In this document: piece by piece, positions 1 to 64,000 of the stretch | How positions within the stretch are numbered: position 1 is the stretch's first letter | Layout of the letters: each line of letters begins with the position of its first letter | Assembly (NCBI RefSeq): GCF_014203605.1 | Contig: NZ_JACHJJ010000009.1 | Coordinates: 186,001 to 250,000 of the forward strand | Length of the DNA stretch: 64,000 nucleotides | Source: Thiemannella venezuelensis | Lineage (GTDB): Bacteria > Actinomycetota > Actinomycetes > Streptosporangiales > Streptosporangiaceae | Direction of reading: 5' to 3' | Notes under the pieces: model-generated | What the model was told of the DNA's origin: nothing | Database searches by the model: none | The model's input: the letters and a program-made list of their open reading frames with translations, nothing else | Translations under genes and position numbers: made by a program

Positions 1-1
1 C

Positions 2-1237
2 GGCGGCACGCGGCTCGACGTCTCCCAGGAGGGCGTCCTCTTCGCCGGCCTCCCCGCCCGGCAGTCGGTCTGGATGTCCCACGGCGACAGCGTCGCCGCC
101 GCCCCCGAGGGCTTCGACGTCACCGCCTTCACCGCCGACACCCCGGTCGCCGCCTTCGAGCACCCGGTCAAGGGCCTGTACGGCGTGCAGTTCCACCCCG
201 AGGTGCTGCACTCCGAGCACGGCCAGGCCGTGCTCAAGCACTTCCTCGACGCCGCGGGCTGCCGGCCCTCCTGGACGATGCTCAACATCGTCGAGGACGC
301 GGTGGAGGCGGTCCGCGCCCAGATCGGCCCGGAGGGCCGCGCCATCTGCGGCCTGTCCGGCGGCGTGGACTCCGCGGTCGCCGCCGCCATCGTGCAGCGC
401 GCCATCGGCGACCGCCTGACCTGCGTCTTCGTCGACCACGGCCTGCTGCGCAAGGGCGAGGCCGAGCAGGTCGAGCGCGACTTCGTCGCCGCCACCAGCG
501 TCAAGCTCCGCGTGGTGGACGCCCAGGAGCGCTTCCTCAAGGCGCTCGACGGCGTCACCGACCCCGAGGAGAAGCGCAAGATCATCGGTCGCGAGTTCAT
601 CCGGGTCTTCGAGGACGAGCAGCGCGCCATCATCGCCGACGGCCCGGTCGACTTCCTGGTCCAGGGCACCCTCTACCCCGACGTGGTCGAGTCCGGCGGC
701 GGCACCGGCACCGCCAACATCAAGTCCCACCACAACGTCGGCGGCCTCCCCGACGACCTGCAGTTCCAGCTGGTCGAGCCGCTCCGCGCACTGTTCAAGG
801 ACGAGGTCCGCCGGGCGGGCGAGGAGCTCGGCCTGCCCGCCGCCATGGTCTGGCGCCAGCCGTTCCCCGGCCCGGGCCTCGGCATCCGCATCGTCGGCGC
901 GGTCAGCCGCGAGCGCCTGGAGATCCTCCGCGAGGCCGACGCCATCGCCCGCGAGGAGCTCTCCCGGGCCGGCCTCGACCGGGAGATCTGGCAGTGCCCG
1001 GTCGTGCTGCTCGCCGACGTGCGCTCGGTGGGCGTGCAGGGCGACGGCCGCACCTACGGCCACCCGATCGTGCTGCGCCCCGTCTCCAGCGAGGACGCGA
1101 TGACCGCCGACTGGTCGCGCGTGCCGTACGACGTGCTCGCCCGCATCTCCACCCGGATCACCAACGAGGTCCGCGAGGTCAACCGGGTGGTGCTCGACGT
1201 GACGAGCAAGCCGCCGGGCACCATCGAGTGGGAGTAG
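2..1237 (+). CDS. guaA: GMP synthase (glutamine-hydrolysing), 5'-truncated by the window edge
   Basis: GMP synthase makes GMP from XMP, glutamine and ATP in the cytoplasm. The open frame runs in from the left edge, so the N-terminal part of the glutamine amidotransferase domain is missing. What remains shows the amidotransferase motif VWMSHGD and the catalytic His-x-Glu in [10 protein letters not shown]. The ATP pyrophosphatase P-loop [12 protein letters not shown] follows, and then the XMP-binding C-terminal dimerisation domain ending in KPPGTIEWE. The ATG at 74 is an internal methionine, not the start. The gene is intact to its natural stop and is followed by a small G+C hairpin. It is a housekeeping gene and says nothing about the glycopolymer genes downstream. 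Confidence 0.97.
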
Positions 1238-1248
1238 GGGCGGCGGAG

Positions 1249-1273
1249 GGCGCGGCTCTCCCCGGGCCGCGCC
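1249..1273 (+). terminator. Weak hairpin downstream of guaA
   Basis: An 8-bp perfect stem (GGCGCGGC at 1249-1256 against GCCGCGCC at 1266-1273) with a 9-nt loop lies 12 bases after the guaA stop. It has no U-tract, which is common for actinomycete terminators, and the stem is short, so the call is tentative. Confidence 0.4.
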
Positions 1274-1383
1274 GCTGCCCCCGCGGCGGCGCGCACCACT
1301 GACCCGTCCTCTCTTGGGCCGTATCCAGTACGGAATGGGTGTTAGTCCCGTTTCATGGAGTGGGTCCAGGTAAGTTAGGCCGG

Positions 1384-2619
1384 GTGTCAACGACCGCCGC
1401 ACCCGCCCGGCCCGCACGATCCGCGGGTGCCACCCGCCTGGCCTGGCTGGACGCGCTCCGCGGCGTCGGCGCCGTCGCGGTCCTGCTGGAGCACCTGCTG
1501 CCCTGGTTCATGCCCCAGCTCCGGCCGTACTGGTTCAACCTCGGCATGTACGGCGTCCTGGTGTTCTTCCTGGTCAGCGGGTACATCATCCCCGTCTCGC
1601 TGGAGGGGCGCGGAGACGTGCGGGCATTCTGGATCAGCCGGATCTTCCGGCTGTACCCGATCTACCTGCTGGTCGCCGCCGGGGTCCTGGTGATGGCGCT
1701 CTGGCTGCCGGTCCGCCAGGAGGTGCCGCGTGACCTCGCCTCGGTCTCGGCGCACCTGACGATGCTGCTGGACGTGGTCCACCTGGGCGGCCTGGCCGAC
1801 ACCATGTGGACCCTCTCCTACGAGATGGTCTTCTACCTGCTGGTCACCGCGCTGTTCGTGCGCGGCCTGCACCTGCGCAGCGGGACCCTCGCGGTCGGGG
1901 CCGGCGCGGTGGCGGTCGGGGCCGGGCTGGTGCTCACCGGGCCGCTGCTCACGGGGTTCCAGCCCGCGTACGTGTCGGGCGCCGTGTTCGTCGCGGGCAT
2001 GGTCTGCCTGCTCACCGGGCGGTTCCGTACGGCGGCCGCCGTCGTGCTGGGACTGATGGCCGTGGTGCTGCTGCTCCTCGGCGGCTTCGTGCCCTGGCTC
2101 GGGGCGGCGATCCTGGCGGTGATGTTCACCGGGACCGCGATCCGCCGCTGGGAGCAGGGCACCGGGAGTCTGCGGCCGGTGGCCGCCGCGACCGCGCTGG
2201 TGGCGCTGGCCCCGGTCTGGTCGGACCAGGCGGGCTGGTGGTGGGTCCAGCCCGGCGTGTGGACCACCACGATGGCGCTGGCCGGGGCGACCTTCGCGGG
2301 CGCGATGGCCCTGCGCCGGCGCCGCTTCCCCCGGTTCCTGGTCTGGCTCGGGCTGATCAGCTACTCGGTCTACCTGCTGCACCACCCGCTGCTGCGGGCG
2401 GCGCACGCCGTACTCGGGGACGTGCGGAGCATGGGGACGGCGGCGCAGCTGGGACTGACGGCGGGATTCGTGGCGCTGGTCCTGGGGCTGAGCTGGATCA
2501 CCTACCGCTGCGTCGAGCTGCCGATGCAGAACCTGGGGCGGCGGATCGCCCGGAGAGCGCGGGCGGGTGCCGGCGGTCCGGAGACCGCCGGCGACCGCTC
2601 AGCTGCCGTCGGAGGGTGA
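1384..2619 (+). CDS. Acyltransferase family 3 membrane protein
   Basis: A polytopic membrane protein of about 411 residues from the acyltransferase-3 (OafA/NodX-like) family. These enzymes move acetyl or other acyl groups onto extracytoplasmic sugars or macrolides. The N terminus has the family signature RLAWLDALRGVGAVAVLLEH, with the conserved Arg and His. FFLVSGYI and LSYEMVFYLL follow, and LLHHPLL lies near the C terminus. About ten hydrophobic segments are visible. I prefer the GTG at 1384, because the domain begins just after it; an in-frame GTG at 1339 would add 15 poorly characterised residues. Its last 21 bases overlap the 3' end of the convergent deacetylase gene. It could modify the surface polymer made downstream, but that is only proximity. 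Confidence 0.85.
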   Translation: MSTTAAPARPARSAGATRLAWLDALRGVGAVAVLLEHLLPWFMPQLRPYWFNLGMYGVLVFFLVSGYIIPVSLEGRGDVRAFWISRIFRLYPIYLLVAAGVLVMALWLPVRQEVPRDLASVSAHLTMLLDVVHLGGLADTMWTLSYEMVFYLLVTALFVRGLHLRSGTLAVGAGAVAVGAGLVLTGPLLTGFQPAYVSGAVFVAGMVCLLTGRFRTAAAVVLGLMAVVLLLLGGFVPWLGAAILAVMFTGTAIRRWEQGTGSLRPVAAATALVALAPVWSDQAGWWWVQPGVWTTTMALAGATFAGAMALRRRRFPRFLVWLGLISYSVYLLHHPLLRAAHAVLGDVRSMGTAAQLGLTAGFVALVLGLSWITYRCVELPMQNLGRRIARRARAGAGGPETAGDRSAAVGG

Positions 2620-3441
2620 CTCCGCAGAGGCGTTCTGGTCCGCGGTGGGAGAGTCCGTGGAGAGGTCCCCGTCCTTCTCGGAACCGGCGGGGTAGACCTC
2701 GCCGGGCTTCAGGCTCTTCGTGCCGGGGAGGGAGGAGACCGCGACGACGTGGTAGCCCCGCTTCTTCAGCTCGGTCAGGAGCTTCGGCATCACCGTGACG
2801 GTCTGTGCGACCCAGTCGTGCATGAGGATGACGCCGTCACGCCTGGCGTTCTTGAGCACCTCGTCGTAGATGGCCTTCTCGTTCCTGGTCGCCCAGTCGC
2901 GTGAGCCGCCGTTCCACAGGACGATCGGCATCTTCATCTCGGTCGCGATGACCCTGGTGTCGTCGTCGAGCAGGCCGTACGGCGGGCGGATCGTCGTCGG
3001 GTACTTGCCGGTGGCCTGCTTGACGACGTCCTGCGTCTTCTGGAGCTCCTCGCGGATCTTCTCCGCGGAGGTCTCGGTGAACTTCGGGTGGGTGTAGCTG
3101 TGGTTGCCGATGTCGTGGCCCTCGACGACCATGCGCTTGGCGAAGGCGGGGCGCGCCTTCACGTACTGGCCCTCAAGGAAGAACGTGGCCTTGGCGTCGT
3201 GCTTCTTGAGGGTGTCGAGCAGCTTGTCGGCGTACTTGCCGGGACCGTCGTCGAAGGTGAGCGCGATGCACTTGACCTTCGTGCAGTCGACGGACTTGGC
3301 CTTGGCGGAGGGCTTCGCCGCGGGCTTGGGGGTGGTCGTGGCCGCCGGCCTGGGCTGCTCCGCGCTCCAGGCGGCGGTCGGCGCTGACAGCAGGCCGAGG
3401 GCGCAGCCGGTCGCGAGGATCATTCGGGCGGGGGACTTCAT
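2599..3441 (-). CDS. Secreted polysaccharide deacetylase (NodB/CE4 family)
   Basis: The predicted precursor has 280 residues. A signal peptide (MKSPARMILATGCALGLLSA onward, likely cleaved near AWSA) is followed by an Ala/Pro/Lys-rich linker. The NodB homology domain has TFDDG at residues 62-66 (catalytic and metal-binding Asp pair), HSYTH (metal-binding His pair), the RPPYG segment and LMHDW near the end. CE4 enzymes remove N- or O-acetyl groups from peptidoglycan, chitin or xylan; the substrate cannot be read from sequence. The start at 3441 has GGAG nine bases upstream and begins the signal peptide. A longer reading from 3525 would put 28 non-signal residues in front. It is convergent with the acyltransferase and divergent from the methyltransferase. 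Confidence 0.9.
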   Translation of the reverse strand: MKSPARMILATGCALGLLSAPTAAWSAEQPRPAATTTPKPAAKPSAKAKSVDCTKVKCIALTFDDGPGKYADKLLDTLKKHDAKATFFLEGQYVKARPAFAKRMVVEGHDIGNHSYTHPKFTETSAEKIREELQKTQDVVKQATGKYPTTIRPPYGLLDDDTRVIATEMKMPIVLWNGGSRDWATRNEKAIYDEVLKNARRDGVILMHDWVAQTVTVMPKLLTELKKRGYHVVAVSSLPGTKSLKPGEVYPAGSEKDGDLSTDSPTADQNASAESPSDGS

Positions 3442-3729
3442 GAGGGTGAACTCCGGGTCGTATCGACGTCGGTCGAGTGGGCATCCTATCGAGGCACCTG
3501 TCGTTTTCTGAGGCGGGAGCGTCACGATGTCCTGTGAAAGTCCCGGTGAGAGGGGTTCCGTCCCGAATGGGAGGCTCTCTGGCGGCGGCCGGTAAAGGAT
3601 GCGTCACGGCACCGTACGCGGATCCCGATCCACCTGAGTCGGTTCTCCTCCGGCGTGAGCATTGTGCGCGAGTCGCGGGGGCTTCCCGCTCTCACATGGC
3701 CGCGTGTGCTGAACAGACAGGCGAATCCC

Positions 3730-4428
3730 ATGCACGACATCGACATCTCCCGGCTGGTCGAGCTCGAAGACCGCCACTGGTGGTTCCGTGAGCGCCGGGC
3801 GATCCTGCGCCGGGAACTGCGGGGCCTTCCTCCCCGGGGTAGGGCGCTGGACATCGGTGCGGCGGGGGGAGGCAACACCCGCGTGCTGGCCCGCCACGGC
3901 TACGACGCCCTGGTCGTCGACTACTCCGAAGCGGCGGTGGCGGCGGCCGTCCAACGCGGGCTGAACGCCATGCACGCCGATGCCCGCGACCTTCCGCTGC
4001 AGACCGGGGACTTCGAGGTCGTCACCGCTTTCGACGTCCTGGAGCACATCGTGGAGGACCACCTCGCGGCGGAGGAGATCGCCCGTGTCCTCAAGCCCGG
4101 AGGCACGGCCCTGATCGCCGTGCCGTGCGACATGGCCCTGTGGTCCGCACACGACGACGCGGTGGGACACGTGCGCCGCTACACCCGGGAAGAACTCGTC
4201 GGGCTCATCGAGAAGTCCGGGCTGGTGGTCGACCGGGTCTGGAGCTGGAACGTGCTCCTGCGGCCCGTCGTCGCCCTTCGCAGGCGGAACAGCGAGGGCA
4301 ACGACCTGACCGAGCTGCCGTGGATCGTCAACAAGGCCCTGGCCGGGGTCATCATGCTGGAGCGGTACCTCCCGGTGAGATCCATGCGCGGGGTCTCCCT
4401 GTTCCTCCGCGCGCACAAGCCCGCCTGA
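3730..4428 (+). CDS. Class I SAM-dependent methyltransferase
   Basis: A predicted 232-residue cytosolic methyltransferase of the UbiE/type-11 fold. The SAM-binding glycine motif LDIGAAGGGNTRVL is near residue 40. The acidic end of strand 2 is VVDYS. The motif FDVLEHI follows about 60 residues later, and VLKPGG is the usual post-I segment. The substrate is unknown; similar proteins are common in polysaccharide and lipid-linked sugar clusters. I chose the ATG at 3730 because the conserved DIDISRLVELEDRHWWF start follows immediately. A GTG at 3655 is also in frame. It is read away from the deacetylase and lies 160 bases before the first mosaic membrane protein. Confidence 0.85.
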   Translation: MHDIDISRLVELEDRHWWFRERRAILRRELRGLPPRGRALDIGAAGGGNTRVLARHGYDALVVDYSEAAVAAAVQRGLNAMHADARDLPLQTGDFEVVTAFDVLEHIVEDHLAAEEIARVLKPGGTALIAVPCDMALWSAHDDAVGHVRRYTREELVGLIEKSGLVVDRVWSWNVLLRPVVALRRRNSEGNDLTELPWIVNKALAGVIMLERYLPVRSMRGVSLFLRAHKPA

Positions 4429-4523
4429 AGCCCGCCCGAAGCCCGCCTGAACCCGCCGGGCGGTGCCGGGCGGGCTCCGCCGTCCCGCGGACCGGACGGC
4501 CGCCCGCCGCGGGCAACGGGGAC

Positions 4524-4590
4524 GTAAAGGCATCGCCAAGCATGGGCATCCGCGCCCGGCCGGGGCGGGCGCCTCACCAGACTTGCGCGC
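4524..4590 (+). repeat. Leader repeat, copy 1
   Basis: The 67 bases before the ATG at 4591 match the 67 bases before the ATG at 7042 (6975-7041) at most positions and with identical spacing. Perfectly shared runs include CAAGCATGGGCATCC and TCACCAGACTTGCGC. The match stops just after the start codon, so this is a conserved 5' leader rather than coding similarity. No strong Shine-Dalgarno is visible before either ATG. Confidence 0.8.
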
Positions 4591-6963
4591 ATGGACACAG
4601 CCTTGCCTGTCGGCGATCCCGCGTCGGAACCGCTGCGGCCCGCGGAGAGGAATCCGGCGGACGCCGGCCCGGAGCACGGGGGGCCGCTCCGCGGGAGATC
4701 GCCGGTTGCGCAGGTGTGGCGATGGCTCCCGGCGGTGTCCCTGGCGGCGTTCCTCGCGGTCGTGCTGGAGGTCTACGGGGTCGCCCCCTCCGATACGGCG
4801 GCGTTCGCCGGGTATCTGGTGGTGGGGGTGACGGTTCCCGGGGTGCTGGTCCTGCGGGCGCTGCTCGGCGGGCGCAGGACGCTGGCGGAGGAGCTGGCGG
4901 CGGGGACGGCGCTGGGGTACGCCGTGGAGGTCTTCGTCTACATCGGGGGCCGGGCGGCCGGGGTGCCGTTGCTGGTGGTGGCGTGGCCGGTGGTGACGTA
5001 CGGGGTCTTCCTGGCCGTTCCGCGGTTGCGCGGGCACTGGAGGGGGCGCGGTGCGTGTCCCCGCCCGCCGGTGTGGTGGTCGTGGTCCGTCGCCGCGGTC
5101 ATGGCCTACCTGACCCTCCTGAGCGCGACGTCGTTCTTCCGCTCCTACACCGTCACGCAGCCGGGAGTCTGGGCCGGTGCCTCGGACATGCTGTACCACC
5201 TGTCGCTGGTCGGTGAGCTGCGGCATCACATGCCTCCGACGGTTCCGGCGGTGGCCGGTGAGCCGCTGCTCTACCACTGGTTCGTGTACGCGCATCTGGC
5301 CGCGGCGAGCTGGGTGACCGGGATCGAGCCGATGGTGCTGCTGCTGCGGCTGGGCATGGTGCCGATGCTGGCCGGGTTGCTGGTGCTGGTGGGGGTGACC
5401 GGGCGGCGGCTCACCGGGTCGTGGCTGGGCGGGGTGCTGACCGTGGTCGGCACGGTCTTCCTGAAGCCGCCGAACCTGCACCAGGGCCCCAACTGGACGT
5501 TCACCTACGGCGGTATCCAGGACGTCACCTGGACGAGTCCTACGCAGACGTTCGGGGCGTTGCTGTTCGCGCCGGTGGTGCTGCTTCTGCTGGATCTGCT
5601 CGGGCGGGGGCGGGGCGGGTGGGGCCGGTGGGTGCTGCTGGGGGTCTTCCTGGTGGCGGTGATGGGGGCCAAGTCGGTCTACCTGCCGTTGCTGGGTGCC
5701 GGGCTGGTGGCGGTGGTCGCGGTCGAGGTGGTCCGGCGGCGGCGGGTTCCCCGGGTGGCGGTGGCGGTGCTGGGGGCGACGGCGGTGTGCCTGGCGTTCG
5801 CGCAGCTCGTGCTGTTCGGCGGCGCGCGGCTCGGGATGCACGTCGATCCGCTCTCGCTCATGCAGTGGGTCTGGGTGAAACTGGTCGACCCGGCAGGCGG
5901 GGCGGCTCTCCCGCCGGGGCTGGAACCCGCGTTCGCGGGGCTGTACCTGATGTGCTGGGCGGTCGCGTGGGCGGGGGTGTTCGGCCTGCTGAGCCGGCCG
6001 CGGCTGCCGGCCCGCCCCGGCGTGCCCCTCATGCTCGGCATCGGCGCCGCCGGCCTCGGGGTGGCGCTGCTGTTCGGCCACCCCGGGCTGAGCCAGCTCT
6101 TCTTCCTGATGGCGGCGCTGCCGTACCTGTCGGCCGTCGCCGCCTGCGGGCTCATCGCGGTGGTACGGCAGGCCGGGACATCGGCCCGGGCGACGGTGCT
6201 GGCCGCCGCCGCCGGCGCCGCCGCGGCCTTCGTGGTCCCCGCCCTCTTCGGAGCGGAGGTCCCCATCGATCCCGATCATGCGGTCCCCGCCCTCTTCCGG
6301 CCGTACATCGTCCTGGGGATCGCGGTCGTCGCGCTGACCGCCGTCCTGGCCGCCGCCGTGGGGGGACTGCGGGCCTGCGCGCTCACGGCCGTCGCGCTGA
6401 CCGCCCTCAGCCTGCCCGGCAACGTGAACGAGCGGGTCCTCGTCATGGCCGACCGCATCGCCAAGACCGGTTTCCAGCAGAACTCCCGGCCGGTGGAGGA
6501 CCAGGTGATGCCGCCGAAGGCGCTGAACGCCCTGCGGTGGCTGCGCATGCACTCACGGCCGGACGAGCTGGTCGCCACGAACGTCCACTGCGCCTGGGAC
6601 CTTCCCGACCCGTGCCCCCCCAAGCGCTTCTGGGTCTCCGCCTTCGCCGAGAGGCGGGTCCTGTTCGAGGGGTGGGCCTACACCGCGGCCAATCTGAGGC
6701 AGTGGCGGCCGGGCGGCCCGAACAGCTACCCGTTCTGGGACCATGACCGGTTCCTCGCGAACAAGCGGGTGTTCACCCAGCCCTCACCCGGCACGGTGGG
6801 GGACCTGCGGGAGCGCTACGGGGTGCGCTGGCTCTTCGTCGACGAGAGCCGGATGGGACCGGGCCGGGGGCTGGAGACGGCCGCGCGGCTCCGGTTCCGG
6901 TCGGGTGACTACTCCCTCTACAGGGTGCCGGACGCCGACGTGCCCGGGCAGCGGGAGCCTTAG
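4591..6963 (+). CDS. Polytopic GT-C-like membrane protein, mosaic paralog 1
   Basis: A 790-residue integral membrane protein with roughly a dozen hydrophobic segments and a large C-terminal extracytoplasmic-type domain (about residues 610-790). Family assignment is by character: many helices, and a first large loop rich in His, Glu and Tyr (DMLYHLSLVGELRHHMPP, then LLYHWFVYAH). These suggest a GT-C glycosyltransferase using polyprenyl-phosphate sugars, but I cannot name the exact family. It is 67% or more identical in long DNA blocks to the next gene, with abrupt switches to unrelated sequence. The diverged parts are the N terminus, a loop near residues 171-197, the stretch around 411-448, the segment near 547-575 and much of the C-terminal domain. 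Its job is probably transfer of sugar to a surface polymer. Confidence 0.75.
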   Translation: MDTALPVGDPASEPLRPAERNPADAGPEHGGPLRGRSPVAQVWRWLPAVSLAAFLAVVLEVYGVAPSDTAAFAGYLVVGVTVPGVLVLRALLGGRRTLAEELAAGTALGYAVEVFVYIGGRAAGVPLLVVAWPVVTYGVFLAVPRLRGHWRGRGACPRPPVWWSWSVAAVMAYLTLLSATSFFRSYTVTQPGVWAGASDMLYHLSLVGELRHHMPPTVPAVAGEPLLYHWFVYAHLAAASWVTGIEPMVLLLRLGMVPMLAGLLVLVGVTGRRLTGSWLGGVLTVVGTVFLKPPNLHQGPNWTFTYGGIQDVTWTSPTQTFGALLFAPVVLLLLDLLGRGRGGWGRWVLLGVFLVAVMGAKSVYLPLLGAGLVAVVAVEVVRRRRVPRVAVAVLGATAVCLAFAQLVLFGGARLGMHVDPLSLMQWVWVKLVDPAGGAALPPGLEPAFAGLYLMCWAVAWAGVFGLLSRPRLPARPGVPLMLGIGAAGLGVALLFGHPGLSQLFFLMAALPYLSAVAACGLIAVVRQAGTSARATVLAAAAGAAAAFVVPALFGAEVPIDPDHAVPALFRPYIVLGIAVVALTAVLAAAVGGLRACALTAVALTALSLPGNVNERVLVMADRIAKTGFQQNSRPVEDQVMPPKALNALRWLRMHSRPDELVATNVHCAWDLPDPCPPKRFWVSAFAERRVLFEGWAYTAANLRQWRPGGPNSYPFWDHDRFLANKRVFTQPSPGTVGDLRERYGVRWLFVDESRMGPGRGLETAARLRFRSGDYSLYRVPDADVPGQREP
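4804..5113 (+). repeat. 310-bp block identical to 7261-7570
   Basis: Read base by base, 4804-5113 and 7261-7570 show no difference, including synonymous positions. The flanks diverge at once on both sides. It encodes the first membrane segments of the two paralogs. This indicates gene conversion or very recent duplication. Confidence 0.9.
5530..5822 (+). repeat. 293-bp block identical to 7987-8279
   Basis: A second uninterrupted identical block between the two mosaic paralogs, covering TSPTQTFGALLFAPVVLLLL through the helix ending LVLFGG. Right after it the two genes become unrelated for about 105-112 bases and their register shifts from +2457 to +2448. Further near-identical blocks occur at about 5935-6229 (with 8383-8677) and 6319-6403 (with 8767-8851). 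Confidence 0.88.
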
Positions 6964-6974
6964 GGAAGGCGCCG

Positions 6975-7041
6975 GTAAAGCGTCCGTCAAGCATGGGCAT
7001 CCGTCCCTGGCCGAGACGGGCGCGTCACCAGACTTGCGCAC
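6975..7041 (+). repeat. Leader repeat, copy 2
   Basis: This is the counterpart of 4524-4590, between the two mosaic genes. It begins GTAAAG and keeps the same distance to the ATG. Only 78 bases separate the two genes here, so it may be a second promoter or leader rather than simple read-through. Confidence 0.8.
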
Positions 7042-9369
7042 ATGGACGCAGCCCCTCCCGCCGCCGGTTCGACGGCGAGCCTGCCGGAATCCGTGACGGT
7101 CCACCGGGCGGACCCCGCTCCGAGAACCGCGAGGCACTCCGCCCGGGACCGGAGGCGGCGCCGGCTCCGGGTGGGGGCGTGGCTGCCGGCGGGGCTCGTC
7201 ACGGTCCTGATCGGGGCGGCTCTGGTCTCCCACGACGTCTCCGTCCGGGACCTGGCCTCCTTCGCCGGGTATCTGGTGGTGGGGGTGACGGTTCCCGGGG
7301 TGCTGGTCCTGCGGGCGCTGCTCGGCGGGCGCAGGACGCTGGCGGAGGAGCTGGCGGCGGGGACGGCGCTGGGGTACGCCGTGGAGGTCTTCGTCTACAT
7401 CGGGGGCCGGGCGGCCGGGGTGCCGTTGCTGGTGGTGGCGTGGCCGGTGGTGACGTACGGGGTCTTCCTGGCCGTTCCGCGGTTGCGCGGGCACTGGAGG
7501 GGGCGCGGTGCGTGTCCCCGCCCGCCGGTGTGGTGGTCGTGGTCCGTCGCCGCGGTCATGGCCTACCTGATCGCCGGACCCGCCCTGAACGTCTTCGTCC
7601 GGTACGACATCACGCAGCCGGGCCTCTGGGCCAACGGCGCAGACATGCCCTACCACCTGTCGCTGGTCGGTGAGCTGCGGCATCACATGCCTCCGACGGT
7701 TCCGGCGGTGGCCGGTGAGCCGCTGCTCTACCACTGGTTCGTGTACGCGCATCTGGCCGCGGCGAGCTGGGTGACCGGGATCGAGCCGATGGTGCTGCTG
7801 TTCCGGTTGGGCATGGTGCCGATGCTGGCCGGGTTGCTGGTGCTGGTGGGGGTGACCGGGCGGCGGCTCACCGGGTCGTGGCTGGGCGGGGTGCTGACCG
7901 TGGTCGGCACGGTCTTCCTGAAGCCGCCGAACCTGCACCAGGGCCCCAACTGGCTGCTCACCTACGGCGGTATCCAGGACATCGGCTGGACGAGTCCTAC
8001 GCAGACGTTCGGGGCGTTGCTGTTCGCGCCGGTGGTGCTGCTTCTGCTGGATCTGCTCGGGCGGGGGCGGGGCGGGTGGGGCCGGTGGGTGCTGCTGGGG
8101 GTCTTCCTGGTGGCGGTGATGGGGGCCAAGTCGGTCTACCTGCCGTTGCTGGGTGCCGGGCTGGTGGCGGTGGTCGCGGTCGAGGTGGTCCGGCGGCGGC
8201 GGGTTCCCCGGGTGGCGGTGGCGGTGCTGGGGGCGACGGCGGTGTGCCTGGCGTTCGCGCAGCTCGTGCTGTTCGGCGGGGGGAAGCTGGGGATGGCCCT
8301 CGACCCGTTCTCCCTCATGCGCATGGGCTGGAACCGGATAGGCGGCATGGGCGCGCCCGCGGAGACCACGGTGCTCGGCCTGGCGGGGCTGTACCTGATG
8401 TGCTGGGCGGTCGCGTGGGCGGGGGTGTTCGGCCTGCTGAGCCGGCCGCGGCTGCCGGCCCGCCCCGGCGTGCCCCTCATGCTCGGCATCGGCGCCGCCG
8501 GCCTCGGGGTGGCGCTGCTGTTCGGCCACCCCGGGTTCAGTCAGCTCTTCTTCCTGATGGCGGCGCTGCCGTACCTGTCGGCCGTCGCCGCCTGCGGGCT
8601 CATCGCGGTGGTACGGCAGGCCGGGACATCGGCCCGGGCGACGGTGCTGGCCGCCGCCGCCGGCGCCGCCGCGGCCTTGGCGGTCCCCGCCCTCTTCGGG
8701 ATCGCGCTCCCGCTGGGGCCGGGCCGGTCGGACGCCGTCCTGTACCCGCCGTACATCGCCTTCACGATCGCGGTCGTCGCGCTGACCGCCGTCCTGGCCG
8801 CCGCCGTGGGGGGACTGCGGGCCTGCGCGCTCACGGCCGTCGCGCTGACCGCGTTCAGCCTGCCCGGCAACGTACGGGACCGCCTCGTCTACAACCGGAC
8901 CGGCCCGCTGGTGAACGCGTGGGCGCTCCAGGACGCCATGGCGGTTCTGCGGTGGCTGCGGGCGCACTCGGAGACGGACGAGCTGGTCGCCACGAACGCG
9001 CACTGCCGCTGGGGCGAGCGGGAGGAGTGCAGGCATGTCCACTTCTGGGTGACCGCCTTCAGCGAGCGGCGCGTGCTGCTCGAAGGGTGGACGTACACAC
9101 CGACGAACCTGCGGAGCTGGCAGCCGGGTGAGCCCGTGAAGAGGCCGTTCTGGGACCGACGGCTCTTCGAAGCGAACAAGCGGACCTTCGAAGAGCCGTC
9201 CCCGCTCAGTGTGGGCCGCCTCCAGCAGCGTTACGGGGTGCGCTGGCTCTTCGTCGACGAGAGCCAGATGAAGCCGAAATACCAGATGGCGGACTTCGCG
9301 AAGCTGATGACCCGCCGGGGGAGCTACTCCCTCTACCTGATACCGGAACGCGCCGGCCCGGCTCTCTGA
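7042..9369 (+). CDS. Polytopic GT-C-like membrane protein, mosaic paralog 2
   Basis: A 775-residue paralog of the preceding protein with the same helix plan, the same DMPYHLSLVGELRHHMPP loop and the same type of C-terminal domain. That domain carries ELVATNAHCRWG and WLFVDES motifs, matching ELVATNVHCAWD and WLFVDES in copy 1. It differs in the N-terminal cytoplasmic tail, the loop around residues 176-195, the stretch near 413-448 and the extracytoplasmic domain. Conserved helices with changed loops suggest the same reaction on a different donor or acceptor. The start at 7042 lies directly after the shared leader. It is followed by 115 bases before the aminotransferase gene. Confidence 0.75.
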   Translation: MDAAPPAAGSTASLPESVTVHRADPAPRTARHSARDRRRRRLRVGAWLPAGLVTVLIGAALVSHDVSVRDLASFAGYLVVGVTVPGVLVLRALLGGRRTLAEELAAGTALGYAVEVFVYIGGRAAGVPLLVVAWPVVTYGVFLAVPRLRGHWRGRGACPRPPVWWSWSVAAVMAYLIAGPALNVFVRYDITQPGLWANGADMPYHLSLVGELRHHMPPTVPAVAGEPLLYHWFVYAHLAAASWVTGIEPMVLLFRLGMVPMLAGLLVLVGVTGRRLTGSWLGGVLTVVGTVFLKPPNLHQGPNWLLTYGGIQDIGWTSPTQTFGALLFAPVVLLLLDLLGRGRGGWGRWVLLGVFLVAVMGAKSVYLPLLGAGLVAVVAVEVVRRRRVPRVAVAVLGATAVCLAFAQLVLFGGGKLGMALDPFSLMRMGWNRIGGMGAPAETTVLGLAGLYLMCWAVAWAGVFGLLSRPRLPARPGVPLMLGIGAAGLGVALLFGHPGFSQLFFLMAALPYLSAVAACGLIAVVRQAGTSARATVLAAAAGAAAALAVPALFGIALPLGPGRSDAVLYPPYIAFTIAVVALTAVLAAAVGGLRACALTAVALTAFSLPGNVRDRLVYNRTGPLVNAWALQDAMAVLRWLRAHSETDELVATNAHCRWGEREECRHVHFWVTAFSERRVLLEGWTYTPTNLRSWQPGEPVKRPFWDRRLFEANKRTFEEPSPLSVGRLQQRYGVRWLFVDESQMKPKYQMADFAKLMTRRGSYSLYLIPERAGPAL

Positions 9370-9484
9370 CCGCTTTCCCTCCGGGGCCGCGGAACGCCTG
9401 GGGCGAGGGCAACGGATCGGCAGCGGAAGGTCAAAGAAGCACAGATCTCCAGCGGTTCCCCGGGTCCGGCTGTTCAATTCACGC

Positions 9485-10639
9485 GTGAGAGCAAAAGATT
9501 TAGCGACGATCCCTTTCAATCGTCCTTATTCTTCACAAAACGAGATGGGATATCTCGCTGAGGCGCTGAGCCAGGGGTTCACCTCGGGGGACGGTCCGTT
9601 CACGCGCAGGGCGAGCGGAATCCTGCGGGAGATGCTCGGCGCGGGCACGGCCCTGCTGACGACCTCCTGCACCCACGCCCTCGAGATGACGGCCATTCTG
9701 CTCGACCTCCAGCCGGGGGACGAAGTGATCATGCCGTCGTTCACCTTCGTCTCCACGGCGAACGCCTTCGCCCTGCGGGGTGCGGTGCCGGTGTTCGCCG
9801 ACTGCAGGCCCGACACCCTGAACGTGGACGAGAGACTGATCGAAGCCGAGATCACGCCGCGGACCAAGGCGATCGTGGTCGTCCACTACGCCGGCGTCTC
9901 CTGCCGGATGGACGCGATCACGGAGATAGCCGGTCGGCACGGCGTCGCGGTCGTCGAGGACAACGCCCACGGCCTGGGCGGATCGTACCGGGGCAGACCG
10001 CTCGGGTCGTTCGGGCGGATGGCCACCCAGAGTTTCCACGCGACGAAGAACGTGCAGTGCGGCGAGGGCGGCGCGCTGGTCCTGAACGATCCCGACCTCG
10101 CCGCGCGAGCGGAGATCATCCGGGAGAAGGGCACCAACCGCAGCCAGTTCTTCCGGGGGCAGACGGACAAGTACCGATGGCTCGACATCGGGTCGAGCTA
10201 TCTGCCGTCGGACATACTGGCCGCCCAGCTGACCGCCCAGCTGGAGGAGTTCGACACCATCCAGCTCCGGCGCCACGCGGTGTGGAACGCGTACCACAAA
10301 GGGCTGGCGGACTGGGCGGCTTCGAACGAGGTCTCCCAGCCGGTGGTCCCGGACGACTGCGCGCACCCCGCGCACCTGTACTACCTGCTCCTTCCCGACC
10401 TGCGGAACCAGCAGGCCCTGATCGCCCACCTGGCGGAGCACGGCGTCCAGGCGACGTTCCACTACCAGCCGCTGCACACGGCCCCGGCCGGGCTCCGGTA
10501 CGGGCGTCCGGCGGCGGCAGGCTGCCCGACCACGGAGAAGGTCGCCGACCGCCTGGTGCGCCTGCCGCTGTTCGCCGGGCTGAGCGAGACCGACACGGCA
10601 CGTGTGATCGAGGCGGTCCTGTCATACGAGGTGATCTGA
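9485..10639 (+). CDS. DegT/DnrJ/EryC1 sugar aminotransferase, WecE-like
   Basis: A 384-residue PLP-dependent aminotransferase. The N terminus IPFNRPYSSQNEMGYL is typical of WecE (dTDP-4-keto-6-deoxyglucose transaminase) relatives. PLP contacts are visible: VVEDNAH (Asp159, pairs with the pyridine nitrogen) and SFHATKNVQCGEGGAL with the internal-aldimine Lys188. It would convert dTDP-4-keto-6-deoxyhexose, made by RmlA and RmlB encoded downstream, into dTDP-4-amino-4,6-dideoxyhexose; galacto or gluco configuration cannot be told. The start is a GTG without a recognisable Shine-Dalgarno, preceded by an A/T-richer stretch, so translation could be leaderless. The N-formyltransferase follows after 83 bases. 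Confidence 0.9.
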   Translation: MRAKDLATIPFNRPYSSQNEMGYLAEALSQGFTSGDGPFTRRASGILREMLGAGTALLTTSCTHALEMTAILLDLQPGDEVIMPSFTFVSTANAFALRGAVPVFADCRPDTLNVDERLIEAEITPRTKAIVVVHYAGVSCRMDAITEIAGRHGVAVVEDNAHGLGGSYRGRPLGSFGRMATQSFHATKNVQCGEGGALVLNDPDLAARAEIIREKGTNRSQFFRGQTDKYRWLDIGSSYLPSDILAAQLTAQLEEFDTIQLRRHAVWNAYHKGLADWAASNEVSQPVVPDDCAHPAHLYYLLLPDLRNQQALIAHLAEHGVQATFHYQPLHTAPAGLRYGRPAAAGCPTTEKVADRLVRLPLFAGLSETDTARVIEAVLSYEVI

Positions 10640-10722
10640 GACCCGGACCCGGCGGAGACCCGAAGGGCCGGAACCGGGCGGCCCTGCCCGCGGGGCCCGC
10701 CAGAAGTCAAGAAGGAGTTAGC

Positions 10723-11487
10723 ATGCGCGTCGTCCTCTTCTGCAACGACCGGAGCGGTCTGGAGATCGCCGCCTGGCTCCGCGGCCGGCCCGACGCCGAC
10801 ATCGCCGCGGTCGTGCTCAACGCCCCCACCCGCCGGCCCCGCCGGGCGGATGAGATCAGGAGCCTGTTCCCCGACCTGGACAGGCGGGGCCTGGTGTTCA
10901 CCGGCGACACCCTCAGGAGTGAGGAGACGCTGGAACGACTTGAGGGAATCGGCGCCGAACTGGGGATATCCCTGTTCTTCGCGCACATCTTCACCGCCGA
11001 CCTGATGAAGGCCTTCCCCCGGGGGATCGTCAACCTCCACCCGTCGCTGCTGCCGTACAACAGAGGACGACAGCCGGCCGTCTGGTCCATCATCGACGGC
11101 ACGCCCGCGGGTGTGACCTTCCACATGATCGACGAGGGGATCGACACCGGCGCGGTCCTCGCGCAGCAGGAGGTGGCGGTCCGCCCGCACGACACCGGCA
11201 GCTCGCTCTACCGGAGGCTGGAGGACGCCGCCGTCGAGCTTTTCCAGCGCTCGTGGCCGGCGTTGTGCGAGAACACGCTCGTGCCGGTGGAACAGGACCA
11301 CGACAGGGCGACCGGCCACGCGATCACCGAGTTCGAGGAGCTCGCCCACCTGGATCCGGATCGGACGATGACGGTGGGACAGATGATCGACATCATCCGC
11401 GCCCGCTGTTTCAACCGGGACGACTGCGTACGGCTCCGCACACCCGGTGGAACCGTGCGCCTCTTCCTCGAACTGATCCCGGAGTGA
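10723..11487 (+). CDS. Sugar N-formyltransferase (formyl-THF dependent)
   Basis: A 254-residue protein with the methionyl-tRNA formyltransferase catalytic fold but shorter than Fmt and lacking its tRNA-binding C-terminal domain. The catalytic Asn-His pair lies in IVNLHPSLLPYNRG and the catalytic Asp in MIDEGIDTGAVL. Family relatives formylate the 4-amino group of dTDP-4-amino-4,6-dideoxy sugars (Qui4NFo or Fuc4NFo) with N10-formyltetrahydrofolate. The neighbouring WecE-like aminotransferase makes exactly such a substrate. A strong GAAGGAG sits nine bases before the ATG, so the start is secure. An inverted repeat ends the unit. Confidence 0.88.
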   Translation: MRVVLFCNDRSGLEIAAWLRGRPDADIAAVVLNAPTRRPRRADEIRSLFPDLDRRGLVFTGDTLRSEETLERLEGIGAELGISLFFAHIFTADLMKAFPRGIVNLHPSLLPYNRGRQPAVWSIIDGTPAGVTFHMIDEGIDTGAVLAQQEVAVRPHDTGSSLYRRLEDAAVELFQRSWPALCENTLVPVEQDHDRATGHAITEFEELAHLDPDRTMTVGQMIDIIRARCFNRDDCVRLRTPGGTVRLFLELIPE

Positions 11488-11505
11488 TCGACGGGACCGG
11501 ACGGC

Positions 11506-11554
11506 GGAACTCCCGGCAGGCGGGTCCTCGCGGACGCGGCCTGCCGGGAGTTCC
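11506..11554. terminator. Bidirectional terminator
   Basis: A 15-bp perfect stem (GGAACTCCCGGCAGG at 11506-11520 with its complement at 11540-11554) and a 19-nt loop lie between the convergent formyltransferase and glycosyltransferase stops. It can serve both strands. Confidence 0.85.
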
Positions 11555-11559
11555 GTCGT

Positions 11560-12525
11560 TCAGCGGGATCCGTTCGGCCGGACCGGGACGTCTCTGGCGG
11601 CCGACAGGCCCACCCGCTCCCGGACGACGTAGGTCGGCCGTCCCAGCCCTCCTCCGTGGATGCGGCCGATGTACTCGCCGAGCACCCCGATGGATATCAG
11701 CTGGGCGGACGAGAAGATCGCGACCATCGAGGTGATCGTGGTGAACCCGGCGACCGTGGTGTCGCCCGAGGCGAAGCGCCACAGGACCACGCCGCCCAGG
11801 AAGAGCCCGATGATCCCGGTGAGGAAGCCCAGGTAGCTCGCCACCCGCAGGGGGGCCGTGCTGTATCCCAGGAGCAGGTTCGCCGCGTGCCGTACCAGCA
11901 TGCGCAGGTTGTAGTTGGACTCCCCGAACTCGCGGTCGTTCATGTGCACCCCGACCGAGCCGATCTGGGTGGTGCCCCAGGAGAGGGCGACGTCGACGGA
12001 GGCGTGGGGTCCGGACAGGCTCTCGAACCCGTCGCGCAGGCAGGTGCGGAAGGCGCGGAAGGCGCCGATCTTCTGTGCGTTGCGGATGCCCAGCGCACGG
12101 GACATCCCCGTTTTCACCGATCGTGACGCGAGACTGCGCAGGAACCCGTGTTCCTCGCTGTGCGGCACGCCGTAGACGAGATCCAGCCGGTCGCCCTCAA
12201 GGGCGGCCAGCAGCAGCGGGATCTGCTCGGGAGGGTGCTGCAGGTCGTCGTCCATCGTGACGACCACGTCGAACCGCGCCTCCCTGATGCCGGCGACCAG
12301 CGCGTTGTGCTGGCCGTAGTTGCGGGACAGGCGGATGGCGCGGACGGCGTCGAACTGGCGGGCGAGGGACTCGGCCACGTCCCAGGTGCGGTCCGGGCTC
12401 CCGTCGACGACGAGGATCACCTCATGCCGGACGGCCAGGTCGCACAGCACCGAGACGAGCCTGGAGACCAGCGGTGGAAGAGTTATCTCCGAGCGGTAAC
12501 ACGGGATGACCACCGAAACGGACAC
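11560..12525 (-). CDS. Polyprenyl-phosphate glycosyltransferase, GtrB/DPM1-like (GT2)
   Basis: A 321-residue membrane-anchored GT2 enzyme. The N-terminal GT-A domain has SVVIPCYRSE, the nucleotide-binding VVDGSPD and the acidic metal site MDDDLQHPPE (Asp92-94). Two C-terminal hydrophobic hairpins (about 225-250 and 262-285) match GtrB/ArnC. Such enzymes load a sugar from a nucleotide onto polyprenyl phosphate at the inner face; the lipid-linked sugar is then used outside by GT-C enzymes. The GTG start has GGGAG six bases upstream. It is divergent from gtrA-like, its usual partner, with 98 bases between them. Confidence 0.9.
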   Translation of the reverse strand: MSVSVVIPCYRSEITLPPLVSRLVSVLCDLAVRHEVILVVDGSPDRTWDVAESLARQFDAVRAIRLSRNYGQHNALVAGIREARFDVVVTMDDDLQHPPEQIPLLLAALEGDRLDLVYGVPHSEEHGFLRSLASRSVKTGMSRALGIRNAQKIGAFRAFRTCLRDGFESLSGPHASVDVALSWGTTQIGSVGVHMNDREFGESNYNLRMLVRHAANLLLGYSTAPLRVASYLGFLTGIIGLFLGGVVLWRFASGDTTVAGFTTITSMVAIFSSAQLISIGVLGEYIGRIHGGGLGRPTYVVRERVGLSAARDVPVRPNGSR

Positions 12526-12623
12526 ATTATTCTCCCGACTATCGACTGTGAATCTTCATGTGGTCCTGTACGATCCTTCAGAATTCCTGGCGGCAATTAT
12601 CGAGAATTCGGAGGTGCCAGCGG

Positions 12624-13160
12624 ATGACTGAGCTGGATGTACGGGTCGCCCCCCACGTCGGATCGGATATCCGGGCTCGTTCCTCGACGTCGGCCCTTCG
12701 TGGACAGCGCACCACATATTTGCTGGGGGGAGGCATGACGGTCGTCGCCTATTTCAGTCTTCTTGCCCTCGCTTTGCTGCTTCTTGAACGGGTGGTTCCC
12801 TACCTTTTCCTGGTGGCGGGAAGCCATCTCCTCGCCGTCATGCTCGTCTACCCGTGGTACCGGCTGGTGGTGTTCCGCGTCTCGACCGGTTCGTGGATCA
12901 CCGGGTTCGCCCGGTTCTATCTGGTCGGACTGAGCTTTCTCGCCACCTCTGCGGTCGTTCTCCCGGTCCTGGTGGAGATCGTGGGGCTCCCCGTCCTGGC
13001 GGCGCAGGTGTTCGTGGTCCCGGCGAGCACCGTCCTCGCTTACCTGGTCAACCGGTCCTGGGCCTTCCGTGAAAAAACCGGAAGCAAAGCATCGGTAATG
13101 CCCGGGGTGCCGGAACGCAAAGCGGAGAGTGGTCCGGGCCTGTTCTCTCCCAGAATCTGA
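12624..13160 (+). CDS. GtrA family membrane protein
   Basis: A 178-residue protein with four hydrophobic segments in the GtrA/PMT2-associated fold: TYLLGGGMTVVAYFSLLALA, a second after VPYLF, a third after WITGFARFYLVG, and the last ending in LVNRSWAFRE. GtrA proteins are proposed flippases for polyprenyl-phosphate sugars or partners of GtrB. The terminal N-R-x-W-x-F motif is characteristic. GGAGG lies nine bases before the ATG at 12624, which rules out an earlier GTG/ATG. Together with the divergent GT2 gene it forms the membrane-translocation half of the sugar route. Confidence 0.87.
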   Translation: MTELDVRVAPHVGSDIRARSSTSALRGQRTTYLLGGGMTVVAYFSLLALALLLLERVVPYLFLVAGSHLLAVMLVYPWYRLVVFRVSTGSWITGFARFYLVGLSFLATSAVVLPVLVEIVGLPVLAAQVFVVPASTVLAYLVNRSWAFREKTGSKASVMPGVPERKAESGPGLFSPRI

Positions 13161-13212
13161 GAACAGCGGCCACCGCGGTCGGCTGCAGACGGAGAACAGG
13201 GAGTCCACAAGG

Positions 13213-14280
13213 GTGAAAGCGCTTGTTCTGGCGGGCGGCAGGGGAACGAGGCTGCGGCCGCTGACGCACACTTCCGCCAAGCAGCTGGTTCCGGTGGCGA
13301 ACAAGCCGGTGCTCTACTACGGGCTCGAGGCGATACGCGATGCGGGCATCACCTGCGTCGGAATCATCACCGGCGACACGGGCGCCGAGGTACGGGAGGC
13401 CGTCGGGGACGGCTCGAAGTTCGGACTCGACGTCACCTACATCCCCCAGGAAGCCCCTCTCGGCCTGGCGCACTGCGTCCTGATCGCGCAGGAGTTCCTC
13501 GCAGGCGATCCGTTCGTCATGTATCTCGGCGACAACTTCCTCCTCGGCGGGATATCCGACCTCGTCGACGCGTTCTGCCACGGCGGATACGACGCCCAGG
13601 TCCTCCTCACGAGGGTCACCGAGCCCCAGTTCTACGGAGTCGCCGAACTGGGACCCACCGGTGAGATCATCGGGCTGCAGGAGAAGCCGGTCCATCCGCG
13701 CAGTGACATGGCCATCGTGGGGGTGTACTCGTTCTCGCCGGCCATCCACGAGGCGGTCCGGGCGATCGCGCCGTCCGCGCGCGGCGAGCTGGAGATCACC
13801 GACGCCATCCAGTGGCTCATCGGGAACGGCTACTCGGTCCACTCCCACATGGTGAGCGGCTACTGGAAGGACACCGGCCGGCTGCAGGATCTGCTGGAGT
13901 GCAACCGCATGATCCTGGAAACGATCGCACCGGACAACAGGGGCACGGTCGACGGGCTGAGCGAGATCACCGGACGGGTCGTCATCGAGCCGGGGGCCGT
14001 GGTGGAGAACTCGGTGCTCCGCGGTCCGATCGTGGTGGGAGCCGACGCGAAGATCCAGTCCTCGTACGTCGGGCCCTTCACCTCGATCGGGCCGCGCTGT
14101 GTCGTGCAGGACGCCGAGGTCGAGTACTCGATCGTGCTCGACGACTCCTCCGTGCACGGGGTCTCCCGGCTGGCCCACTCCCTCATCGGACGCAACGTCG
14201 AGGTGAGCCGCGCGGAGGGCGCCCCGAACACGTACGGCCTCATGGTCGGCGACCACAGCAGGATCCAGGTGCGCGCATGA
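13213..14280 (+). CDS. rmlA: Glucose-1-phosphate thymidylyltransferase (long type)
   Basis: A 355-residue nucleotidyltransferase that makes dTDP-glucose from glucose-1-phosphate and dTTP. The signature LAGGRGTRLRPLT is at residues 6-18, the YLGDNF metal site near 105, and EKP near 155. A C-terminal left-handed beta-helix-like stretch (IEPGAVVENSVLRGPIVVGA) makes it longer than RmlA proper (about 290), as in the StrD-like form of antibiotic clusters. The GTG start gives the canonical MKALVLAGG. The stop overlaps the rmlB start (ATGA), so the two are translationally coupled. Confidence 0.92.
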   Translation: MKALVLAGGRGTRLRPLTHTSAKQLVPVANKPVLYYGLEAIRDAGITCVGIITGDTGAEVREAVGDGSKFGLDVTYIPQEAPLGLAHCVLIAQEFLAGDPFVMYLGDNFLLGGISDLVDAFCHGGYDAQVLLTRVTEPQFYGVAELGPTGEIIGLQEKPVHPRSDMAIVGVYSFSPAIHEAVRAIAPSARGELEITDAIQWLIGNGYSVHSHMVSGYWKDTGRLQDLLECNRMILETIAPDNRGTVDGLSEITGRVVIEPGAVVENSVLRGPIVVGADAKIQSSYVGPFTSIGPRCVVQDAEVEYSIVLDDSSVHGVSRLAHSLIGRNVEVSRAEGAPNTYGLMVGDHSRIQVRA

Positions 14281-15254
14281 GAGTCCTGGTCACAGGAGGC
14301 GCCGGATTCATCGGCTCCCACTACGTGAGGTCGCTGCTGCGGGGTGCGTACCCGGGGTTCGAGGACGCCCGCGTCACGGTCCTCGACAAACTGACCTACG
14401 CCGGCAATCTCGCCAACCTCGCCGCCGTGGCCGAGCACCGCGACTACCGCTTCGTCCGCGGGGACATCGCCGACGCGCGCCTGCTCGCGGACATCGTCCC
14501 CGGCCACGACGTCGTCGTGAACTTCGCGGCGGAGTCGCACGTCGACCGGTCCATCACCGGGGCCGGCGACTTCGCGACGACCAATGTGCTGGGCACGCAG
14601 CGGCTGCTCCAGGCGGCGCTGGACGGCGGGGTCGGCACGTTCGTCCAGGTCTCCACCGACGAGGTGTACGGGTCGATCGCCGAGGGCTCGTGGGACGAGT
14701 CGCAGCCCCTGCTGCCCAACTCGCCCTACTCGGCGGCCAAGGCCTCCGCCGACCTTTTCTGCCGCGCGTACGCCAGGACACACGGCCTCGACGTCCGCAT
14801 CACCCGCTGCTCCAACAACTACGGCCCCCACCAGTACCCGGAGAAGGTCATCCCGCTCTTCGTCACCAACCTGGCCGACGGCCGCCGGGTCCCTCTCTAC
14901 GGGGACGGCCGCAACGTCCGGGAGTGGCTGCACGTCGACGACCACTGCCGGGGAATCCAGCTCGTGCTGGAGAAGGGGTCCCCGGGTGAGATCTACAACA
15001 TCGGCGGCGGTGTCGAGCTCACCAACCTGGAGCTGACCGAGCGGCTGCTGGCCGCCTTCGGCGCGGGCTGGGACATGGTCGTGCGCGTTCCCGACCGGCT
15101 CGGGCACGATCTGCGCTACTCGGTGGACAGCGGCAAGGCCCGGGCGATCGGGTACGAGCCCCGGGTCGACTTCGCCGAAGGACTGGCCGAGACCGTGGCG
15201 TGGTACCGCGGCAACGAGAACTGGTGGCGCCCCCTGAAAGGGGCCACTCGTTGA
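14277..15254 (+). CDS. rmlB: dTDP-glucose 4,6-dehydratase
   Basis: A 325-residue short-chain dehydrogenase of the RmlB family. It oxidises and dehydrates dTDP-glucose to dTDP-4-keto-6-deoxyglucose, the direct precursor for the aminotransferase at 9485. It has the NAD-binding GGAGFIGS near the N terminus, the STDEVYG active-site segment with Thr-Asp-Glu, and YSAAK with the catalytic Tyr and Lys. RCSNNYGPHQYPEKVIPLF and the WLHVDDH motif follow. It begins inside the rmlA stop and its own stop overlaps the TTG of the next gene. RmlC and RmlD are absent from the window, so the product is not rhamnose from this locus alone. Confidence 0.95.
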   Translation: MRVLVTGGAGFIGSHYVRSLLRGAYPGFEDARVTVLDKLTYAGNLANLAAVAEHRDYRFVRGDIADARLLADIVPGHDVVVNFAAESHVDRSITGAGDFATTNVLGTQRLLQAALDGGVGTFVQVSTDEVYGSIAEGSWDESQPLLPNSPYSAAKASADLFCRAYARTHGLDVRITRCSNNYGPHQYPEKVIPLFVTNLADGRRVPLYGDGRNVREWLHVDDHCRGIQLVLEKGSPGEIYNIGGGVELTNLELTERLLAAFGAGWDMVVRVPDRLGHDLRYSVDSGKARAIGYEPRVDFAEGLAETVAWYRGNENWWRPLKGATR

Positions 15255-16774
15255 CCGTCCTGGTGCCGGGCCGGCGGCGGGTCAGCCCCGGGCTCCTGCT
15301 GTCGATCGTCGCCCTGTGCTACGCCGCCGTCCAGTTCTCCCTGGTCACCACGGCATTCGGCATCGAGTGGGACGAGGCGGTGTACATCAGCCAGTTCTCC
15401 GGGAAAGGAGCGCCCATCGCGTTCCACGCCTCCCGCGGCTGGGGGACACCGCTCGTGGTCGCTCCCGTGGTCGTGTTCACGGACTCGATAGCGGTTCTGC
15501 GCGCTTATCTGATGGTTCTGTCCTCACTGCTGCTGTTCGGCGCGTTCCGCATCTGGCTCCCGATCCGGCCGGGGTACACCGTCCCCATGGCCGCCGCCCT
15601 TTTCGCCGCCTGCTGGCCGACGGTGTTCTACGGCAGCGAGGCCATGCCGAACATCTTCACCGCACTCGGCGCCGTCGCGCTCACCGGCCTGGTCCTGAGA
15701 GCGGTCATCCCGGGCGTCCCTTCCGGCCGGGCGGCCCTCGCGGTGACGGCGGGCCTGGTGGTCCTCGTCTCGTTGTTCCGCCCGACCGACACGACGGTCA
15801 TCGTCCTGATCCTGGCAGGGGTGACGGCCTGCACCCTGCTCTCCCCGGGGCACCGGCGCCGCGCCGTCGGTGTGATCGCCGCGCTCGGCGCCGGCCTGCT
15901 GGCGGCCTGGGGTCTGTGGACCGCGGACGCGGTGCGCAGGTACGGCGGCGTCGCCGAGCGCATGGAACTGGCGACCGAGTACTTCGGCCCCTACCGGTGG
16001 CTCGCCGAGCACTACCTGCGCGCACTGGACGGACCGGTGGTCTGCTCGACACCGGATACCTGCGGCCCGGTCAGCGCCGGTGGCGTCGCATGGGCGACGG
16101 CTCTCCTGCTGCTCTCGGCGATCGGTTCGGTGACGCTCTGGAAACGGGGGCACCGGCTCGTGTCCGCCGCGCCCGCCGCCGTCGCCCTGGGGATCGCCGG
16201 CGCCTACCTGTACCACCCCCTCCTCCCGCATCCGCGCTACCTGCTGCCCGCCTACGGGCTCCTGTCGATCGCCGCGGCGGACGGCGTCCTCGTCGTGGGA
16301 GCCGCCCTGCGACAGCGGACCCGGGCCGCGTACGCGGTGGCGTTCTGCGGTCTTCTCGCCGTGGGGCACCTGGGCTCACAGGCCGTCTACCTGCTCGACA
16401 ACGTCGGGCGGCTCACGCCGGGACGCGCTCAGGACGTCGTGGTGGCGGCGAAGGTGAAGAAGATCGGCTACCGCCGCCCCTGCCTGGTGTACGGCTGGCA
16501 CGCTCCCCAGATCGGTCACCACCTGGGCTGCGAGGCCGCCGGCGCGTCCGGGGGCAAGGCGCTGCCCGCCACTCCGAGACATGTGCCGCTCAAGGCGGCG
16601 AACGGATACTCCGTCATCGTGGTCTACCGCGGTGACGCCGACAGGGCCGCGTCAGACCTGGCCGCATGGCCGAGGCACCGGCTGACCTCCAACGACTGGT
16701 ACGCCCGGATCAGCGACGGAGCGGCCGGCCCTGCCGCCCCTCCGGGTCCGGTGGGATACGAACCCGGCCTCTGA
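15251..16774 (+). CDS. GT-C family membrane glycosyltransferase, paralog A
   Basis: A 507-residue polytopic membrane protein with about ten to twelve hydrophobic segments. The first extracytoplasmic loop carries the acidic GT-C motif GIEWDEAVYISQFS, comparable with the Asp/Glu site of ArnT and PMT enzymes that take sugar from polyprenyl phosphate. A short C-terminal soluble domain contains RRPCLVYGWHAPQIGHHLGC. The TTG at 15251 overlaps the rmlB stop (TTGA) with GAAAGGGG upstream, so it belongs to the rmlAB transcript. The donor is probably the lipid-linked deoxysugar made by the locus; the acceptor is not known. Confidence 0.78.
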   Translation: MTVLVPGRRRVSPGLLLSIVALCYAAVQFSLVTTAFGIEWDEAVYISQFSGKGAPIAFHASRGWGTPLVVAPVVVFTDSIAVLRAYLMVLSSLLLFGAFRIWLPIRPGYTVPMAAALFAACWPTVFYGSEAMPNIFTALGAVALTGLVLRAVIPGVPSGRAALAVTAGLVVLVSLFRPTDTTVIVLILAGVTACTLLSPGHRRRAVGVIAALGAGLLAAWGLWTADAVRRYGGVAERMELATEYFGPYRWLAEHYLRALDGPVVCSTPDTCGPVSAGGVAWATALLLLSAIGSVTLWKRGHRLVSAAPAAVALGIAGAYLYHPLLPHPRYLLPAYGLLSIAAADGVLVVGAALRQRTRAAYAVAFCGLLAVGHLGSQAVYLLDNVGRLTPGRAQDVVVAAKVKKIGYRRPCLVYGWHAPQIGHHLGCEAAGASGGKALPATPRHVPLKAANGYSVIVVYRGDADRAASDLAAWPRHRLTSNDWYARISDGAAGPAAPPGPVGYEPGL

Positions 16775-16876
16775 AGACACCGCGGTCACCGTCGCCCGGC
16801 CCGGCGGGCGGACCTGCGGCGCGTGCCGAAAGCCGTTCCGGGCATCGCATCCATTTCTCAGAGAGGCTTCCAGCCG

Positions 16877-18472
16877 ATGCAGGATCCGAACCAGAGGGAA
16901 GCTCGGACGCCCACCCGCCTCCTCGACCGGGCGCGCCCCGGGAGGAAGGAGGGGCCGGCGTCCCGGAGAGGCCGGACCAGGATGGGGCCGGAATCGCTGC
17001 TGGCGATCGTGGCGATCGGCTACGCGGTCGCCCAGCTCTTCCTGATCGCTCCGGGGATGGGGCTCGGATACGACGAGGCGGTGTACGCCAGTCAGTTCTC
17101 CCGCCACGGAAACCCGGCCGCCTACCACGCATCCCGCGGCTGGGGGACGCCGCTCCTCGTCGCTCCCGTGGTCATGCTCACGGATTCGGTCGAGGCCCTG
17201 CGAATCTACCTGACGCTGGTCTCCTCTCTGCTGCTGTTCCTCTCCTTCCGCGTCTGGCTGGCGGTACGGCCCGGCTACGCGGTCCCGCTGGCGGCGGCGC
17301 TGTTCGCCGGCTGCTGGACGACGGTGTTCTACGGCAACGAGGTCATGCCCAACCTCTACACCGCGTTCGGCACCGTGGCGCTCACCGGGCTGGTTCTGCG
17401 GGCCGCTGCCGCGCGGGAACCGGTCGGACGGACGACTCTGGCCGCGGTGGCCGTCGTCGCGGCGGTCCTGCCGCTGTTCCGCCCGTCGGACGCCATGGCC
17501 GTCGTCGTGTCCATCGCCGGGGTGACGGCGGTCATGATGCTGTCCCGGCGGTGGCGGCGGACGGCGGCGCTCGCGATGGGGGCGCTGGCCGCGGGCTCCG
17601 CGGTGGGGTTCGGGCAGTGGGTGCTGGAGTCGGTGCTGAAGTACGGGGGGGTCGTCCCCCGGCTCGAACTGGCCACCTACAGTTTCGGAACCACCAAGTG
17701 GCTCGTCGACAATCACGTGAGAGCGCTGGACGGGCCGATGTTCTGCGCCACTCCGGCCGCATGCGGCCCCGTTCCCCCGAGCGCGCTCGGATGGCTGGCG
17801 GGCGCCGCGCTGCTGGCGGCGATCGGCCTGGTGGCGGCCTGGAAGCGGGGGGACTGGCTCACCGCCGTCGCCCCGGCCGTCGTCGGGGCGGGCATCGCGG
17901 GCGCCTACCTGTACCATCCGGGCTTCACCGCCCCCCGGTACCTGCTGCCCGCCTACGGACTGTGGGCGCTCGTCGTCGCGGAGGGAGTGCTGCGGTCCGC
18001 TGCGGCCGTCCGGCCGCGGACCCGGGTCGCCTCCGCGGTGGCGTGCTGCGCCCTCGTCCTGGCGGCTCACGTGTACGTGCAGCACCGGTACCTGATGGCG
18101 AATCTCGTCCCGACGGAGAGCAGCCGCGAACGCAGCACACTCCTGGCGGAGGACCTCAGGGCGATCGGCTACGGGCGACCCTGCCTCGTGTACGGGCTGA
18201 ACGCACCGCAGATCGCGCACAGCCTGGGCTGCGAATCGATAGGGGTGTCCGGGGAGAAACTTCTCCGTGCGTCTTCGTACTACATCGAGGACAAAGTCAA
18301 GAGCGGTTATTCCGTAATGGTGGTCTACCAGGGAACGACGGACCGGAACGCCTCCTACCTGTCGGGCTGGCCGAAATACAGCCTGTCCTCACGGGACTGG
18401 TACGTCCGGGTGAACAACGGTGACAGGCGCCCCGAGGCCCCCGGAGTCCTGTCGGAGGGCGGGCGGGGATGA
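16877..18472 (+). CDS. GT-C family membrane glycosyltransferase, paralog B
   Basis: A 531-residue paralog of the previous protein. It shares the loop LGYDEAVYASQFS followed by HASRGWGTPLLVAPVV, the FYGNEVMPNLYTA segment and the C-terminal GRPCLVYGLNAPQIAHSLGC. It has a basic cytoplasmic N-terminal tail of about 35 residues. The ATG at 16877 has AGAGG eleven bases upstream. An ATG at 16823 or 16982 is also possible; the first membrane helix starts after the latter. Similarity between A and B is protein-level and spread along the whole length. This looks like an older duplication than the mosaic pair at 4591-9369. Confidence 0.76.
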   Translation: MQDPNQREARTPTRLLDRARPGRKEGPASRRGRTRMGPESLLAIVAIGYAVAQLFLIAPGMGLGYDEAVYASQFSRHGNPAAYHASRGWGTPLLVAPVVMLTDSVEALRIYLTLVSSLLLFLSFRVWLAVRPGYAVPLAAALFAGCWTTVFYGNEVMPNLYTAFGTVALTGLVLRAAAAREPVGRTTLAAVAVVAAVLPLFRPSDAMAVVVSIAGVTAVMMLSRRWRRTAALAMGALAAGSAVGFGQWVLESVLKYGGVVPRLELATYSFGTTKWLVDNHVRALDGPMFCATPAACGPVPPSALGWLAGAALLAAIGLVAAWKRGDWLTAVAPAVVGAGIAGAYLYHPGFTAPRYLLPAYGLWALVVAEGVLRSAAAVRPRTRVASAVACCALVLAAHVYVQHRYLMANLVPTESSRERSTLLAEDLRAIGYGRPCLVYGLNAPQIAHSLGCESIGVSGEKLLRASSYYIEDKVKSGYSVMVVYQGTTDRNASYLSGWPKYSLSSRDWYVRVNNGDRRPEAPGVLSEGGRG

Positions 18473-18473
18473 A

Positions 18474-18498
18474 CCGGCGGCGCATTTCGCGCCGCCGG
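18474..18498 (+). terminator. Terminator after the rmlAB/GT-C unit
   Basis: A 10-bp perfect stem (CCGGCGGCGC and its complement) with loop ATTTC begins two bases after the preceding stop codon. Confidence 0.8.
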
Positions 18499-18707
18499 CG
18501 GGCCCGAAGGGTTCCCGGCCGCACGTCCGCCCGGCGACCGGCAAACTCGGAGTAAAACCACGGCCGGTCCCGCGAGGTCATGGATAGCTTCATTTCGCCA
18601 CCGGTCGACAGGGCCGCTTCCCGTCCCGGTCGCGGACATACATTTCTTCACCTCCGCCCGCCGGAAGTCGGTCGCCGAACCGGAAACGCGGAGCATTTTC
18701 ATGGGGG

Positions 18708-20657
18708 ATGCACGTGCGGAGTTTCCTGAAGGCCACGCCCGCCGTCCGAGGGTGCCATATCGGGTTCGAGGGGTACCCCGGCCTGCTGACCCGGATGTGC
18801 GACGGCGACGGCACGGCCTGGACGGACCTGGACGGCGCGTCCACGGACCGGCCGCTCACGGAGGAGAAGGTGGCCCGCTTCCTCCTCGCGGCCAGGACGA
18901 CCGCCGATCTGAGGCGCGCGGTCCCCCTCGCCGGCCTCATGCCGAAGGCGCGCGAGATCACCGTGATCATCGCCGGTTCTCCCGACTGGCGGCCGGTGCC
19001 CGTCCCGGTCACCGGCGGCGCGCCGCACTGGGACCGGCTGCTCGACCTCCGCGTCTCCCGCCGCCAGGACGGCTCGTGGCGGATCGACACGAGTTTCACC
19101 GCGCGGACGCCGGCCGGAGAGGTCCTGAAGGCACTGGCCCGCGGGCTGACCGGCGGCCTGCCGCGGGAGGCGCCGAACGCGCCGGTGGTGGCCCTGGCGG
19201 GGGTGGGCTCCTGCCACTGGCGGCCGGGAGACCCCAACGTCGTGCTCGCCCCCGTGTCCGGACCGGTCCCCGCCCGGCGGGGGGCGCCGGGATGCGACGT
19301 GCCGTTGCGGACGACGGGGGCCCAGGCGCCGCCGTGGCCGGAGGACGACGCGCGGCCGGTCGACCGGGCCGAGCCCCTCACCGGCGGCGGTCCCGGTCCG
19401 GCGGGCTCCCCCCTCGACATCCCGCCGGTCGACGAGCTGTCGGTCTGCCCGGTCGGGTTCCTCCCCACGGTGGACGGTCCGGTCGGCGAGCTCCGGGACG
19501 AGCGGGGGGTGTACGAGGTCGCCCGGCAGGGGGAGGTCGTCACGCGGATCCCGCTGTCGGGGGCGCTCACCGAGGTGGACGTCGCCCGGGTGCGGGGGCT
19601 CGCGGGCGTGTCGGTGGACCTCGCCGGGGAGTGGCTCGACCCGGCGGGGGTCGCGCGTGCCGTCTGCGGCCTGGCGGCGGCGGGGGTCCCCGTCGTGGCC
19701 CGGCCGGGCGCCCGCTGGAGCGGGGTCCTCGGCACGGAGCTGGCGGCGCTCCTGGACGGGTTCGACCCGGAGGACCTCGCCGACCCGATGGCCCGCGAGC
19801 AGTACAGCATCCGGTTGCGGCGCTCGGCGCTGGCGGCGCACGGGGTGGCGGCCCGCTGGCGGCAGATCGCGGAGCAGAGGGGCGTCCGGCCGCCGGACCC
19901 GCCGACCGTCTCCGTCCTGCTGTGCACCCGGCGGCCGGAGCTGGTGAGGGCGGCACTGGGCCAGGTGGCCCGGCAGCGCGGGGTGGAGGCGGAGGTGGTC
20001 CTCACCCTGCACGGGATCCCCGCGGGCCTTCCGGAGGTGGCGGAGGCGGTGGCCGCCCATCCGGGTGAGATCACCGTGCTGGAGGAGGACGCGGACCGCG
20101 TGTTCGGCGAGGTGCTCAACGGGGCGGCCCGCCGCGCGTCCGGCGCGTATCTCACCAAGATGGACGACGACGACTGGTACGGCCCGGACCACCTGTCGGA
20201 CCTGCTGCTCGCCCAGAGGTACTCCTGCGCCGACCTGGTGGGCGCCGCGGGGGAGTTCTACTACCTGGAGCCCCTCGACGTCACCGTCCGCCGCTGCGTC
20301 GACTCGGAGATCTACACCGGACACGTCGCCGGCAGCTCCATCCTGGTCTCGCGGGCCGTCTTCGACGGGGTGGGAGGGTTCCGGCCCATCCCCCGGACGG
20401 TGGACGGCCAGTTGCTGGAGGCCGTCGCCGCGGGGGGCGGCCGCATCTACCGCACGCACGGTTTCAACTACCTCATCGGCCGGCGGCGCGTGTCAGGGCA
20501 CACCTGGCAGGAACCGCTCAACTCCTTCCTGTCGAACTACCGCCGGCAGTGGCGGGGTTTCCATCCGAACGCGCTGATGGAAACGGAGGTGCGTCCGCCG
20601 CAGGGAGCGCCGCACGCCGTGAACGGCCAGGCCATCGCAAGCAAAGGACAGCAGTGA
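18708..20657 (+). CDS. Family 2 glycosyltransferase with a long uncharacterised N-terminal region
   Basis: A 649-residue protein without evident membrane helices. Only the C-terminal third (about 400-610) is recognisable as a GT-A glycosyltransferase. It has VSVLLCTRRPELV, a nucleotide-binding region, and the acidic metal motif KMDDDDWYGPDHL, which also occurs in polymer-type GT2 enzymes. The first 400 residues contain no motif I recognise. Part of them (PVDELSVCPVGFLPTVDGPV onward) resembles segments of radical-SAM/maturase-like or aspartyl-type domains only loosely, so I do not assign them. Start choice between ATG 18701 (other frame) and 18708 is set by the reading frame. The Shine-Dalgarno is weak. 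It overlaps the next gene by one base (TGATG). Confidence 0.75.
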   Translation: MHVRSFLKATPAVRGCHIGFEGYPGLLTRMCDGDGTAWTDLDGASTDRPLTEEKVARFLLAARTTADLRRAVPLAGLMPKAREITVIIAGSPDWRPVPVPVTGGAPHWDRLLDLRVSRRQDGSWRIDTSFTARTPAGEVLKALARGLTGGLPREAPNAPVVALAGVGSCHWRPGDPNVVLAPVSGPVPARRGAPGCDVPLRTTGAQAPPWPEDDARPVDRAEPLTGGGPGPAGSPLDIPPVDELSVCPVGFLPTVDGPVGELRDERGVYEVARQGEVVTRIPLSGALTEVDVARVRGLAGVSVDLAGEWLDPAGVARAVCGLAAAGVPVVARPGARWSGVLGTELAALLDGFDPEDLADPMAREQYSIRLRRSALAAHGVAARWRQIAEQRGVRPPDPPTVSVLLCTRRPELVRAALGQVARQRGVEAEVVLTLHGIPAGLPEVAEAVAAHPGEITVLEEDADRVFGEVLNGAARRASGAYLTKMDDDDWYGPDHLSDLLLAQRYSCADLVGAAGEFYYLEPLDVTVRRCVDSEIYTGHVAGSSILVSRAVFDGVGGFRPIPRTVDGQLLEAVAAGGGRIYRTHGFNYLIGRRRVSGHTWQEPLNSFLSNYRRQWRGFHPNALMETEVRPPQGAPHAVNGQAIASKGQQ

Positions 20658-22321
20658 TGCACACGTGTACCGCGGACCCGGATGCGGCCGAGACTTCCGG
20701 ACCGCTGATCCGGGGGAACGACTTCGGCTGCCTGACCCCTCCGGCGCTGGGCGGCTGGACCCCCAGGCGCACCGTGAGCGTCGTCATCCCGGCGTACCGG
20801 TGTGCGGACACCCTGCCCCTCACTCTCGCGAGCCTCGCCGCCCAGAGCTATCCGAGCGACCTGATGGAGGTCGTGGTCGTCGACGACGGGGAGGAGGCGT
20901 CGCTCCGCCTCCCCGACCTGGTGCCGGAGAACACCCGGATCATCCGGCCCCTGCCCGACGGCTGGGGCATCGCCAACGCCTACCACAGCGGGGTGCTGGC
21001 CGCGCAGGGCGAGGTCGTGCACCGGATCGACTCGGACCTGGTGCTGTCCAGGGAGCACGTCGAGGCGCAGATGCGCTGGCACCACCTGGCCGACTACCTC
21101 GTGATCCTGGGCCACCTGCGGTTCAACGAGTGGGAGCCGGGGAGCCTGAGCGCGCGGGAGGTGCACGCCGCCGTCGCCGCGGGGGCCGTGGGCGGGCTCT
21201 TCGGCGGCGACGAGGGCACGGCCCAGTGGACCGAGGCGGTGTGGGACGGGACCGGCGACCTCCGGCGGGCGGGCCCGGACGTCTTCCGGCTCCACGTCGG
21301 CGCCACGGCGTCCCTGCCCCGGGAGATGTACCTGCGCGCGGGAGGGATGGACACCTCGCTGCCGCGCGGCTCGGACACCGAGATCGGCTACCGCCTGGCG
21401 CAGGCCGGTGCCGTCTTCGTCGCCGACCGGGAGTCGTCCTGCCGCCACCTCGGCGTCTCCACGGTGATGCGCCGCCAGGACGAGGTCCAGCGCTACACCA
21501 AGCCGTTCATGGCGGAGCGGGTCCCCCACCGCCAGTACCGGTCGTCCAGGGGGCCGGGCCGGCAGTACCTCGTGCCCAGGGTGGAGACCGTGGTGGGGGC
21601 GGAGGGCCGCTCCCTGGAGGCCGTGCGGGCCACGGTCGACGGCCTGCTGGGGAGCTGGATGTCGGACCTCTCCGTCACGCTCGTCGGCCCCTGGGGCCTG
21701 CTCACCGACGAGCGCCGCTCCCCGCTGGACGACCCGCTGCTGGACCTCCGGCTGGTCCGGGAGTCGTACCGGGGGGAGTCCCGCGTCAGGTTCGTGGAGG
21801 AGGCCGCCGGGACGGCGTTCCCGGCGCCCTTCCGGTTCGAGTGCCCGGCCGGGTGGGTCCCCGAGCCGGAGACGCTGGGCCGGCTCGTGAAGTTCGCCGA
21901 CGAGCGGACCCTCGGCCTGGTGGCCGTGATCCTGGACGAACGCGGGGAACTGGTGACGGCCCGGCTGGAGCGGACCGCCGCCGTCTCCCGCGCCCGGCTG
22001 CTCACCGGGCCGGGCGCGGACCTGGACGAGGCCGTCCACCAGATCTCCGGCATGGTCTGGGAGGACGGCCGCAGCTGGGGGATCCTGCCCGCCGGCGACG
22101 AATGCTCCACGGCGGGGACCGCGCTGGCGGTCCAGGCGGAGCAGTGGCGGCGCAGGGCGGAGAAATGGGAGCGCAGGGCGCAGCGGTGGAAGGAGAGGGC
22201 CCGCGGCCGGCACCTGGAGCGGCTCGACCCGGTCCCCGCCCGGAGCCTGCGCCGCGCCGTCGGCAAGGGGCTGCGCATGGTCGGGATGACCGGGACCCGC
22301 CGCCAGCGATCCGGAGGGTGA
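20657..22321 (+). CDS. Family 2 glycosyltransferase
   Basis: A 554-residue soluble glycosyltransferase. RTVSVVIPAYRCADTL starts the GT-A fold near residue 40. VVVDDGEE and RIDSDLVLSREHVE supply the nucleotide and metal sites, and ATASLPREMYLRAGGMD and RGSDTEIGYRL the acceptor side. A C-terminal segment from about 495 is a basic, Arg/Lys-rich amphipathic helix (EQWRRRAEKWERRAQRWKER), which may bind the membrane or a partner. It starts one base inside the previous gene's stop, with AAAGGA ahead, and ends four bases before the next ATG. Tight coupling of three genes suggests they build one polymer. Confidence 0.82.
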   Translation: MHTCTADPDAAETSGPLIRGNDFGCLTPPALGGWTPRRTVSVVIPAYRCADTLPLTLASLAAQSYPSDLMEVVVVDDGEEASLRLPDLVPENTRIIRPLPDGWGIANAYHSGVLAAQGEVVHRIDSDLVLSREHVEAQMRWHHLADYLVILGHLRFNEWEPGSLSAREVHAAVAAGAVGGLFGGDEGTAQWTEAVWDGTGDLRRAGPDVFRLHVGATASLPREMYLRAGGMDTSLPRGSDTEIGYRLAQAGAVFVADRESSCRHLGVSTVMRRQDEVQRYTKPFMAERVPHRQYRSSRGPGRQYLVPRVETVVGAEGRSLEAVRATVDGLLGSWMSDLSVTLVGPWGLLTDERRSPLDDPLLDLRLVRESYRGESRVRFVEEAAGTAFPAPFRFECPAGWVPEPETLGRLVKFADERTLGLVAVILDERGELVTARLERTAAVSRARLLTGPGADLDEAVHQISGMVWEDGRSWGILPAGDECSTAGTALAVQAEQWRRRAEKWERRAQRWKERARGRHLERLDPVPARSLRRAVGKGLRMVGMTGTRRQRSGG

Positions 22322-22325
22322 ACCC

Positions 22326-25300
22326 ATGCCGCTGATCAGCGTCATCGTGCCGATCTACAACGTCGAGCCCTACCTCCGGGCGTGCCTGGAGTCCCTCGCG
22401 AGCCAGACCTGGAGCGACATCGAGGTCGTCATGGTCGACGACGGCTCGCCCGACGGCAGCGCCGGCATCGCCCGGGAGTACGCGGCGGACGACCCCCGCT
22501 TCCTGCTCGTCCGCCAGCCCAACCGCGGCCTGGGCGCGGCACGCAACGCCGGGCTGCGCCGGGCCTCGGGCGAGTTCGTCGCCTTCCTCGACAGCGACGA
22601 CATGCTGCCGCTGCACGCCCTGGAGACCATGGCGGGCAGCCTCCTGGAGACCGGCTCCGACCTGGTCGCGGGGAACGTGCAGCGGTTCGGCGCGCGGGGC
22701 GTACGGCAGGCGCCGATGTACCGGGAGATCGCGGCCCACCCGCTCCGGCGCACCCACGTCACCGAGCACGACCTCCTGCTCAGGGACCGGCTGGTCACCA
22801 ACAAGCTCTGGCGCCGCGCGTTCTGGGACGAGCACGCGATGAGCTTCCCCGAGGGCGTGCTGTACGAGGACATCGCGGTCGCCCTCCCGGCGCACTTCCG
22901 CGCCAAGTCGGTGGACGTGCTGTCCGCGCCCGTCTACCTGTGGCGCGAGCGGGAGGGCGAGCGGCTCTCCATCACCCAGGACCGCGCGCAGGTCAGAGGC
23001 ATCGAGGACCGCTTCACCGCCGTGCGGTCGGTCCGGGACTTCCTCCTCGGCGGAGGCTTCGCCGAGCACGTCCCCGCCTGGGACCGCACCGTCCTCGACC
23101 ACGACCTCCCCGTCTTCTTCGCGGCCCTCCAGCACGGCGACGACGCCTTCCGGCGGCGGTTCGCCGACCTCGCCGCGGCCTACCTCGACGAGGTCGGACC
23201 CGGCGTCCTGCCCGCCGTCTCCGCCAGGCGCCGCATCCTGTGGCACCTGGTACGGCACGGCAGGATGGCCGACGCGCTGGAGCACCTCGCCTGGGAGCAG
23301 GCCGCCGAGCCGCAGGCCGTGCGCAGGGGGACCCGCTACCACCTCGACACGCCGGTAGGCGACCTGCCCGCGGAGGCGACGCGCCTGCGCGGCGACCTCA
23401 CCCTGCGGCAGCGGGTGGACGAGGTGCGCTGGGAGGGCGACCGCCTGGTGGTCGAAGGGCGGGCCACCCTCCGCTACCTCCGCCCGTCCCAGCGGGTGCA
23501 CCAGCAGGTCTTCGCCTCGCTGGTGCAGTCCGGCACCGGGCGGCAGATCCGCCTCCCGGTCACCGCCGTGCAGGCGGGATCGATCGGATACTCCCGCACC
23601 AGCCGCAAACGCCGCGACTGGGGAGGCTTCCGCATCGTCGTCGACCCGGCGAAGCTCGGCGCCGGGAAGGCGTCGGCCTGGCACGTCGAGCTGATGGTGA
23701 TCCACCGCGGCATGGTGCGGCGCGAGCGGCTGCGCGCGGGCGGCGCCGAGAGCGCCCGCGAGGTACGGCCGGGCCTGCGCCTGGTCACCGGGCGGGACGG
23801 CGGCGACTTCGTCCTGCGGGCGGAGCCCGGGCGGCTGCGGCTCACCGGCCGGGCGGTGGCGGACGGGCGGCTCCTGCTGACCGGGGACGCCCCGGCCGGC
23901 CCGGCCTCGCCGGTCCTCCAGCTGGTCCGCGAGCCCGACGGATCCGTGCTGTCCTATCCGGTCAGCGGCCGGAACGGCTCCTTCCGCGCCGAGATCGATC
24001 TCCGGGACGTGCTGCCCCGGCGGGTTCCCCGGCTCGACCCCGCCGGACCGGAGGCCTCGGCCCTGGACACCGGGACGGAGTGGCGGATCCGCCTCGCCGC
24101 CGGCGACGAGGCGGTGCCGATCGCCGACGGCCTCCCGGCGCTCCGCCACACGGAGGGCGACCGCGAGGTCATCGTGACCGCGTCACCGGCCGGGGAGCCG
24201 GTGGTGCGGGTGCGGCCCCCGGCGGCCGCGCTGGAGCGCGCGGAGTGGTCGCAGGACGGGCGGCTGCTGCTCGCCGGAGGGTTCACCGGCCCCGGCTCAG
24301 GCCCGGATCCCGGCTCCGGCGCGGTGCTCCTCGTCGCGTCCGCCACCGACCGCCGTGACGAGCGGTCGTTCCCCGTCCGCTGCGACGGCGCCCGCTTCGA
24401 GGCCGTCCTCACCCCCGGCGCGATCCCCTCCCTGGCCGGGACGCTTCCGCTGCCCGCGGGGGAGTACAGGCTGACGCTCCGGACCCCCGCCCGGGACCTC
24501 CCCCTGGAGGGCTGCGAGGCCGTACGGCACGGCACCGCCGCGCGGTCGTTCGTGCTGGAGGCGGACGGGACGGGGAACGCCCTGCTCACGGTGGGCGACG
24601 ATCTGACGGACGAGGAGCGCGGCGCCGCCGGCCAGCAGGAGCTGCGGACGGTCCGCTACCCCGCGTGGCGGGCGGAGCCGCTCCGGCAGGCCGTGCTGTT
24701 CGACAGCTACTCCGGCAGGCGGTTCTCCGACGGCCCCCGGGCCGTCTACGAGGAACTGCGGCGCAGGGACTCCGCCCTGGAGTTCCTGTGGGTCGTCAGG
24801 GACGGGCAGGTGGAACTGCCTCCCGGCGTTCTCCCGGTCCGCTTCCACGGCAGGGAGCACTACGAGGCGCTCGCGCGCTGCCGGTACGTCGTCGCCAACA
24901 CCCACCTGCCGTCCTGGTTCGAGCGCAGGCAGGGGCAGACGGTCCTGCAGACCTGGCACGGCTCCGGGGTGAAACGGATCGGGTTCGGCACCGAGGCGGT
25001 CTCGCTCGCCGCGCCGGAGGTCCGCAGGCGGCTGGAGAAGAGGGCCGCGCAGTGGGACTACCTGGTCTCGCCCGGCCCCTGGTGCACGGCGATCCTCAAA
25101 GACGCCCTCCGGTTCGCCGGGACGGTGCTGGAGACCGGGCAGCCGGGCAACGACGTGCTGGTACGGCAGGGCCGGGAGGAGCTGGCCGAGCGGGTCAGGC
25201 GGCGGATCGGCCTGCCGTACGGGAGGAAGGCGGTGCTGTACGCCCCGACCTCGCGCGAGGACGTGGTCGACGGCAGGGGGCGCCCCCGGCTCGACCTCCG

Positions 25301-25760
25301 GCTGGACGTGGAGCGGATGCGCGAGCGACTCGGATCCGACCACGTGCTGCTGGTCCGCCGGCATCCCGACATGGTGGACGCGGTGCCCCGGGCCGACGGG
25401 GAGTTCGTCTTCGACGTGTCGGCCTATCCGGACGTCCAGGAGCTGTACCTGGTCGCCGACGTCCTCGTCACCGACTACTCCTCGGCGATGGCCGACTTCG
25501 CGCTGACCGGCCGCCCGATCCTCCTGTACGCCTACGACCTGGAGCGCTACCGGAGGGAGGGCCGGGCCCTCCACCTCGACCTGGAGACGGAGGCGCCCGG
25601 CCCGGTGCTGCGCGGCACCGACGAGGTCGTCGAGGCGCTCAGGTCGCTCGACGCGGTCGCCGCGGAGTACGCGGAGCGCTATGCCGCCTTCGCCGCCAGG
25701 CACCGCCCCCTCGACGACGGAGGCGCCGCGGCCAGGGTCGTCGACCGGGTCTTCACCTGA
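22326..25760 (+). CDS. GT2 / CDP-polyol glycerophosphotransferase (TagF-like) fusion
   Basis: A 1144-residue two-enzyme protein. The N-terminal GT-A domain (about 1-330) has SVIVPIYNVEPYLRACLESL, VMVDDGSPDGS, FLDSDD and YEDIA. A middle section of about 450 residues is beta-rich and unassigned. The C-terminal domain (about 790-1140) is a teichoic-acid-type glycerol/ribitol phosphotransferase: LQTWHGSGVKRIGFG near 875, RRHPDMVD near 1012 and TDYSSAMADFALTGRP near 1048. These match the catalytic His residues and Ser-Ser of TagF/TarL. It would alternate adding a sugar and a polyol phosphate to a growing chain on the inner face. GGAGG precedes the ATG, and a terminator follows. Confidence 0.87.
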   Translation: MPLISVIVPIYNVEPYLRACLESLASQTWSDIEVVMVDDGSPDGSAGIAREYAADDPRFLLVRQPNRGLGAARNAGLRRASGEFVAFLDSDDMLPLHALETMAGSLLETGSDLVAGNVQRFGARGVRQAPMYREIAAHPLRRTHVTEHDLLLRDRLVTNKLWRRAFWDEHAMSFPEGVLYEDIAVALPAHFRAKSVDVLSAPVYLWREREGERLSITQDRAQVRGIEDRFTAVRSVRDFLLGGGFAEHVPAWDRTVLDHDLPVFFAALQHGDDAFRRRFADLAAAYLDEVGPGVLPAVSARRRILWHLVRHGRMADALEHLAWEQAAEPQAVRRGTRYHLDTPVGDLPAEATRLRGDLTLRQRVDEVRWEGDRLVVEGRATLRYLRPSQRVHQQVFASLVQSGTGRQIRLPVTAVQAGSIGYSRTSRKRRDWGGFRIVVDPAKLGAGKASAWHVELMVIHRGMVRRERLRAGGAESAREVRPGLRLVTGRDGGDFVLRAEPGRLRLTGRAVADGRLLLTGDAPAGPASPVLQLVREPDGSVLSYPVSGRNGSFRAEIDLRDVLPRRVPRLDPAGPEASALDTGTEWRIRLAAGDEAVPIADGLPALRHTEGDREVIVTASPAGEPVVRVRPPAAALERAEWSQDGRLLLAGGFTGPGSGPDPGSGAVLLVASATDRRDERSFPVRCDGARFEAVLTPGAIPSLAGTLPLPAGEYRLTLRTPARDLPLEGCEAVRHGTAARSFVLEADGTGNALLTVGDDLTDEERGAAGQQELRTVRYPAWRAEPLRQAVLFDSYSGRRFSDGPRAVYEELRRRDSALEFLWVVRDGQVELPPGVLPVRFHGREHYEALARCRYVVANTHLPSWFERRQGQTVLQTWHGSGVKRIGFGTEAVSLAAPEVRRRLEKRAAQWDYLVSPGPWCTAILKDALRFAGTVLETGQPGNDVLVRQGREELAERVRRRIGLPYGRKAVLYAPTSREDVVDGRGRPRLDLRLDVERMRERLGSDHVLLVRRHPDMVDAVPRADGEFVFDVSAYPDVQELYLVADVLVTDYSSAMADFALTGRPILLYAYDLERYRREGRALHLDLETEAPGPVLRGTDEVVEALRSLDAVAAEYAERYAAFAARHRPLDDGGAAARVVDRVFT

Positions 25761-25784
25761 ACGACCCGTCCCCGCCGCCGTCCG

Positions 25785-25824
25785 GACGACAGCCCGGAGC
25801 CCGACAGGGCTCCGGGCTGTCGTC
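25785..25824 (+). terminator. Strong intrinsic terminator
   Basis: An 18-bp perfect stem with a 4-base loop (GACA). The arms are 25785-25802 and 25807-25824. It lies 24 bases after the fusion gene's stop and separates it from the cassette that follows. It is the longest perfect terminator-like stem I found in the window. Confidence 0.9.
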
Positions 25825-25981
25825 GTCGTGCCCCGCGCCGGATCACCGGAACGGGTCCGCCCGGATCCGCGCGGAGAGGGCGTGGATCCACCGGACGGGC
25901 TTCCCGGAAAAGGGCAGGAGCCCTCCCGGTGAATCCGTCCCGTTGACAAAGTCGGCGGCCTCACCGGCCCGGATTGGTCAA

Positions 25982-26010
25982 GAACTGGAAAGGAGACCTC
26001 CCGGTAGTTA
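25982..26010 (+). promoter_or_regulatory. Candidate promoter of phosphatidyltransferase cassette 1
   Basis: GAACTG (25982-25987), a 17-base spacer and TAGTTA (26005-26010) are repeated with the same spacing before the second cassette (28250-28278). The wider block GGTCAAGAACTGG...GGAGACC...TAGTTACAGA is conserved, while sequence further out differs. The -35-like GAAC suggests an alternative or ECF sigma factor, but that is inference. A TTGACA at 25943 has no suitable -10 partner. Confidence 0.5.
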
Positions 26011-26043
26011 CAGAGCGTCATTGCCGACGACTCCGTCGTGGCC

Positions 26044-27018
26044 ATGCTGGCAGCTATGAGGCCCTACTCGTTGGACGACGTCCGTGCCACGTGCAAACCC
26101 AAGGACTCCTGGTGGACCGTTTTCCTGGTCGATCCGGTGGCGTGCCGGCTCACGTTGCTCGTCGCCAACCACACGGCCGTCACACCCAACGGGCTCTCCC
26201 GTTTCTCGCTCATCCTCGGTACGGCCGCCGCGGTCTGCTTCGCGGCGGGGCGGCTCGCGGCGGGGGCCGCGCTGTTCTACCTGAGCTTCATGGTCGACTG
26301 CATGGACGGCAAGATCGCCCGGCTCAAGGGGACCGGGACCGTCTTCGGTCTCTGGGTCGACTACGTGGGCGACCGGATCCGGGTGGTCTGCTGCGCGATC
26401 GGGCTGGCGTCCGGGCAGTACGCGGCGACCGGGGAGCTCGCCTACATCCTGCTCGGCACGGGGGTCGCGGTGCTGGACCTGTTCCGCTACGTGAACGCCC
26501 CGCAGATGAAGCGGGTGCGCGACGCGGTCAGGGAGAACTGGCCCGTCCCCGGCGCGGTGGAGGCCCACGGCGAGGAGCACGGCGGGGTCTCCGGCGAGGT
26601 CTCCGTGACGCGGGCGGAGGTCTCCGCGGTGCTGCAGGAGGCGGCCTCGCTGATCGAGGCCTCGGCGGGCCCGGAGGGCTCCTCGACGGCCGGTCCGCGG
26701 AGGGGCCGCCGGCCGTCACCGGCTCGGCGCGTCCGGCGGATGCTGGGAACCTACCGCCTGATCGGCCCCTTCCTCGCCCGCTACCGGATCCGCACCCACC
26801 TGGTGAGCGGCATCGAGTTCCACGCCGCGGTGTTCGTGGTCGCGCCGCTGCTCGGCGCCGGGGCGCTGCTGCCCGTCGTGACCGGGGCGGGCGCGCTGCT
26901 CCTGCTGAACGAGGTCTACCTGGTCTTCCGGCTCTGGCGGTTCACCCGGATGCCGGCGCCCGTCCTGCCCGAGTCCGCCGCGCCGGTTCCGCACGGCGCG
27001 CAGCGCGTGCCCGCCTGA
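26044..27018 (+). CDS. CDP-alcohol phosphatidyltransferase family protein, cassette 1
   Basis: A 324-residue membrane protein with the complete family signature D-x2-D-G-x2-A-R-x8-G-x3-D-x3-D: Asp85, Asp88, Gly89, Ala92-Arg93, Gly102, Asp106, Asp110. These enzymes exchange CMP of a CDP-alcohol for another alcohol and make phospholipid head groups or polyol-phosphate links. Membrane helices flank the motif, and two more lie at the C terminus after a charged cytoplasmic insert (about 155-225) that is longer than in PgsA or PIP synthase. The ATG at 26044 aligns with the start of the second copy; GTG 26038 or ATG 26056 are alternatives, and none has a good Shine-Dalgarno. A sulfotransferase gene follows. 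Confidence 0.85.
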   Translation: MLAAMRPYSLDDVRATCKPKDSWWTVFLVDPVACRLTLLVANHTAVTPNGLSRFSLILGTAAAVCFAAGRLAAGAALFYLSFMVDCMDGKIARLKGTGTVFGLWVDYVGDRIRVVCCAIGLASGQYAATGELAYILLGTGVAVLDLFRYVNAPQMKRVRDAVRENWPVPGAVEAHGEEHGGVSGEVSVTRAEVSAVLQEAASLIEASAGPEGSSTAGPRRGRRPSPARRVRRMLGTYRLIGPFLARYRIRTHLVSGIEFHAAVFVVAPLLGAGALLPVVTGAGALLLLNEVYLVFRLWRFTRMPAPVLPESAAPVPHGAQRVPA

Positions 27019-27050
27019 TCCGTGCGGCGCGTGCCCGCCTGATCCGCGCG
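27003..27050 (+). repeat. 24-bp tandem repeat across the stop codon
   Basis: Two adjacent copies of a 24-base unit starting GCGCGTGCCCGCCTGATCCG (27003-27026 and 27027-27050, one base different), plus a partial third copy. The first copy contains the TGA of the phosphatidyltransferase gene, so the second supplies a duplicated stop in the spacer. Confidence 0.8.
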
Positions 27051-27160
27051 GCGGCGCGTGCCCGCCCGCCCCGATCCGGCCCGTTCCGCACGGCGCGCGG
27101 CGCACGCGCCCACCCGATCCGTACTTCTGCCCGACCGATTCTCCACGGGGGTTCGTTGTG

Positions 27161-28207
27161 ATGCAGTCCGACCGGCCGATCTTCGTCATCGGCTGCCCGC
27201 GCTCCGGCACCACCATGCTGCAGCTGATGCTGCACGCGCATCCGCGCATCGCCATCCCGCCGGAGACCCGGTTCATGATGGCGGCCTACCAGCGGCGGCT
27301 GCGCTTCGGCGACCTGACCAGCCCGGCCCGCCGCGAGCAGTTCGCCGACTGGATCGTCAACCGCAGGCAGAACCGCTTCGAGGACCTCGGGCTGGACGCC
27401 GCCGAGGTGACCGAGCAGATCGTCACCGGTCCGCCGACGCTCGGCTCCGCGCTGGGCATCGTGCTGCGCGCCTACGCGGCCCGGTTCGGCAAGCCGCGCT
27501 GGGGCGACAAGCGGCCGTCGTACTTCAAGAGCGTGGACGTCCTGCTCCGGCTCTTCCCCGACGCCCAGTTCGTGCACCTCATCAGGGACGGCCGGGACTG
27601 CGTGGCCTCGCTCAAGGAGATGCCCTGGTACAACAAGGAGATCTACCACGCGATCTCCGTCTGGGCCGAGGCGATCGACTTCGCCCGCCGCCGCGCCCCC
27701 AAGCTCCCGGCGGGCAGCTACCACGAGCTGCGCTACGAGAACCTCACGGCCCACCCGGAGGCGGAGCTCGCCCGGCTGTGCGCCTTCCTCGGCGAGGAGT
27801 ACGACCCGGCGATGTGCGAGCCGAGCCGGGTGGCGGGCGTCGCCGTACCGGAGCACAAGACCTGGCACGTCAACACCCACCGCGAGGTGACGACCGCCCG
27901 CTCCGGCTCGTGGAAGGCACGGCTGGAACCGTGGGAGGCCTCGCTGTGCGAGACCGTGCTCGCCGGCCGCCTGGAGTCCCTCGGCTACGAGCTCGGCGGG
28001 ACCCCGAAGGCCGAGCGGTCGCACGTCCTGGCCTACGAGCACACCGCGGCCAGGCGGAAGCTGTCCCGGACCAAGCGGGCCACCCTCGACCGGCTGGTAC
28101 GGCTCCGCGAGCCGAACCCCCCGGCCGCCAGGCTCACCACCGAGGAGCTGCGACTGGCCGGGATCCCGGTCCGCCGGGACGAGTCCGTCCTCGCCGGAAC
28201 ACGCTGA
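27161..28207 (+). CDS. PAPS-dependent sulfotransferase, cassette 1
   Basis: A 348-residue soluble sulfotransferase. The 5'-phosphosulfate loop is CPRSGTT at residues 12-18 and the 3'-phosphate site is VHLIRDGRDCVASL near 138-150. The candidate catalytic His/Lys region follows the loop (HAHPRIAIPPETRF). It transfers sulfate from PAPS to a hydroxyl or amine of a sugar, lipid or protein. Chromosomal placement next to a CDP-alcohol phosphatidyltransferase and polymer glycosyltransferases suggests a sugar or polyol acceptor. The GTG at 27158 gives one extra residue; ATG 27161 matches the two paralogs. The preceding CACGGGGGTTCGTTGT is shared with the copy at 29268. Confidence 0.9.
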   Translation: MQSDRPIFVIGCPRSGTTMLQLMLHAHPRIAIPPETRFMMAAYQRRLRFGDLTSPARREQFADWIVNRRQNRFEDLGLDAAEVTEQIVTGPPTLGSALGIVLRAYAARFGKPRWGDKRPSYFKSVDVLLRLFPDAQFVHLIRDGRDCVASLKEMPWYNKEIYHAISVWAEAIDFARRRAPKLPAGSYHELRYENLTAHPEAELARLCAFLGEEYDPAMCEPSRVAGVAVPEHKTWHVNTHREVTTARSGSWKARLEPWEASLCETVLAGRLESLGYELGGTPKAERSHVLAYEHTAARRKLSRTKRATLDRLVRLREPNPPAARLTTEELRLAGIPVRRDESVLAGTR

Positions 28208-28249
28208 CATCCCCGGAGCGGTCTCGGAGTACCAGCCCGGGTGGGTCAA

Positions 28250-28278
28250 GAACTGGCATGGAGACCTTCCGTTAGTTA
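28250..28278 (+). promoter_or_regulatory. Candidate promoter of phosphatidyltransferase cassette 2
   Basis: GAACTG (28250-28255), 17 bases, TAGTTA (28273-28278) repeat the arrangement seen before cassette 1. Conservation of spacing and boxes amid changed neighbours argues for function. The RNA would start shortly before the ATG at 28312. Confidence 0.5.
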
Positions 28279-28311
28279 CAGAAAGTCAATGTCGATGAAC
28301 TCGGTGTCGCC

Positions 28312-29196
28312 ATGCTGACCTGCATGAGGGCCTACTCGTTGGACGACGTTCACGCGGCGCGCAAGCAGCGGGACTCGTGGTGGACCGTTTTCCTGGTCGA
28401 CCCGGTGGCGTGCCGGCTCACGGTGTTCGTCGCCAACCACACGGCCGTCACGCCCAACGGCCTCACCTGCCTCTCGCTGGCGCTCGGCCTGGGGGCGGCG
28501 GTCTGGTTCGCGGCGGGGCAGCTCGCGGCGGGGGCCGCGCTGTTCTACCTGAGCTTCATGGTCGACTGCATGGACGGCAAGATCGCCCGGCTCAAGGGGA
28601 CCGGGACCGCGTTCGGCCTCTGGGTCGACTTCGTGGGCGACCGGATCCGGGAGATCTGCTGCGCGGCCGGGCTGGCGTTCGGGCAGTACGCGGCGACCGG
28701 TGAGGTCGCCTACATCCTGCTCGGCGCAGGAGTGACCGTGCTGGACCTGTTCCGCTACGTGAACGCCCCGCAGATGAAGCGGGTGCGCGAGGTGGTCAGG
28801 GAGAACCGGGCCCCGCGCGACGGGCGGAACGCCGCCGCACCGGACGGGGCGCCGGCGCAGGCGCCGCCGGACGACTCCATCGAGGTGCCGGCCGGGGACC
28901 CCTCCGTCCAGCCGCCCTGGGGCGTCCGCCGGGTGCTGCGGAGATACCGCCGGCTCGGCCGGGTCCTCGGCCGCCACCGGGTCCGGCCCCACCTGATGAG
29001 CGGCATCGAGTTCCACGCCGCGGTGTTCGTGGTCGCGCCGCTGCTCGGCGCCGGGGCGCTGCTGCCCGTCTCGATCGCGGCGGGCGCGCTGCTCCTGCTG
29101 AACGAGGCCTTCCTGATCTACCTGCTCTGGCTGTTCACCCGGACGGCGGCGCCCGCCGCGCCGGTCCCGGCCGGCGCCCGGCACCTGCCCGCCTGA
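28312..29196 (+). CDS. CDP-alcohol phosphatidyltransferase family protein, cassette 2
   Basis: A 294-residue paralog of the protein at 26044 with the same intact signature (DCMDGKIAR, then GLWVDFVGD). The same C-terminal pair of helices follows SGIEFHAAVFVVAPLLGAGA. The cytoplasmic insert is shorter and unrelated in sequence. An 88-base stretch over the active site (28522-28609) is identical to 26254-26341, which indicates recent exchange between the copies. The ATG at 28312 aligns with 26044; 28324 is the alternative. It is followed after 71 bases by a second sulfotransferase, so the whole two-gene unit was duplicated with its promoter. Confidence 0.85.
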   Translation: MLTCMRAYSLDDVHAARKQRDSWWTVFLVDPVACRLTVFVANHTAVTPNGLTCLSLALGLGAAVWFAAGQLAAGAALFYLSFMVDCMDGKIARLKGTGTAFGLWVDFVGDRIREICCAAGLAFGQYAATGEVAYILLGAGVTVLDLFRYVNAPQMKRVREVVRENRAPRDGRNAAAPDGAPAQAPPDDSIEVPAGDPSVQPPWGVRRVLRRYRRLGRVLGRHRVRPHLMSGIEFHAAVFVVAPLLGAGALLPVSIAAGALLLLNEAFLIYLLWLFTRTAAPAAPVPAGARHLPA

Positions 29197-29267
29197 CCGG
29201 CGCCCGGCCGAGCGGCCCGCCCGACCGGCACACCTGTCCGACCGACTCTCCACGGGGGTTCGTTGTA

Positions 29268-30278
29268 ATGCAGTCCGACCGGCCGATCTTCGTCATCGGC
29301 TGCCCGCGCTCCGGCACCACCATGCTGCAGCTGATGCTGCACTCGCACCCGCGGATCGCGGTGGCCCCGGAGACCCGCTTCCTGGTCCCCGGCTACTACC
29401 GCAGGTTCGGTTTCGGGGACCTGCGCGAGGAGGCCAACCGGCGCCGGCTGGGCCAGTGGATCGCGAGCGACAAGGACACCAAGTTCAAGGAGCTCAAGCT
29501 CGACGGCGACCGGTTCGTCGAGGAGGTCGTGGCCGGGCCGCCCACGCTCGGCTCGGCGATCGGCATCGCCTTCAGGTCCTACGCCGAGCGGTACGGCAAG
29601 GCCCGATGGGGTGACAAGCGGCCGAGCTACTACCACTACGTGGACCTGATCCTGCGCCTGTTCCCCGACGCCCAGTTCGTGCACCTGATCAGGGACGGCC
29701 GGGACTGCGTGGCCTCGCTCAAGGAGATGCCCTGGTACGGCAAGGACGTCTTCCACGCGGTGAACAACTGGGCCGAGGCCATCGACTTCGGCCGCCGCCA
29801 CGCCCGCAGGCTCCCGGCCGACAGCTACTACGAGCTGCGTTACGAGGACCTCACCGCCTCCCCGGAGACCGAGCTCACTACGTTGTGCGCGTTCCTCGGC
29901 GAGGAGTACGACCCGGCGATGAGCGAGCCGTGCCACGCGGCGCGGGAGGCGATCCCGCAGCACAAGATCTGGCACAGCAACACCCACGGCGAGGTGACGA
30001 CCGCCCGCTCCGGCTCGTGGAAGGCGCGGCTGAAGCCGTGGGAGGTCTCCCTCTGCGAGACCGTGCTGGCCGAGCGGCTGACCGCCAACGGCTACGAGCT
30101 GACCGGCGCGCCCGCGGCGGAGAAGGGCCAGGTGGCGGAGGTGTCCAGGGTCGCGGCCAAGCGGCGGGCGGCCCGCCGGCGCAAGGACCTCAGGGACCGG
30201 ATCAACCGGCTGCGCGAGCCCGGCCCGGTGGCGGCGCAGCTCACCACCCGGCAGCTGGGCGAGCTGGTGAAGGCCTGA
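29268..30278 (+). CDS. PAPS-dependent sulfotransferase, cassette 2
   Basis: A 336-residue sulfotransferase with CPRSGTT at residues 12-18 and FVHLIRDGRDCVASLKEMPW. It is the most diverged of the three: the acceptor-side region (about 30-100) reads HPRIAVAPETRFLVPGYYRR and then a distinct stretch, and the C terminus is shorter. The first 20 codons and the upstream leader are nearly identical to the gene at 27161. A different acceptor position is plausible. The third sulfotransferase starts two bases after its stop, so both are made from one transcript. Confidence 0.9.
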   Translation: MQSDRPIFVIGCPRSGTTMLQLMLHSHPRIAVAPETRFLVPGYYRRFGFGDLREEANRRRLGQWIASDKDTKFKELKLDGDRFVEEVVAGPPTLGSAIGIAFRSYAERYGKARWGDKRPSYYHYVDLILRLFPDAQFVHLIRDGRDCVASLKEMPWYGKDVFHAVNNWAEAIDFGRRHARRLPADSYYELRYEDLTASPETELTTLCAFLGEEYDPAMSEPCHAAREAIPQHKIWHSNTHGEVTTARSGSWKARLKPWEVSLCETVLAERLTANGYELTGAPAAEKGQVAEVSRVAAKRRAARRRKDLRDRINRLREPGPVAAQLTTRQLGELVKA

Positions 30279-30280
30279 CC

Positions 30281-31327
30281 ATGCAGTCCGACCGGCCGAT
30301 CTTCATCGTGGGCTGCCCCCGCTCGGGGACGACGATGCTCCAGCTCATGACGCACGCCCATCCCCGCATCGCCATCCCGCCGGAGACCCGGTTCATGATG
30401 GCGGCCTACCAGCGGCGGCTGCGCTTCGGCGACCTGGCCGACCCGATCTGCCGGCGCGAGCTCGCCGAGTGGGTCGTCGGCCGGCGGCAGCACCGCTTCC
30501 ACGACCTGGGACTGGACGCCGCCGAGGTGGCCAGGGAGATCGCCACCGGCCCGCCGACGCTCGGTTCGGCCCTGGGCGCCGTGCTGCGCGCCTACGCGGC
30601 CCGGTTCGGCAAGCCGCGCTGGGGCGACAAGCGGCCGGGCTACTTCCAGAGCGTGGACGCCCTGCTCCGGCTCTTCCCCGACGCCCAGTTCGTGCACCTC
30701 ATCAGGGACGGCCGCGACTGCGTGGCCTCGCTCAAGGAGATGCCCTGGCACCGGGGAGGCATCCACAGCGCCGTCTCCGTCTGGGCCGAGGCGATCGACT
30801 TCGCCCGGTACGGCGCGCCCAGGCTCCCCGAGGGCAGCTACCACCAGCTCCGTTACGAGGACCTGACCCGCGACCCCGAGGCCGAGCTGCGCGGGCTGTG
30901 CGCGTTCCTCGGCGAGGAGTACGACCCGGCGATGAGCGAGCCGGACCGGATGGCGCGCATCGCCGTACCCGCCCGCAAGACCTGGCACGAGCGCACCCAC
31001 GGCAAGGTGACGACCGCCCGGTCCGGCTCGTGGAAGGAGCGGCTCACCCCGCAGGAGGTCTCGCTGTGCGAGACCGTGCTCGCCGACCGCCTGGAGGAGT
31101 GCGGCTACGAGCTCAGCGGGGCTCCGAAGGCCGAGCGGTCGCACGTCCTCGCCTACGAGCACACCGCGGCCAAGCGGAGGCTGGCCCGGGCCAAGCGCAT
31201 CGCCTTCGACCGGCTGGTACGGCTCCGCGAGCCGAACCCGCTGGCCGCCAGGCTCACCACCGAGGAGCGCAGGCTGGCCGGGATCCCGGTCCCCCGCCGC
31301 GAGCCGTGGGTCCCCGTCAGCGGGTGA
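30281..31327 (+). CDS. PAPS-dependent sulfotransferase, third copy
   Basis: A 348-residue sulfotransferase, closest to the first copy (27161). They share the same length, the C-terminal tail with KAERSHVLAYEHTAA and LTTEERRLAGIPV, and a 72-base identical stretch (30365-30436 equals 27245-27316). PAPS sites are intact (CPRSGTT and HLIRDGRDCVAS). It has no phosphatidyltransferase of its own and sits directly behind the second copy, with GGTGAAGG overlapping that gene's end as ribosome site. Its 3' end overlaps the convergent GT4 gene by 11 bases. Confidence 0.9.
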   Translation: MQSDRPIFIVGCPRSGTTMLQLMTHAHPRIAIPPETRFMMAAYQRRLRFGDLADPICRRELAEWVVGRRQHRFHDLGLDAAEVAREIATGPPTLGSALGAVLRAYAARFGKPRWGDKRPGYFQSVDALLRLFPDAQFVHLIRDGRDCVASLKEMPWHRGGIHSAVSVWAEAIDFARYGAPRLPEGSYHQLRYEDLTRDPEAELRGLCAFLGEEYDPAMSEPDRMARIAVPARKTWHERTHGKVTTARSGSWKERLTPQEVSLCETVLADRLEECGYELSGAPKAERSHVLAYEHTAAKRRLARAKRIAFDRLVRLREPNPLAARLTTEERRLAGIPVPRREPWVPVSG

Positions 31328-32468
31328 CGTGCTCGAAGAGCTCCTCCCAGCGGTCCAGGACCCGATCCAGCCGGAACTGCCCGACGTGCGCGCGGGCGGC
31401 GGCGCCCAGCCGCCGCCGCTCGTCCGCCGAGCCCGCCAGCCGGACCAGCGCCGCCGCGAACGCGTCCACGTCGGCCGGCGGGACCAGCAGCCCGGTCTCC
31501 GCGTCGAGGACCAGCGAGCGCACCCCGCCCGACACGTCGAACGCCACCGACGGCACGCCGTACGAGGCGGCCTCCCCGACCACCAGCGGGAGCCCCTCGT
31601 GCTCGCTGGACAGGCCCAGCACCGCCCCGCCGAGATATTCGAGCCCCATGTCCGCCGCGGGCACCGCCCCCCGGAACACCACCCGGTCGGCCACCCCGCA
31701 CGCCAGCGCGTGCGCGTGCAGCCGCTCCCGCTCGGCGCCCTCGCCGATCAGATGCAGCTCCCAGCCGTCCATCGCGGCCCGGCCGTCCACCGCGCCCGGG
31801 CCGCCGGCCGCGGCCCGCCGCTCCGGGGAGCCCGCCGCACCCCGGCAGGCCAGGGCGAAGGCCGAGATCAGCCGGTCGAAGCGTTTGACGCCCTCCAGCC
31901 TGCCCACCCCGAGCACCCGGCGGCCGGTCAGCCCGGAGGCCCGAGACGGCCAGGCGGGCAGCGGGTTCGGCAGGGACCAGGTGTTGGGCAGCAGCGCGTG
32001 CTCGGAGAACAGCCACGCGTCGTCCTCGCTGACGAACACCGCCTTCTCCAGCCCGCCGTAGTGCCCGCGGACCGACCTCAGATGCCAGGAGCCCCGGGCG
32101 TGCTGGTAGGAGCCGTGGTACTGGCCGATCGGGAGCAGGTGCCCCGGGAGCAGGCTCTTGAGCCGGGTCACCACGCCCGGCGAGGTCATCACCGCGAAGC
32201 CCGGGGCCAGCCGGCCGAACAACCCGGCGAGCCGCCGGTGCTCGCGCCGCACGGCCGCCCGGGAGACCTTCCCCACGAGCGTGCCGTGGATCACGTGGTG
32301 GTGGTAGGCGGGCCGCTCCACGTAGCGGAACGGGCGCTCCGCCCGGTGCAGCCCGACCACGTGCACCTCGTGCCCCCGCCCGGCCAGGCCCTGGGCCACG
32401 GTGTGCGTGACCCGCTGGATCCCGCCCAGGGTGTCGGCGTCCATACAGGCGAACAGGACCGTGTTCAT
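31317..32468 (-). CDS. Family 4 glycosyltransferase (GT-B fold)
   Basis: A 383-residue retaining glycosyltransferase of the GT4 type. The N terminus carries the acceptor-side DTLGGIQRVTHTVAQGLAGRGHEVHVVG. The C-terminal Rossmann domain has VLGVGRLEGVKRFDRLI, WELHLIGEGAERERL, VVFRGAV, and the EX7E donor motif in SSEHEGLPLVVGEAASYG. The sugar is unknown. The ATG at 32468 lies in the first unit of a 90-bp tandem repeat that duplicates its ribosome site (GAGGAG, 12 bases away). An in-frame GTG at 32489 is possible. It reads in the same direction as the TagF-like fusion upstream. Confidence 0.88.
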   Translation of the reverse strand: MNTVLFACMDADTLGGIQRVTHTVAQGLAGRGHEVHVVGLHRAERPFRYVERPAYHHHVIHGTLVGKVSRAAVRREHRRLAGLFGRLAPGFAVMTSPGVVTRLKSLLPGHLLPIGQYHGSYQHARGSWHLRSVRGHYGGLEKAVFVSEDDAWLFSEHALLPNTWSLPNPLPAWPSRASGLTGRRVLGVGRLEGVKRFDRLISAFALACRGAAGSPERRAAAGGPGAVDGRAAMDGWELHLIGEGAERERLHAHALACGVADRVVFRGAVPAADMGLEYLGGAVLGLSSEHEGLPLVVGEAASYGVPSVAFDVSGGVRSLVLDAETGLLVPPADVDAFAAALVRLAGSADERRRLGAAARAHVGQFRLDRVLDRWEELFEHVTR

Positions 32469-32689
32469 GGGTCGCTCACCACTCCTCACTCACTTCGCGG
32501 AAGGCCTCGTCCCTCGGCCTGCCGCTGTGTTCGCTGCGTCGGGTTCGCTCCGGTTCATGGGTCGCTCACCACTCCTCACTCACTTCGCGGAAGGCCTCGT
32601 CCCTCGGCCTGCCGCTGTGTTCGCTGCGTCGGGTTCGCTCCGGTTCATGGGTCGCTCACCACTCCTCACTCACTTCGCGGAAGGCCTCG
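32464..32689 (-). repeat. 90-bp tandem repeat carrying duplicated translation starts (2.5 copies)
   Basis: Units begin at 32464, 32554 and 32644; the third is cut after 46 bases. Units one and two are identical. On the minus strand each unit contains GTGAGTGAGGAGTGGTGAGC, then ACCCATG. The unit nearest the GT4 gene provides its real start. The other two ATGs open 22-codon frames (32490-32558 and 32580-32648) that end at TGA just before the next unit's ribosome site. The period is a multiple of three. No coding similarity to known leader peptides was recognised. Confidence 0.92.
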
Positions 32690-32698
32690 CCCTCCGGC

Positions 32699-35488
32699 TC
32701 ACCGCAACCAGCCCGGTACGGCCAGCCGGGCCGCGCGTGCGACCGCGGGCAGGTCGTGCCGCTCCGGGACCCGCGCCCGCGCCGGTCCGAAGAAGGCGTC
32801 CACCACCCGGGCGCTCGCGTGCCCCTGCTCGTCGGCGCACCACATCTCCCGGAACGCCGCGTACGTGGCGGCGAACGACGAGGCCAGGCCGTCGAGGTCG
32901 CGCAGCGCGTAGATCAGCTCCTCGGTGGTGGTCAGGCAGGGGCCCGGGGCGATCGCGGGCAGGTCGTGGTAGACGCCCCGCTCCACGCGGCGGTACTCGT
33001 CCCAGTCGTCGATCAGGAAGAGCATCGGCTTGCCGGTGACCGCGTAGTCGCACATCACCGACGAGTAGTCGGTCAGCAGCGCGTCCGAGACGAGCATCAG
33101 GTCGTTGATCTCCGGATACGACCCGGCCGGGCGGACGAAGTGGCGCAGGTGCTGGGGCACCCGGTAGCGCTCGACCGGGTGCGGGCGCAGCACGACCACC
33201 CACTCCCCGGCGAGGGCCCCCGCCATCAGCTCCAGGTCGGCGCGGACGGACCGGCCGGAGGACTTGGCCTGGTCCCGGTAGGTCGGCGCGTAGAGCAGCA
33301 CCCTGCGGTCCGGCGGGATCTCCAGGCGGTCCCTCGCCCGCGCGACGGCGGCCGGGTCGCCGTGGACGAGCACGTCGCACCGGGGCGAGCCGTACCGGAG
33401 CACCGGGCCGGCGTACTCGTTCGACGGGACGAAGATCCGCTCGAACTCGGCGCTCGGCGCGACCAGCGCGTCCCAGCGCGCCACCGCCGCCCGCCACTGC
33501 GCCCGCGGGCCGGAGAAGTCGGCGCGCAGGTCGGGCGAGTTGAAGCCGATCGACTTGATGCCCTGACCGTGCCAGGTCTGCAGGTAGCGGGTTCCGCGCG
33601 GCTTGGGGTAGTCCAGCGGCAGCCCGTGGCTGTCCACCCAGTAGCCCGCCCGGGCCATCGTCCAGATGTACCGCCAGCTCATCCGGCGCACGAGCGGGGC
33701 GTCGGCGGGGAAGTTCCGGCGCCTCCTCGCGACCGACCAGACCATGCGGAGCGGGGCGCCGCGCCGCTTCAGCTCCTCGTAGATGTAGCGGGGGCTGCCG
33801 GTGTACCCGGCGCCGACGTCGGACTCGAACAGGGCGAGGTCCCGGCGGGGCGGCACGACCTTGATCAATCCCTTGTAGACGCGGAGCTTCAGCTCGGCGG
33901 TGCTCAGCTTCCTGACGAGCTTCGTCCGGGTCCGCGCCAGCCGGGACGCCCTGCGGAGCAGGCCCTCCCGCCGCCAGCACACCCGCAGGACCGCGGCCGT
34001 GCCCTCGGCCCGCACCGTGACGGTGTGCCAGGGGACGGCCGCGGTGACCGGCGCGGCGGCCGGGTCCACCAGGACCAGGTCGGAGGTGGCCCGGCCGTCG
34101 GGGCGGACGATCACGATCTTCGGGTCGTAGCGGCCGTCGAAGCCGAGGCGGCCGTGCCTGAGCCCGGCGAGGTCGACCACGGCCTCGCTGAGCAGGCTGC
34201 CGTCGGGCTGCTCGCGGGGCGCCAGCCGTACCCGGTGGGACCAGAGCTGCAGGAACGCGGTCCAGCCCGGGTGGGCGGCGAGGACCCCGAACGGGTCGTA
34301 GGTCCTGATCGACAGGGCGAGCCGCGTCCCGTCGCCGGTGAAGGCGGCCTCGTGCCGGAGCCTGGTCGCGGTGTAGGGCAGCTCGGCCAGGCGGAGCGAG
34401 GTGATCTCCATCCTCCGGTCCGGGACGGTGCCCCAGTAGGTCCGCCCGCCGTCCCGTACGGCGGAGCGCGGCGCGGCCCGCGGCCCGTTGAGGGAGCGGG
34501 CGGCGACGATCAGGTCGTCGATCCGGCCGTCGAGGATCAGCGTGCAGCAGACCCGGGCGACGGGGTCGATCCGCTCGAAGACGGCCGGGTCGATCCCGGC
34601 CAGGTACGGCCGGACGACGGAGGCGAACTCCGCGGCCCAGGCCCGGTCCCGGGAGGGCAGCGGGTTGAGGTAGACCCGCAGGTCCTGGCGGAGGAACCGG
34701 TGCTGGCGCTCGGGCACCAGGTGGCCGCAGCCGCGTTCCCGCAGGATCTCGTCGCTCAGGAGGGCCGCCCTGACGCGCTGCCGGGCGTTGCCCATCTCAC
34801 GGAAGCGGAGCGAGATCGACAGGTGGCCGTCGCCCGTGTCGCGGGCCCGGTGCCAGACGTAGACGGTCCACGGGACCACCGCGAACCGGCGGGCGGCGCA
34901 GTACAGCTCGGTGGTGAAGACGTGGTCCTCGAAGTGCATGTCCTCCCGGAACGGGATCCGGCGCAGCAGGCCGGTCCGGTAGAGCTTGTTGGTGGCGAAG
35001 GAGTCGAGGAACATCCGGGGATCGTCGGCGATCCCCTCGACCGTCCTGCGCCGGGCGAACAGCTCGGGGTAGTAGCGGTTGCTCTTGCGGCTCGTCTCGT
35101 AGAACCGGATGATCTGGCCGGTGACGAAGTCGGCGCCGGTCCGCTCGATCTCGCCGATCATGCTCTTGCACGCGTGCTTGGCGAGCCGGTCGTCGCTGTC
35201 GAGGAACATGGCGTACGGCGCGCGGGCGGCGGCGACCCCGGCGTTGCGCGGTGCCCCGCAGCCGCCGCTGTTGCTCTCCCTGCGCAGGTAGCGGACCCGG
35301 GGGTCGCCCTCCTGGAGCGCGCGGACCACCCGCTCGGTGCCGTCGCTGCTCGCGTCGTCCACGACGATCACTTCGAGGTTCCGCAGCGACTGGTCCAGCA
35401 CCGACCGCACGGCCCTGGCCACACGGGAGGCGTCGTTGTACGTAATGACGATCACGCTGCATTCGGGTGCATTGATCACGATCTGCAC
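32699..35488 (-). CDS. GT2 / CDP-polyol glycerophosphotransferase (TagF-like) fusion, second
   Basis: A 929-residue fusion of the same design as the protein at 22326 but diverged and on the opposite strand. The GT-A domain (about 10-300) has CSVIVITYNDASRVARAVRS, VVDDASSDGTE, FLDSDDR and FEDHVF. The middle region is beta-rich. The TagF-like domain (about 560-900) has LQTWHGQGIKSIGFN near 639, RPHPVERY near 768 and TDYSSVMCDYAVTGKP near 806. It is expected at the membrane inner face. GTG at 35488 is the start; the Shine-Dalgarno (CGGGAA) is poor and the upstream region is A/T-rich, as expected of a promoter. Two such fusions suggest a two-component or branched phosphopolymer. Confidence 0.86.
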   Translation of the reverse strand: MQIVINAPECSVIVITYNDASRVARAVRSVLDQSLRNLEVIVVDDASSDGTERVVRALQEGDPRVRYLRRESNSGGCGAPRNAGVAAARAPYAMFLDSDDRLAKHACKSMIGEIERTGADFVTGQIIRFYETSRKSNRYYPELFARRRTVEGIADDPRMFLDSFATNKLYRTGLLRRIPFREDMHFEDHVFTTELYCAARRFAVVPWTVYVWHRARDTGDGHLSISLRFREMGNARQRVRAALLSDEILRERGCGHLVPERQHRFLRQDLRVYLNPLPSRDRAWAAEFASVVRPYLAGIDPAVFERIDPVARVCCTLILDGRIDDLIVAARSLNGPRAAPRSAVRDGGRTYWGTVPDRRMEITSLRLAELPYTATRLRHEAAFTGDGTRLALSIRTYDPFGVLAAHPGWTAFLQLWSHRVRLAPREQPDGSLLSEAVVDLAGLRHGRLGFDGRYDPKIVIVRPDGRATSDLVLVDPAAAPVTAAVPWHTVTVRAEGTAAVLRVCWRREGLLRRASRLARTRTKLVRKLSTAELKLRVYKGLIKVVPPRRDLALFESDVGAGYTGSPRYIYEELKRRGAPLRMVWSVARRRRNFPADAPLVRRMSWRYIWTMARAGYWVDSHGLPLDYPKPRGTRYLQTWHGQGIKSIGFNSPDLRADFSGPRAQWRAAVARWDALVAPSAEFERIFVPSNEYAGPVLRYGSPRCDVLVHGDPAAVARARDRLEIPPDRRVLLYAPTYRDQAKSSGRSVRADLELMAGALAGEWVVVLRPHPVERYRVPQHLRHFVRPAGSYPEINDLMLVSDALLTDYSSVMCDYAVTGKPMLFLIDDWDEYRRVERGVYHDLPAIAPGPCLTTTEELIYALRDLDGLASSFAATYAAFREMWCADEQGHASARVVDAFFGPARARVPERHDLPAVARAARLAVPGWLR

Positions 35489-35667
35489 TGTTCCCGTGAT
35501 TAAGTGGAGAATTGTCCGCTTTATTAATCAGTGCACCACTATTTACTTTCGCGGTCGGGCGGCGATCCTCCCTTCACTCGTGCTCTCCGCTCATCTCCGG
35601 TCGCTGTCTGTAATATTCATCTCGCCGGCCGGACTCCGGGCGGCGAGCTCCGGGAGGGGGAGGGCGG

Positions 35668-37359
35668 ATGCCGCGAACGGAGCGGGAGGCGGCGCTGGTG
35701 TCGCTGCTCGACAGCATCACGCCGGTGATGAGCGCCGCCGACGAGCTCGAACCGGCGGCCCGGGTGATCCTGGCTGCGGTCTGCGAGCTGACCGGCTGGT
35801 CGCTGGGCCACCTGTACGTGGCGGACGACACCGGTGAGGGCTTCGTCTCCTCCGGGCTGTGGGTGGGCGCGGTCGAGGAGTTCCCGGTGCTGCGCGAGGT
35901 GACCGCCCGCTCGCGGTTCACGCCCGGAGTGGGCACCATCGGCCAGGTCGCGGCCACCGGCGAGCCGGTGTGGTCCTACGACGTCACCCGCGACCCGGCT
36001 TTCGTCCGGACCGGCGGGGGCGCCGAGCTCGGGGTGGGAGCCGCGTTCGCCTTCCCGGTCGTCGCCGTCGACGGGGTGGTGGCGGTGCTGGAGTTCTTCG
36101 CCCACCAGGTGATACCGCGGGACAGACCGCTGATGCGGGTGATGGCGAATCTCGGTCACCAGCTCGGCCAGGTGGTCGACCGGCAGCGGGCCCGGCAGGC
36201 CGCCGACGCGGAGCGGCACCGGCTGGAGCAGATGATCGAGACGTCGATGGAGGCGTTCGTGGCGATGGACGCCACCGGGCGCATCGCCGACTGGAACGCC
36301 GCGGCCGAGCGCATGTTCCGCCTCCCGCGCGAGCAGGCGCTCGGCCGGCTGCTGGCCGACACGATCGTGCCGCCCCGCCACCGGGAGGCCCACCTGCGGG
36401 GCCTGGCCCGGTTCCTGGACACCGGGCGGCCGAAGGTGCTCAACCAGCGGTTCGAGATCACCGCCTGGCGGCTCGACGAGGGCGAGGAGTTCCCGGTCGA
36501 GCTGGTGATCTGGGCCGTGCGCGACGCGGGCACGTGGCTGTTCAACAGCTTCCTGCACGACATCACCGACCGCCGCCGCGCCGAGGACGCGCTGCGCGTC
36601 GCCTACGAGCAGGAACAGGCCACCGTCGCCCGGCTCAGGGAGCTCGACGAGGCCAAGGGCGACTTCGTCGCCACCGTCTCGCACGAGCTGCGCACCCCGC
36701 TGACCACCATCATCGGCTACCTGGAGATGCTCACCGACGAGGAGGGCCCGCTCCCCGGTCGCTACGAGCGGATGCTGCACGTGATGGCGGACAACGCCGC
36801 CCGGCTGCAGCACCTGGTCGACGACCTGCTCACCGTCAACGCCATGAACACCGGCGACCTGACCGTCGACTCCGCCCCGGTCGCGGTGCGGGAGATCGTC
36901 GACCGGGCCGTCCGGAGCGTCGGTGAGGAGGCCCGCGCCCGCGGCTCCGCCGTCGAGGTGAGCGTCGATCCCGACGGGCAGCGCGTCGAGGCCGACCTCG
37001 ACCACCTGGTGCGGGCGCTGAGCGCCCTGCTCTCCAACGCGATCAAGTTCTCCCCGCCCGGCGCGCCGGTCACCGTGCGCGCCTCCGGCGCCGCCGAGAC
37101 GGTGACGATCGAGGTCACCGACACCGGCGCCGGCATCCCCGCCGACGAGCTGCCCCACGTCTTCGAGCACTTCTACCGCACCCGCTCGGCCACCGACCAG
37201 GCCGTCCAGGGCATCGGCCTGGGCCTGACCATCGCCAGGTCCATCGCCGAAGCCCACGGCGGCGCCCTCACCGCCGCCAGCACCCCCGGCCACGGCTCCA
37301 CCTTCACCCTCACCCTCCCCGTGGCCGGGACGCGGAGGACGGCCCGGGAGGAAACGTGA
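35668..37359 (+). CDS. Sensor histidine kinase, GAF-PAS-HisKA-HATPase, soluble
   Basis: A 563-residue kinase with no membrane helix. A GAF domain occupies about 25-165 and a PAS domain about 190-305 (EAFVAMDATGRIADWNAAAERMF). A short coil precedes the HisKA domain with FVATVSHELRTPLT, where His339 is the phosphorylation site. The HATPase domain has LLSNAIKFSPPG (N box), DTGAGIP (G1) and GIGLGLTIARSI (G2). GGGAGGGGGAGGG precedes the ATG. No response regulator lies next to it, so it is an orphan kinase. It is divergent from the TagF-like fusion across 179 bases that are A/T-rich by the standard of this genome. The signal is unknown; GAF and PAS suggest an intracellular one. Confidence 0.9.
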   Translation: MPRTEREAALVSLLDSITPVMSAADELEPAARVILAAVCELTGWSLGHLYVADDTGEGFVSSGLWVGAVEEFPVLREVTARSRFTPGVGTIGQVAATGEPVWSYDVTRDPAFVRTGGGAELGVGAAFAFPVVAVDGVVAVLEFFAHQVIPRDRPLMRVMANLGHQLGQVVDRQRARQAADAERHRLEQMIETSMEAFVAMDATGRIADWNAAAERMFRLPREQALGRLLADTIVPPRHREAHLRGLARFLDTGRPKVLNQRFEITAWRLDEGEEFPVELVIWAVRDAGTWLFNSFLHDITDRRRAEDALRVAYEQEQATVARLRELDEAKGDFVATVSHELRTPLTTIIGYLEMLTDEEGPLPGRYERMLHVMADNAARLQHLVDDLLTVNAMNTGDLTVDSAPVAVREIVDRAVRSVGEEARARGSAVEVSVDPDGQRVEADLDHLVRALSALLSNAIKFSPPGAPVTVRASGAAETVTIEVTDTGAGIPADELPHVFEHFYRTRSATDQAVQGIGLGLTIARSIAEAHGGALTAASTPGHGSTFTLTLPVAGTRRTAREET

Positions 37360-37386
37360 CCGGGAGCTCCGGGGTCCGGCGGTTCC

Positions 37387-37421
37387 CGGCCTGCGGGAGG
37401 GGCGCGGCTCCCCGCAGGCCG
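37387..37421. terminator. Bidirectional terminator
   Basis: An 11-bp perfect stem (37387-37397 with 37411-37421) with a 13-nt loop lies between the convergent kinase and CoxG-like genes. Confidence 0.8.
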
Positions 37422-37432
37422 CGAGGACTCCG

Positions 37433-38236
37433 TCAGCGGCGCAGGGCGCGGCGGAGCAGCCAGGCGAGCAGGACGAGGCCCAGCACCGCGGCGGCCGGCA
37501 GGGCGGCCCGCCTGAGCAGCGGGACGCCCGCCACCTCCAGGAGGTCGAGGGCCTCCTCGTCGGGGGTGCGGGAGGTGCGGGCGGTGCCGGCCGGGTGGGC
37601 GTCCTGGCCGCGGATCTCCTCGACCGAGGCGACCTCGCGGGGCGGGGGGACCACGGTGAGGGAGGCCGGGGAGGTGGGCTCCGCCGAGACGCCCGGGGCG
37701 CCCGAGGAGGGCTCCACGGGTTCGGCGGGCTCCACCGCCGTCCCGGCGCCGGCCGCGGGAGGGGAGGTCTCGGCCGCCGTGCCGGGGCCCTCCGCCAGCA
37801 GGCCGGAGAGGTTGGCGGCGAACCTGTCGATCAGCCTCGCGCCGACCTCCGCCATCACGCCCCGGCCGAACTGCGCGGGGCGGCCGGTCACCTTGAAGGA
37901 GGTGTCGACGGTGACCCGGGTGCCGTCGCCCTCCGGGTGGAGGCGGGCGGTGACCGTGGCGCCGGCCGTGCCGGAGCCCCGGGCCTCCTTGCCGGAGGCC
38001 TTGATGGTCAGGGTGTGCGCGTCCTTGTCCACGTCCTCGAACCTGGCGTCGCCCCGGTAGGTGACCGTGATCGGGCCGACCTTCACCTTCATCCGGCCGG
38101 TGAAGGAGTCGCCGTCGACGGTGTCGAGCGCGGCCCCCGGCAGGCAGGGCGCGACCCGCTCCACGTCGAGGAGCACCGCCCAGGCCTGCTCGACCGGCAC
38201 CGGAACCGTGAACTCGTGCTCGAACCGCATCGCCAT
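37433..38236 (-). CDS. CoxG-like SRPBCC protein with C-terminal membrane anchor
   Basis: About 267 residues. The first 150 form the CoxG/SRPBCC fold (MRFEHEFTVPVPVEQAWAVL, LPGAALDTVDGDSFTGRMKVKVGP). A Pro/Glu/Ala-rich linker follows, and then a C-terminal helix with arginines (AALPAAAVLGLVLLAWLL). CoxG proteins recruit or anchor carbon-monoxide-dehydrogenase-type molybdoenzymes to the membrane; known ones bind menaquinone or the enzyme. AGGAG is followed by three in-frame ATGs (38239, 38236, 38230); 38236 or 38230 has acceptable spacing. It lies after the coxSLM operon and a terminator, so it may be separately transcribed, but the function should be shared. Confidence 0.87.
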   Translation of the reverse strand: MAMRFEHEFTVPVPVEQAWAVLLDVERVAPCLPGAALDTVDGDSFTGRMKVKVGPITVTYRGDARFEDVDKDAHTLTIKASGKEARGSGTAGATVTARLHPEGDGTRVTVDTSFKVTGRPAQFGRGVMAEVGARLIDRFAANLSGLLAEGPGTAAETSPPAAGAGTAVEPAEPVEPSSGAPGVSAEPTSPASLTVVPPPREVASVEEIRGQDAHPAGTARTSRTPDEEALDLLEVAGVPLLRRAALPAAAVLGLVLLAWLLRRALRR

Positions 38237-38370
38237 CATTCTCCTAGCGAAGGGAGCGGAGGAGTCACTGGTCCGCTCCTTGTCGGTTGGTCGGACAGCA
38301 GGCCGTTCCTGCGTCACCCCGATAGTTGTGACACTACGACTACGGACGGCGGCATCGCCAGAGCGAGGAC

Positions 38371-38407
38371 CCGCACCGGCCGGGGGACGGAACCCCGGCC
38401 GGTGCGG
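38371..38407 (-). terminator. Terminator of the coxSLM operon
   Basis: A 15-bp perfect stem (CCGCACCGGCCGGGG at 38371-38385 with 38393-38407) and a 7-base loop lie seven bases past the coxM stop in the direction of transcription. Confidence 0.87.
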
Positions 38408-38413
38408 CCGCTC

Positions 38414-39298
38414 TCAGGCGCTCGCCGCCCGTACCGCCCGGTAGGTCAGCACCCGGGCCAGGTGGCGGCGGTAATCCTGCCCCGCGTGCAGGTCCGCCGG
38501 CGGGGCGGTGCCCTCGGCGGCCTCGCCGCAGGCGTCCCTGAGCGGGTCGCGGGAGCCGCCTGCGCCGCCGTTCCCGCCGGGCGCGGGCGCCACCCCGCGC
38601 AGCGCCGTCTCCACCGCCCGGGCCCGCACCGGCGCCGGGCCCATGTTGGTCAGGCCGATCCGGGCCTCCTCGAGGCTCCCGCCCTCGACCCGTACGGCGG
38701 CCGCCACCCCGACCACCGCCCACGCCTGCGCGGTCCGGTGGAACTTCTCGTAGTGGAAGCCCCAGCCCGCGCCGAGCTTGGGCACCCGGACGCCGAGCAG
38801 TACCTCGCCCGGGTGCAGCGCCGGCTCCAGGTAGTCGACGAAGAACTCGGCCGCCGGGATCTCCCGCTCGCCCTCGCCCGACCGGGCGACGAACACGCAG
38901 TCCAGGGCGAGGGCGACGGCGGGCAGGTCCCCGGCCGGGTCGGCGTGGGCGAGGGAGCCGCCGAAGGTGCCGCGGTGCCGCACCGCGGGGTCGGCGACCG
39001 TGGCGGTGGCCAGCGCGACCAGCGGGACGTGCTCGCGGACCACCGCCGAGCGCAGCACCTCGTCGTGCGTGGTGAGCGCGCCGATGAACACGTGGTCGCC
39101 GCGGTCCTCCACGCCGCGCAGCCCGGGCACCCGCCCGAGGTCCACGAGTGCCGCCGGGTAGGCCAGCCGGAGCCGGAGCAGCGGCAGCAGGGACTGGCCG
39201 CCGGCCAGGATCTTGGCCTCGTCCCCGGCGTCGCCGAGCACGCGGCAGGCCTCGTCCAGGGAGGCGGGCCGGATGTAGTCGAACGCCGCGGGGATCAC
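38414..39298 (-). CDS. coxM: Molybdenum hydroxylase FAD-binding (medium) subunit
   Basis: A 294-residue CO-dehydrogenase/xanthine-dehydrogenase medium subunit. FAD-binding motifs are present: AKILAGGQSLLPLLRLRLAYP (first) and TVADPAVRHRGTFGGSLAHADPAGDLP (second). They pass electrons from the iron-sulfur subunit to FAD. The GTG start overlaps the coxL stop (GTGA). In relation to the bona fide form I CoxM the length is normal. The order S-L-M differs from form I operons (M-S-L) and is common among form II enzymes. Confidence 0.92.
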   Translation of the reverse strand: MIPAAFDYIRPASLDEACRVLGDAGDEAKILAGGQSLLPLLRLRLAYPAALVDLGRVPGLRGVEDRGDHVFIGALTTHDEVLRSAVVREHVPLVALATATVADPAVRHRGTFGGSLAHADPAGDLPAVALALDCVFVARSGEGEREIPAAEFFVDYLEPALHPGEVLLGVRVPKLGAGWGFHYEKFHRTAQAWAVVGVAAAVRVEGGSLEEARIGLTNMGPAPVRARAVETALRGVAPAPGGNGGAGGSRDPLRDACGEAAEGTAPPADLHAGQDYRRHLARVLTYRAVRAASA

Positions 39299-41754
39299 CG
39301 TGCGCCTCCTTCGGACTCGGTCGGGCCCGCCCATCCCGTCGCGCTCCCGCCGGTCCCGCCTCCGCCGCCGAGCACCCGCCAGATCCGTTCGGGCGTGCAG
39401 GGCATCGGGACGTCGTGCACGCCGTACGGGCGCAGCGCGTCGACGACCGCGTTGACCACGGCCGGGGTGGAGGCGATCGTCCCGGCCTCGCCGACGCCCT
39501 TGACGCCGAGCGGGTTGCTGGTCGCGGGGGTCTCGGTCCGGTCGGTGACGAACTCCGGCAGGTCGGCCGCGGACGGGATCAGGTAGTCGGCCATCGTCGT
39601 GGTGAGCAGGTTGCCCTCGGAGTCGTAGACCGCCTCCTCGAACAGGGCCTGGGCGATGCCCTGCGCGATGCCGCCGTGCACCTGGCCCTCGACGATCAGC
39701 GGGTTCACCACGGAGCCCACGTCGTCCACGGCCACGTAGGAGCGGATCTTCGCGGTGCCCGTCTCGGTGTCCACCTCGACCGCGCACAGGTGGGTGCCGT
39801 GCGGGAAGGAGAAGTTCTCCGGATCGAAGGTGGCGTCGGCGTCCAGCCGGGGCTCGAAGCCGTCCGGGAGGTCGTGCGCGGCGAAGGCGGCCAGCGCGAG
39901 CTCCTGGATGGTCCTCCCCTCGGAGGTGCCCCGGACCCTGAACTCCCCGGCGGTGAACTCGACGTCGCCGGGTGCGGCCTCCAGCAGGTGCGCGGCCAGG
40001 TCCCTGGCCTTGTCCTTCACCTTCTCGCAGGCCCGCAGCACCGCGACGCCGCCCACGACGAGCGAGCGCGAGCCGTAGGTGTCCATGCCCCGGGGCGCGA
40101 CCGCGGTGTCGCCGTGCAGGACGGAGACGTCGTCGAAGGGCACGCCCAGCGCGTCGGCCACGATCTGGCTCCACGCGGTCTCGTGCCCCTGGCCGTGCGG
40201 GGAGGTGCCGGTGACGACCTCGACCTTGCCGGTGGGGAGCAGGCGGACCGCGGCGTGCTCCCAGCCGCCCGCCCCGTAGCTGAGCGAGCCGAGCACCCGG
40301 GACGGGGCCAGGCCGCACATCTCGGTGTAGGTCGAGACGCCGATGCCGAGCTGGACCGGATCGCGCCGGTCGCGCCGGTCGGCCTGCTCGGCGCGGAGCT
40401 TGTCGTAGCCGAACAGGGCCAGCGCCCGGTCGGTGGCGGCCTCGTAGTTGCCGGAGTCGTAGGTCAGCCCGGCGATCGTGGTGTAGGGGAACTCCTGGTG
40501 GGTGATCCAGTTGCGGCGCCGTACCTCGATCGGGTCGAGGCCCAGTTCGTGCGCGAGCTCGTCGACGGCGCGCTCGATGGCGAACGTGGCCTCGGGGCGC
40601 CCCGCGCCCCGGTAGGCGTCGGTCGGCATCTTGGTGGTGAAGACGCCCGTGCAGGTGAAGTCGTAGGCGTCCATCTTGTAGATGCCGTTGTACATGAACG
40701 CGCCGAGCAGCGGCACGCCCGGTGTGACCAGCATCAGGTAGGCGCCCATGTCGGCGAGCAGGTCCACCCGCACGCCCCGGATCCGGCCGTCCCGCTCGGC
40801 GGCGACGGAGATCCGCTGGAGCTGGTCGCGGCCGTGGTGCACGGTCAGGTTGCCCTCGGAGCGGGACTCGGTCCACTTCACCGGCTTGCCGAGGCGGCGG
40901 GTCAGCAGCAGGCAGAGCACCTCCTCGGCGGTGACCTGGAGCTTCGATCCGAAGCCGCCGCCCACGTCGGGGGCGACCACGCGGAGCCTGTGCTCGGGGA
41001 TGCCGGTGGTCAGCGCCAGCATGACGCGCAGCACGTGCGGGATCTGCGTCGCGGAGTAGAGGGTGAAGGCGTCGCCGTCGGTGGTGGCCACGACCGCGCG
41101 CGGCTCCATCGCGGTGGGGATGAGCCGCTGCTGGACGTAGGTCCGGTCGATCACCACGGGGGCGTCGCGGAACGCCGCCTCGATGTCGCCGCCGGCGAAC
41201 TTCCAGGTGAAGGCCTGGTTGCCCGCCTCGTGGACTCTCGGGCCGCCCTCGGCGAGGGCCTCGGTCATGTCGAGTACGGCCTCCAGCGGCTCGTAGTCGA
41301 CCTCGATCGCCTCCAGCGCGTCGGCGGCCTTGTAGCGGTCGGTGGCGACCACGCAGGCCACGGCCTCGCCGACGTAGCGGACGGTGTCCACCGCCATGGG
41401 CGGGTGGTCGGGGATGACGACGTCCTCGCTGACCGGCCAGGCGCACGGGAGCGAGCCCTGCTCGTCGGCGAGGTCCTGCCCGGCGTAGGCGGCGACCACG
41501 CCGGGCTGCACGCGCGCGGCGGAGACGTCGACCCGGGTGATCCGGGCGTGCGCCATCGGGCTGCGCAGGAACGCGACGTACAGCATGCCCGGGAGCTGGA
41601 TGTTGTCGGTCCACATGGTCCGGCCGGTGACCAGGCGGGCGTCCTCCTTGCGCCTGCGCGCCCGGCCGACCTCGCGGACGCCGGAGGGGTCGCTGAGCTG
41701 GTCGCTCTCGGCGATCTGCCGGGCGACCAGGCCGGCGTCGAGCTGCTCGGTCAT
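39295..41754 (-). CDS. coxL: Molybdenum hydroxylase large subunit, form II CoxL
   Basis: An 819-residue molybdopterin-cytosine-dinucleotide-binding subunit. VAPDVGGGFGSKLQ and the C-terminal GVKGVGEAGTIASTPAVVNAV bind the cofactor, the latter with the conserved active-site Glu. The active-site loop reads AYRGAGR (near residue 380), not the AYXCSFR of genuine CO dehydrogenase. It is thus form II: CO oxidation is not expected, and the substrate is another aldehyde, purine or heterocycle. The start overlaps the coxS stop (ATGA). Its role depends on maturation proteins not found in this window. Confidence 0.94.
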   Translation of the reverse strand: MTEQLDAGLVARQIAESDQLSDPSGVREVGRARRRKEDARLVTGRTMWTDNIQLPGMLYVAFLRSPMAHARITRVDVSAARVQPGVVAAYAGQDLADEQGSLPCAWPVSEDVVIPDHPPMAVDTVRYVGEAVACVVATDRYKAADALEAIEVDYEPLEAVLDMTEALAEGGPRVHEAGNQAFTWKFAGGDIEAAFRDAPVVIDRTYVQQRLIPTAMEPRAVVATTDGDAFTLYSATQIPHVLRVMLALTTGIPEHRLRVVAPDVGGGFGSKLQVTAEEVLCLLLTRRLGKPVKWTESRSEGNLTVHHGRDQLQRISVAAERDGRIRGVRVDLLADMGAYLMLVTPGVPLLGAFMYNGIYKMDAYDFTCTGVFTTKMPTDAYRGAGRPEATFAIERAVDELAHELGLDPIEVRRRNWITHQEFPYTTIAGLTYDSGNYEAATDRALALFGYDKLRAEQADRRDRRDPVQLGIGVSTYTEMCGLAPSRVLGSLSYGAGGWEHAAVRLLPTGKVEVVTGTSPHGQGHETAWSQIVADALGVPFDDVSVLHGDTAVAPRGMDTYGSRSLVVGGVAVLRACEKVKDKARDLAAHLLEAAPGDVEFTAGEFRVRGTSEGRTIQELALAAFAAHDLPDGFEPRLDADATFDPENFSFPHGTHLCAVEVDTETGTAKIRSYVAVDDVGSVVNPLIVEGQVHGGIAQGIAQALFEEAVYDSEGNLLTTTMADYLIPSAADLPEFVTDRTETPATSNPLGVKGVGEAGTIASTPAVVNAVVDALRPYGVHDVPMPCTPERIWRVLGGGGGTGGSATGWAGPTESEGGAR

Positions 41755-42236
41755 GACGTCCGCACCTCCTCGCCGGACATCTCCCGGGCGCCGCGCCGTA
41801 CCGCGCGGACGATGTTGCAGTAGCCGGTGCACCGGCAGAGGTTGCCTTCGAGTCCCGCCCTGATGGCCTCGTCCGAGGGGTCGGGGTCGTCGCGCAGCAG
41901 GTCGATCGCGGCCATGATCATGCCGGGGGTGCAGTACCCGCACTGCAGCGCGTGCTCGGTGTGGAAGGCCTTCTGCATGGGGTGCAGCTCGGCGGCCCGG
42001 CCCAGGCCCTCGATCGTGACGACGTCGCACTCGTCGGCCTGCACGGCCAGCACCGAGCAGCTCTTGGCGCTGCGGCCGTCGAGCATGACGGTGCAGGCGC
42101 CGCAGTTGCCGGTGTCGCAGCCGACCGGGGTGCCGGTCTTGCCCAGCCGGTCTCGCAGCAGGTGGACGAGGAGGAGGCGGGGCTCGACCTCCTCCTCGTA
42201 TCGGACTCCGTCGACGGTGACGGTGATTCGGGGCAT
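41751..42236 (-). CDS. coxS: Molybdenum hydroxylase [2Fe-2S] small subunit
   Basis: A 161-residue iron-sulfur subunit. The plant-type ferredoxin cluster is C40-x4-C45-x2-C48...C60, and the second cluster is C99-x2-C102...C134-x-C136 (LQCGYCTPG and GNLCRCTGY). It moves electrons from the molybdenum site to FAD. GGAGG lies four bases ahead of the ATG. As first gene it sets the operon promoter in the 95 bases before it, which include an ATTACGGGGGGATTGAGG stretch on the minus side. It is standard in length. Confidence 0.95.
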   Translation of the reverse strand: MPRITVTVDGVRYEEEVEPRLLLVHLLRDRLGKTGTPVGCDTGNCGACTVMLDGRSAKSCSVLAVQADECDVVTIEGLGRAAELHPMQKAFHTEHALQCGYCTPGMIMAAIDLLRDDPDPSDEAIRAGLEGNLCRCTGYCNIVRAVRRGAREMSGEEVRTS

Positions 42237-42331
42237 ACGTCCTCCAGGTGCACCCGTGGGGGATTACGGGGGGATTGAGGAGAAGTGGGAGCCGGCTGAT
42301 AAATGCGAACGTACGCCCCTGTTGACGCCGG

Positions 42332-43411
42332 TCAAGCCCCCATCGCGGGAAGGCTGGTCACCCCCTCGACCGGTGGGTTGTGGCGGGAATAGTCCCCGAA
42401 GGTCCAGCGGAACGGGATCGCGGCGGCGGCGTGGACGACCCGGTCGACGTCGAACTCGACCAGCCGCTCCGCCCCCGGGACGCCGCGGGGGTCCTCGTCC
42501 ACCCGGGCCCGGCCGGTCAGGTGGAGCGCGTCACCGCTGTCCCAGTCGAGGAAGAGCAGGCCGCAGCGCTCGTCCAGCTCCAGGTTGCCGAGCGTCATGT
42601 ACATCATGTTCCCGGCGTACTCCGGCCAGGCCAGCCGCCGCCCGCCGAGCACCCTGACGAATCCGGGGCCGCCGCCCCGGTGGGACACGTCGGCGCCGAG
42701 GCCGGTGACGCGGGTGGCGACGAAGAACGTGTCCGCGCGCCCGATCCATGCGCGCTGCGCCCCCGTGAGCGCCCCCGTGAGCGTCTCCGCGGGCGTCCCT
42801 GCGGGCGCCGCCGCCGGGATCCCGGCGGCCCGCCGGGCGGTGTCCGGGTTCCCGCTCTCCGGGCTCCTGCCCCGCACGCCTCCGGGATGCGGGGCCGGGC
42901 CGTCGGCGATCGTCCTGGCCTGGATGTACTTGGGGCAGTTGGCGTAGACCTGCTCGGTGCGGATCACCAGGCGCTCCCCGTCCCGGCGCACCCGGCCGTT
43001 GAGCCGCATCCGCCGCCGGGTGGCCGGCTCGATGGCGAGCGTCCCGATGTCGTGCCCGTCCCCGCCGGTCCCGTGGGCGGCGTCGGGGCGGTCCGCGCCG
43101 CCGCTCCCGCCCGCCCCGCCGCCGAGCACCGCCGCCAGCGGGTCGTGCGCGCCGGGCAGCGCGTCGACCACGACGGCCCGCTCGCCGTACGGCCGGGCGA
43201 ACCCGGCGGGGCCGGTCAGCGCGCTCGCCCAGACCCGGCCGGAGGCGTCGGCGGCCCCGATGACGAGCATCCGCTGCGCGCGGAGGAACTCGCCCGCCAC
43301 CTCGGGGATCTCCGGCCGGGTCCGCACCGATCCCAGCTCTCCGGCCCGCCGCACCCCGGCCCGCCGCTGGACCGCGGCCTCCCCCGGGTGGACCTTTCCC
43401 TCCTGGATCAT
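42332..43411 (-). CDS. Pyridoxamine-phosphate-oxidase-like flavin protein
   Basis: A 359-residue protein with a split-barrel FMN-binding fold. The N-terminal part (MLVIGAADASGRVWASALTG) and the C-terminal half (VRVLGGRRLAWPEYAGNMMY, LELDERCGLLFLDWDSGDALHLTGRA) fit this family. The linker at about 100-240 is long and rich in Gly, Ala and Pro. These proteins include flavin reductases and nitroreductase-type oxidases; the exact reaction is unclear. GGAGG is four bases before the ATG. The 26-base gap to the upstream VOC gene suggests an operon. Confidence 0.8.
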   Translation of the reverse strand: MIQEGKVHPGEAAVQRRAGVRRAGELGSVRTRPEIPEVAGEFLRAQRMLVIGAADASGRVWASALTGPAGFARPYGERAVVVDALPGAHDPLAAVLGGGAGGSGGADRPDAAHGTGGDGHDIGTLAIEPATRRRMRLNGRVRRDGERLVIRTEQVYANCPKYIQARTIADGPAPHPGGVRGRSPESGNPDTARRAAGIPAAAPAGTPAETLTGALTGAQRAWIGRADTFFVATRVTGLGADVSHRGGGPGFVRVLGGRRLAWPEYAGNMMYMTLGNLELDERCGLLFLDWDSGDALHLTGRARVDEDPRGVPGAERLVEFDVDRVVHAAAAIPFRWTFGDYSRHNPPVEGVTSLPAMGA

Positions 43412-43437
43412 GACTCCTCCGTCCGGGGTCTGCCGGT

Positions 43438-43881
43438 CTAGAAGAACCCGCAGGTGGGAGCGGTCGCGGAGGGGGCGGGGAGCTCTCCGGCGCCGGTGGG
43501 CGCGTAGATCTCCAGCCGGATGCCGTCCGGGTCCTCGAAGAACACGCCCCCGGAGGAGGCCCCCTCGCCGTGCGCGACGGCGCCGTCGTGGTGGAGTGTC
43601 GCGCCGAGCTCCCGGACGACCTGCTCCGCCCGCCGTACCGTCTCGATGTCCGGGACCTCGAAGGACAGGTGGTGCAGGCCGGGCAGGCCGGTGGCGAACC
43701 GTCCTTCACTCTGCTGCCAGAGGGTCAGCACGAGCGTGCCGCCGAGGCCGAGGAAGGCGTAGCGGCGGCCATCCTCGCCCGACTCGCCCATGACCTCGAA
43801 GCCGAAGACCTTCCGGTAGAAGTCCTTGGACGCGTCGAGGTCGGAGACGTTGAGCCCGATGTGGCCGGTCTTGAAGGTCAT
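43438..43881 (-). CDS. VOC superfamily protein (glyoxalase/dioxygenase fold)
   Basis: A 147-residue single-domain vicinal-oxygen-chelate protein. It starts GHIGLNVSDLDASKDFYRKV, has the paired beta motif LPGLHHLSFEVPDI, and ends FFEDPDGIRLEIYAP. Metal ligands His7, His70-71 region and Glu near the end are in the usual places. It may be a lyase, dioxygenase or resistance protein; specificity cannot be stated. GGGAG precedes the ATG. Upstream lies a 20-base dyad at 43904-43923 that is probably its operator. It is coregulated with the flavin protein downstream. Confidence 0.85.
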   Translation of the reverse strand: MTFKTGHIGLNVSDLDASKDFYRKVFGFEVMGESGEDGRRYAFLGLGGTLVLTLWQQSEGRFATGLPGLHHLSFEVPDIETVRRAEQVVRELGATLHHDGAVAHGEGASSGGVFFEDPDGIRLEIYAPTGAGELPAPSATAPTCGFF

Positions 43882-43903
43882 CCGCGTACTCCCATCATCG
43901 TTT

Positions 43904-43923
43904 CTAACGGCTGGATCCGTTAG
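43904..43923. promoter_or_regulatory. Operator-like dyad upstream of the VOC gene
   Basis: CTAACGG, six bases, CCGTTAG: a perfect 7-bp inverted repeat 22 bases before the ATG. A third half-site CCGTTAG occurs at 43962-43968. The intervening A/T-rich DNA probably holds the promoter. The dimensions suit a MarR- or TetR-type repressor; none is encoded beside it. Confidence 0.6.
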
Positions 43924-44154
43924 TGACGTGAGAACAATCTAATGGATTTATCGCTAATTTTCCGTTAGAAAACTGTGATGTGCGTCACTGTTGATGTGTG
44001 GGCGCCGCATTGACCCAGAGCGACACCGGGTCGCCTCCGCCCCGGTGCCGCAGTGGACGGTCTCCGGCGTGGGCGATGACCCCGAACGACGTCGCCGGTC
44101 GAACGCGGATGGCACTCCCTGGTATCCAGCCGCTGCTCCGACGTGGGCCCGAGG

Positions 44155-44733
44155 TCAGCAGTTGAGGGCGGCGGTGGTCAGGGGCCGGCCTGAGGCGGGG
44201 TCCAGGGCTATGGGGAACGTCCGCCCGTCGACCACCCGGATCTCGACCGAACCCGGCCCCGTCCACGTGACCGAGTCGAGGGCGTCGTCGGGGACGTCGT
44301 CGTTGAAGCAGCCGAGATCCCACTCCCTGCTGAGCAACCCGGCGTCCCTGCGGACGCTGAGCCACATCACCGTGTCCGGCCCGAGTCCCGCCAGCGACCG
44401 CTGGAGCCGGATCCGGTACGGATCCGGTCCGTCGACGAAGCCGACCTCCGCGGTCGAGGAGAACGCGAGGGCCATCCACCCCCCGAACAGCGCGACGCTC
44501 ATGCCCAGCCCGGAAAGGAGGACGATCACGACACGCAGCCACATCCACCGGAGCCCGGCGGCGGCCAGCGCCATCAGGAGGCAGGCCAGCGCACCGAGCG
44601 CGAACGGATGGTTCAGATGCTCCCTCAGGAGCACCAGGTCGGAGTCGTGGAAGTACACCAGGACCGCGAGGCCGCCCGCACAGAGCGAGGCGGCCGACAG
44701 CACGAGTGAGCGGGGAGGCATCGCGGATCCCAT
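44155..44733 (-). CDS. Hypothetical membrane protein
   Basis: A 192-residue protein I do not recognise. The N-terminal half has three hydrophobic segments (LVLSAASLCAGGLAVLVYF, ALGALACLLMALAAAGLRWM and VVIVLLSGLGMSVALFGGWM). The C-terminal half is a soluble beta-rich domain ending in TTAALNC. The ATG at 44733 is preferred (GGTGG twelve bases upstream); 44721 is the alternative. Nothing nearby explains its role. Confidence 0.65.
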   Translation of the reverse strand: MGSAMPPRSLVLSAASLCAGGLAVLVYFHDSDLVLLREHLNHPFALGALACLLMALAAAGLRWMWLRVVIVLLSGLGMSVALFGGWMALAFSSTAEVGFVDGPDPYRIRLQRSLAGLGPDTVMWLSVRRDAGLLSREWDLGCFNDDVPDDALDSVTWTGPGSVEIRVVDGRTFPIALDPASGRPLTTAALNC

Positions 44734-45226
44734 CGGTGAGGCGCCACCGAGATCATGACAGCACCGCGGCGCCGTGATCGCGGAGTGCACAGGATCTCCA
44801 CGAAACGTGCACAGCCTCCGGAAGACACCCGGCCACGGGAAAGGCGCGGCCCCGGAGGGGGCGGCGGCGGCGGGTACGGCCGGCGCCGTGGTGCCGACGG
44901 CGACCTTCTCGGCGGTGTGCCCACCCGCCATCAGCCGCAGGACGAGGCATGCGGGACCGATCCCATCCGGCACCGTACGCGGGCCAGGCCCAGTCGATTA
45001 CGTTGACAGACCGGAGGTACACCGTGGCGTCCCATCCCCCTCTGCCCGGCATCGCGAAGAAACTCGCCGGATTGGTCTCAACGGTGATCGGTGAGATCCG
45101 CCCTCGGCTGACGGATGGCCGAGGGGACCGGACCGACCGGCTACTGACGGCGGTAGCCGAGCGGCCGGCGGTGGAGAAACCGCGCAGGGCCGTCGCGCGC
45201 ACGGCCGTATGCGTTGTTGGCCGACG
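44734..45226. other. Gene-poor stretch of about 490 bases
   Basis: Between the membrane protein start and the DUF6461-type gene end. Frames here are short, and codon use is weaker than elsewhere, apart from the frame listed at 45024. No terminator or tRNA was seen. TTGACA at 45003 stands too close to the candidate ribosome site to be its -35 box. Confidence 0.5.
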
Positions 45227-45344
45227 TCACGACGTGGCCGGTTCTGGGACGACGCCCCACATCAACGTGGAGCCCTTCAGCAGCTGCTCCGTCGGCCTGA
45301 TCCCGGTCAGGTGCTCGACGAGCAGGAAAGCCGGCCCTTCATAG
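45024..45344 (+). CDS. Possible small or remnant gene
   Basis: A GTG preceded by a textbook GGAGG at six bases opens 106 codons (start VASHPPLPGIAKKLAGLVST). The first 60 codons have moderate G/C in third positions and look protein-like. After that the frame runs into the 3' part of the gene on the other strand and the sequence stops looking like a protein. It may be the 5' end of a gene whose rest has been lost. No homology can be claimed. Confidence 0.25.
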   Translation: MASHPPLPGIAKKLAGLVSTVIGEIRPRLTDGRGDRTDRLLTAVAERPAVEKPRRAVARTAVCVVGRRHDVAGSGTTPHINVEPFSSCSVGLIPVRCSTSRKAGPS

Positions 45345-45799
45345 AAGTGGGGAGACGATGGATAGAGCCTGTTGATCTCCGCCATCGTGTCCACGAGTTC
45401 GTCCGGGGTCTCCGCCAGATGTTCGTCATCGACTCCCCAGGCGAATCTGATCTCGCCGTCCTCGCACCAGTGGAAGTAGTCCAGGCCCTTGATGGCCAGT
45501 GCGGCCTGGGAGACGAGGCGGGTGCCCGCGGAGAGCGCAGTGATCACGTCTTCGCTGGTGCCGAGCCAGTCAGGGTCGAAAACGAACGTCCAGTCGCCGA
45601 TGGAGGTGACGCCGAGAGGCTCCCCAGGGCCTGGGTGGTCATCCGGGTCGTCGGGGAAGGGGCCCGGCGTGAAGTCCTCCCATCGACCGCCGAGGCGGGC
45701 GACCACCTGTTCAGGCGTGGCACGGACGTAGATGAAGCTGTAGCACTCCTCGGCGTATTCGCCGCAGAGCCAAGAGATGTCGAGGGGCTGCATGGTCAT
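45227..45799 (-). CDS. DUF6461-like protein
   Basis: A 190-residue soluble acidic protein. WLCGEYAEECYSFIYVRATPEQVVARLGG at the N terminus, and the aromatic segment WTFVFDPDW with LLKGSTLMWGVV at the C terminus, resemble the actinobacterial DUF6461 group from memory. Function is unknown. The ATG at 45799 begins the conserved part; ATG 45793 is next. The downstream gap suggests monocistronic expression. Confidence 0.65.
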   Translation of the reverse strand: MTMQPLDISWLCGEYAEECYSFIYVRATPEQVVARLGGRWEDFTPGPFPDDPDDHPGPGEPLGVTSIGDWTFVFDPDWLGTSEDVITALSAGTRLVSQAALAIKGLDYFHWCEDGEIRFAWGVDDEHLAETPDELVDTMAEINRLYPSSPHFYEGPAFLLVEHLTGIRPTEQLLKGSTLMWGVVPEPATS

Positions 45800-45912
45800 G
45801 TCGTCATGCTGCCAGCCGCCGCCGACAGGCACAGAACCCGGTCGTCACGGGATGACGGGGCTGGACGTGATACGGCACTCTCCCTCGCTTCGACTGCCCA
45901 CCGCGCCCCAGA

Positions 45913-46608
45913 ATGGGAAGTGTGACCTCACCGCGGATCTATCACGGCACGGGTCCGGGACCGATCACTCCGGACGGCTGCGCGGTCGACTACTACGCCA
46001 CCCTCACCGCGAACGGCGAACCCGAACGCGTCCACGCCGCGGTCCCGCCCGGGGCGAGCATCCTCGAACTCGGCGCCGGCACCGGACGCGTCACCCGCCC
46101 CCTGCTGGAGCTCGGCCACGAGGTCGTCGCCGTCGACGAATCCCCCGAGATGCTCGCCCACATCACCGGAGCCGAGACCGTCTGCTCCCCGATCCAGACC
46201 CTGGCCCTGCCCCGGACCTTCGATCTGGTGCTGCTGATGTCGTTCGTCGTCGAGACCGCCGACGACGACCTGCGTGCCGCGTTCCTGCGCACCTGCCGCC
46301 GTCACGTCGTCCCCGACGGCTGCGTGATCCTGCAGCGCAAGCCCCCCGAGTGGTACGACACCGTCCAGCCGTCCGAGCACGATGCCGGCGACGGCCGTAC
46401 CGTCCGCATGACGGACATCAGCCGCCCCGGACCCGGCCTGCTGAAGGCCACCATGGAGTACGTCATCGGCGAGCGGCGCTGGACCCACACCTTCCTCAGC
46501 CGCCGTCTCGACGACGACCGCCTCGGCCGCGAGCTCGGCCGGGCCGGACTGACGCTCTCCGGATTCCTCGACGACGACCGCGGATGGGTGTGCGCCGTAC
46601 CCCGCTGA
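45913..46608 (+). CDS. Class I SAM-dependent methyltransferase
   Basis: A 231-residue methyltransferase. SAM motif I is ILELGAGTGRVTRPLLELGH, followed by VVAVDESPEMLAH and LVLLMSFVVETAD. The N terminus YHGTGPGPITPDGCAVDYYATL is typical of small-molecule or peptide methyltransferases. The substrate is not known. The first ATG is used; an in-frame GTG at 45922 sits behind GGGAAG at too short a distance. It stands alone between divergent and convergent neighbours. Confidence 0.82.
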   Translation: MGSVTSPRIYHGTGPGPITPDGCAVDYYATLTANGEPERVHAAVPPGASILELGAGTGRVTRPLLELGHEVVAVDESPEMLAHITGAETVCSPIQTLALPRTFDLVLLMSFVVETADDDLRAAFLRTCRRHVVPDGCVILQRKPPEWYDTVQPSEHDAGDGRTVRMTDISRPGPGLLKATMEYVIGERRWTHTFLSRRLDDDRLGRELGRAGLTLSGFLDDDRGWVCAVPR

Positions 46609-46716
46609 ACCGCGGCTTTCCCGCGCGGCCGGGAATCAGGTCACCGCACGGGGTGCCGCTTCAGACGTGCGATCGCTCGTTCCGGTGCGTCGTGCCGCCG
46701 GGAGGCGCGGCGTGCC

Positions 46717-47382
46717 TCAGCTCAGGGCGGCGACGACCTCCTTTGCCGCTGTGGCGGCGCTCGCCGGGTTCTGGCCGGTCACCAGCCGCCCGTCGCGCAC
46801 GACGTGCTCGGTGAAGTCGGGTGCCCCGGAGTGCAGGGCGCCGCGCTCGGCGAGGGTGCTCGCCAGCAGGAACGGCACCTCCCCGGCCAGGCCGACCGCC
46901 GCCTCCTCGGAGTCGGTGAAGGCGGCGACCCGCTTGCCCGCGACCAGGTGGGAGCCGTCGGAGAGGGTGACGTTCACCAGCGCCGACGGGCCGTGGCAGA
47001 CCGCGGCCACCACCCCGCCGTTCTCGTAGACGGAGCGGGCCAGCTCCGCGATGCCCTCGCCGCCGGGGAAGTCCCACATGGTGCCGTGGCCCCCGGCGAA
47101 GAAGACCGCGTCGTACCGGGCCGGGTCGACGTCCGCGACGCGCGGGGTGGAGCGCAGCCGCTCGCCGTACTCCTGGAGGAACTTCGCCTGGACGGGGTCT
47201 TCGGGGTCGTAGCCGTCCTGGGGCGGCCGGCCGCCCGCGACGCTCGCGAGATCCATCTCGAATCCGGCGGCGTGGAAGACCTCCCAGGGGTGGGCGGCCT
47301 CGGAGACGTAGAAGCCGGTCGTGCGGCCGGTCTCGCCGAGCCGGTCGTGGCTGGTCAGGACAGTGAGGATGCGTTTCGTCAT
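46717..47382 (-). CDS. DJ-1/PfpI family protein (class I glutamine-amidotransferase-like, Hsp31 type)
   Basis: A 221-residue protein with the nucleophile elbow VCHGPSAL carrying the active Cys, FFAGGHGTMWDFP with the Glu-side residues, and GFYVSEAAHPWEVF at the N terminus. This is the Hsp31/glyoxalase III subgroup, which detoxifies methylglyoxal or handles stress-damaged proteins. AGGTGAT is placed before the ATG. It is divergent from a lysR-type gene, which suggests regulation by that product. Confidence 0.88.
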   Translation of the reverse strand: MTKRILTVLTSHDRLGETGRTTGFYVSEAAHPWEVFHAAGFEMDLASVAGGRPPQDGYDPEDPVQAKFLQEYGERLRSTPRVADVDPARYDAVFFAGGHGTMWDFPGGEGIAELARSVYENGGVVAAVCHGPSALVNVTLSDGSHLVAGKRVAAFTDSEEAAVGLAGEVPFLLASTLAERGALHSGAPDFTEHVVRDGRLVTGQNPASAATAAKEVVAALS

Positions 47383-47440
47383 GGATCGAGCATCACCTGT
47401 GGCATGCCATCGAAACAAATAACCGAGCCTGTCGGCAGAT

Positions 47441-47454
47441 ATCAGGAAACTGAT
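47441..47454. promoter_or_regulatory. Short dyad in the PfpI-lysR divergent region
   Basis: ATCAG, GAAA, CTGAT: a perfect 5-bp inverted repeat just before the lysR start. It fits an autoregulatory LysR site loosely; the strict T-N11-A spacing is not met. Confidence 0.35.
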
Positions 47455-47467
47455 GGGAAAATCAGGA

Positions 47468-48477
47468 ATGGCCATCTCGCTGGACCTGTTCCGCACCTTC
47501 CTCGCCGTGCACAGGACGGGCTCCGTCACGGCCGCCGCGCACACTCTCGGACTCTCCCAGCCCGCGGTGAGCGCGCAGGTGAGAGCGCTGGAAACGGCGT
47601 TGGAGCGCAGGCTGTTCGACCGGCTCCCGCGCGGGGTCGCCCCCACGCCCGCCGCCGACGAGCTGGCCCGGAGGCTCGCGGCGCCGCTCGACGCGTTGGA
47701 GGAGGCGGTCGGCGCCGGGCCGGGACCGGAGGCGTGGTGCACCTGGGCGGTCCCGCCGAGCTGCTCTCCACCCGCGTCGTGCGCGCGCTCGTCCCGCTGC
47801 TCGCCCGGGGCCTGAAGCTCCGCGTCGAACTCGGCCTCGCCGACGACCTGCTCGACAGGCTCGCCGCCGGCACCCTCGACCTCGTCGTCTCCTCGGTACG
47901 GCCCCGGCGGCGCGGCGTGCACGCGACGCCCCTGCTGGATGAGGAGTTCGTCCTGGTGGCGGCACCGGAACGGGCGGAGCGCGCCGGGATCCGCCCGCCC
48001 GGCGACTCGTCCGGCGGTCCGGTGGGAGAGCCGGTGGACGAGCCGCCGGGCCCGGGACCGGACACGGCGCCGGGCGGGGGAGCGGGCGCCGGGACGGTCG
48101 CCCCGTGGCTCCCGGATCCGGCCCGGCTGACCGGGATCCCGGTGCTTGCCTACGCCGAGGACCTCCCGGTCATCCGGCGGTACTGGCGGACCGTGTTCGG
48201 GGCCCGGCCCGTCATGTCGGCCGCACTCGTCATGCCCGACCTGCGCGGGGTGCTCGGCGCCGTCGCGGCGGGCGCGGGGATGTCGGTGCTCCCGCGTTAC
48301 CTGTGCGAGGAGGAGCTGGCCGCGGGGACGCTCGTCCCGCTCGCCGAGCCGGAGCTGCCGCCGATCAACACGCTGTTCCTCGCCGTCCGGGAGGGTGCGA
48401 TGACCCGGCGGGCCGTCGCCGCCGTCCACGACCACCTGCTCCGCTGGGGACGGGAGTCCCCCGACCGCAGAACGTGA
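47468..48477 (+). pseudogene. LysR-type regulator broken by a frameshift
   Basis: The N-terminal part (47468 to about 47734) is a clear LysR HTH: ISLDLFRTFLAVHRTGSVTAAAHTLGLSQPAVSAQ. The effector domain continues in another frame: GVVHLGGPAELLSTRVVRAL to the stop at 48477, with LDLVVSSVR and MPDLRGVLGAVAAGAGMSVLPRYL. Both halves have normal codon use, and the switch falls in the G+C-rich stretch 47715-47740; one base is missing (or two extra). As read, the first frame ends early at 47815 as a 120-residue protein. It is either a recent inactivation or a sequencing error in a G/C run. Confidence 0.8.
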
Positions 48478-48569
48478 GGCGGCGGGAGCTGCGGTCACGG
48501 GGCCACGAGAGCCGAGGCTCCCGAGATCACGAGGTCTGCTGCGAGGCCGCGGGCTGCGGGACGGGCGGG

Positions 48570-49145
48570 TCAGCGGGCCTTGTGCTGGCGGTAGTGGCGG
48601 GCGGCGCGGGCGCGGTTGCCGCATCCGGTCGAGCACCACTCCTGGCGGGCGTGCTCCTTCACGAAATAGAGCACGCAGCGCGGGGCCGGGCAGGCCCGGA
48701 GCAGCTCGCGCTCCGCCCCGGCCAGCAGGGCGATCGCCGAGGAGGCGAGCACGGCGCGGATCCGGGCGGACTCGTCCGCGCCGCCCGCCGGGACGCTCCT
48801 CGCCGCGGGCGGGCCGCCGTCGGGCCACTCCAGCCGGGAGGCCGTGGGCACGGCCAGCGCCGCGGCGTTGACCAGGTCGAGGGAGCCGGCGAACCCGGGC
48901 AGGCGGTGAGCGTCGGCGGCGCTCGCCGGGCCGGGCGCCACCGCCCGGGCGAACAGCGCCCGTACGGCCTGCCGCAGCTCGACCACCTCGCGCCGCAGCT
49001 CCTCGGTGGCGGTGAAGCCGTCGCCGAGAGCCAGCCCGCCGGCGTTCTCCCGGGCCCACGCGGTCATCCCCGCGACGTCCGCGAGCGCGTCCACCGGCCC
49101 GCTCCGGGTGGCGCGGACGGTGCTGACGAACTCCAGGGCTAGCAT
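48570..49145 (-). CDS. ABATE/CGNR zinc-finger protein
   Basis: A 191-residue protein with an N-terminal ABATE-type region (LALEFVSTVRATRSG) and a C-terminal CGNR zinc finger. The four Cys lie in CPAPRCVLYFVKEHARQEWCS and GCGNRARAARHY. Such proteins are putative stress-linked transcription regulators in actinobacteria. No strong ribosome site is seen (CGGGGG adjacent to the ATG). The start region contains an imperfect dyad TTCTAACG...CGTGAGAA at 49153-49176. Confidence 0.85.
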   Translation of the reverse strand: MLALEFVSTVRATRSGPVDALADVAGMTAWARENAGGLALGDGFTATEELRREVVELRQAVRALFARAVAPGPASAADAHRLPGFAGSLDLVNAAALAVPTASRLEWPDGGPPAARSVPAGGADESARIRAVLASSAIALLAGAERELLRACPAPRCVLYFVKEHARQEWCSTGCGNRARAARHYRQHKAR

Positions 49146-49180
49146 CCCCCGATTCTAACGCCTACAGCCGTGAGAACGGG

Positions 49181-49399
49181 TTAGCGGCGGATGGAGCGGG
49201 CGATGATGGCGACGAAGCCGGCGAAGGCCAGGCCGCCCAGGACGATCGGGAGCATGATGGCCGGGCCCAGCTCCGGAACGGTGATGAACAGGATCCCGGC
49301 GGTGACGAAGAGCGCGCCGCTGAGCAGGGCCATCCAGTCCGTGCGGTGCCAGCGGCTCCGCACCGCCGGGCTGCTCTCGTGCCGCGGGTCAGGCCGCAC
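49181..49399 (-). CDS. Small two-helix membrane protein
   Basis: 72 residues with two hydrophobic segments (ALLSGALFVTAGILFITV and IMLPIVLGGLAFAGFVAIIA). Its GTG start overlaps the end of the PspC/LiaF-like gene by 11 bases, so translation is coupled. It probably belongs to the envelope-stress module; no family is recognised. Confidence 0.72.
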   Translation of the reverse strand: MRPDPRHESSPAVRSRWHRTDWMALLSGALFVTAGILFITVPELGPAIMLPIVLGGLAFAGFVAIIARSIRR

Positions 49400-51134
49400 G
49401 GCGCACCTCCACGTCCCCGACGCCGGCCTTGACGGTCAGCACGACGGTCGCGACCTCGCCCTCCGGGGTCACCTCGGGCTCCAGGACCTTCTCGTACCGG
49501 ATGTCGGCACCTCCCTGCACCGAATGGTCGATCTGGACATCACCGAACTTCGCGTGCCCGGTGACCTCGGCCCGGACGGTCGGCGGCAGGATCACGGTGA
49601 TCTCGCCGACCGAGACGGACGCCTCGACGACGGTCCGCGAACCCGGTGCGAACGTCAGGTCGCTCAGGTCCAGGGTGCCCTCGCCGACCCCCACCGCGTA
49701 GTTCCCGGAGAGCTCGGAGAGCGAGGCTGGGACCCAGTCGTAGCTGCCGAACCGCTTGGGCATGTCACTCAGGGCGGACCCCGTGACCAGGGCGAGCGCG
49801 ACGACGGTGCCGGCGGCCACCAGGGCGGCTCCCCGGCCGAACCAGGCGGCGACCAGGAGCCCGCCGCCGATGGTGATGAGCGCCGCACTCCCGACGACCG
49901 TCATGTTCACCGATCCCGAAGCGGACTGGACCGCCATGATGATCCCTCCAACGATCAGGGCCATGAGTATCGTGATCGACCCGACGAACGACCGGGGCGC
50001 CCTCGGCCGGGGCGCCGGCTGCGCCCGCGCGCCGTATGCGGCGAGGTCGTAGGGAGACTGCGAGACCGGACCCCTGCGCGGGTCCAGCGGCCGGTAGGGG
50101 CCGTAGGGGGCGAAGGGCTCGCCGGAGGAGTCGAACGAGGGCGCCGTCCTGGCGTAGGGGCCCGGCGTCCCGTGGGGGGCGTAGGGCGGCCGGGACGGAC
50201 CAGGCCCCCACGGGGCGGCCCCCTCGCGCGAGGTGCCCTCGGACGGGGGCGCGTCCGTCCCGGAGGCCGTCTCGCCGGTCAGGCGGGCGCGGGTCGCGGC
50301 CATCCGGGCGTGCGCCGCGGCGATCGCCTCCTCGACGATGCGGGTCCGCTCGGCGGGATCCTGGACGGGCCCGGCCGCGGCTGCGGGTGCGGGCTCGGCC
50401 GTGGGTGCGGTGGCGGCTGCGGCTGCGGGTGCGGCCGTGGGTGCGGTGGCAGGGGTGCCGGCCGGAGGGTACGGCTCGGCGGAGACGGGCACCGGCGGGT
50501 ACGGCTCGGCCGGAGGACGGGTCCCGGCATACGGGTCCGCGACGGCCGAGGGGACGCCGGAGGGGACGGGCGGCGAGGCGGGCGGGGCGAACGCGCCGGG
50601 CCGGTGCTCCGGCCCGGGAGCGGCCTTCGGGCCGGCGCGGCGCCCGCTCCGGAGCCGCTCGGGCAGCGTCCGGGCCAGCGCCAGGATGTCGACGCCGCGC
50701 GCGTGCGCGGCGAGCAGGGCGACGGCGAACGTGGTGCCCACCACGATGCTGGCGGCCCCGATGCCGCCGGAGCTCACGTTGATGGCCAGGCCGAAGCCGA
50801 AGACGCCGGTCAGCAGGGCCATGACGGTCTCGCCGTCGAAGTCGCGCCGGGTCCACTGCTCGATGTGGCCCGGGGCGCCGTTCGTCTCCCGCATCAGCAG
50901 GAACGCCGCGATGTAGAGCATGACGCCGACACCCGAGGCGAGCACCAGCATCGCGAAGCCGACCCGGAACAGCACCGGGTCGATCCCGGTGTGACGGCCC
51001 AGGCCGGCGCAGACCCCGGTCAGCATGCGGCCCTCGTCGCTGCGGCGGAGCCTGCGCGGCTCACCGGCGGCGGTGGCGGGCGGCGAGTCGGGCAGGGGGC
51101 TCGCCGGGTCCTGGGCGTTCCCGGTGTCGTTCAT
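49389..51134 (-). CDS. PspC-domain protein with LiaF-like C-terminal domain
   Basis: A 581-residue membrane protein. A PspC domain (about 40-100) starts RMLTGVCAGLGRHTGIDPVLFRVGFAML. A long Pro/Ala-rich disordered cytoplasmic linker follows (about 165-385, many PYPP and AAAP repeats). Several helices follow (SITILMALIVGGIIMAVQ, AALITIGGGLLVAAWFG, AALVAAGTVVALALVTG). The C-terminal LiaF/toast-rack-like domain has VGVGEGTLDLSDL, VEASVSVGEITVILPP, and ends DVEVRRAA. LiaF proteins inhibit their cognate kinase. The start at ATG 51134 is close to the PspC domain; a longer frame would start in the opposite gene's promoter. It is divergent from the kinase gene over a shared dyad. Confidence 0.86.
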   Translation of the reverse strand: MNDTGNAQDPASPLPDSPPATAAGEPRRLRRSDEGRMLTGVCAGLGRHTGIDPVLFRVGFAMLVLASGVGVMLYIAAFLLMRETNGAPGHIEQWTRRDFDGETVMALLTGVFGFGLAINVSSGGIGAASIVVGTTFAVALLAAHARGVDILALARTLPERLRSGRRAGPKAAPGPEHRPGAFAPPASPPVPSGVPSAVADPYAGTRPPAEPYPPVPVSAEPYPPAGTPATAPTAAPAAAAATAPTAEPAPAAAAGPVQDPAERTRIVEEAIAAAHARMAATRARLTGETASGTDAPPSEGTSREGAAPWGPGPSRPPYAPHGTPGPYARTAPSFDSSGEPFAPYGPYRPLDPRRGPVSQSPYDLAAYGARAQPAPRPRAPRSFVGSITILMALIVGGIIMAVQSASGSVNMTVVGSAALITIGGGLLVAAWFGRGAALVAAGTVVALALVTGSALSDMPKRFGSYDWVPASLSELSGNYAVGVGEGTLDLSDLTFAPGSRTVVEASVSVGEITVILPPTVRAEVTGHAKFGDVQIDHSVQGGADIRYEKVLEPEVTPEGEVATVVLTVKAGVGDVEVRRAA

Positions 51135-51163
51135 GGTCCCATCGTGGCCCCTGCCGCGGCCCC

Positions 51164-51244
51164 GGCGCATCGGGGACACCCCTGAGCCGTCCCGGAGGAG
51201 GGGGCGCCTTCTCAGGGACGGGCCAGGGGAAGTCCCGATGCGCC
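51164..51244. promoter_or_regulatory. Nested inverted repeats in the divergent PspC promoter
   Basis: GGCGCATCGGG at 51164-51174 pairs with CCCGATGCGCC at 51234-51244 (11 bp). Inside it CCCTGAG at 51180-51186 pairs with CTCAGGG at 51211-51217 (7 bp). The arms lie symmetrically about the middle of the 136-base divergent region. The likely reader is the LuxR-type regulator encoded at 52652. Confidence 0.65.
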
Positions 51245-51270
51245 CGGTCCCGCCGCCGTGTGACGATGAC

Positions 51271-52521
51271 ATGGCTATGACTGATCGACAGACGTCGCGC
51301 GGACCCGCCGCCGCGGACACGACACCTCACGACGCGGCGCCCGCGGCCGTCGGCGAGGCGGGCTTCCCCCGCCTCCTGCGGCTGGTGGAGGGACGGCTGG
51401 TGGCGGGGGTCGCCCAGGGCGTCGCGGCCCAGCTCCGGCTCGACCCGGTCGTGCTGCGGCTGGCCTTCGTGCTGCTCACCGTGCTGGACGGGATCGGCGC
51501 CGTGGTCTACGCGGCGCTGTGGATGTTCACCCCGCGCGCGCCGTACGAGGGCCGGGATCCCGGGCGGGACTGGAGCCAGGTCGCCGCCTACGGCGCGATC
51601 GGCCTGGCGCTGCTCGCCCTGCGCTGGCTCACCGGCGCCTCGACGGGCGGGATCGGGGCGTGGCCGATCGCGATCGGCGGGATCGGCTCGCTGATCCTCT
51701 GGCAGCAGGCCGACCCGGACCGGCGGCAGCGCTGGATGGACTCCACCGTCGGGCAGGCGCGCAAGAGCAGGGTCCGCACGTTCGCCGGCCTGGTGCTCGT
51801 GGTCGTCGGCGCGATCGGGTTCCTCGCCGCCAACGACGAGCTGGACCAGGCCCGCCCCGGCATCGTGTTCACGCTCGTGGTCGTGGGCGGCGTCGCGCTC
51901 ATCGCCGCCCCCTGGCTGGCGGGCCTGTGGAAGGAGCTGCAGCGCGAGCGGCGCGAGCGCATCCGGCAGGAGGAGCGGGCCGAGTTCGCCGCGCACGTGC
52001 ACGACTCCGTGCTGCACACGCTGACGCTGATCCAGCGCAACGCGCACGACTCCCGCGAGGTGATGCGGCTCGCCCGCTCCCAGGAGCGCGAGCTCCGCAA
52101 CTGGCTCTACCAGCCGAAGCAGGACGCCGACGCCTCGGTCGCCGCGGCCGTGCGGCGGGCCGCGGCCGAGGAGGAGGACGCCCACGGGGTGCCCATCGAG
52201 GTGGTCTGCGTGGGAGACTGCCCGCTGACGCCCGAACTGTCCGCCATGATGCAGGCCGCGCGTCAGGCCATGGTCAACGCCGCGAAGTACTCCGAGTCGC
52301 CGGTCGTCTCCGTCTACGCGGAGGTGGAGCCGGGCGAGGTCACCGTCTTCGTCCGGGACCGGGGTGTCGGCTTCGACATGAGCGAGGTGCCCGAGGACCG
52401 GATGGGCATCCGCCAGTCGATCATCGGCAGGATGGAGCGGAACGGCGGCAGCGCCCGGGTGCGGACCGAGCTCGGCGAGGGTACGGAAGTGATGTTGACC
52501 ATGAAGCTGGAGAGCTCGTGA
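51271..52521 (+). CDS. PspC-domain sensor histidine kinase (NarL/LiaS type)
   Basis: A 416-residue membrane kinase. An N-terminal PspC domain (LLRLVEGRLVAGVAQGVAAQLRLDPVVL) is followed by helices to about 240. The dimerisation domain contains AHVHDSVLHTLTLIQRNAHD, with the phospho-acceptor His near residue 247. The HATPase domain has ARQAMVNAAKYSESP and DRGVGFDMSE. ATG at 51271 (or 51277) lacks an obvious Shine-Dalgarno. It faces the PspC/LiaF-like gene, and the response regulator is 130 bases downstream, giving a LiaFSR-like cell-envelope stress system. Confidence 0.9.
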   Translation: MAMTDRQTSRGPAAADTTPHDAAPAAVGEAGFPRLLRLVEGRLVAGVAQGVAAQLRLDPVVLRLAFVLLTVLDGIGAVVYAALWMFTPRAPYEGRDPGRDWSQVAAYGAIGLALLALRWLTGASTGGIGAWPIAIGGIGSLILWQQADPDRRQRWMDSTVGQARKSRVRTFAGLVLVVVGAIGFLAANDELDQARPGIVFTLVVVGGVALIAAPWLAGLWKELQRERRERIRQEERAEFAAHVHDSVLHTLTLIQRNAHDSREVMRLARSQERELRNWLYQPKQDADASVAAAVRRAAAEEEDAHGVPIEVVCVGDCPLTPELSAMMQAARQAMVNAAKYSESPVVSVYAEVEPGEVTVFVRDRGVGFDMSEVPEDRMGIRQSIIGRMERNGGSARVRTELGEGTEVMLTMKLESS

Positions 52522-52651
52522 TCCGGGACCCGGCGCGGTGCCGCGCGTGCGGGCCGTACGGGCGGGGTGCCGGACGGGTGCGCGGGCCGCAGGACGGTCG
52601 GCGGGGCGGCGGGGCCGCCGGGGGAACGAACGAGGATCGGTGAGGAAGCGC

Positions 52652-53290
52652 ATGGGCAACATCAGGGTTCTGATCGTCGACGACCACCGGCTGTTCCGCT
52701 CGGGGGTCCGCGCCGAGCTGGGCGACTCCATCGAGGTGATCGGCGAGGCCGAGGACGTGGAGTCCGCGGTGCGGACGATCGCCGAGCTCCAGCCCGACGT
52801 CGTCCTGCTCGACGTGCACATGCCCGGCGGCGGCGGGCAGGAGGTGCTCCGCCGGGTCCTGGGGGCCGGCTCGCAGGTGCGTTTCCTCGCCCTGTCGGTC
52901 TCCGACGCGGCCGAGGACGTCATCGGCGTGATCCGCGGCGGCGCCCGGGGCTACGTCACCAAGACGATCAGCGGCCGGGAGCTCACCGACGCGATCCGCC
53001 GGGTGGCCGAGGGCGACGCGGTCTTCTCCCCGAGGCTGGCCGGGTTCGTGCTGGACGCCTTCGCCTCCACCGAGGCCCCGCCGATCGACCCCGAGCTCGA
53101 CTCGCTGACCCAGCGCGAGCGCGAGGTGCTGCGCCTGATCGCCCGGGGCTACGCCTACAAGGAGATCGCCAAGGAGCTGTTCATCTCGGTCAAGACGGTC
53201 GAGACGCACGTCTCGTCCGTGCTGCGCAAGCTCCAGCTCTCCAACCGCCACGAGCTCTCCCGCTGGGCCACCGCCCGCCGTCTGGTCTAG
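52652..53290 (+). CDS. LuxR/NarL-family response regulator
   Basis: A 212-residue regulator. The receiver domain has Asp10-Asp11, phosphorylated Asp54 in LLDVHMPGG, and the Lys of YVTKTI. The C-terminal HTH is LTQREREVLRLIARGYAYKEIAKELFISVKTVETHVSSVLRKL. It is the partner of the kinase upstream. AGGAAG precedes the ATG; a GTG at 52640 would add four residues. Confidence 0.93.
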   Translation: MGNIRVLIVDDHRLFRSGVRAELGDSIEVIGEAEDVESAVRTIAELQPDVVLLDVHMPGGGGQEVLRRVLGAGSQVRFLALSVSDAAEDVIGVIRGGARGYVTKTISGRELTDAIRRVAEGDAVFSPRLAGFVLDAFASTEAPPIDPELDSLTQREREVLRLIARGYAYKEIAKELFISVKTVETHVSSVLRKLQLSNRHELSRWATARRLV

Positions 53291-53330
53291 GTTCTGTACG
53301 GCTTGCGCCTTCTGTGCGACTCTGCGAGAT

Positions 53331-54797
53331 ATGGGTCGCGACGTTCCCGCCATGGTGTTCAGCCGGGAGGACCGGCGACGGTACCGGGACAAGATCCGCA
53401 GGTGTCTGGACGTCCTCGCCCAGATGCTGTGCGACTCCCGGTTCGACTTCGACCAGCCCAAGGCCGGGCTGGAGATCGAGCTCAACCTCGTGGACGAGCG
53501 CGGCGGGCCTGCGATGCGCAACGCCGAGGTGCTGGCGGCCATCGCCGAGCCCGACTGGGCCACCGAACTGGGGCAGTTCAACGTCGAGATCAACGTCATG
53601 CCCGAGTCCCTCGCGGGGGACGGCGCCGTGCGGCTGGAGAACGGGGTCAGGGACCGGCTCAACCACGCGGAGGAGCGGGCGCGCACGGTCGGCGGGCGCA
53701 CCCTGCTGATCGGCGTCCTGCCCACGCTGCGGGAGGAGGACCTCAACGAGGGCACGCTCTCGGCCAACCCCCGCTACCGGCTGCTCAACGAGCAGATCTT
53801 CGCGGCCCTGGGCGAGGACCTGCACCTGCTCATCGAGGGGGACGAGGTCCTCGACACCTACGCCGACAGCATCGCCCCCGCCTCCTGCACCAGCACCCAG
53901 CTCCACCTCCAGGTCGGTCCCGAGGAGTTCGCCGCGCACTGGAACGCGGCGCAGGCCGTCGCGGGCGTGCAGGTGGCGGTGGCGGCCAACTCGCCGTTCG
54001 TGTTCGGCCGGCGGCTCTGGCAGGAGACCAGGATCCCGCTGTTCCAGCAGGCCGTCGACACCCGCACCGCCGAGCTGAAGGCCCAGGGCGTGCGGCCGAG
54101 GGTGTGGTTCGGCGAGCAGTGGATCACCTCGGTCTTCGACCTGTTCGAGGAGAACGTACGGTACTTCTCCGCACTGCTGCCGCTGTGCGAGGAGGCAGAC
54201 CCGGCCGAGGAACTCGCCCGCGGGGCGACCCCGGGACTGGACGAGCTCACCCTGCACAACGGGACCGTCTACCGGTGGAACCGGCCGGTCTACGCGACCG
54301 TGGAGGGCGTCCCGCACCTGCGGGTGGAGAACCGGGTGCTCCCCGCGGGCCCGACGGTCGCCGACATCGCGGCCAACGCCGCCTTCTACTACGGGCTCAT
54401 GCGCGTGCTGCCGCACGCCGAGCGCCCGGTGTGGACGCGCATGACCTTCGGGACGGCCGGGGAGAACCTGACCACCGCCGCCCGCCGCGGGATGGAGGCC
54501 CGCCTCTACTGGCCGGGGCTGGGCGAGGTGCCCGCCGCCGAGCTGGTCCTGCGCCACCTGCTCCCGCTCGCCTACGAGGGGCTGGACCTGTGGGGGGTCG
54601 ATCCCGGCCCCAGGGACCGGCTGCTCGGCATCATCGAGCGGCGGTGCGTGACCGGGATGACCGGGGCACGCTGGCAGACCGAGGCGGTGGAGGCGCTGGG
54701 GAACCTCGACCGGCACGAGGCGCTGCGCCGCATGACCCTGCTCTACATGGAGCACATGCACGGCAACGAGCCCGTCCACACCTGGCCGGCGCCCTGA
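53331..54797 (+). CDS. Glutamate-cysteine-ligase (GCS2) family enzyme
   Basis: A 488-residue carboxylate-amine ligase. The family metal and ATP residues are in GLEIELNLVD (near 47) and ELGQFNVEINVMP (near 80). Further conserved features are STQLHLQVGP, NSPFVFGRRLWQETRIPLFQQ and VWTRMTFGTAGENLTTAARRG. Members join glutamate to cysteine or another amine. Actinobacteria often carry several of them, and here the amino acid partner cannot be named. The start is the ATG at 53331; ATG 53352 is nearer the domain. It has 40 bases to the regulator upstream but need not be coregulated. Confidence 0.82.
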   Translation: MGRDVPAMVFSREDRRRYRDKIRRCLDVLAQMLCDSRFDFDQPKAGLEIELNLVDERGGPAMRNAEVLAAIAEPDWATELGQFNVEINVMPESLAGDGAVRLENGVRDRLNHAEERARTVGGRTLLIGVLPTLREEDLNEGTLSANPRYRLLNEQIFAALGEDLHLLIEGDEVLDTYADSIAPASCTSTQLHLQVGPEEFAAHWNAAQAVAGVQVAVAANSPFVFGRRLWQETRIPLFQQAVDTRTAELKAQGVRPRVWFGEQWITSVFDLFEENVRYFSALLPLCEEADPAEELARGATPGLDELTLHNGTVYRWNRPVYATVEGVPHLRVENRVLPAGPTVADIAANAAFYYGLMRVLPHAERPVWTRMTFGTAGENLTTAARRGMEARLYWPGLGEVPAAELVLRHLLPLAYEGLDLWGVDPGPRDRLLGIIERRCVTGMTGARWQTEAVEALGNLDRHEALRRMTLLYMEHMHGNEPVHTWPAP

Positions 54798-55001
54798 ACC
54801 CGGGCGGCGCGGACGCCTCCCCGCGGCGCCCGGGCCCGGTGCTCGCGGTGCTGCCACCGGGTCCGGTGGCCGCGCTGCCGTCACCTGTCGCGAACTGGGG
54901 GTACGCCGCTGGGTGATTCGGGAATCCGCCGGAAGGCTGATGCCGCGGCGTTGCGGCCCGCCTAGTCTGAGGGCCGGTGATCCATCAGGGGGTGATGTCT
55001 C

Positions 55002-55265
55002 ATGCGGAGGACGGTCCGTGAGATCGGCTGGGCCGTACGGGGAGCCTGCCGTGGCAGCGACCCCGAGCTGTTCTTCCCGCCGGCGCCGTCGGTCGAGCAG
55101 GAGTCGCGGGCCAAGGCGGTCTGCGCCGGCTGCCCCGTGCTGGACGACTGCCGGGCCTATGCCGTACGGGCGGCGGAGCCGGAGGGGATCTGGGGCGGGC
55201 TCACGGTGAAGGAGCGCCGCGGCCTGCGCTTCCCGGCGGGGTGGCGGCAGCGGGCCGCGGGATGA
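55002..55265 (+). CDS. WhiB-family iron-sulfur regulator
   Basis: 87 residues with the four cluster ligands Cys16, Cys41, Cys44 and Cys50, and the GIWGG turn. A basic end (KERRGLRFP) follows. WhiB proteins bind [4Fe-4S] and work with the sigma subunit in redox or developmental control. The ATG has GGGGGTGAT upstream. A 204-base gap ahead likely holds its promoter, with TAGTCT near 54963 as a possible -10; no clear -35 was found. The CPBP gene follows seven bases after the stop. Confidence 0.93.
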   Translation: MRRTVREIGWAVRGACRGSDPELFFPPAPSVEQESRAKAVCAGCPVLDDCRAYAVRAAEPEGIWGGLTVKERRGLRFPAGWRQRAAG

Positions 55266-55272
55266 TCGTCCT

Positions 55273-56028
55273 ATGAAGGGAAACGGACCGGCCCGCCCGC
55301 GTACGGCGCCGGCGACGCTCGCCGGCGCGGTGGCCGTGCTGGCGGCGGCCAACGTGATCAACAACCGCCTCGCGCCCCGCCTGGCCCCGCTGACCTCGGC
55401 CGCGGCCACCGGCGCCCTGGTCGCGCTGGCCCGCGGGGACGGTCTCTCCTGGTCGGAGCTGGGATTGCGGGACGGCCCGCGCGGTCTGCGCATCGGCGGG
55501 GCGCTCGCCGCGGCGGTCGCCGCGGCCTACGGCGCGGGCATCGCGATCCCCGCCACCCGCCGGTTCTTCCGCGACGAGCGGGCGCTCTCCCTCTCGCGCG
55601 CCCGCGTGCTGGAGGAGGCGCTGCTCCAGGTGCCGGTCGGCACGGTCCTGCTGGAGGAGGCCGGTTTCCGCGGCGCGCTGTACGGCCTGCTCGCCCGCTC
55701 GCACGGGGAGGCCGCGGCCACCGTCGTCTCCTCGGCCCTGTTCGGCCTCTGGCACGTCCTGCCGGCGATCGACATGGCCGCCGCCAACCCCGCGCTGAGC
55801 GCCCTCGCCGCGGGGGAGGCCCCGGAGGACGGCCCGCCGGCCGGGCCGTCCCCGGCGGAGACGGCCCGGGTGGTGGCCGGGTCGGTGCTCTCCACCGGGC
55901 TGGCCGGGGTGCTCTTCTGCGTGCTGCGCCGTCACGGCGGCCTGGCCGCCCCCGCCCTCCTGCACACCGCCACCAACTCCCTCGGCTACCTGTTCGCCCG
56001 CCTCGCCCCGGCGGAGCCCCCCGCCTGA
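55273..56028 (+). CDS. CPBP-family intramembrane protease
   Basis: A 251-residue membrane protein of the CAAX protease/bacteriocin-processing type. Motifs in order are EEAGFRGALYG with the catalytic Glu-Glu and Arg, FGLWHVLPAI with His, and ALLHTATNSLGY with the last His and Asn. About six helices are seen. The substrate is unknown. It lies seven bases after the WhiB gene, so the two probably share a transcript. Confidence 0.88.
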   Translation: MKGNGPARPRTAPATLAGAVAVLAAANVINNRLAPRLAPLTSAAATGALVALARGDGLSWSELGLRDGPRGLRIGGALAAAVAAAYGAGIAIPATRRFFRDERALSLSRARVLEEALLQVPVGTVLLEEAGFRGALYGLLARSHGEAAATVVSSALFGLWHVLPAIDMAAANPALSALAAGEAPEDGPPAGPSPAETARVVAGSVLSTGLAGVLFCVLRRHGGLAAPALLHTATNSLGYLFARLAPAEPPA

Positions 56029-56342
56029 GGGGCGGCCGCCTCTCCTGCGAGACGACGCCGGTGCGCGGCGGGAGACCGGACCGCGGCGGAGGCCGGTCCG
56101 TCAGGGGCTCCCGGAGTCTTCACCGGTTGCGCGGCGCATTTCGCCGGTATCCGGTCTCCGCTGGAATGCCCAGGTCGGTGAGCACATCTGCGCCCCTGAC
56201 CCGTTCGGGGCGCCTCAACACTATTGAGTCAGCAAGGTCAACTGTTGTAAGTTCGGGCACGCGATCTTACCGGTCCCCGATCTCCGCAGGTCAAGTCCTG
56301 TGCGGCCATGATCGGGGTGCCGTCCCCCGTGGAAGGAAGACC
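56029..56342. other. Intergenic region of about 310 bases
   Basis: Contains the candidate promoter at 56224-56253 but no frame with convincing codon use. The part around 56210-56260 is A/T-rich by local standards. Confidence 0.6.
56224..56253 (+). promoter_or_regulatory. Candidate promoter of the small secreted protein
   Basis: TTGAGT (56224-56229), 18 bases, TAAGTT (56248-56253), resembling a sigma-70-type promoter, 90 bases before the ATG of the secreted protein. Confidence 0.45.
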
Positions 56343-56801
56343 ATGCGCTCTCGCTCGACCGTCATCACCGGAACCGTGATGACCCTGGCCTTCGGCGTGC
56401 TCTCGCCGGTGCCGATGAATGCGGCCGCCGCCGCCACCGGCACCGCCGTCACCGACGCCGCCGGCACCTCGGCGGCGCCCCTGTCCAGGATCCACAACCG
56501 GACCAACATCGCGATCACGGCCAGGAAGGACTGGACGTGCAGCACGGGCACCACCGGCAGCTCCAGCACCGGATGCGTCGGCGGGGCGAGCAGGACCGTC
56601 GCCGCCTACGACAAGACCCCTCTCACCGAGGACTGGGACGTCGTCCAGGTCGACGCCGGCTGGTGCTACAAGATCAAGTTCGTCATCCCGTTCAAGGAGT
56701 GGACGCTCACCTTCAACCAGGTCGGGCAGGGCAACCGGTACGTCAAGGTCGAAGACCACGCCGACGCGTACGTCACCAGCCAGAAGGCGGGCTCCTGCTG
56801 A
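56343..56801 (+). CDS. Small secreted protein of unknown function
   Basis: A 152-residue precursor with a signal peptide (MRSRSTVITGTVMTLAFGVL onward, Ala-rich cleavage area near 30). The mature protein of about 120 residues has four Cys, probably two disulfides (WTCST, GCVGG, WCYKI and the C-terminal KAGSC). It is rich in Thr, Lys and aromatic residues. I do not recognise the family; it might be a small adhesin, inhibitor or lectin. GGAAG precedes the ATG. Confidence 0.8.
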   Translation: MRSRSTVITGTVMTLAFGVLSPVPMNAAAAATGTAVTDAAGTSAAPLSRIHNRTNIAITARKDWTCSTGTTGSSSTGCVGGASRTVAAYDKTPLTEDWDVVQVDAGWCYKIKFVIPFKEWTLTFNQVGQGNRYVKVEDHADAYVTSQKAGSC

Positions 56802-56843
56802 GCCGGCCCGCGACGGCGCCCGAGGGCGCCTGAGGTCCTTCGC

Positions 56844-56923
56844 GGCCGCCCGGCGCGGCACCGCACGATCCGCGCGTGCGGCGCCGGGCGGCCGGAAGGC
56901 GGGGCCCTCCGGCCGGAGGGCCC
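56844..56923. terminator. Two consecutive terminator-like hairpins
   Basis: A 13-bp stem (56844-56856 with 56881-56893) is followed by a 10-bp palindromic stem GGGCCCTCCG (56902-56911 with 56914-56923). They lie between convergent genes and can serve both strands. The second has only two bases between its arms, so its top pairs would open to form a real loop. Confidence 0.7.
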
Positions 56924-56927
56924 GACG

Positions 56928-57677
56928 TCACGAGGGGCGGGCGGCCTGCTTCAGGTGGCCGCGGGCGACCAGTTCGACCGTGAGGAGGACGGCGATCGCC
57001 TCGGCCGCCAGCAGCGCGACCAGCACGACGAGCTGCACCACGCCCGCGTGGACCGGGTCGGCGCCGCCCAGGAGCATGCCCACGAACGCCCCCGGCAGGG
57101 TGACCAGGCCCACGGTCCGCGTCTGGTCCAGTGCGGGCACCAGCGCCTGGGCCGCCGCCGGGCGGCAGATCTCCAGGGCCGCGTCCCGGCCGGAGAAGCC
57201 CAGCGCGAGCGCGGCCTCGACCTCGCCGCGCCGCTGGGCCAGCTCGTCCAGTGCCCGCCGTCCCGCGAGCGCCGTGGCCGTCAGGCAGCCGCCGAGCAGG
57301 ATGCCGGCGACCGGGATCAGGGTGATGCCCTGCGGGGGGACGGTCCCGGTCCCAGCCAGGACCAGGAAGATCGGCCACGTGCCCGCGCCGACGGGGACGG
57401 CGGCCCACCAGGCGGCCCGGCCCGAGGCGATCCTTCGGCCCGCGGTCAGACTCGCCACGCCGTACATGACCAGCACGAACGCCGCCGCCGCGAATGCCCG
57501 CTCGACGGCCCAGACGATGATCAGCGAGACCGCGCCGAGCTGGACGGCGGCGCGCAGGCAGGCGGTGAGGACGGCGCGGGCGTGCCCGAGGCGGCCGAGC
57601 AGGGAGACGGCGGCCCCCGCGAGGGCGAGGAGGACGACGACGGCGGCGGTGACGGGAGAGACGGCGATGGTGCTCAC
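56928..57677 (-). CDS. UPF0014 / FetB-like ABC transporter permease
   Basis: A 249-residue permease with about seven helices. Motifs LRAAVQLGAVSLIIVW, ILLGGCLTATALAGRRALDEL, LALGFSGRDAALEICRPAAAQALVPALDQTRTVGLVTLPGAFVGMLLGG and the charged end fit the FetB/YbbM family. These pair with an ATPase (FetA); none is adjacent. The GTG at 57677 starts the family-typical length. An earlier frame from 57725 adds a cysteine-rich non-membrane stretch with no support. Confidence 0.85.
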   Translation of the reverse strand: MSTIAVSPVTAAVVVLLALAGAAVSLLGRLGHARAVLTACLRAAVQLGAVSLIIVWAVERAFAAAAFVLVMYGVASLTAGRRIASGRAAWWAAVPVGAGTWPIFLVLAGTGTVPPQGITLIPVAGILLGGCLTATALAGRRALDELAQRRGEVEAALALGFSGRDAALEICRPAAAQALVPALDQTRTVGLVTLPGAFVGMLLGGADPVHAGVVQLVVLVALLAAEAIAVLLTVELVARGHLKQAARPS

Positions 57678-57728
57678 GGGACAAGAGCATGTCCTACGCC
57701 CCGGGGTGCCGCGCGGAGGCCGCACGCG

Positions 57729-58448
57729 TCAGACGGTGGGGACCCGCCTGAAGGCCTCGGCGTAGCGGCCCTCGCCGAGGCCGCCGTTCTTCGCCAGGAA
57801 GGCGAAGCGCTCCCGGATGAAGTCCTCGAACCCCTCGATGTGGCTCGTCTGGCTCACGTGGGCGCGCAGCGCGGCGAGCTTGCGGTCGAAGGTGCCGGTG
57901 ACGTCCACGTGGTGGTTCGGGCTCTCGTCTCCGTTCAGCCAGACCTCGGGGACCGCCCACGCCTCCAGGCCCTCGTCCGCCAGCAGTTCGGGGAAGGCGT
58001 AGGGGTTGCGGGCGTCGGGGTAGACGGCGTCGAGGGCCGCGCCGCCGACCGCGCGGTGGTCGGGGTGGCTGGGCGCGATGAAGGTGTAGTTGCGCTCGGG
58101 GGTGTGGGTGATCACCAGGTCGGGGCGGACCTGGCGGACGACCCGGGCGATGTCGCGCCGCAGGCCCAGGCCCGGCTCCACGCTCCCGTCCCGGTAGCCG
58201 AGGAAGCGCAGGTCGTGCACGCCCACGACCTTGGCCGCGGCCGTCTGCTCGGCGCGGCGGAGCTCGGCCATCCCGCCGCCGTCCAGCGCGCGGTCGAAGC
58301 CGCCGGCGTCGCCGTCGGTGACGACGCAGTAGACCACCTCGGCGCCCCGGTCGGTGAGGCGGGCGACGGTCCCCGCGGCGGCGAATTCGGCGTCGTCCGG
58401 GTGCGCGGTCACCACGAGCACCCGGTTGATCTCGTTCTCGGACAGCAT
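57729..58448 (-). CDS. PIG-L family deacetylase
   Basis: A 239-residue zinc deacetylase. AHPDDAEFAAAG (residues 15-26, His and two Asp as metal ligands) and the HPDHRAVG motif near 137 are intact. It may be MshB/Mca-like or act on N-acetylglucosaminyl compounds; the C-terminal FEDFIRERFAFLAK supports the bacillithiol/LmbE-type group. GGAAGGG lies six to ten bases before the ATG at 58448. The next gene upstream, pcrA, is divergent. Confidence 0.88.
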   Translation of the reverse strand: MLSENEINRVLVVTAHPDDAEFAAAGTVARLTDRGAEVVYCVVTDGDAGGFDRALDGGGMAELRRAEQTAAAKVVGVHDLRFLGYRDGSVEPGLGLRRDIARVVRQVRPDLVITHTPERNYTFIAPSHPDHRAVGGAALDAVYPDARNPYAFPELLADEGLEAWAVPEVWLNGDESPNHHVDVTGTFDRKLAALRAHVSQTSHIEGFEDFIRERFAFLAKNGGLGEGRYAEAFRRVPTV

Positions 58449-58565
58449 GCGAGGCCCTTCCGGTCTTTCCACACCTGATCACCGGGTGCAACCGCCGGAA
58501 AGTCCGTCCGCATTCCTTCCCGCGCCTGGACCCGGTTGTCGGTGACCCGCCCTAACCTAGGGGGC

Positions 58566-60818
58566 GTGTCGATCCCAGCCGATTCCCTGACCCACCCGTT
58601 GCTCGACGGGCTCAACCCCCAGCAGCGCGAGGCCGTCGTGCACCACGGCAGCCCCCTGCTCATCGTGGCGGGAGCGGGGTCGGGCAAGACGAGGGTGCTG
58701 ACCCACCGCATCGCCTACCTGCTGGCCGAGCGGGACGTGCGGCCGCAGGAGATCCTGGCGATCACCTTCACCAACAAGGCCGCCAAGGAGATGAAGGAGC
58801 GGGTCGACAAGCTCATCGGGCCGCGCTCGGCGGCGATGTGGGTGATGACGTTCCACAGCGCGTGCGTGCGGATCCTGCGCCGCGAGGCCGCGCGGCTGGG
58901 CTTCCCGTCGGGCTTCTCCATCTACGACCAGGCCGACTCCCAGCGCCTGATGGCCATGGTCTGCCGGGAGATGGACCTCGACCCCAAGCGCTACCCGCCC
59001 CGCTCCTTCTCCGCGCAGGTCAGCAACTTCAAGAACGAGCTGGTCGACTACGAGACGGCCGCCGACCGGGCGTCCACGCACATGGAGCGCACGCTCGCCG
59101 AGGCCTACAAGAACTACCAGCGGCGGCTGACCGAGGCCGGCGCGATGGACTTCGACGACCTCATCATGCTCACGGTCACGCTGCTGCAGATCTTCCCCGA
59201 CGTGGCCGAGCACTACCGCCGCCGCTGGCGGCACGTCATGGTCGACGAGTACCAGGACACCAACCACGCCCAGTACACCCTGATCCGGGAGCTCGTCGGC
59301 ACCCCCGAGCTGCGCACCGCCGACGGCGACCTGGTCCGGGAGGGCTCGTCCGGGATCGCCCCGGCGGAGCTGTGCGTGGTGGGTGACGCCGACCAGTCGA
59401 TCTACGCCTTCCGCGGTGCGACGATCCGCAACATCCTGGAGTTCGAGCGCGACTACCCGGACGCGCGGACGATCCTGCTGGAGCAGAACTACCGCTCGAC
59501 CCAGACCATCCTGTCGGCCGCCAACGCGGTGATCTCCCGCAACGAGAGCCGCAAGCCCAAGAACCTCTGGTCGGACCAGGGCGCCGGGCCGAAGATCGTG
59601 GGCTACGTCGCCGACGACGAGCACGACGAGGCCATGTTCGTCGCCCAGGAGGTCGACAAGCTCGCCGACGACGAGGGCGTGGTCCCCGGCCAGGTGGCGG
59701 TGTTCTACCGGACCAACGCGGCGTCGCGGGTGTTCGAGGAGACCTTCATCCGCACCGGCCTGCCGTACAAGGTCGTGGGCGGGGTGCGCTTCTACGAGCG
59801 CAAGGAGGTCCGCGACCTGCTGGCCTACCTGCGGGTGCTGGCCAACCCCAACGACGTGGTCTCGCTGCGCCGCATCCTCAACGTGCCCAAGCGGGGCATC
59901 GGCGACCGGGCCGAGGCGATGGTGGAGGCGTTCGCGGCCCGGGAGCGCGTCCCGTTCGCCGAGGGGCTGCGCCGGGCCGGCGAGGCGCCGGGCATGGCCA
60001 CCCGATCGGTCAACGCGATCAAGGAGTTCGTCGCGCTCCTGGACGAGCTGACGCTCAAGGCCGAGAGCATGTCCCCGTCGGAGCTGGCCCAGGAGGTGCT
60101 GGTCAGCACCGGCTACCGGGCCGAGCTGGCGGGCTCCGGGGACCCGCAGGACGAGAGCCGCCTGGAGAACCTGGACGAGATGGTCTCGGTGGCCTCCGAG
60201 TTCGAGGAGGCCAACCCCGAGGGCACGCTCGTGGAGTTCCTGGAGCAGGTCTCGCTGGTGGCCGACGCCGACCAGATCCCGGTGGGCGACGGCGGGCAGG
60301 GCGTCGTCACGCTGATGACCCTGCACACGGCCAAGGGGCTGGAGTTCCCGGTGGTCTTCCTCACCGGCATGGAGGACGGCGTCTTCCCGCACATGCGCTC
60401 CATGGGCGAGCCGAAGGAGCTGGAGGAGGAGCGCCGCCTGGCCTACGTGGGCATCACCCGCGCCGAGCGCCGCCTGTACGTCTCCCGGGCGGCGGTGCGC
60501 AGCTCGTGGGGCTCGCCGTCGTTCAACCCCGCCTCCCGCTTCGTCGCCGAGATCCCCTCCGACCTGGTCGACTGGCGCAGCGACCCGAAGAAGAACGCCT
60601 GGACCGCCGCCACCCGCCGCGAGCCCTCCCGTACGGCTCCCGCGGGCAGGAAGGGGGGCCGCCAGATCCCCAGCCTGAAGCCCGGCGACCGGGTCACCCA
60701 CGACCAGTACGGCCTGGGCACGGTCGTCTCGTGCGACGGCGACAAGGCGAAGGTCGACTTCGGCAGCGGCGGGGAGAAGACCCTGGTGCTGGCCTACGCC
60801 CCGCTGGAGAAGCTCTGA
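58566..60818 (+). CDS. pcrA: ATP-dependent DNA helicase PcrA/UvrD
   Basis: A 750-residue superfamily 1A 3'-5' helicase for repair and for removal of proteins from DNA. Walker A AGAGSGKT is near residue 35-42, DEYQDT near 224, and GDADQSIYAFRGA, LEQNYRST and VTLMTLHTAKGLEFPVVFL with the VGITRA motif follow. The C-terminal Tudor-like RNA-polymerase-binding domain (KPGDRVTHDQYGLGTVV) is present. The GTG has no clean Shine-Dalgarno; TAACCT seven bases upstream could be a -10 of a leaderless mRNA. Confidence 0.97.
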   Translation: MSIPADSLTHPLLDGLNPQQREAVVHHGSPLLIVAGAGSGKTRVLTHRIAYLLAERDVRPQEILAITFTNKAAKEMKERVDKLIGPRSAAMWVMTFHSACVRILRREAARLGFPSGFSIYDQADSQRLMAMVCREMDLDPKRYPPRSFSAQVSNFKNELVDYETAADRASTHMERTLAEAYKNYQRRLTEAGAMDFDDLIMLTVTLLQIFPDVAEHYRRRWRHVMVDEYQDTNHAQYTLIRELVGTPELRTADGDLVREGSSGIAPAELCVVGDADQSIYAFRGATIRNILEFERDYPDARTILLEQNYRSTQTILSAANAVISRNESRKPKNLWSDQGAGPKIVGYVADDEHDEAMFVAQEVDKLADDEGVVPGQVAVFYRTNAASRVFEETFIRTGLPYKVVGGVRFYERKEVRDLLAYLRVLANPNDVVSLRRILNVPKRGIGDRAEAMVEAFAARERVPFAEGLRRAGEAPGMATRSVNAIKEFVALLDELTLKAESMSPSELAQEVLVSTGYRAELAGSGDPQDESRLENLDEMVSVASEFEEANPEGTLVEFLEQVSLVADADQIPVGDGGQGVVTLMTLHTAKGLEFPVVFLTGMEDGVFPHMRSMGEPKELEEERRLAYVGITRAERRLYVSRAAVRSSWGSPSFNPASRFVAEIPSDLVDWRSDPKKNAWTAATRREPSRTAPAGRKGGRQIPSLKPGDRVTHDQYGLGTVVSCDGDKAKVDFGSGGEKTLVLAYAPLEKL

Positions 60819-60850
60819 CCCCGGCAGCCTCCGGTCCCGGGGAGGGGAGT

Positions 60851-60872
60851 CCGGCCTCCGTCAGGAGGCCGG
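60851..60872. terminator. Bidirectional terminator at the pcrA/SDR ends
   Basis: A 9-bp perfect stem CCGGCCTCC with loop GTCA, 32 bases after pcrA. Its right side overlaps the last codons of the convergent dehydrogenase. Confidence 0.8.
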
Positions 60873-61817
60873 CGGCAGGCCGTACCGGACGCCGGTCAGC
60901 TCCTCGGAGAGCCCCCACAGCCGGCGCGCGTCGGCGGGGTCGGTCGCCGGCCTGACCGGCCGCACGACCGTCGGGTGGCCCCGGTTCTCGGCCCAGCCGT
61001 CCGGGCCGATGAACTCGCCGCCGCGGGCCCCGGGGTCGGTCGCGGCGTAGAGCTGGCTGAGCGCGCCGACGTCGGCGTGCTGGGCGTAGAACCGGTTGCC
61101 GATGCGCATGATCGACCTCATCAGCCCGGTCGGGCCGGTGGTCTGCAGATTGGTGTCGGAGTAGCCGGGGTGCGCCAGCAGGCTGCGCACCGGTGAGCCG
61201 GCGGCCTTCAGCCTGCGGTCCAGCTCCAGCCCGAAGAGCACGTTGGCGAACTTCGACTGCGCGTAGAAGGAGATCGGCGAGTAGGAACGCGCCCCGGTCA
61301 GGTCGTCGTAGCGGATCCTGCCCTGCCTGTGCAGGGTCGAGCTGACCGTGACCACCCGGGGGTCCCGGCCCGCGGCGATCACGTCGAGCAGCAGGCCGGT
61401 GAGCGCGAAATGGCCGAGGTGGTTGGCGGCGAACTGGCTCTCGTGCCCCTGGGGGCTCAGCGACCGGGGCGGCATCATGATCCCGGCGTTGTTGACCAGC
61501 ACGTCGACGTCCGTCCCGTCGGCGAGGAGTCCTTCGGCGAACCTCCTGACGGAGTCGAGGTCGGCGAGGTCCACCCGGCGCAGTTCGAGGCTGACGGGGC
61601 GGCCGGCGCCCGCCTGGATCTCCTCCAGCGCCCTGCGGCCCTTCGCCTCGTCGCGCACCGCCATCACCACGTGCGCGCCGCGCCGGGCCAGCTCGCGCGT
61701 CGTCGCGTAGCCGAGGCCGCTGTTGGCCCCGGTCACGATGAACGTCCTGCCGGTCTGGTCCGGGATGAGGTCGGCGGTCCACCGTTTCGCGCCCTGGGCC
61801 GGGTTCGTCGTGTTCAT
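60861..61817 (-). CDS. Short-chain dehydrogenase/reductase
   Basis: About 318 residues. It has the NAD(P)-binding TGANSGLGYATTREL, NNAGIM, and the active-site Ser with YAQSKFANV (Tyr-x3-Lys). The overall pattern is like WW-domain oxidoreductase/protochlorophyllide-reductase type dehydrogenases (RHRP-like long SDR). The substrate is unknown. ATG 61817 is selected; GTG 61823 would add two residues. It is monocistronic between two terminators. Confidence 0.87.
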   Translation of the reverse strand: MNTTNPAQGAKRWTADLIPDQTGRTFIVTGANSGLGYATTRELARRGAHVVMAVRDEAKGRRALEEIQAGAGRPVSLELRRVDLADLDSVRRFAEGLLADGTDVDVLVNNAGIMMPPRSLSPQGHESQFAANHLGHFALTGLLLDVIAAGRDPRVVTVSSTLHRQGRIRYDDLTGARSYSPISFYAQSKFANVLFGLELDRRLKAAGSPVRSLLAHPGYSDTNLQTTGPTGLMRSIMRIGNRFYAQHADVGALSQLYAATDPGARGGEFIGPDGWAENRGHPTVVRPVRPATDPADARRLWGLSEELTGVRYGLPPAS

Positions 61818-61865
61818 GGACACATGATGTTCTTCGTGGCGCTTGGTGTCATGTGTCCGGCGGCC

Positions 61866-61907
61866 GGAAGGGCCCGGGGACCATGCTCCGGTCCCGCGGG
61901 CCCTTCC
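61866..61907 (-). terminator. Terminator after the first secreted paralog
   Basis: An 11-bp outer stem GGAAGGGCCCG (61866-61876 with 61897-61907) is extended by an inner stem GGGACC/GGTCCC with loop ATGCTCC. It lies 29 bases past the gene end in transcription direction. Confidence 0.85.
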
Positions 61908-61935
61908 TCCCGCCGTGCGGGGCCCCGTGGATCGA

Positions 61936-62865
61936 TCAGCCCGCGGTCTCGATGATGCGGGTGAAGGGGTCCTCCGCCTTCCCCTCCAGGTCCAGTTCCT
62001 CGAACTCGGCCACCTGGGCGGCGGGCGGGGCCTTGATGGCGGACTTCACGCCCCAGCCGGTGTAGCGGCTGTCGTTGAGGTAGGTGAGGTCCACACTGGT
62101 CAGGCCGCGCATGGACTGGGTCCAGGACGAGACGGCGCGCCGTACGAGCTGGTCGGGGCCGATGTAGAGCTGCCAGCTCACCCGCAGGGGCGCGGACTTG
62201 GCCGAGGGCTCGGCCCCCAGCAGCCCGCGGACGGTGGGGGAGACCCGGTAGAGCTCGCCCAGGGTGATCGTGCCGGAGTGCACGACCGTCCGGGCGCCGT
62301 CCCAGGTCCCGCCGGGGCGTCTGGACGTCGTGTGCGCCAGGGCCGCCTTCAGGGTGGCGGGTTCGAGGGGGTTGACCAGCTGCTGGGCGGGATTGCCGGG
62401 GGAGACCGGCTGGGCCGGGGTGCGCAGCCACTTCTTGCCCTCGGGCATGGCGCCGGCGTAGAACGCGCTGGAGGTGTAGGAGACGCCCTTCACCGTGATC
62501 GTGCGGGAGGGGGCGAACATGTCCTTGAACTCCTCGACGAGCTCCTTGTTCGCGCCGGGCAGGCTGAAGGTGCTGGTCAGGTCGGAGGCGGTCACCCCCT
62601 TGCGGCCGAACTCCAGCACGCCGCCGCGCCGGCCGAAGATGACCCGCTGGGTCCTGCCCTCGCCGATGAGCTTGGCCTGCTCGGTGAGCTTCACGCCGCG
62701 GCCCGGTCTGAACTGCTTTCTCAGCGCGGACACCGGATCCGCCGGTGCGGCCTGCGCGCCCGCCGGGGCGGTGCTCGCCGGAGCGGCGTTCGCCGGGGCC
62801 ACCAGCGCGGGAACGGCCAGCGCCGCCGCGGCGGCACCGGTCAGAGTGGCGATCATCCGCCTCAT
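61936..62865 (-). CDS. Secreted protein of unknown function, paralog 1
   Basis: A 309-residue precursor: signal peptide (MRRMIATLTGAAAAALAVPA, Ala-x-Ala near 27), then a beta-rich domain with no Cys lipobox. Segments shared with the upstream gene are MPEGKKWLRTP, GELYRVSP, the NPLEPATLKAALAHT area and RYTGWGVKSAIKAPPAAQV. The arrangement recalls LolA/LppX-type lipid-carrier folds, but this is inference and the relationship could be wrong. GGGAGGACC lies before the ATG. It is in tandem with its paralog after 102 bases. Confidence 0.78.
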   Translation of the reverse strand: MRRMIATLTGAAAAALAVPALVAPANAAPASTAPAGAQAAPADPVSALRKQFRPGRGVKLTEQAKLIGEGRTQRVIFGRRGGVLEFGRKGVTASDLTSTFSLPGANKELVEEFKDMFAPSRTITVKGVSYTSSAFYAGAMPEGKKWLRTPAQPVSPGNPAQQLVNPLEPATLKAALAHTTSRRPGGTWDGARTVVHSGTITLGELYRVSPTVRGLLGAEPSAKSAPLRVSWQLYIGPDQLVRRAVSSWTQSMRGLTSVDLTYLNDSRYTGWGVKSAIKAPPAAQVAEFEELDLEGKAEDPFTRIIETAG

Positions 62866-62967
62866 CGAGGGGGTCCTCCCATGGAAGGTCTGCGATCTCC
62901 GCGCCGTCGCGGAGAAGTGAGGAGATTCTTCCTCAATTCCTGATGGTTCACGGGAAAACGCCCGGCG

Positions 62968-63789
62968 CTACTCGCCGCCGTTCTCCAGCTCGTCGGGACG
63001 GGCGACCTGGTCGGCCGGGGGCGCCTTCACCGTGACCTTGGAACCCCACCCGGTGTAGCGGGTGTCCATCGTGACGGTCGAGCCCTTCGTGGTGCCCTCG
63101 GTCCCCCGGTAGGCGGCGGTCAGCCGGGCCGGGAGCCGCCCGGCGCCCAGGGCCAGCTTCCAGGTGATCACGGTCTTGGCCTCCTTCGCGGTCGGCTTCC
63201 CTCCGAAGGAGGCCCGGAACCAGGGGGAGACCTTGTACAGCTCGCTGAAGGTGATCTTCCCGGAGTAGGCGGACGGGTGCTTGACCGTGGCACGGGCGAG
63301 GAGCGCCTTGAGCGTCGCCGGTTCGGCGGCGTTGACCGAATGGCTGGACACCCCGACGATGCCGAACGCCATGCCGGGCGTCCGGAGCCATTTCTTGCCC
63401 TCGGGCAGGACTTCGCCGAAAAGTCCCCCGGAGACGTAGGAGATGTTCTTGACCCAGATGACCCGCTCGGGCCTGTCCAGCTTCCCGAGGCCCGGCAACA
63501 CCTCCTTGTCCTTCTCGGGTACGTGCAGCCGCCCGGTCATGTCGGCGGAGGCGATTCCGGAACGGCTGAACCCCAGCGAGCCCTTGAGGCGGGAGAAGAC
63601 CCGGCTCTTGCCGCCGCTCGTGGTCTTCGTGACGTCGCTGAAGGCGACGCCCCGGCCGGTGGCGAGCTGCCCCTTCAGGGCGGCGAGCGGGTCGGGGGCC
63701 TGGACGTGCGCCGCCGAGGCGGACGCGGGGGCCGCCAGGACCGCGGTGGCGGACACGGCGCAGGTCAGACCGGCGATGAGTCGCTTCAT
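62968..63789 (-). CDS. Secreted protein of unknown function, paralog 2
   Basis: A 273-residue precursor. A signal peptide starts MKRLIAGLTCAVSATAVLAA. The mature part carries LPEGKKWLRTPG, FSELYKVSPWF, and the C-terminal RYTGWGSKVTVKAPPADQV. Compared with the paralog it has shorter loops. The ATG at 63789 has GGAGGATCC upstream. A longer frame from 63897 would put 36 non-signal residues before the signal peptide. A dyad at 63845-63861 lies ahead of it. Confidence 0.8.
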   Translation of the reverse strand: MKRLIAGLTCAVSATAVLAAPASASAAHVQAPDPLAALKGQLATGRGVAFSDVTKTTSGGKSRVFSRLKGSLGFSRSGIASADMTGRLHVPEKDKEVLPGLGKLDRPERVIWVKNISYVSGGLFGEVLPEGKKWLRTPGMAFGIVGVSSHSVNAAEPATLKALLARATVKHPSAYSGKITFSELYKVSPWFRASFGGKPTAKEAKTVITWKLALGAGRLPARLTAAYRGTEGTTKGSTVTMDTRYTGWGSKVTVKAPPADQVARPDELENGGE

Positions 63790-63844
63790 GGGGATCCTCC
63801 CGAGTGACGCCCTCCACCCCGTGTGAGAGGGGCCCGGGAATTCT

Positions 63845-63861
63845 CGTGATCGAAGATCACG
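63845..63861. promoter_or_regulatory. Dyad upstream of paralog 2
   Basis: CGTGATC, GAA, GATCACG: a perfect 7-bp inverted repeat with a three-base centre, about 56 bases before the start. An operator or RNA hairpin are both possible. The A/T-rich ACTGAATATCGG just next to it could carry the -10 region of the minus-strand promoter. Confidence 0.4.
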
Positions 63862-64000
63862 ACTGAATATCGGAAACAGGGATTTGCCGGGAATCAATGG
63901 GGAGGCACGTCATTTCACGAGGTGATCACGGTCATCGGTGGTGTACGGGCGGTCCCGGCGAGGTTCCCCGCCGGGACCGGACGGCGGTGGTGCAGTGTCC

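Follow-up and report, generated by a model that had tools for sequence, protein, structure and literature searches.

The 64,000-nucleotide stretch of Thiemannella venezuelensis DNA analysed here (the window) includes a conserved set of genes, shared with relatives, whose product is probably an acidic surface polymer similar to wall teichoic acid. The host is a soil actinomycete of the Streptosporangiaceae and falls in one genus with Planomonospora sp. ID67723. The same genes may add sulfate to this polymer, as their placement suggests. A 26-kb part of the window (9485-35488) had been read from the sequence alone as a single locus for a sulfated, N-formylated, phosphodiester-linked polymer. Profile scans and comparison with relatives showed that this stretch is not one unit but consists of a conserved core and a variable upstream cassette, the latter located between guaA and the CDP-alcohol/sulfotransferase core. 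In other words, the guaA-coxG interval appears to be a cell-surface glycopolymer locus in which a conserved sulfation core is combined with a swappable sugar cassette. With all three steps of the pathway proposed below, this reading is about as probable as its negation.

Layout of the guaA-coxG interval

The left neighbour of the locus is the C-terminal part of guaA (74-1237, forward strand; GMP_synt_C), which marks that end of the locus in 9 of the 12 genomes examined upstream. The right neighbour encodes a CoxG-like protein (37433-38317, reverse strand; PF06240) and is present in 14 of the 20 named loci. The sequence-only reading placed the start of the locus at 9485, and the actual start lies earlier because the genes at 1339-9369 occupy the same interval. 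These encode a membrane acyltransferase 3 (1339-2619, forward; PF01757, 83 bits) whose homologues adjoin guaA in relatives, a polysaccharide deacetylase (2599-3525, reverse; PF01522, 141 bits) that also has homologues in relatives, a SAM methyltransferase (3655-4428, forward; PF08241/PF13489), and two multi-pass membrane proteins. The latter are tandem copies (4591-6963 and 7042-9369, both forward) with about 16 and 15 hydrophobic segments, respectively, and share a 300-base block that is 98% identical. Except for the proteins labelled "GT-C", all gene families named in the sequence-only reading were recovered in the window with support from Pfam or NCBIfam, in scans for which some frames were longer than the probable gene.

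Polymer genes and the conserved core

Two GT2-TagF fusion polymerases are encoded in the window, TagF1 (22326-25760, forward) and TagF2 (32699-35488, reverse). Each combines PF00535 and PF04464 in one polypeptide, and the PF04464 scores (317 and 278 bits, respectively) are far above the cut-off of 22.1. Their TagF domains match Cps3D (8qoy) and TagF (3l7i). Alignment to 3l7i showed that the active-site histidine pair of TagF (QTWHG, LxRxH) is kept in both fusions, in the form of QTWHG and LRPH in TagF2; 3l7j displays Asn at the first His position in the same comparison. We take these histidines to be catalytic in TagF. Other glycosyltransferases include a GT2-like protein (18708-20657, forward; PF00535, 38 bits), a GT2 enzyme (20654-22321, forward; PF00535, 64 bits, frame scanned from 20549), and the GT4 enzyme of the core (31317-32489, reverse; PF00534, 91 bits).

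Two CDP-alcohol phosphotransferases, copy a (26038-27018, forward; PF01066, 47 bits) and copy b (28312-29196, forward; PF01066, 50 bits), exceed the cut-off of 22, and the motif DxxDGxxAR(8)GxxxDxxxD is intact in both. The predicted structure of copy b (AF2 model, pLDDT 82) matches the AF2299/IPCT-DIPPS fold with Z 19.5-20.1, the comparison with AF2299 giving Z 20.1 over 208 aligned positions at an rmsd of 2.8. The three sulfotransferases, all on the forward strand and all matching PF13469 (Sulfotransfer_3; 146-154 bits against a cut-off of 27), are ST1 (27158-28207; 154 bits), ST2 (29268-30278), and ST3 (about 30281-31327; frame scanned from 29885). They carry an intact PRSGTT loop and RDGRDxxAS motif. 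ST2 is of A-type, and ST1 and ST3 are of B-type, ST3 being assigned by alignment and by a tree branch that it shares with ST1. Both types are kept in Streptosporangium, Planobispora, and the window genome.

The CDP-alcohol gene and the sulfotransferase gene form a conserved pair. In all 20 named loci, a sulfotransferase starts no more than 500 bases after a CDP-alcohol gene, and a TagF domain is present in 19 of them within the flanking DNA examined. The reverse-strand GT4 and TagF2 genes occur in 13 of the 20 and also follow the pair in three further genomes that were read. In a GTDB family sample, which overlaps with the named loci, 73 of 120 genomes carry the sulfotransferase. In 44 of these 73, a CDP-alcohol gene precedes it by at most 3.5 kb on the same strand, and reading of the loci added three more. 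The resulting 47 pairs span 24 genera of the sample. No CDP-alcohol partner was seen in the other 26 genomes; seven such places were read and had none. The 11 sulfotransferase loci sampled beyond the family likewise had none within the flanking DNA examined. In a midpoint-rooted tree, the 22 sulfotransferase rows, all beside a CDP-alcohol gene, form one group (96/92), separate from six homologues that stand alone and from two sequences of other families. The pair, together with its nearby TagF genes, offers defined targets for deletion and a polymer whose composition can be analysed.

The variable sugar cassette

The cassette contains genes for a dTDP-linked amino sugar. A WecE-type dTDP-4-keto-6-deoxyhexose transaminase (9485-10639, forward) scores 540 bits with NF008687 (cut-off 375) and 500 bits with TIGR02379 (cut-off 434.9), and matches PDB entries 4piw and 6blg at E<1e-119. 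RmlA, a glucose-1-phosphate thymidylyltransferase (about 13213-14280, forward; TIGR01208, 432 bits, cut-off 320), and RmlB, a dTDP-glucose 4,6-dehydratase (about 14277-15254, forward; TIGR01181, 407 bits, cut-off 365), likewise exceed their own NCBIfam cut-offs. A sugar N-formyltransferase (about 10717-11487, forward; PF00551, 88 bits, cut-off 26.1) has intact NLHPSLLP and DTG motifs. It reaches 98.5 bits against a cut-off of 238 with NF005755, the model for dTDP-4-amino-4,6-dideoxyglucose formyltransferase, and its best PDB match is the formylation domain of gramicidin synthetase. A GtrB/ArnC-type polyprenyl-phosphate sugar transferase of the GT2 family (11560-12525, reverse; PF00535; best NCBIfam match NF007986, 167 bits, cut-off 529) adjoins a GtrA flippase gene (12558-13160, forward; PF04138, 32.6 bits, cut-off 26.1) whose product has four hydrophobic segments.

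Two further membrane proteins (15200-16774 and 16823-18472, both forward) have about 11 and 7 hydrophobic segments, respectively. Together with the tandem copies at 4591 and 7042, they had been regarded as possible GT-C transferases. Their multi-pass nature was borne out by hydropathy (about 7-16 segments), but none of the four matched a Pfam or NCBIfam model, which leaves the GT-C label unproven.

How constant is the cassette? Dideoxyhexose genes were present in 6 of the 12 relatives read and were replaced in the other 6, while the sulfotransferase core stayed. None of the stretches examined in these 12 contained the formyltransferase. In the five relatives in which its slot was visible, four had an acetyltransferase-like gene there and one had nothing. 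N-formylation therefore looks like a strain-specific decoration, an add-on to the core, and the Planobispora relatives, in which a GNAT-like gene fills the acyl slot, seem to acetylate where the window strain would formylate. The gene grouping, for which conservation in other genomes had been suggested as a check, proved to be conserved in its core but not in its formyltransferase or, in half of the relatives, its sugar genes. Sulfate and a 4-formamido sugar as one joint product were not supported by this comparison. Surface variation can be studied here as a natural experiment, with a single slot beside a constant sulfation core that is filled by a formylating or an acetylating enzyme or is empty.

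The Fuc4NAc route of enterobacterial common antigen consists of RmlA, RmlB, WecE, and WecD. The window shares RmlA, RmlB, and the WecE-type transaminase with this route, and the Planobispora relatives add the GNAT-like gene. Unlike in the Fuc4NAc route, the acyl step in the window would be carried out by a formyltransferase, and sugar transfer looks GtrB/GtrA-dependent.

Proposed pathway, alternatives, and related systems

The best reading is that a TagF-type phosphodiester polymer is made in the cytosol and sulfated before export, and that an acylamido-dideoxyhexose is added outside. Judging from their families, the GT2-TagF fusions and the GT4 and GT2 enzymes would assemble a glycopolymer with phosphodiester links at the cytosolic face of the membrane, in the manner of other multidomain TagF-like polymerases. 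The PAPS sulfotransferases, of which both types, A (ST2) and B (ST1 and ST3), have long been retained, would then sulfate the polymer before its export. Alternatively, the acceptor may be the unit that is added by the CDP-alcohol phosphotransferase, a membrane enzyme encoded just before them. This step is proposed because the adjacency is conserved, the sulfotransferases have no membrane segments, and their PAPS-site motifs are intact. In the third step, which would differ between strains, RmlA, RmlB, the transaminase, and the formyltransferase would produce dTDP-4-formamido-4,6-dideoxyhexose, probably in the galacto form. GtrB would load the sugar on polyprenyl phosphate, GtrA would flip it, and a multi-pass transferase would add it to the finished polymer outside.

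We infer both the CDP-alcohol substrate and the exporter. Export and linkage to peptidoglycan may be supplied from elsewhere in the genome, for example by an LCP ligase on contig C3. No TagGH exporter and no Wzx, Wzy, or Wzz family member was found among the 40 window ORFs that were profile-scanned. The genome has 17 ABC2_membrane matches, and none of the five places read by eye had obvious glycopolymer genes. TagD (glycerol-3-phosphate cytidylyltransferase), which is expected for classical wall teichoic acid, had no match above cut-off in the genome, the best being a 574-aa overlong frame on contig C23 (43.2 against 165.4 bits); a CDP-glycerol donor is thus not accounted for. This result and those on the exporter count against the favoured reading, as do the sulfotransferases and CDP-alcohol enzymes that occur on their own, the named loci lacking GT4 and TagF2, the relatives lacking the sugar cassette, and the fold matches of the sulfotransferases to enzymes that act on acceptors other than glycans. 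One APS kinase, for PAPS supply, lies at 85102-85563 of contig C5; some 6 kb away is a second cluster of sulfotransferase genes (C5:70-86 kb) that has CysD/CysN-like and Wzz-like genes.

A serious though less favoured alternative is that the locus holds two pathways, one in which a sulfated phospholipid or lipid headgroup is the product of the CDP-alcohol enzyme and the sulfotransferases, and one in which TagF and Gtr proteins make an unsulfated surface polymer. Among solved structures, the CDP-alcohol enzyme has its best matches in inositol-phosphate and phospholipid types (AF2299, IPCT-DIPPS, and PIP synthases), and the CDP-alcohol and sulfotransferase genes stay together more strictly than the pair does with GT4 and TagF2, which are missing in 7 of the 20 named loci. 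In 8 of the 10 other genomes read, a tblastn search with the window proteins only also found the CDP-alcohol enzyme with no recognisable TagF or sulfotransferase gene nearby. However, the pair keeps company with polymer genes, given the TagF domain in nearly every named locus. Furthermore, in two genomes of another family, a CDP-alcohol gene whose product shares 41 and 47% identity, respectively, with copy b lies beside a gene for a GT2-GT2-TagF protein with no sulfotransferase in the 20 kb read, indicating that the link between CDP-alcohol enzyme and TagF recurs without a sulfotransferase. In one of these genomes, an LCP ligase gene is located at a distance of some 4 kb. An extension of the favoured polymer reading, slightly less probable than the two-pathway alternative, is that sulfated teichoic acid is a wall polymer class of the whole Streptosporangiaceae. 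The CDP-alcohol phosphotransferase would place a phospho-alcohol on the chain or lipid anchor, the A- and B-type sulfotransferases would sulfate that unit, and the swappable cassette would vary the outer acylamido sugar in a serotype-like manner.

Tyrosine sulfation of proteins, or sulfation of a small molecule, is an unlikely role for the sulfotransferases; co-regulation alone would then explain their adjacency to polymer genes. The ST2 model (AF2, pLDDT 86) is closest to tyrosylprotein sulfotransferases and olefin-synthase domains (Z ~21 against ~13 for heparan-type enzymes), whose substrates are tyrosines or a polyketide chain rather than glycans. Seven lone homologues (54-63% identity) have none of the window's polymer genes around them, save for distant RmlA/RmlB-like matches at 30% in three. 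The pair-associated sulfotransferases nevertheless branch apart from lone ones, and both the retention of the pair over 24 genera and its TagF neighbours speak against this explanation. Still less credible is the original proposal, extended here to all genes from 1339 to 35488, of one pathway with a fixed product bearing both sulfate and a 4-formamido sugar. All parts do lie in one interval, mostly on the same strand, but the formyltransferase is absent from the stretches read in 12 relatives, its slot mostly holds an acetyltransferase-like gene, and the sugar cassette is exchanged in half of the relatives beside a retained sulfotransferase core. The window does contain tandem duplications, as might be expected if the grouping had arisen by chance or only recently in a single strain. 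The probability of such an origin is nevertheless negligible with the pair in every named locus and in 47 of 73 family genomes, and for the core it is ruled out by the conserved pair.

Multidomain TagF-like capsule polymerases such as CslB, Cps3D, and Cps7D carry a glycosyltransferase and a TagF domain in one polypeptide (PMC5974469). The window fusions, as predicted polymerases, have the same arrangement. Those polymerases are Gram-negative group 2 capsule enzymes for which the available excerpt names no sulfotransferase; in contrast, the window belongs to an actinomycete, has adjoining sulfotransferase genes, and comes from a genome without TagD above cut-off. Streptomyces coelicolor SCO2997 is a TagF homologue that the title of its paper ties to wall teichoic acid and sporulation. 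An actinomycete TagF homologue is common to this system, with its PDP/teichulosonic wall polymers (review PMC7831098), and to the window, but the excerpted text describes no sulfate. In Actinoplanes missouriensis, the polysaccharide clusters wps-1 (with two sulfotransferases) and gsf (with a GtrA system) are needed for normal sporangia, according to the excerpted report (PMC13390465). The window shares sulfotransferases with wps-1 and the GtrA system with gsf. However, wps-1 is predicted there to use a Wzx/Wzy pathway, which the scanned window ORFs lack, and the words TagF, phosphatidyltransferase, and CDP are absent from that paper. The second sulfotransferase cluster on contig C5, with its Wzz-like gene, resembles wps-1 more than the window does.

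A conserved core in Streptosporangiaceae

The genes of the window (G+C content 72.5%), which lies at G000:C9:186001-250000 in a draft genome of 8.18 Mb and 85 contigs, were called by third-position G+C and then scanned against Pfam and NCBIfam. The gene families named in the sequence-only reading, which had proposed a sulfated, N-formylated, phosphodiester-linked surface polymer, were present. The four proteins it had called GT-C (genes starting at 4591, 7042, 15200, and 16823) matched no Pfam or NCBIfam model, and what is left of that label is a multi-pass membrane look judged from hydropathy only. At 4591-9369, adjacent membrane-protein genes share 300-base blocks that are 87-98% identical, and their ends are more diverged (70-75%). 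This pattern suggests a tandem duplication followed by gene conversion.

Is the grouping of polymer and sulfation genes a matter of chance? The core of the locus consists of CDP-alcohol phosphotransferase genes (copy a, 26038-27018; copy b, 28312-29196) and sulfotransferase genes (ST1, 27158-28207; ST2, 29268-30278; ST3, ~30281-31327), with a GT4 (31317-32489) and a GT2-TagF protein (TagF2, 32699-35488) on the reverse strand. Contigs were scanned with both CDP-alcohol enzymes, which gave 20 named loci; a pattern was matched in 63 stretches. All 20 loci belong to genera of Streptosporangiaceae, the best being Planomonospora sp. ID67723 (86%). In all 20, a sulfotransferase gene began no more than 500 bases past the CDP-alcohol gene, a count that measures the companions of the CDP-alcohol enzyme because the loci were picked by close likeness to it. 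With the pair present in all 20 loci, a chance grouping was rejected for the core, whose arrangement is real and conserved. The reverse-strand GT4 and TagF2 (>50% identity) were present in 13 of the 20, being missing in Planotetraspora (3), Sphaerimonospora (2), and Microbispora (2). CoxG (37433-38317 in the window) was found in 14. Any TagF domain was found in 19, the exception being a 9.6-kb contig (L021).

The genomes of the GTDB family, a sample that overlaps with the named loci and is not independent of them, displayed the same pair. A sulfotransferase was found at E<=1e-40 in 73 of 120 genomes, and in 44 of these a CDP-alcohol gene lay up to 3.5 kb upstream on the same strand, among CDP-alcohol matches listed to about E 3e-54. 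Ten of the 29 unpaired genomes were read, and the pair was also present in three (G012, G028, and G031), where GT4 and TagF2 come next after it. The pair therefore occurs in at least 47 of 73 genomes and in 24 genera, counts that refer to the pair and not to GT4/TagF2. In the other seven genomes read, no CDP-alcohol homologue was found near the sulfotransferase; some of them carry further sulfotransferase copies elsewhere.

A search of 246 genomes of the class found the sulfotransferase (E<=1e-60) in 11 genomes outside the family. A separate search found the CDP-alcohol enzyme (E<=1e-35) in seven genomes outside the family, none of them among these 11. Short DNA around the sulfotransferases of the 11 genomes contained no CDP-alcohol homologue. 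In this class sample, the pair was thus confined to members of the family. Lone sulfotransferase neighbourhoods (L128-L134) shared no common partner in tblastn with window proteins as the only queries. In two genomes of another family (f18, possibly Streptomyces; L140 and L141), a homologous CDP-alcohol gene directly adjoins a GT2-GT2-TagF protein. An LCP ligase lies ~4 kb from it in L141 (Pfam), and L140 has a similar-looking gene. This arrangement speaks for participation of the CDP-alcohol enzyme in making TagF polymers without sulfation. However, of 10 other genomes read, 8 had neither a TagF nor a sulfotransferase neighbour next to the CDP-alcohol gene. One genome that lacks the pair (L135, 9240-11881) has this gene beside one that, judged from its translation only, resembles IMP dehydrogenase. 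GMP synthesis genes thus border both settings, the IMP dehydrogenase-like gene here and guaA elsewhere.

Enzymes of the core

The window sulfotransferases have no membrane segment and keep PRSGTT, RDGRD, and an ETR triplet, which are also conserved with few exceptions over 30 aligned rows. The ETR glutamate may correspond to the catalytic base of TPST. A model of ST2 (pLDDT 86) matched TPSTs and olefin-synthase domains (Z ~21), with heparan enzymes at ~13. In midpoint-rooted trees, 22 sulfotransferase rows, all adjoining a CDP-alcohol gene, clustered together (96/92). Outside this group were six lone homologues and two rows from other families, the latter on long branches and unsure in place. 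The group contains an A branch of ST2 type (15 rows, 100/99) and a B branch of ST1/ST3 type (7 rows, 98/96). T. venezuelensis, Planobispora, and Streptosporangium each have members in both branches. This suggests that two functions have been maintained, possibly the sulfation of two different positions.

The CDP-alcohol tree, rooted in the same way, placed 18 named rows and both window copies in one group (100/100). The G012 enzyme fell outside it on a long branch despite adjoining a sulfotransferase. Both copies keep the full CDP-alcohol motif. For copy b, the best matches of the model (pLDDT 82) were AF2299 (Z 20.1) and IPCT-DIPPS (Z 19.5); PIP synthases (Z 17-18) and choline phosphotransferases (Z ~13) scored lower. 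This comparison and that of ST2 both rest on VIA-align rows, which cannot exclude families absent from the list. Active-site histidines are kept in both TagF domains (TagF1, 22326-25760, forward strand, and TagF2) compared with S. epidermidis TagF. Families, motifs, folds, and conserved order are established here.

A variable sugar cassette

The left part of the locus is less uniform. Among 12 genomes read upstream, guaA (74-1237 in the window) was at the left end in nine. The transaminase, GtrB, GtrA, RmlA, and RmlB genes of the window cassette (9485-15254) were found in six relatives at 78-92% identity (GtrA, 55-65%); the P. rosea cassette ends at a contig end before the transaminase. In the other six, different genes occupied the stretch. 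Each of these genomes had GT2 or GT2-TagF homologues there, and transaminase- or RmlB-like matches were limited to distant ones (28-34%) in some.

The formyltransferase was found in none of the 12 upstream stretches at E<=1e-8. The slot between transaminase and GtrB held a similar frame in four of five visible cases (P. siamensis, P. takensis, P. longispora, and G015). Two such frames (L170 and L181) are GNAT acetyltransferases (PF00583, 30 and 34 bits; cut-off 20.7), and the other two were assigned by similarity of translation. In Planomonospora sp. ID67723 the slot is a gap of only ~260 bases. A single fixed pathway spanning all 26 kb was rejected on these grounds; the formamido step appears to be a local addition.

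The transaminase scored above the cut-offs of NF008687 and TIGR02379, and its closest relatives are dTDP-4-amino-4,6-dideoxygalactose transaminases, which suggests a galacto configuration. The formyltransferase scored above the PF00551 cut-off but below that of NF005755, and its best PDB match was the formylation domain of a gramicidin synthetase, with sugar formyltransferases ranking below it. Its assignment to a sugar substrate therefore rests on gene placement.

Sulfation, donors, and the likeliest product

What could this locus make? A sulfated teichoic-type polymer is the likeliest reading, although unproven. The TagF-like polymerases described in PMC5974469 transfer both glycosyl groups and polyol or hexose phosphates, and they do so at the cytoplasmic face of the membrane; GtrA systems add their decoration outside (PMC13390465). 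Sulfotransferases free of membrane segments would act before export, which fits a cytoplasmic TagF-like transfer. We infer the polymer as sulfate acceptor, the CDP-alcohol substrate, the sugar configuration, and the export route. Of 17 ABC2_membrane matches in the genome, five places were read for an exporter, none convincing. A sulfated teichoic acid was not found described among the papers listed from the open-access library searched, in which only the wording "sulfated glycopolymer" occurred. In the available part of PMC6801904 the sulfate is that of algae, and that of PMC11481543, on a Streptomyces wall ligase, has no word beginning with "sulf". Nor did the literature searched describe the conserved arrangement.

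The best TagD match was under the profile cut-off, so phosphate may come from a donor other than CDP-glycerol. A possible source of a CDP-alcohol is a locus on another contig (L059, G000:C3:288000-307000) with a PfkB kinase, GT2s, an NTP transferase, two CDP-alcohol genes (one fused to an NTP transferase), and an LCP-LytR_C ligase; the last two lie near an IspD-type cytidylyltransferase (C3:301742). At G000:C23:24000-38000 (L062), one frame begins like a kinase and contains a nucleotidyltransferase domain; its neighbours look like isomerase and glycosyltransferase genes. Judged from translations only, this may be an actinomycete pathway to ADP-heptose.

Sulfotransfer_3 was found at seven near-full-length places in the genome (three in the window), once in two pieces, and once below cut-off. 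The single APS kinase (C5:85102) lies ~6 kb from a second sulfation cluster (L056-L057, G000:C5:66001-96000) with CysD/CysN-like, inositol-phosphatase-like (CysQ-like), sulfotransferase, GT2, and Wzz-like genes, the Cys labels being assigned by context. This cluster resembles the Actinoplanes wps-1 cluster. Elsewhere in the window, at 49389-53290, a LuxR response regulator is encoded together with a pair of PspC-domain proteins. The C-terminus of one resembles LiaF, and the other carries an ATPase domain of the histidine-kinase type; the three probably form an envelope-stress system.
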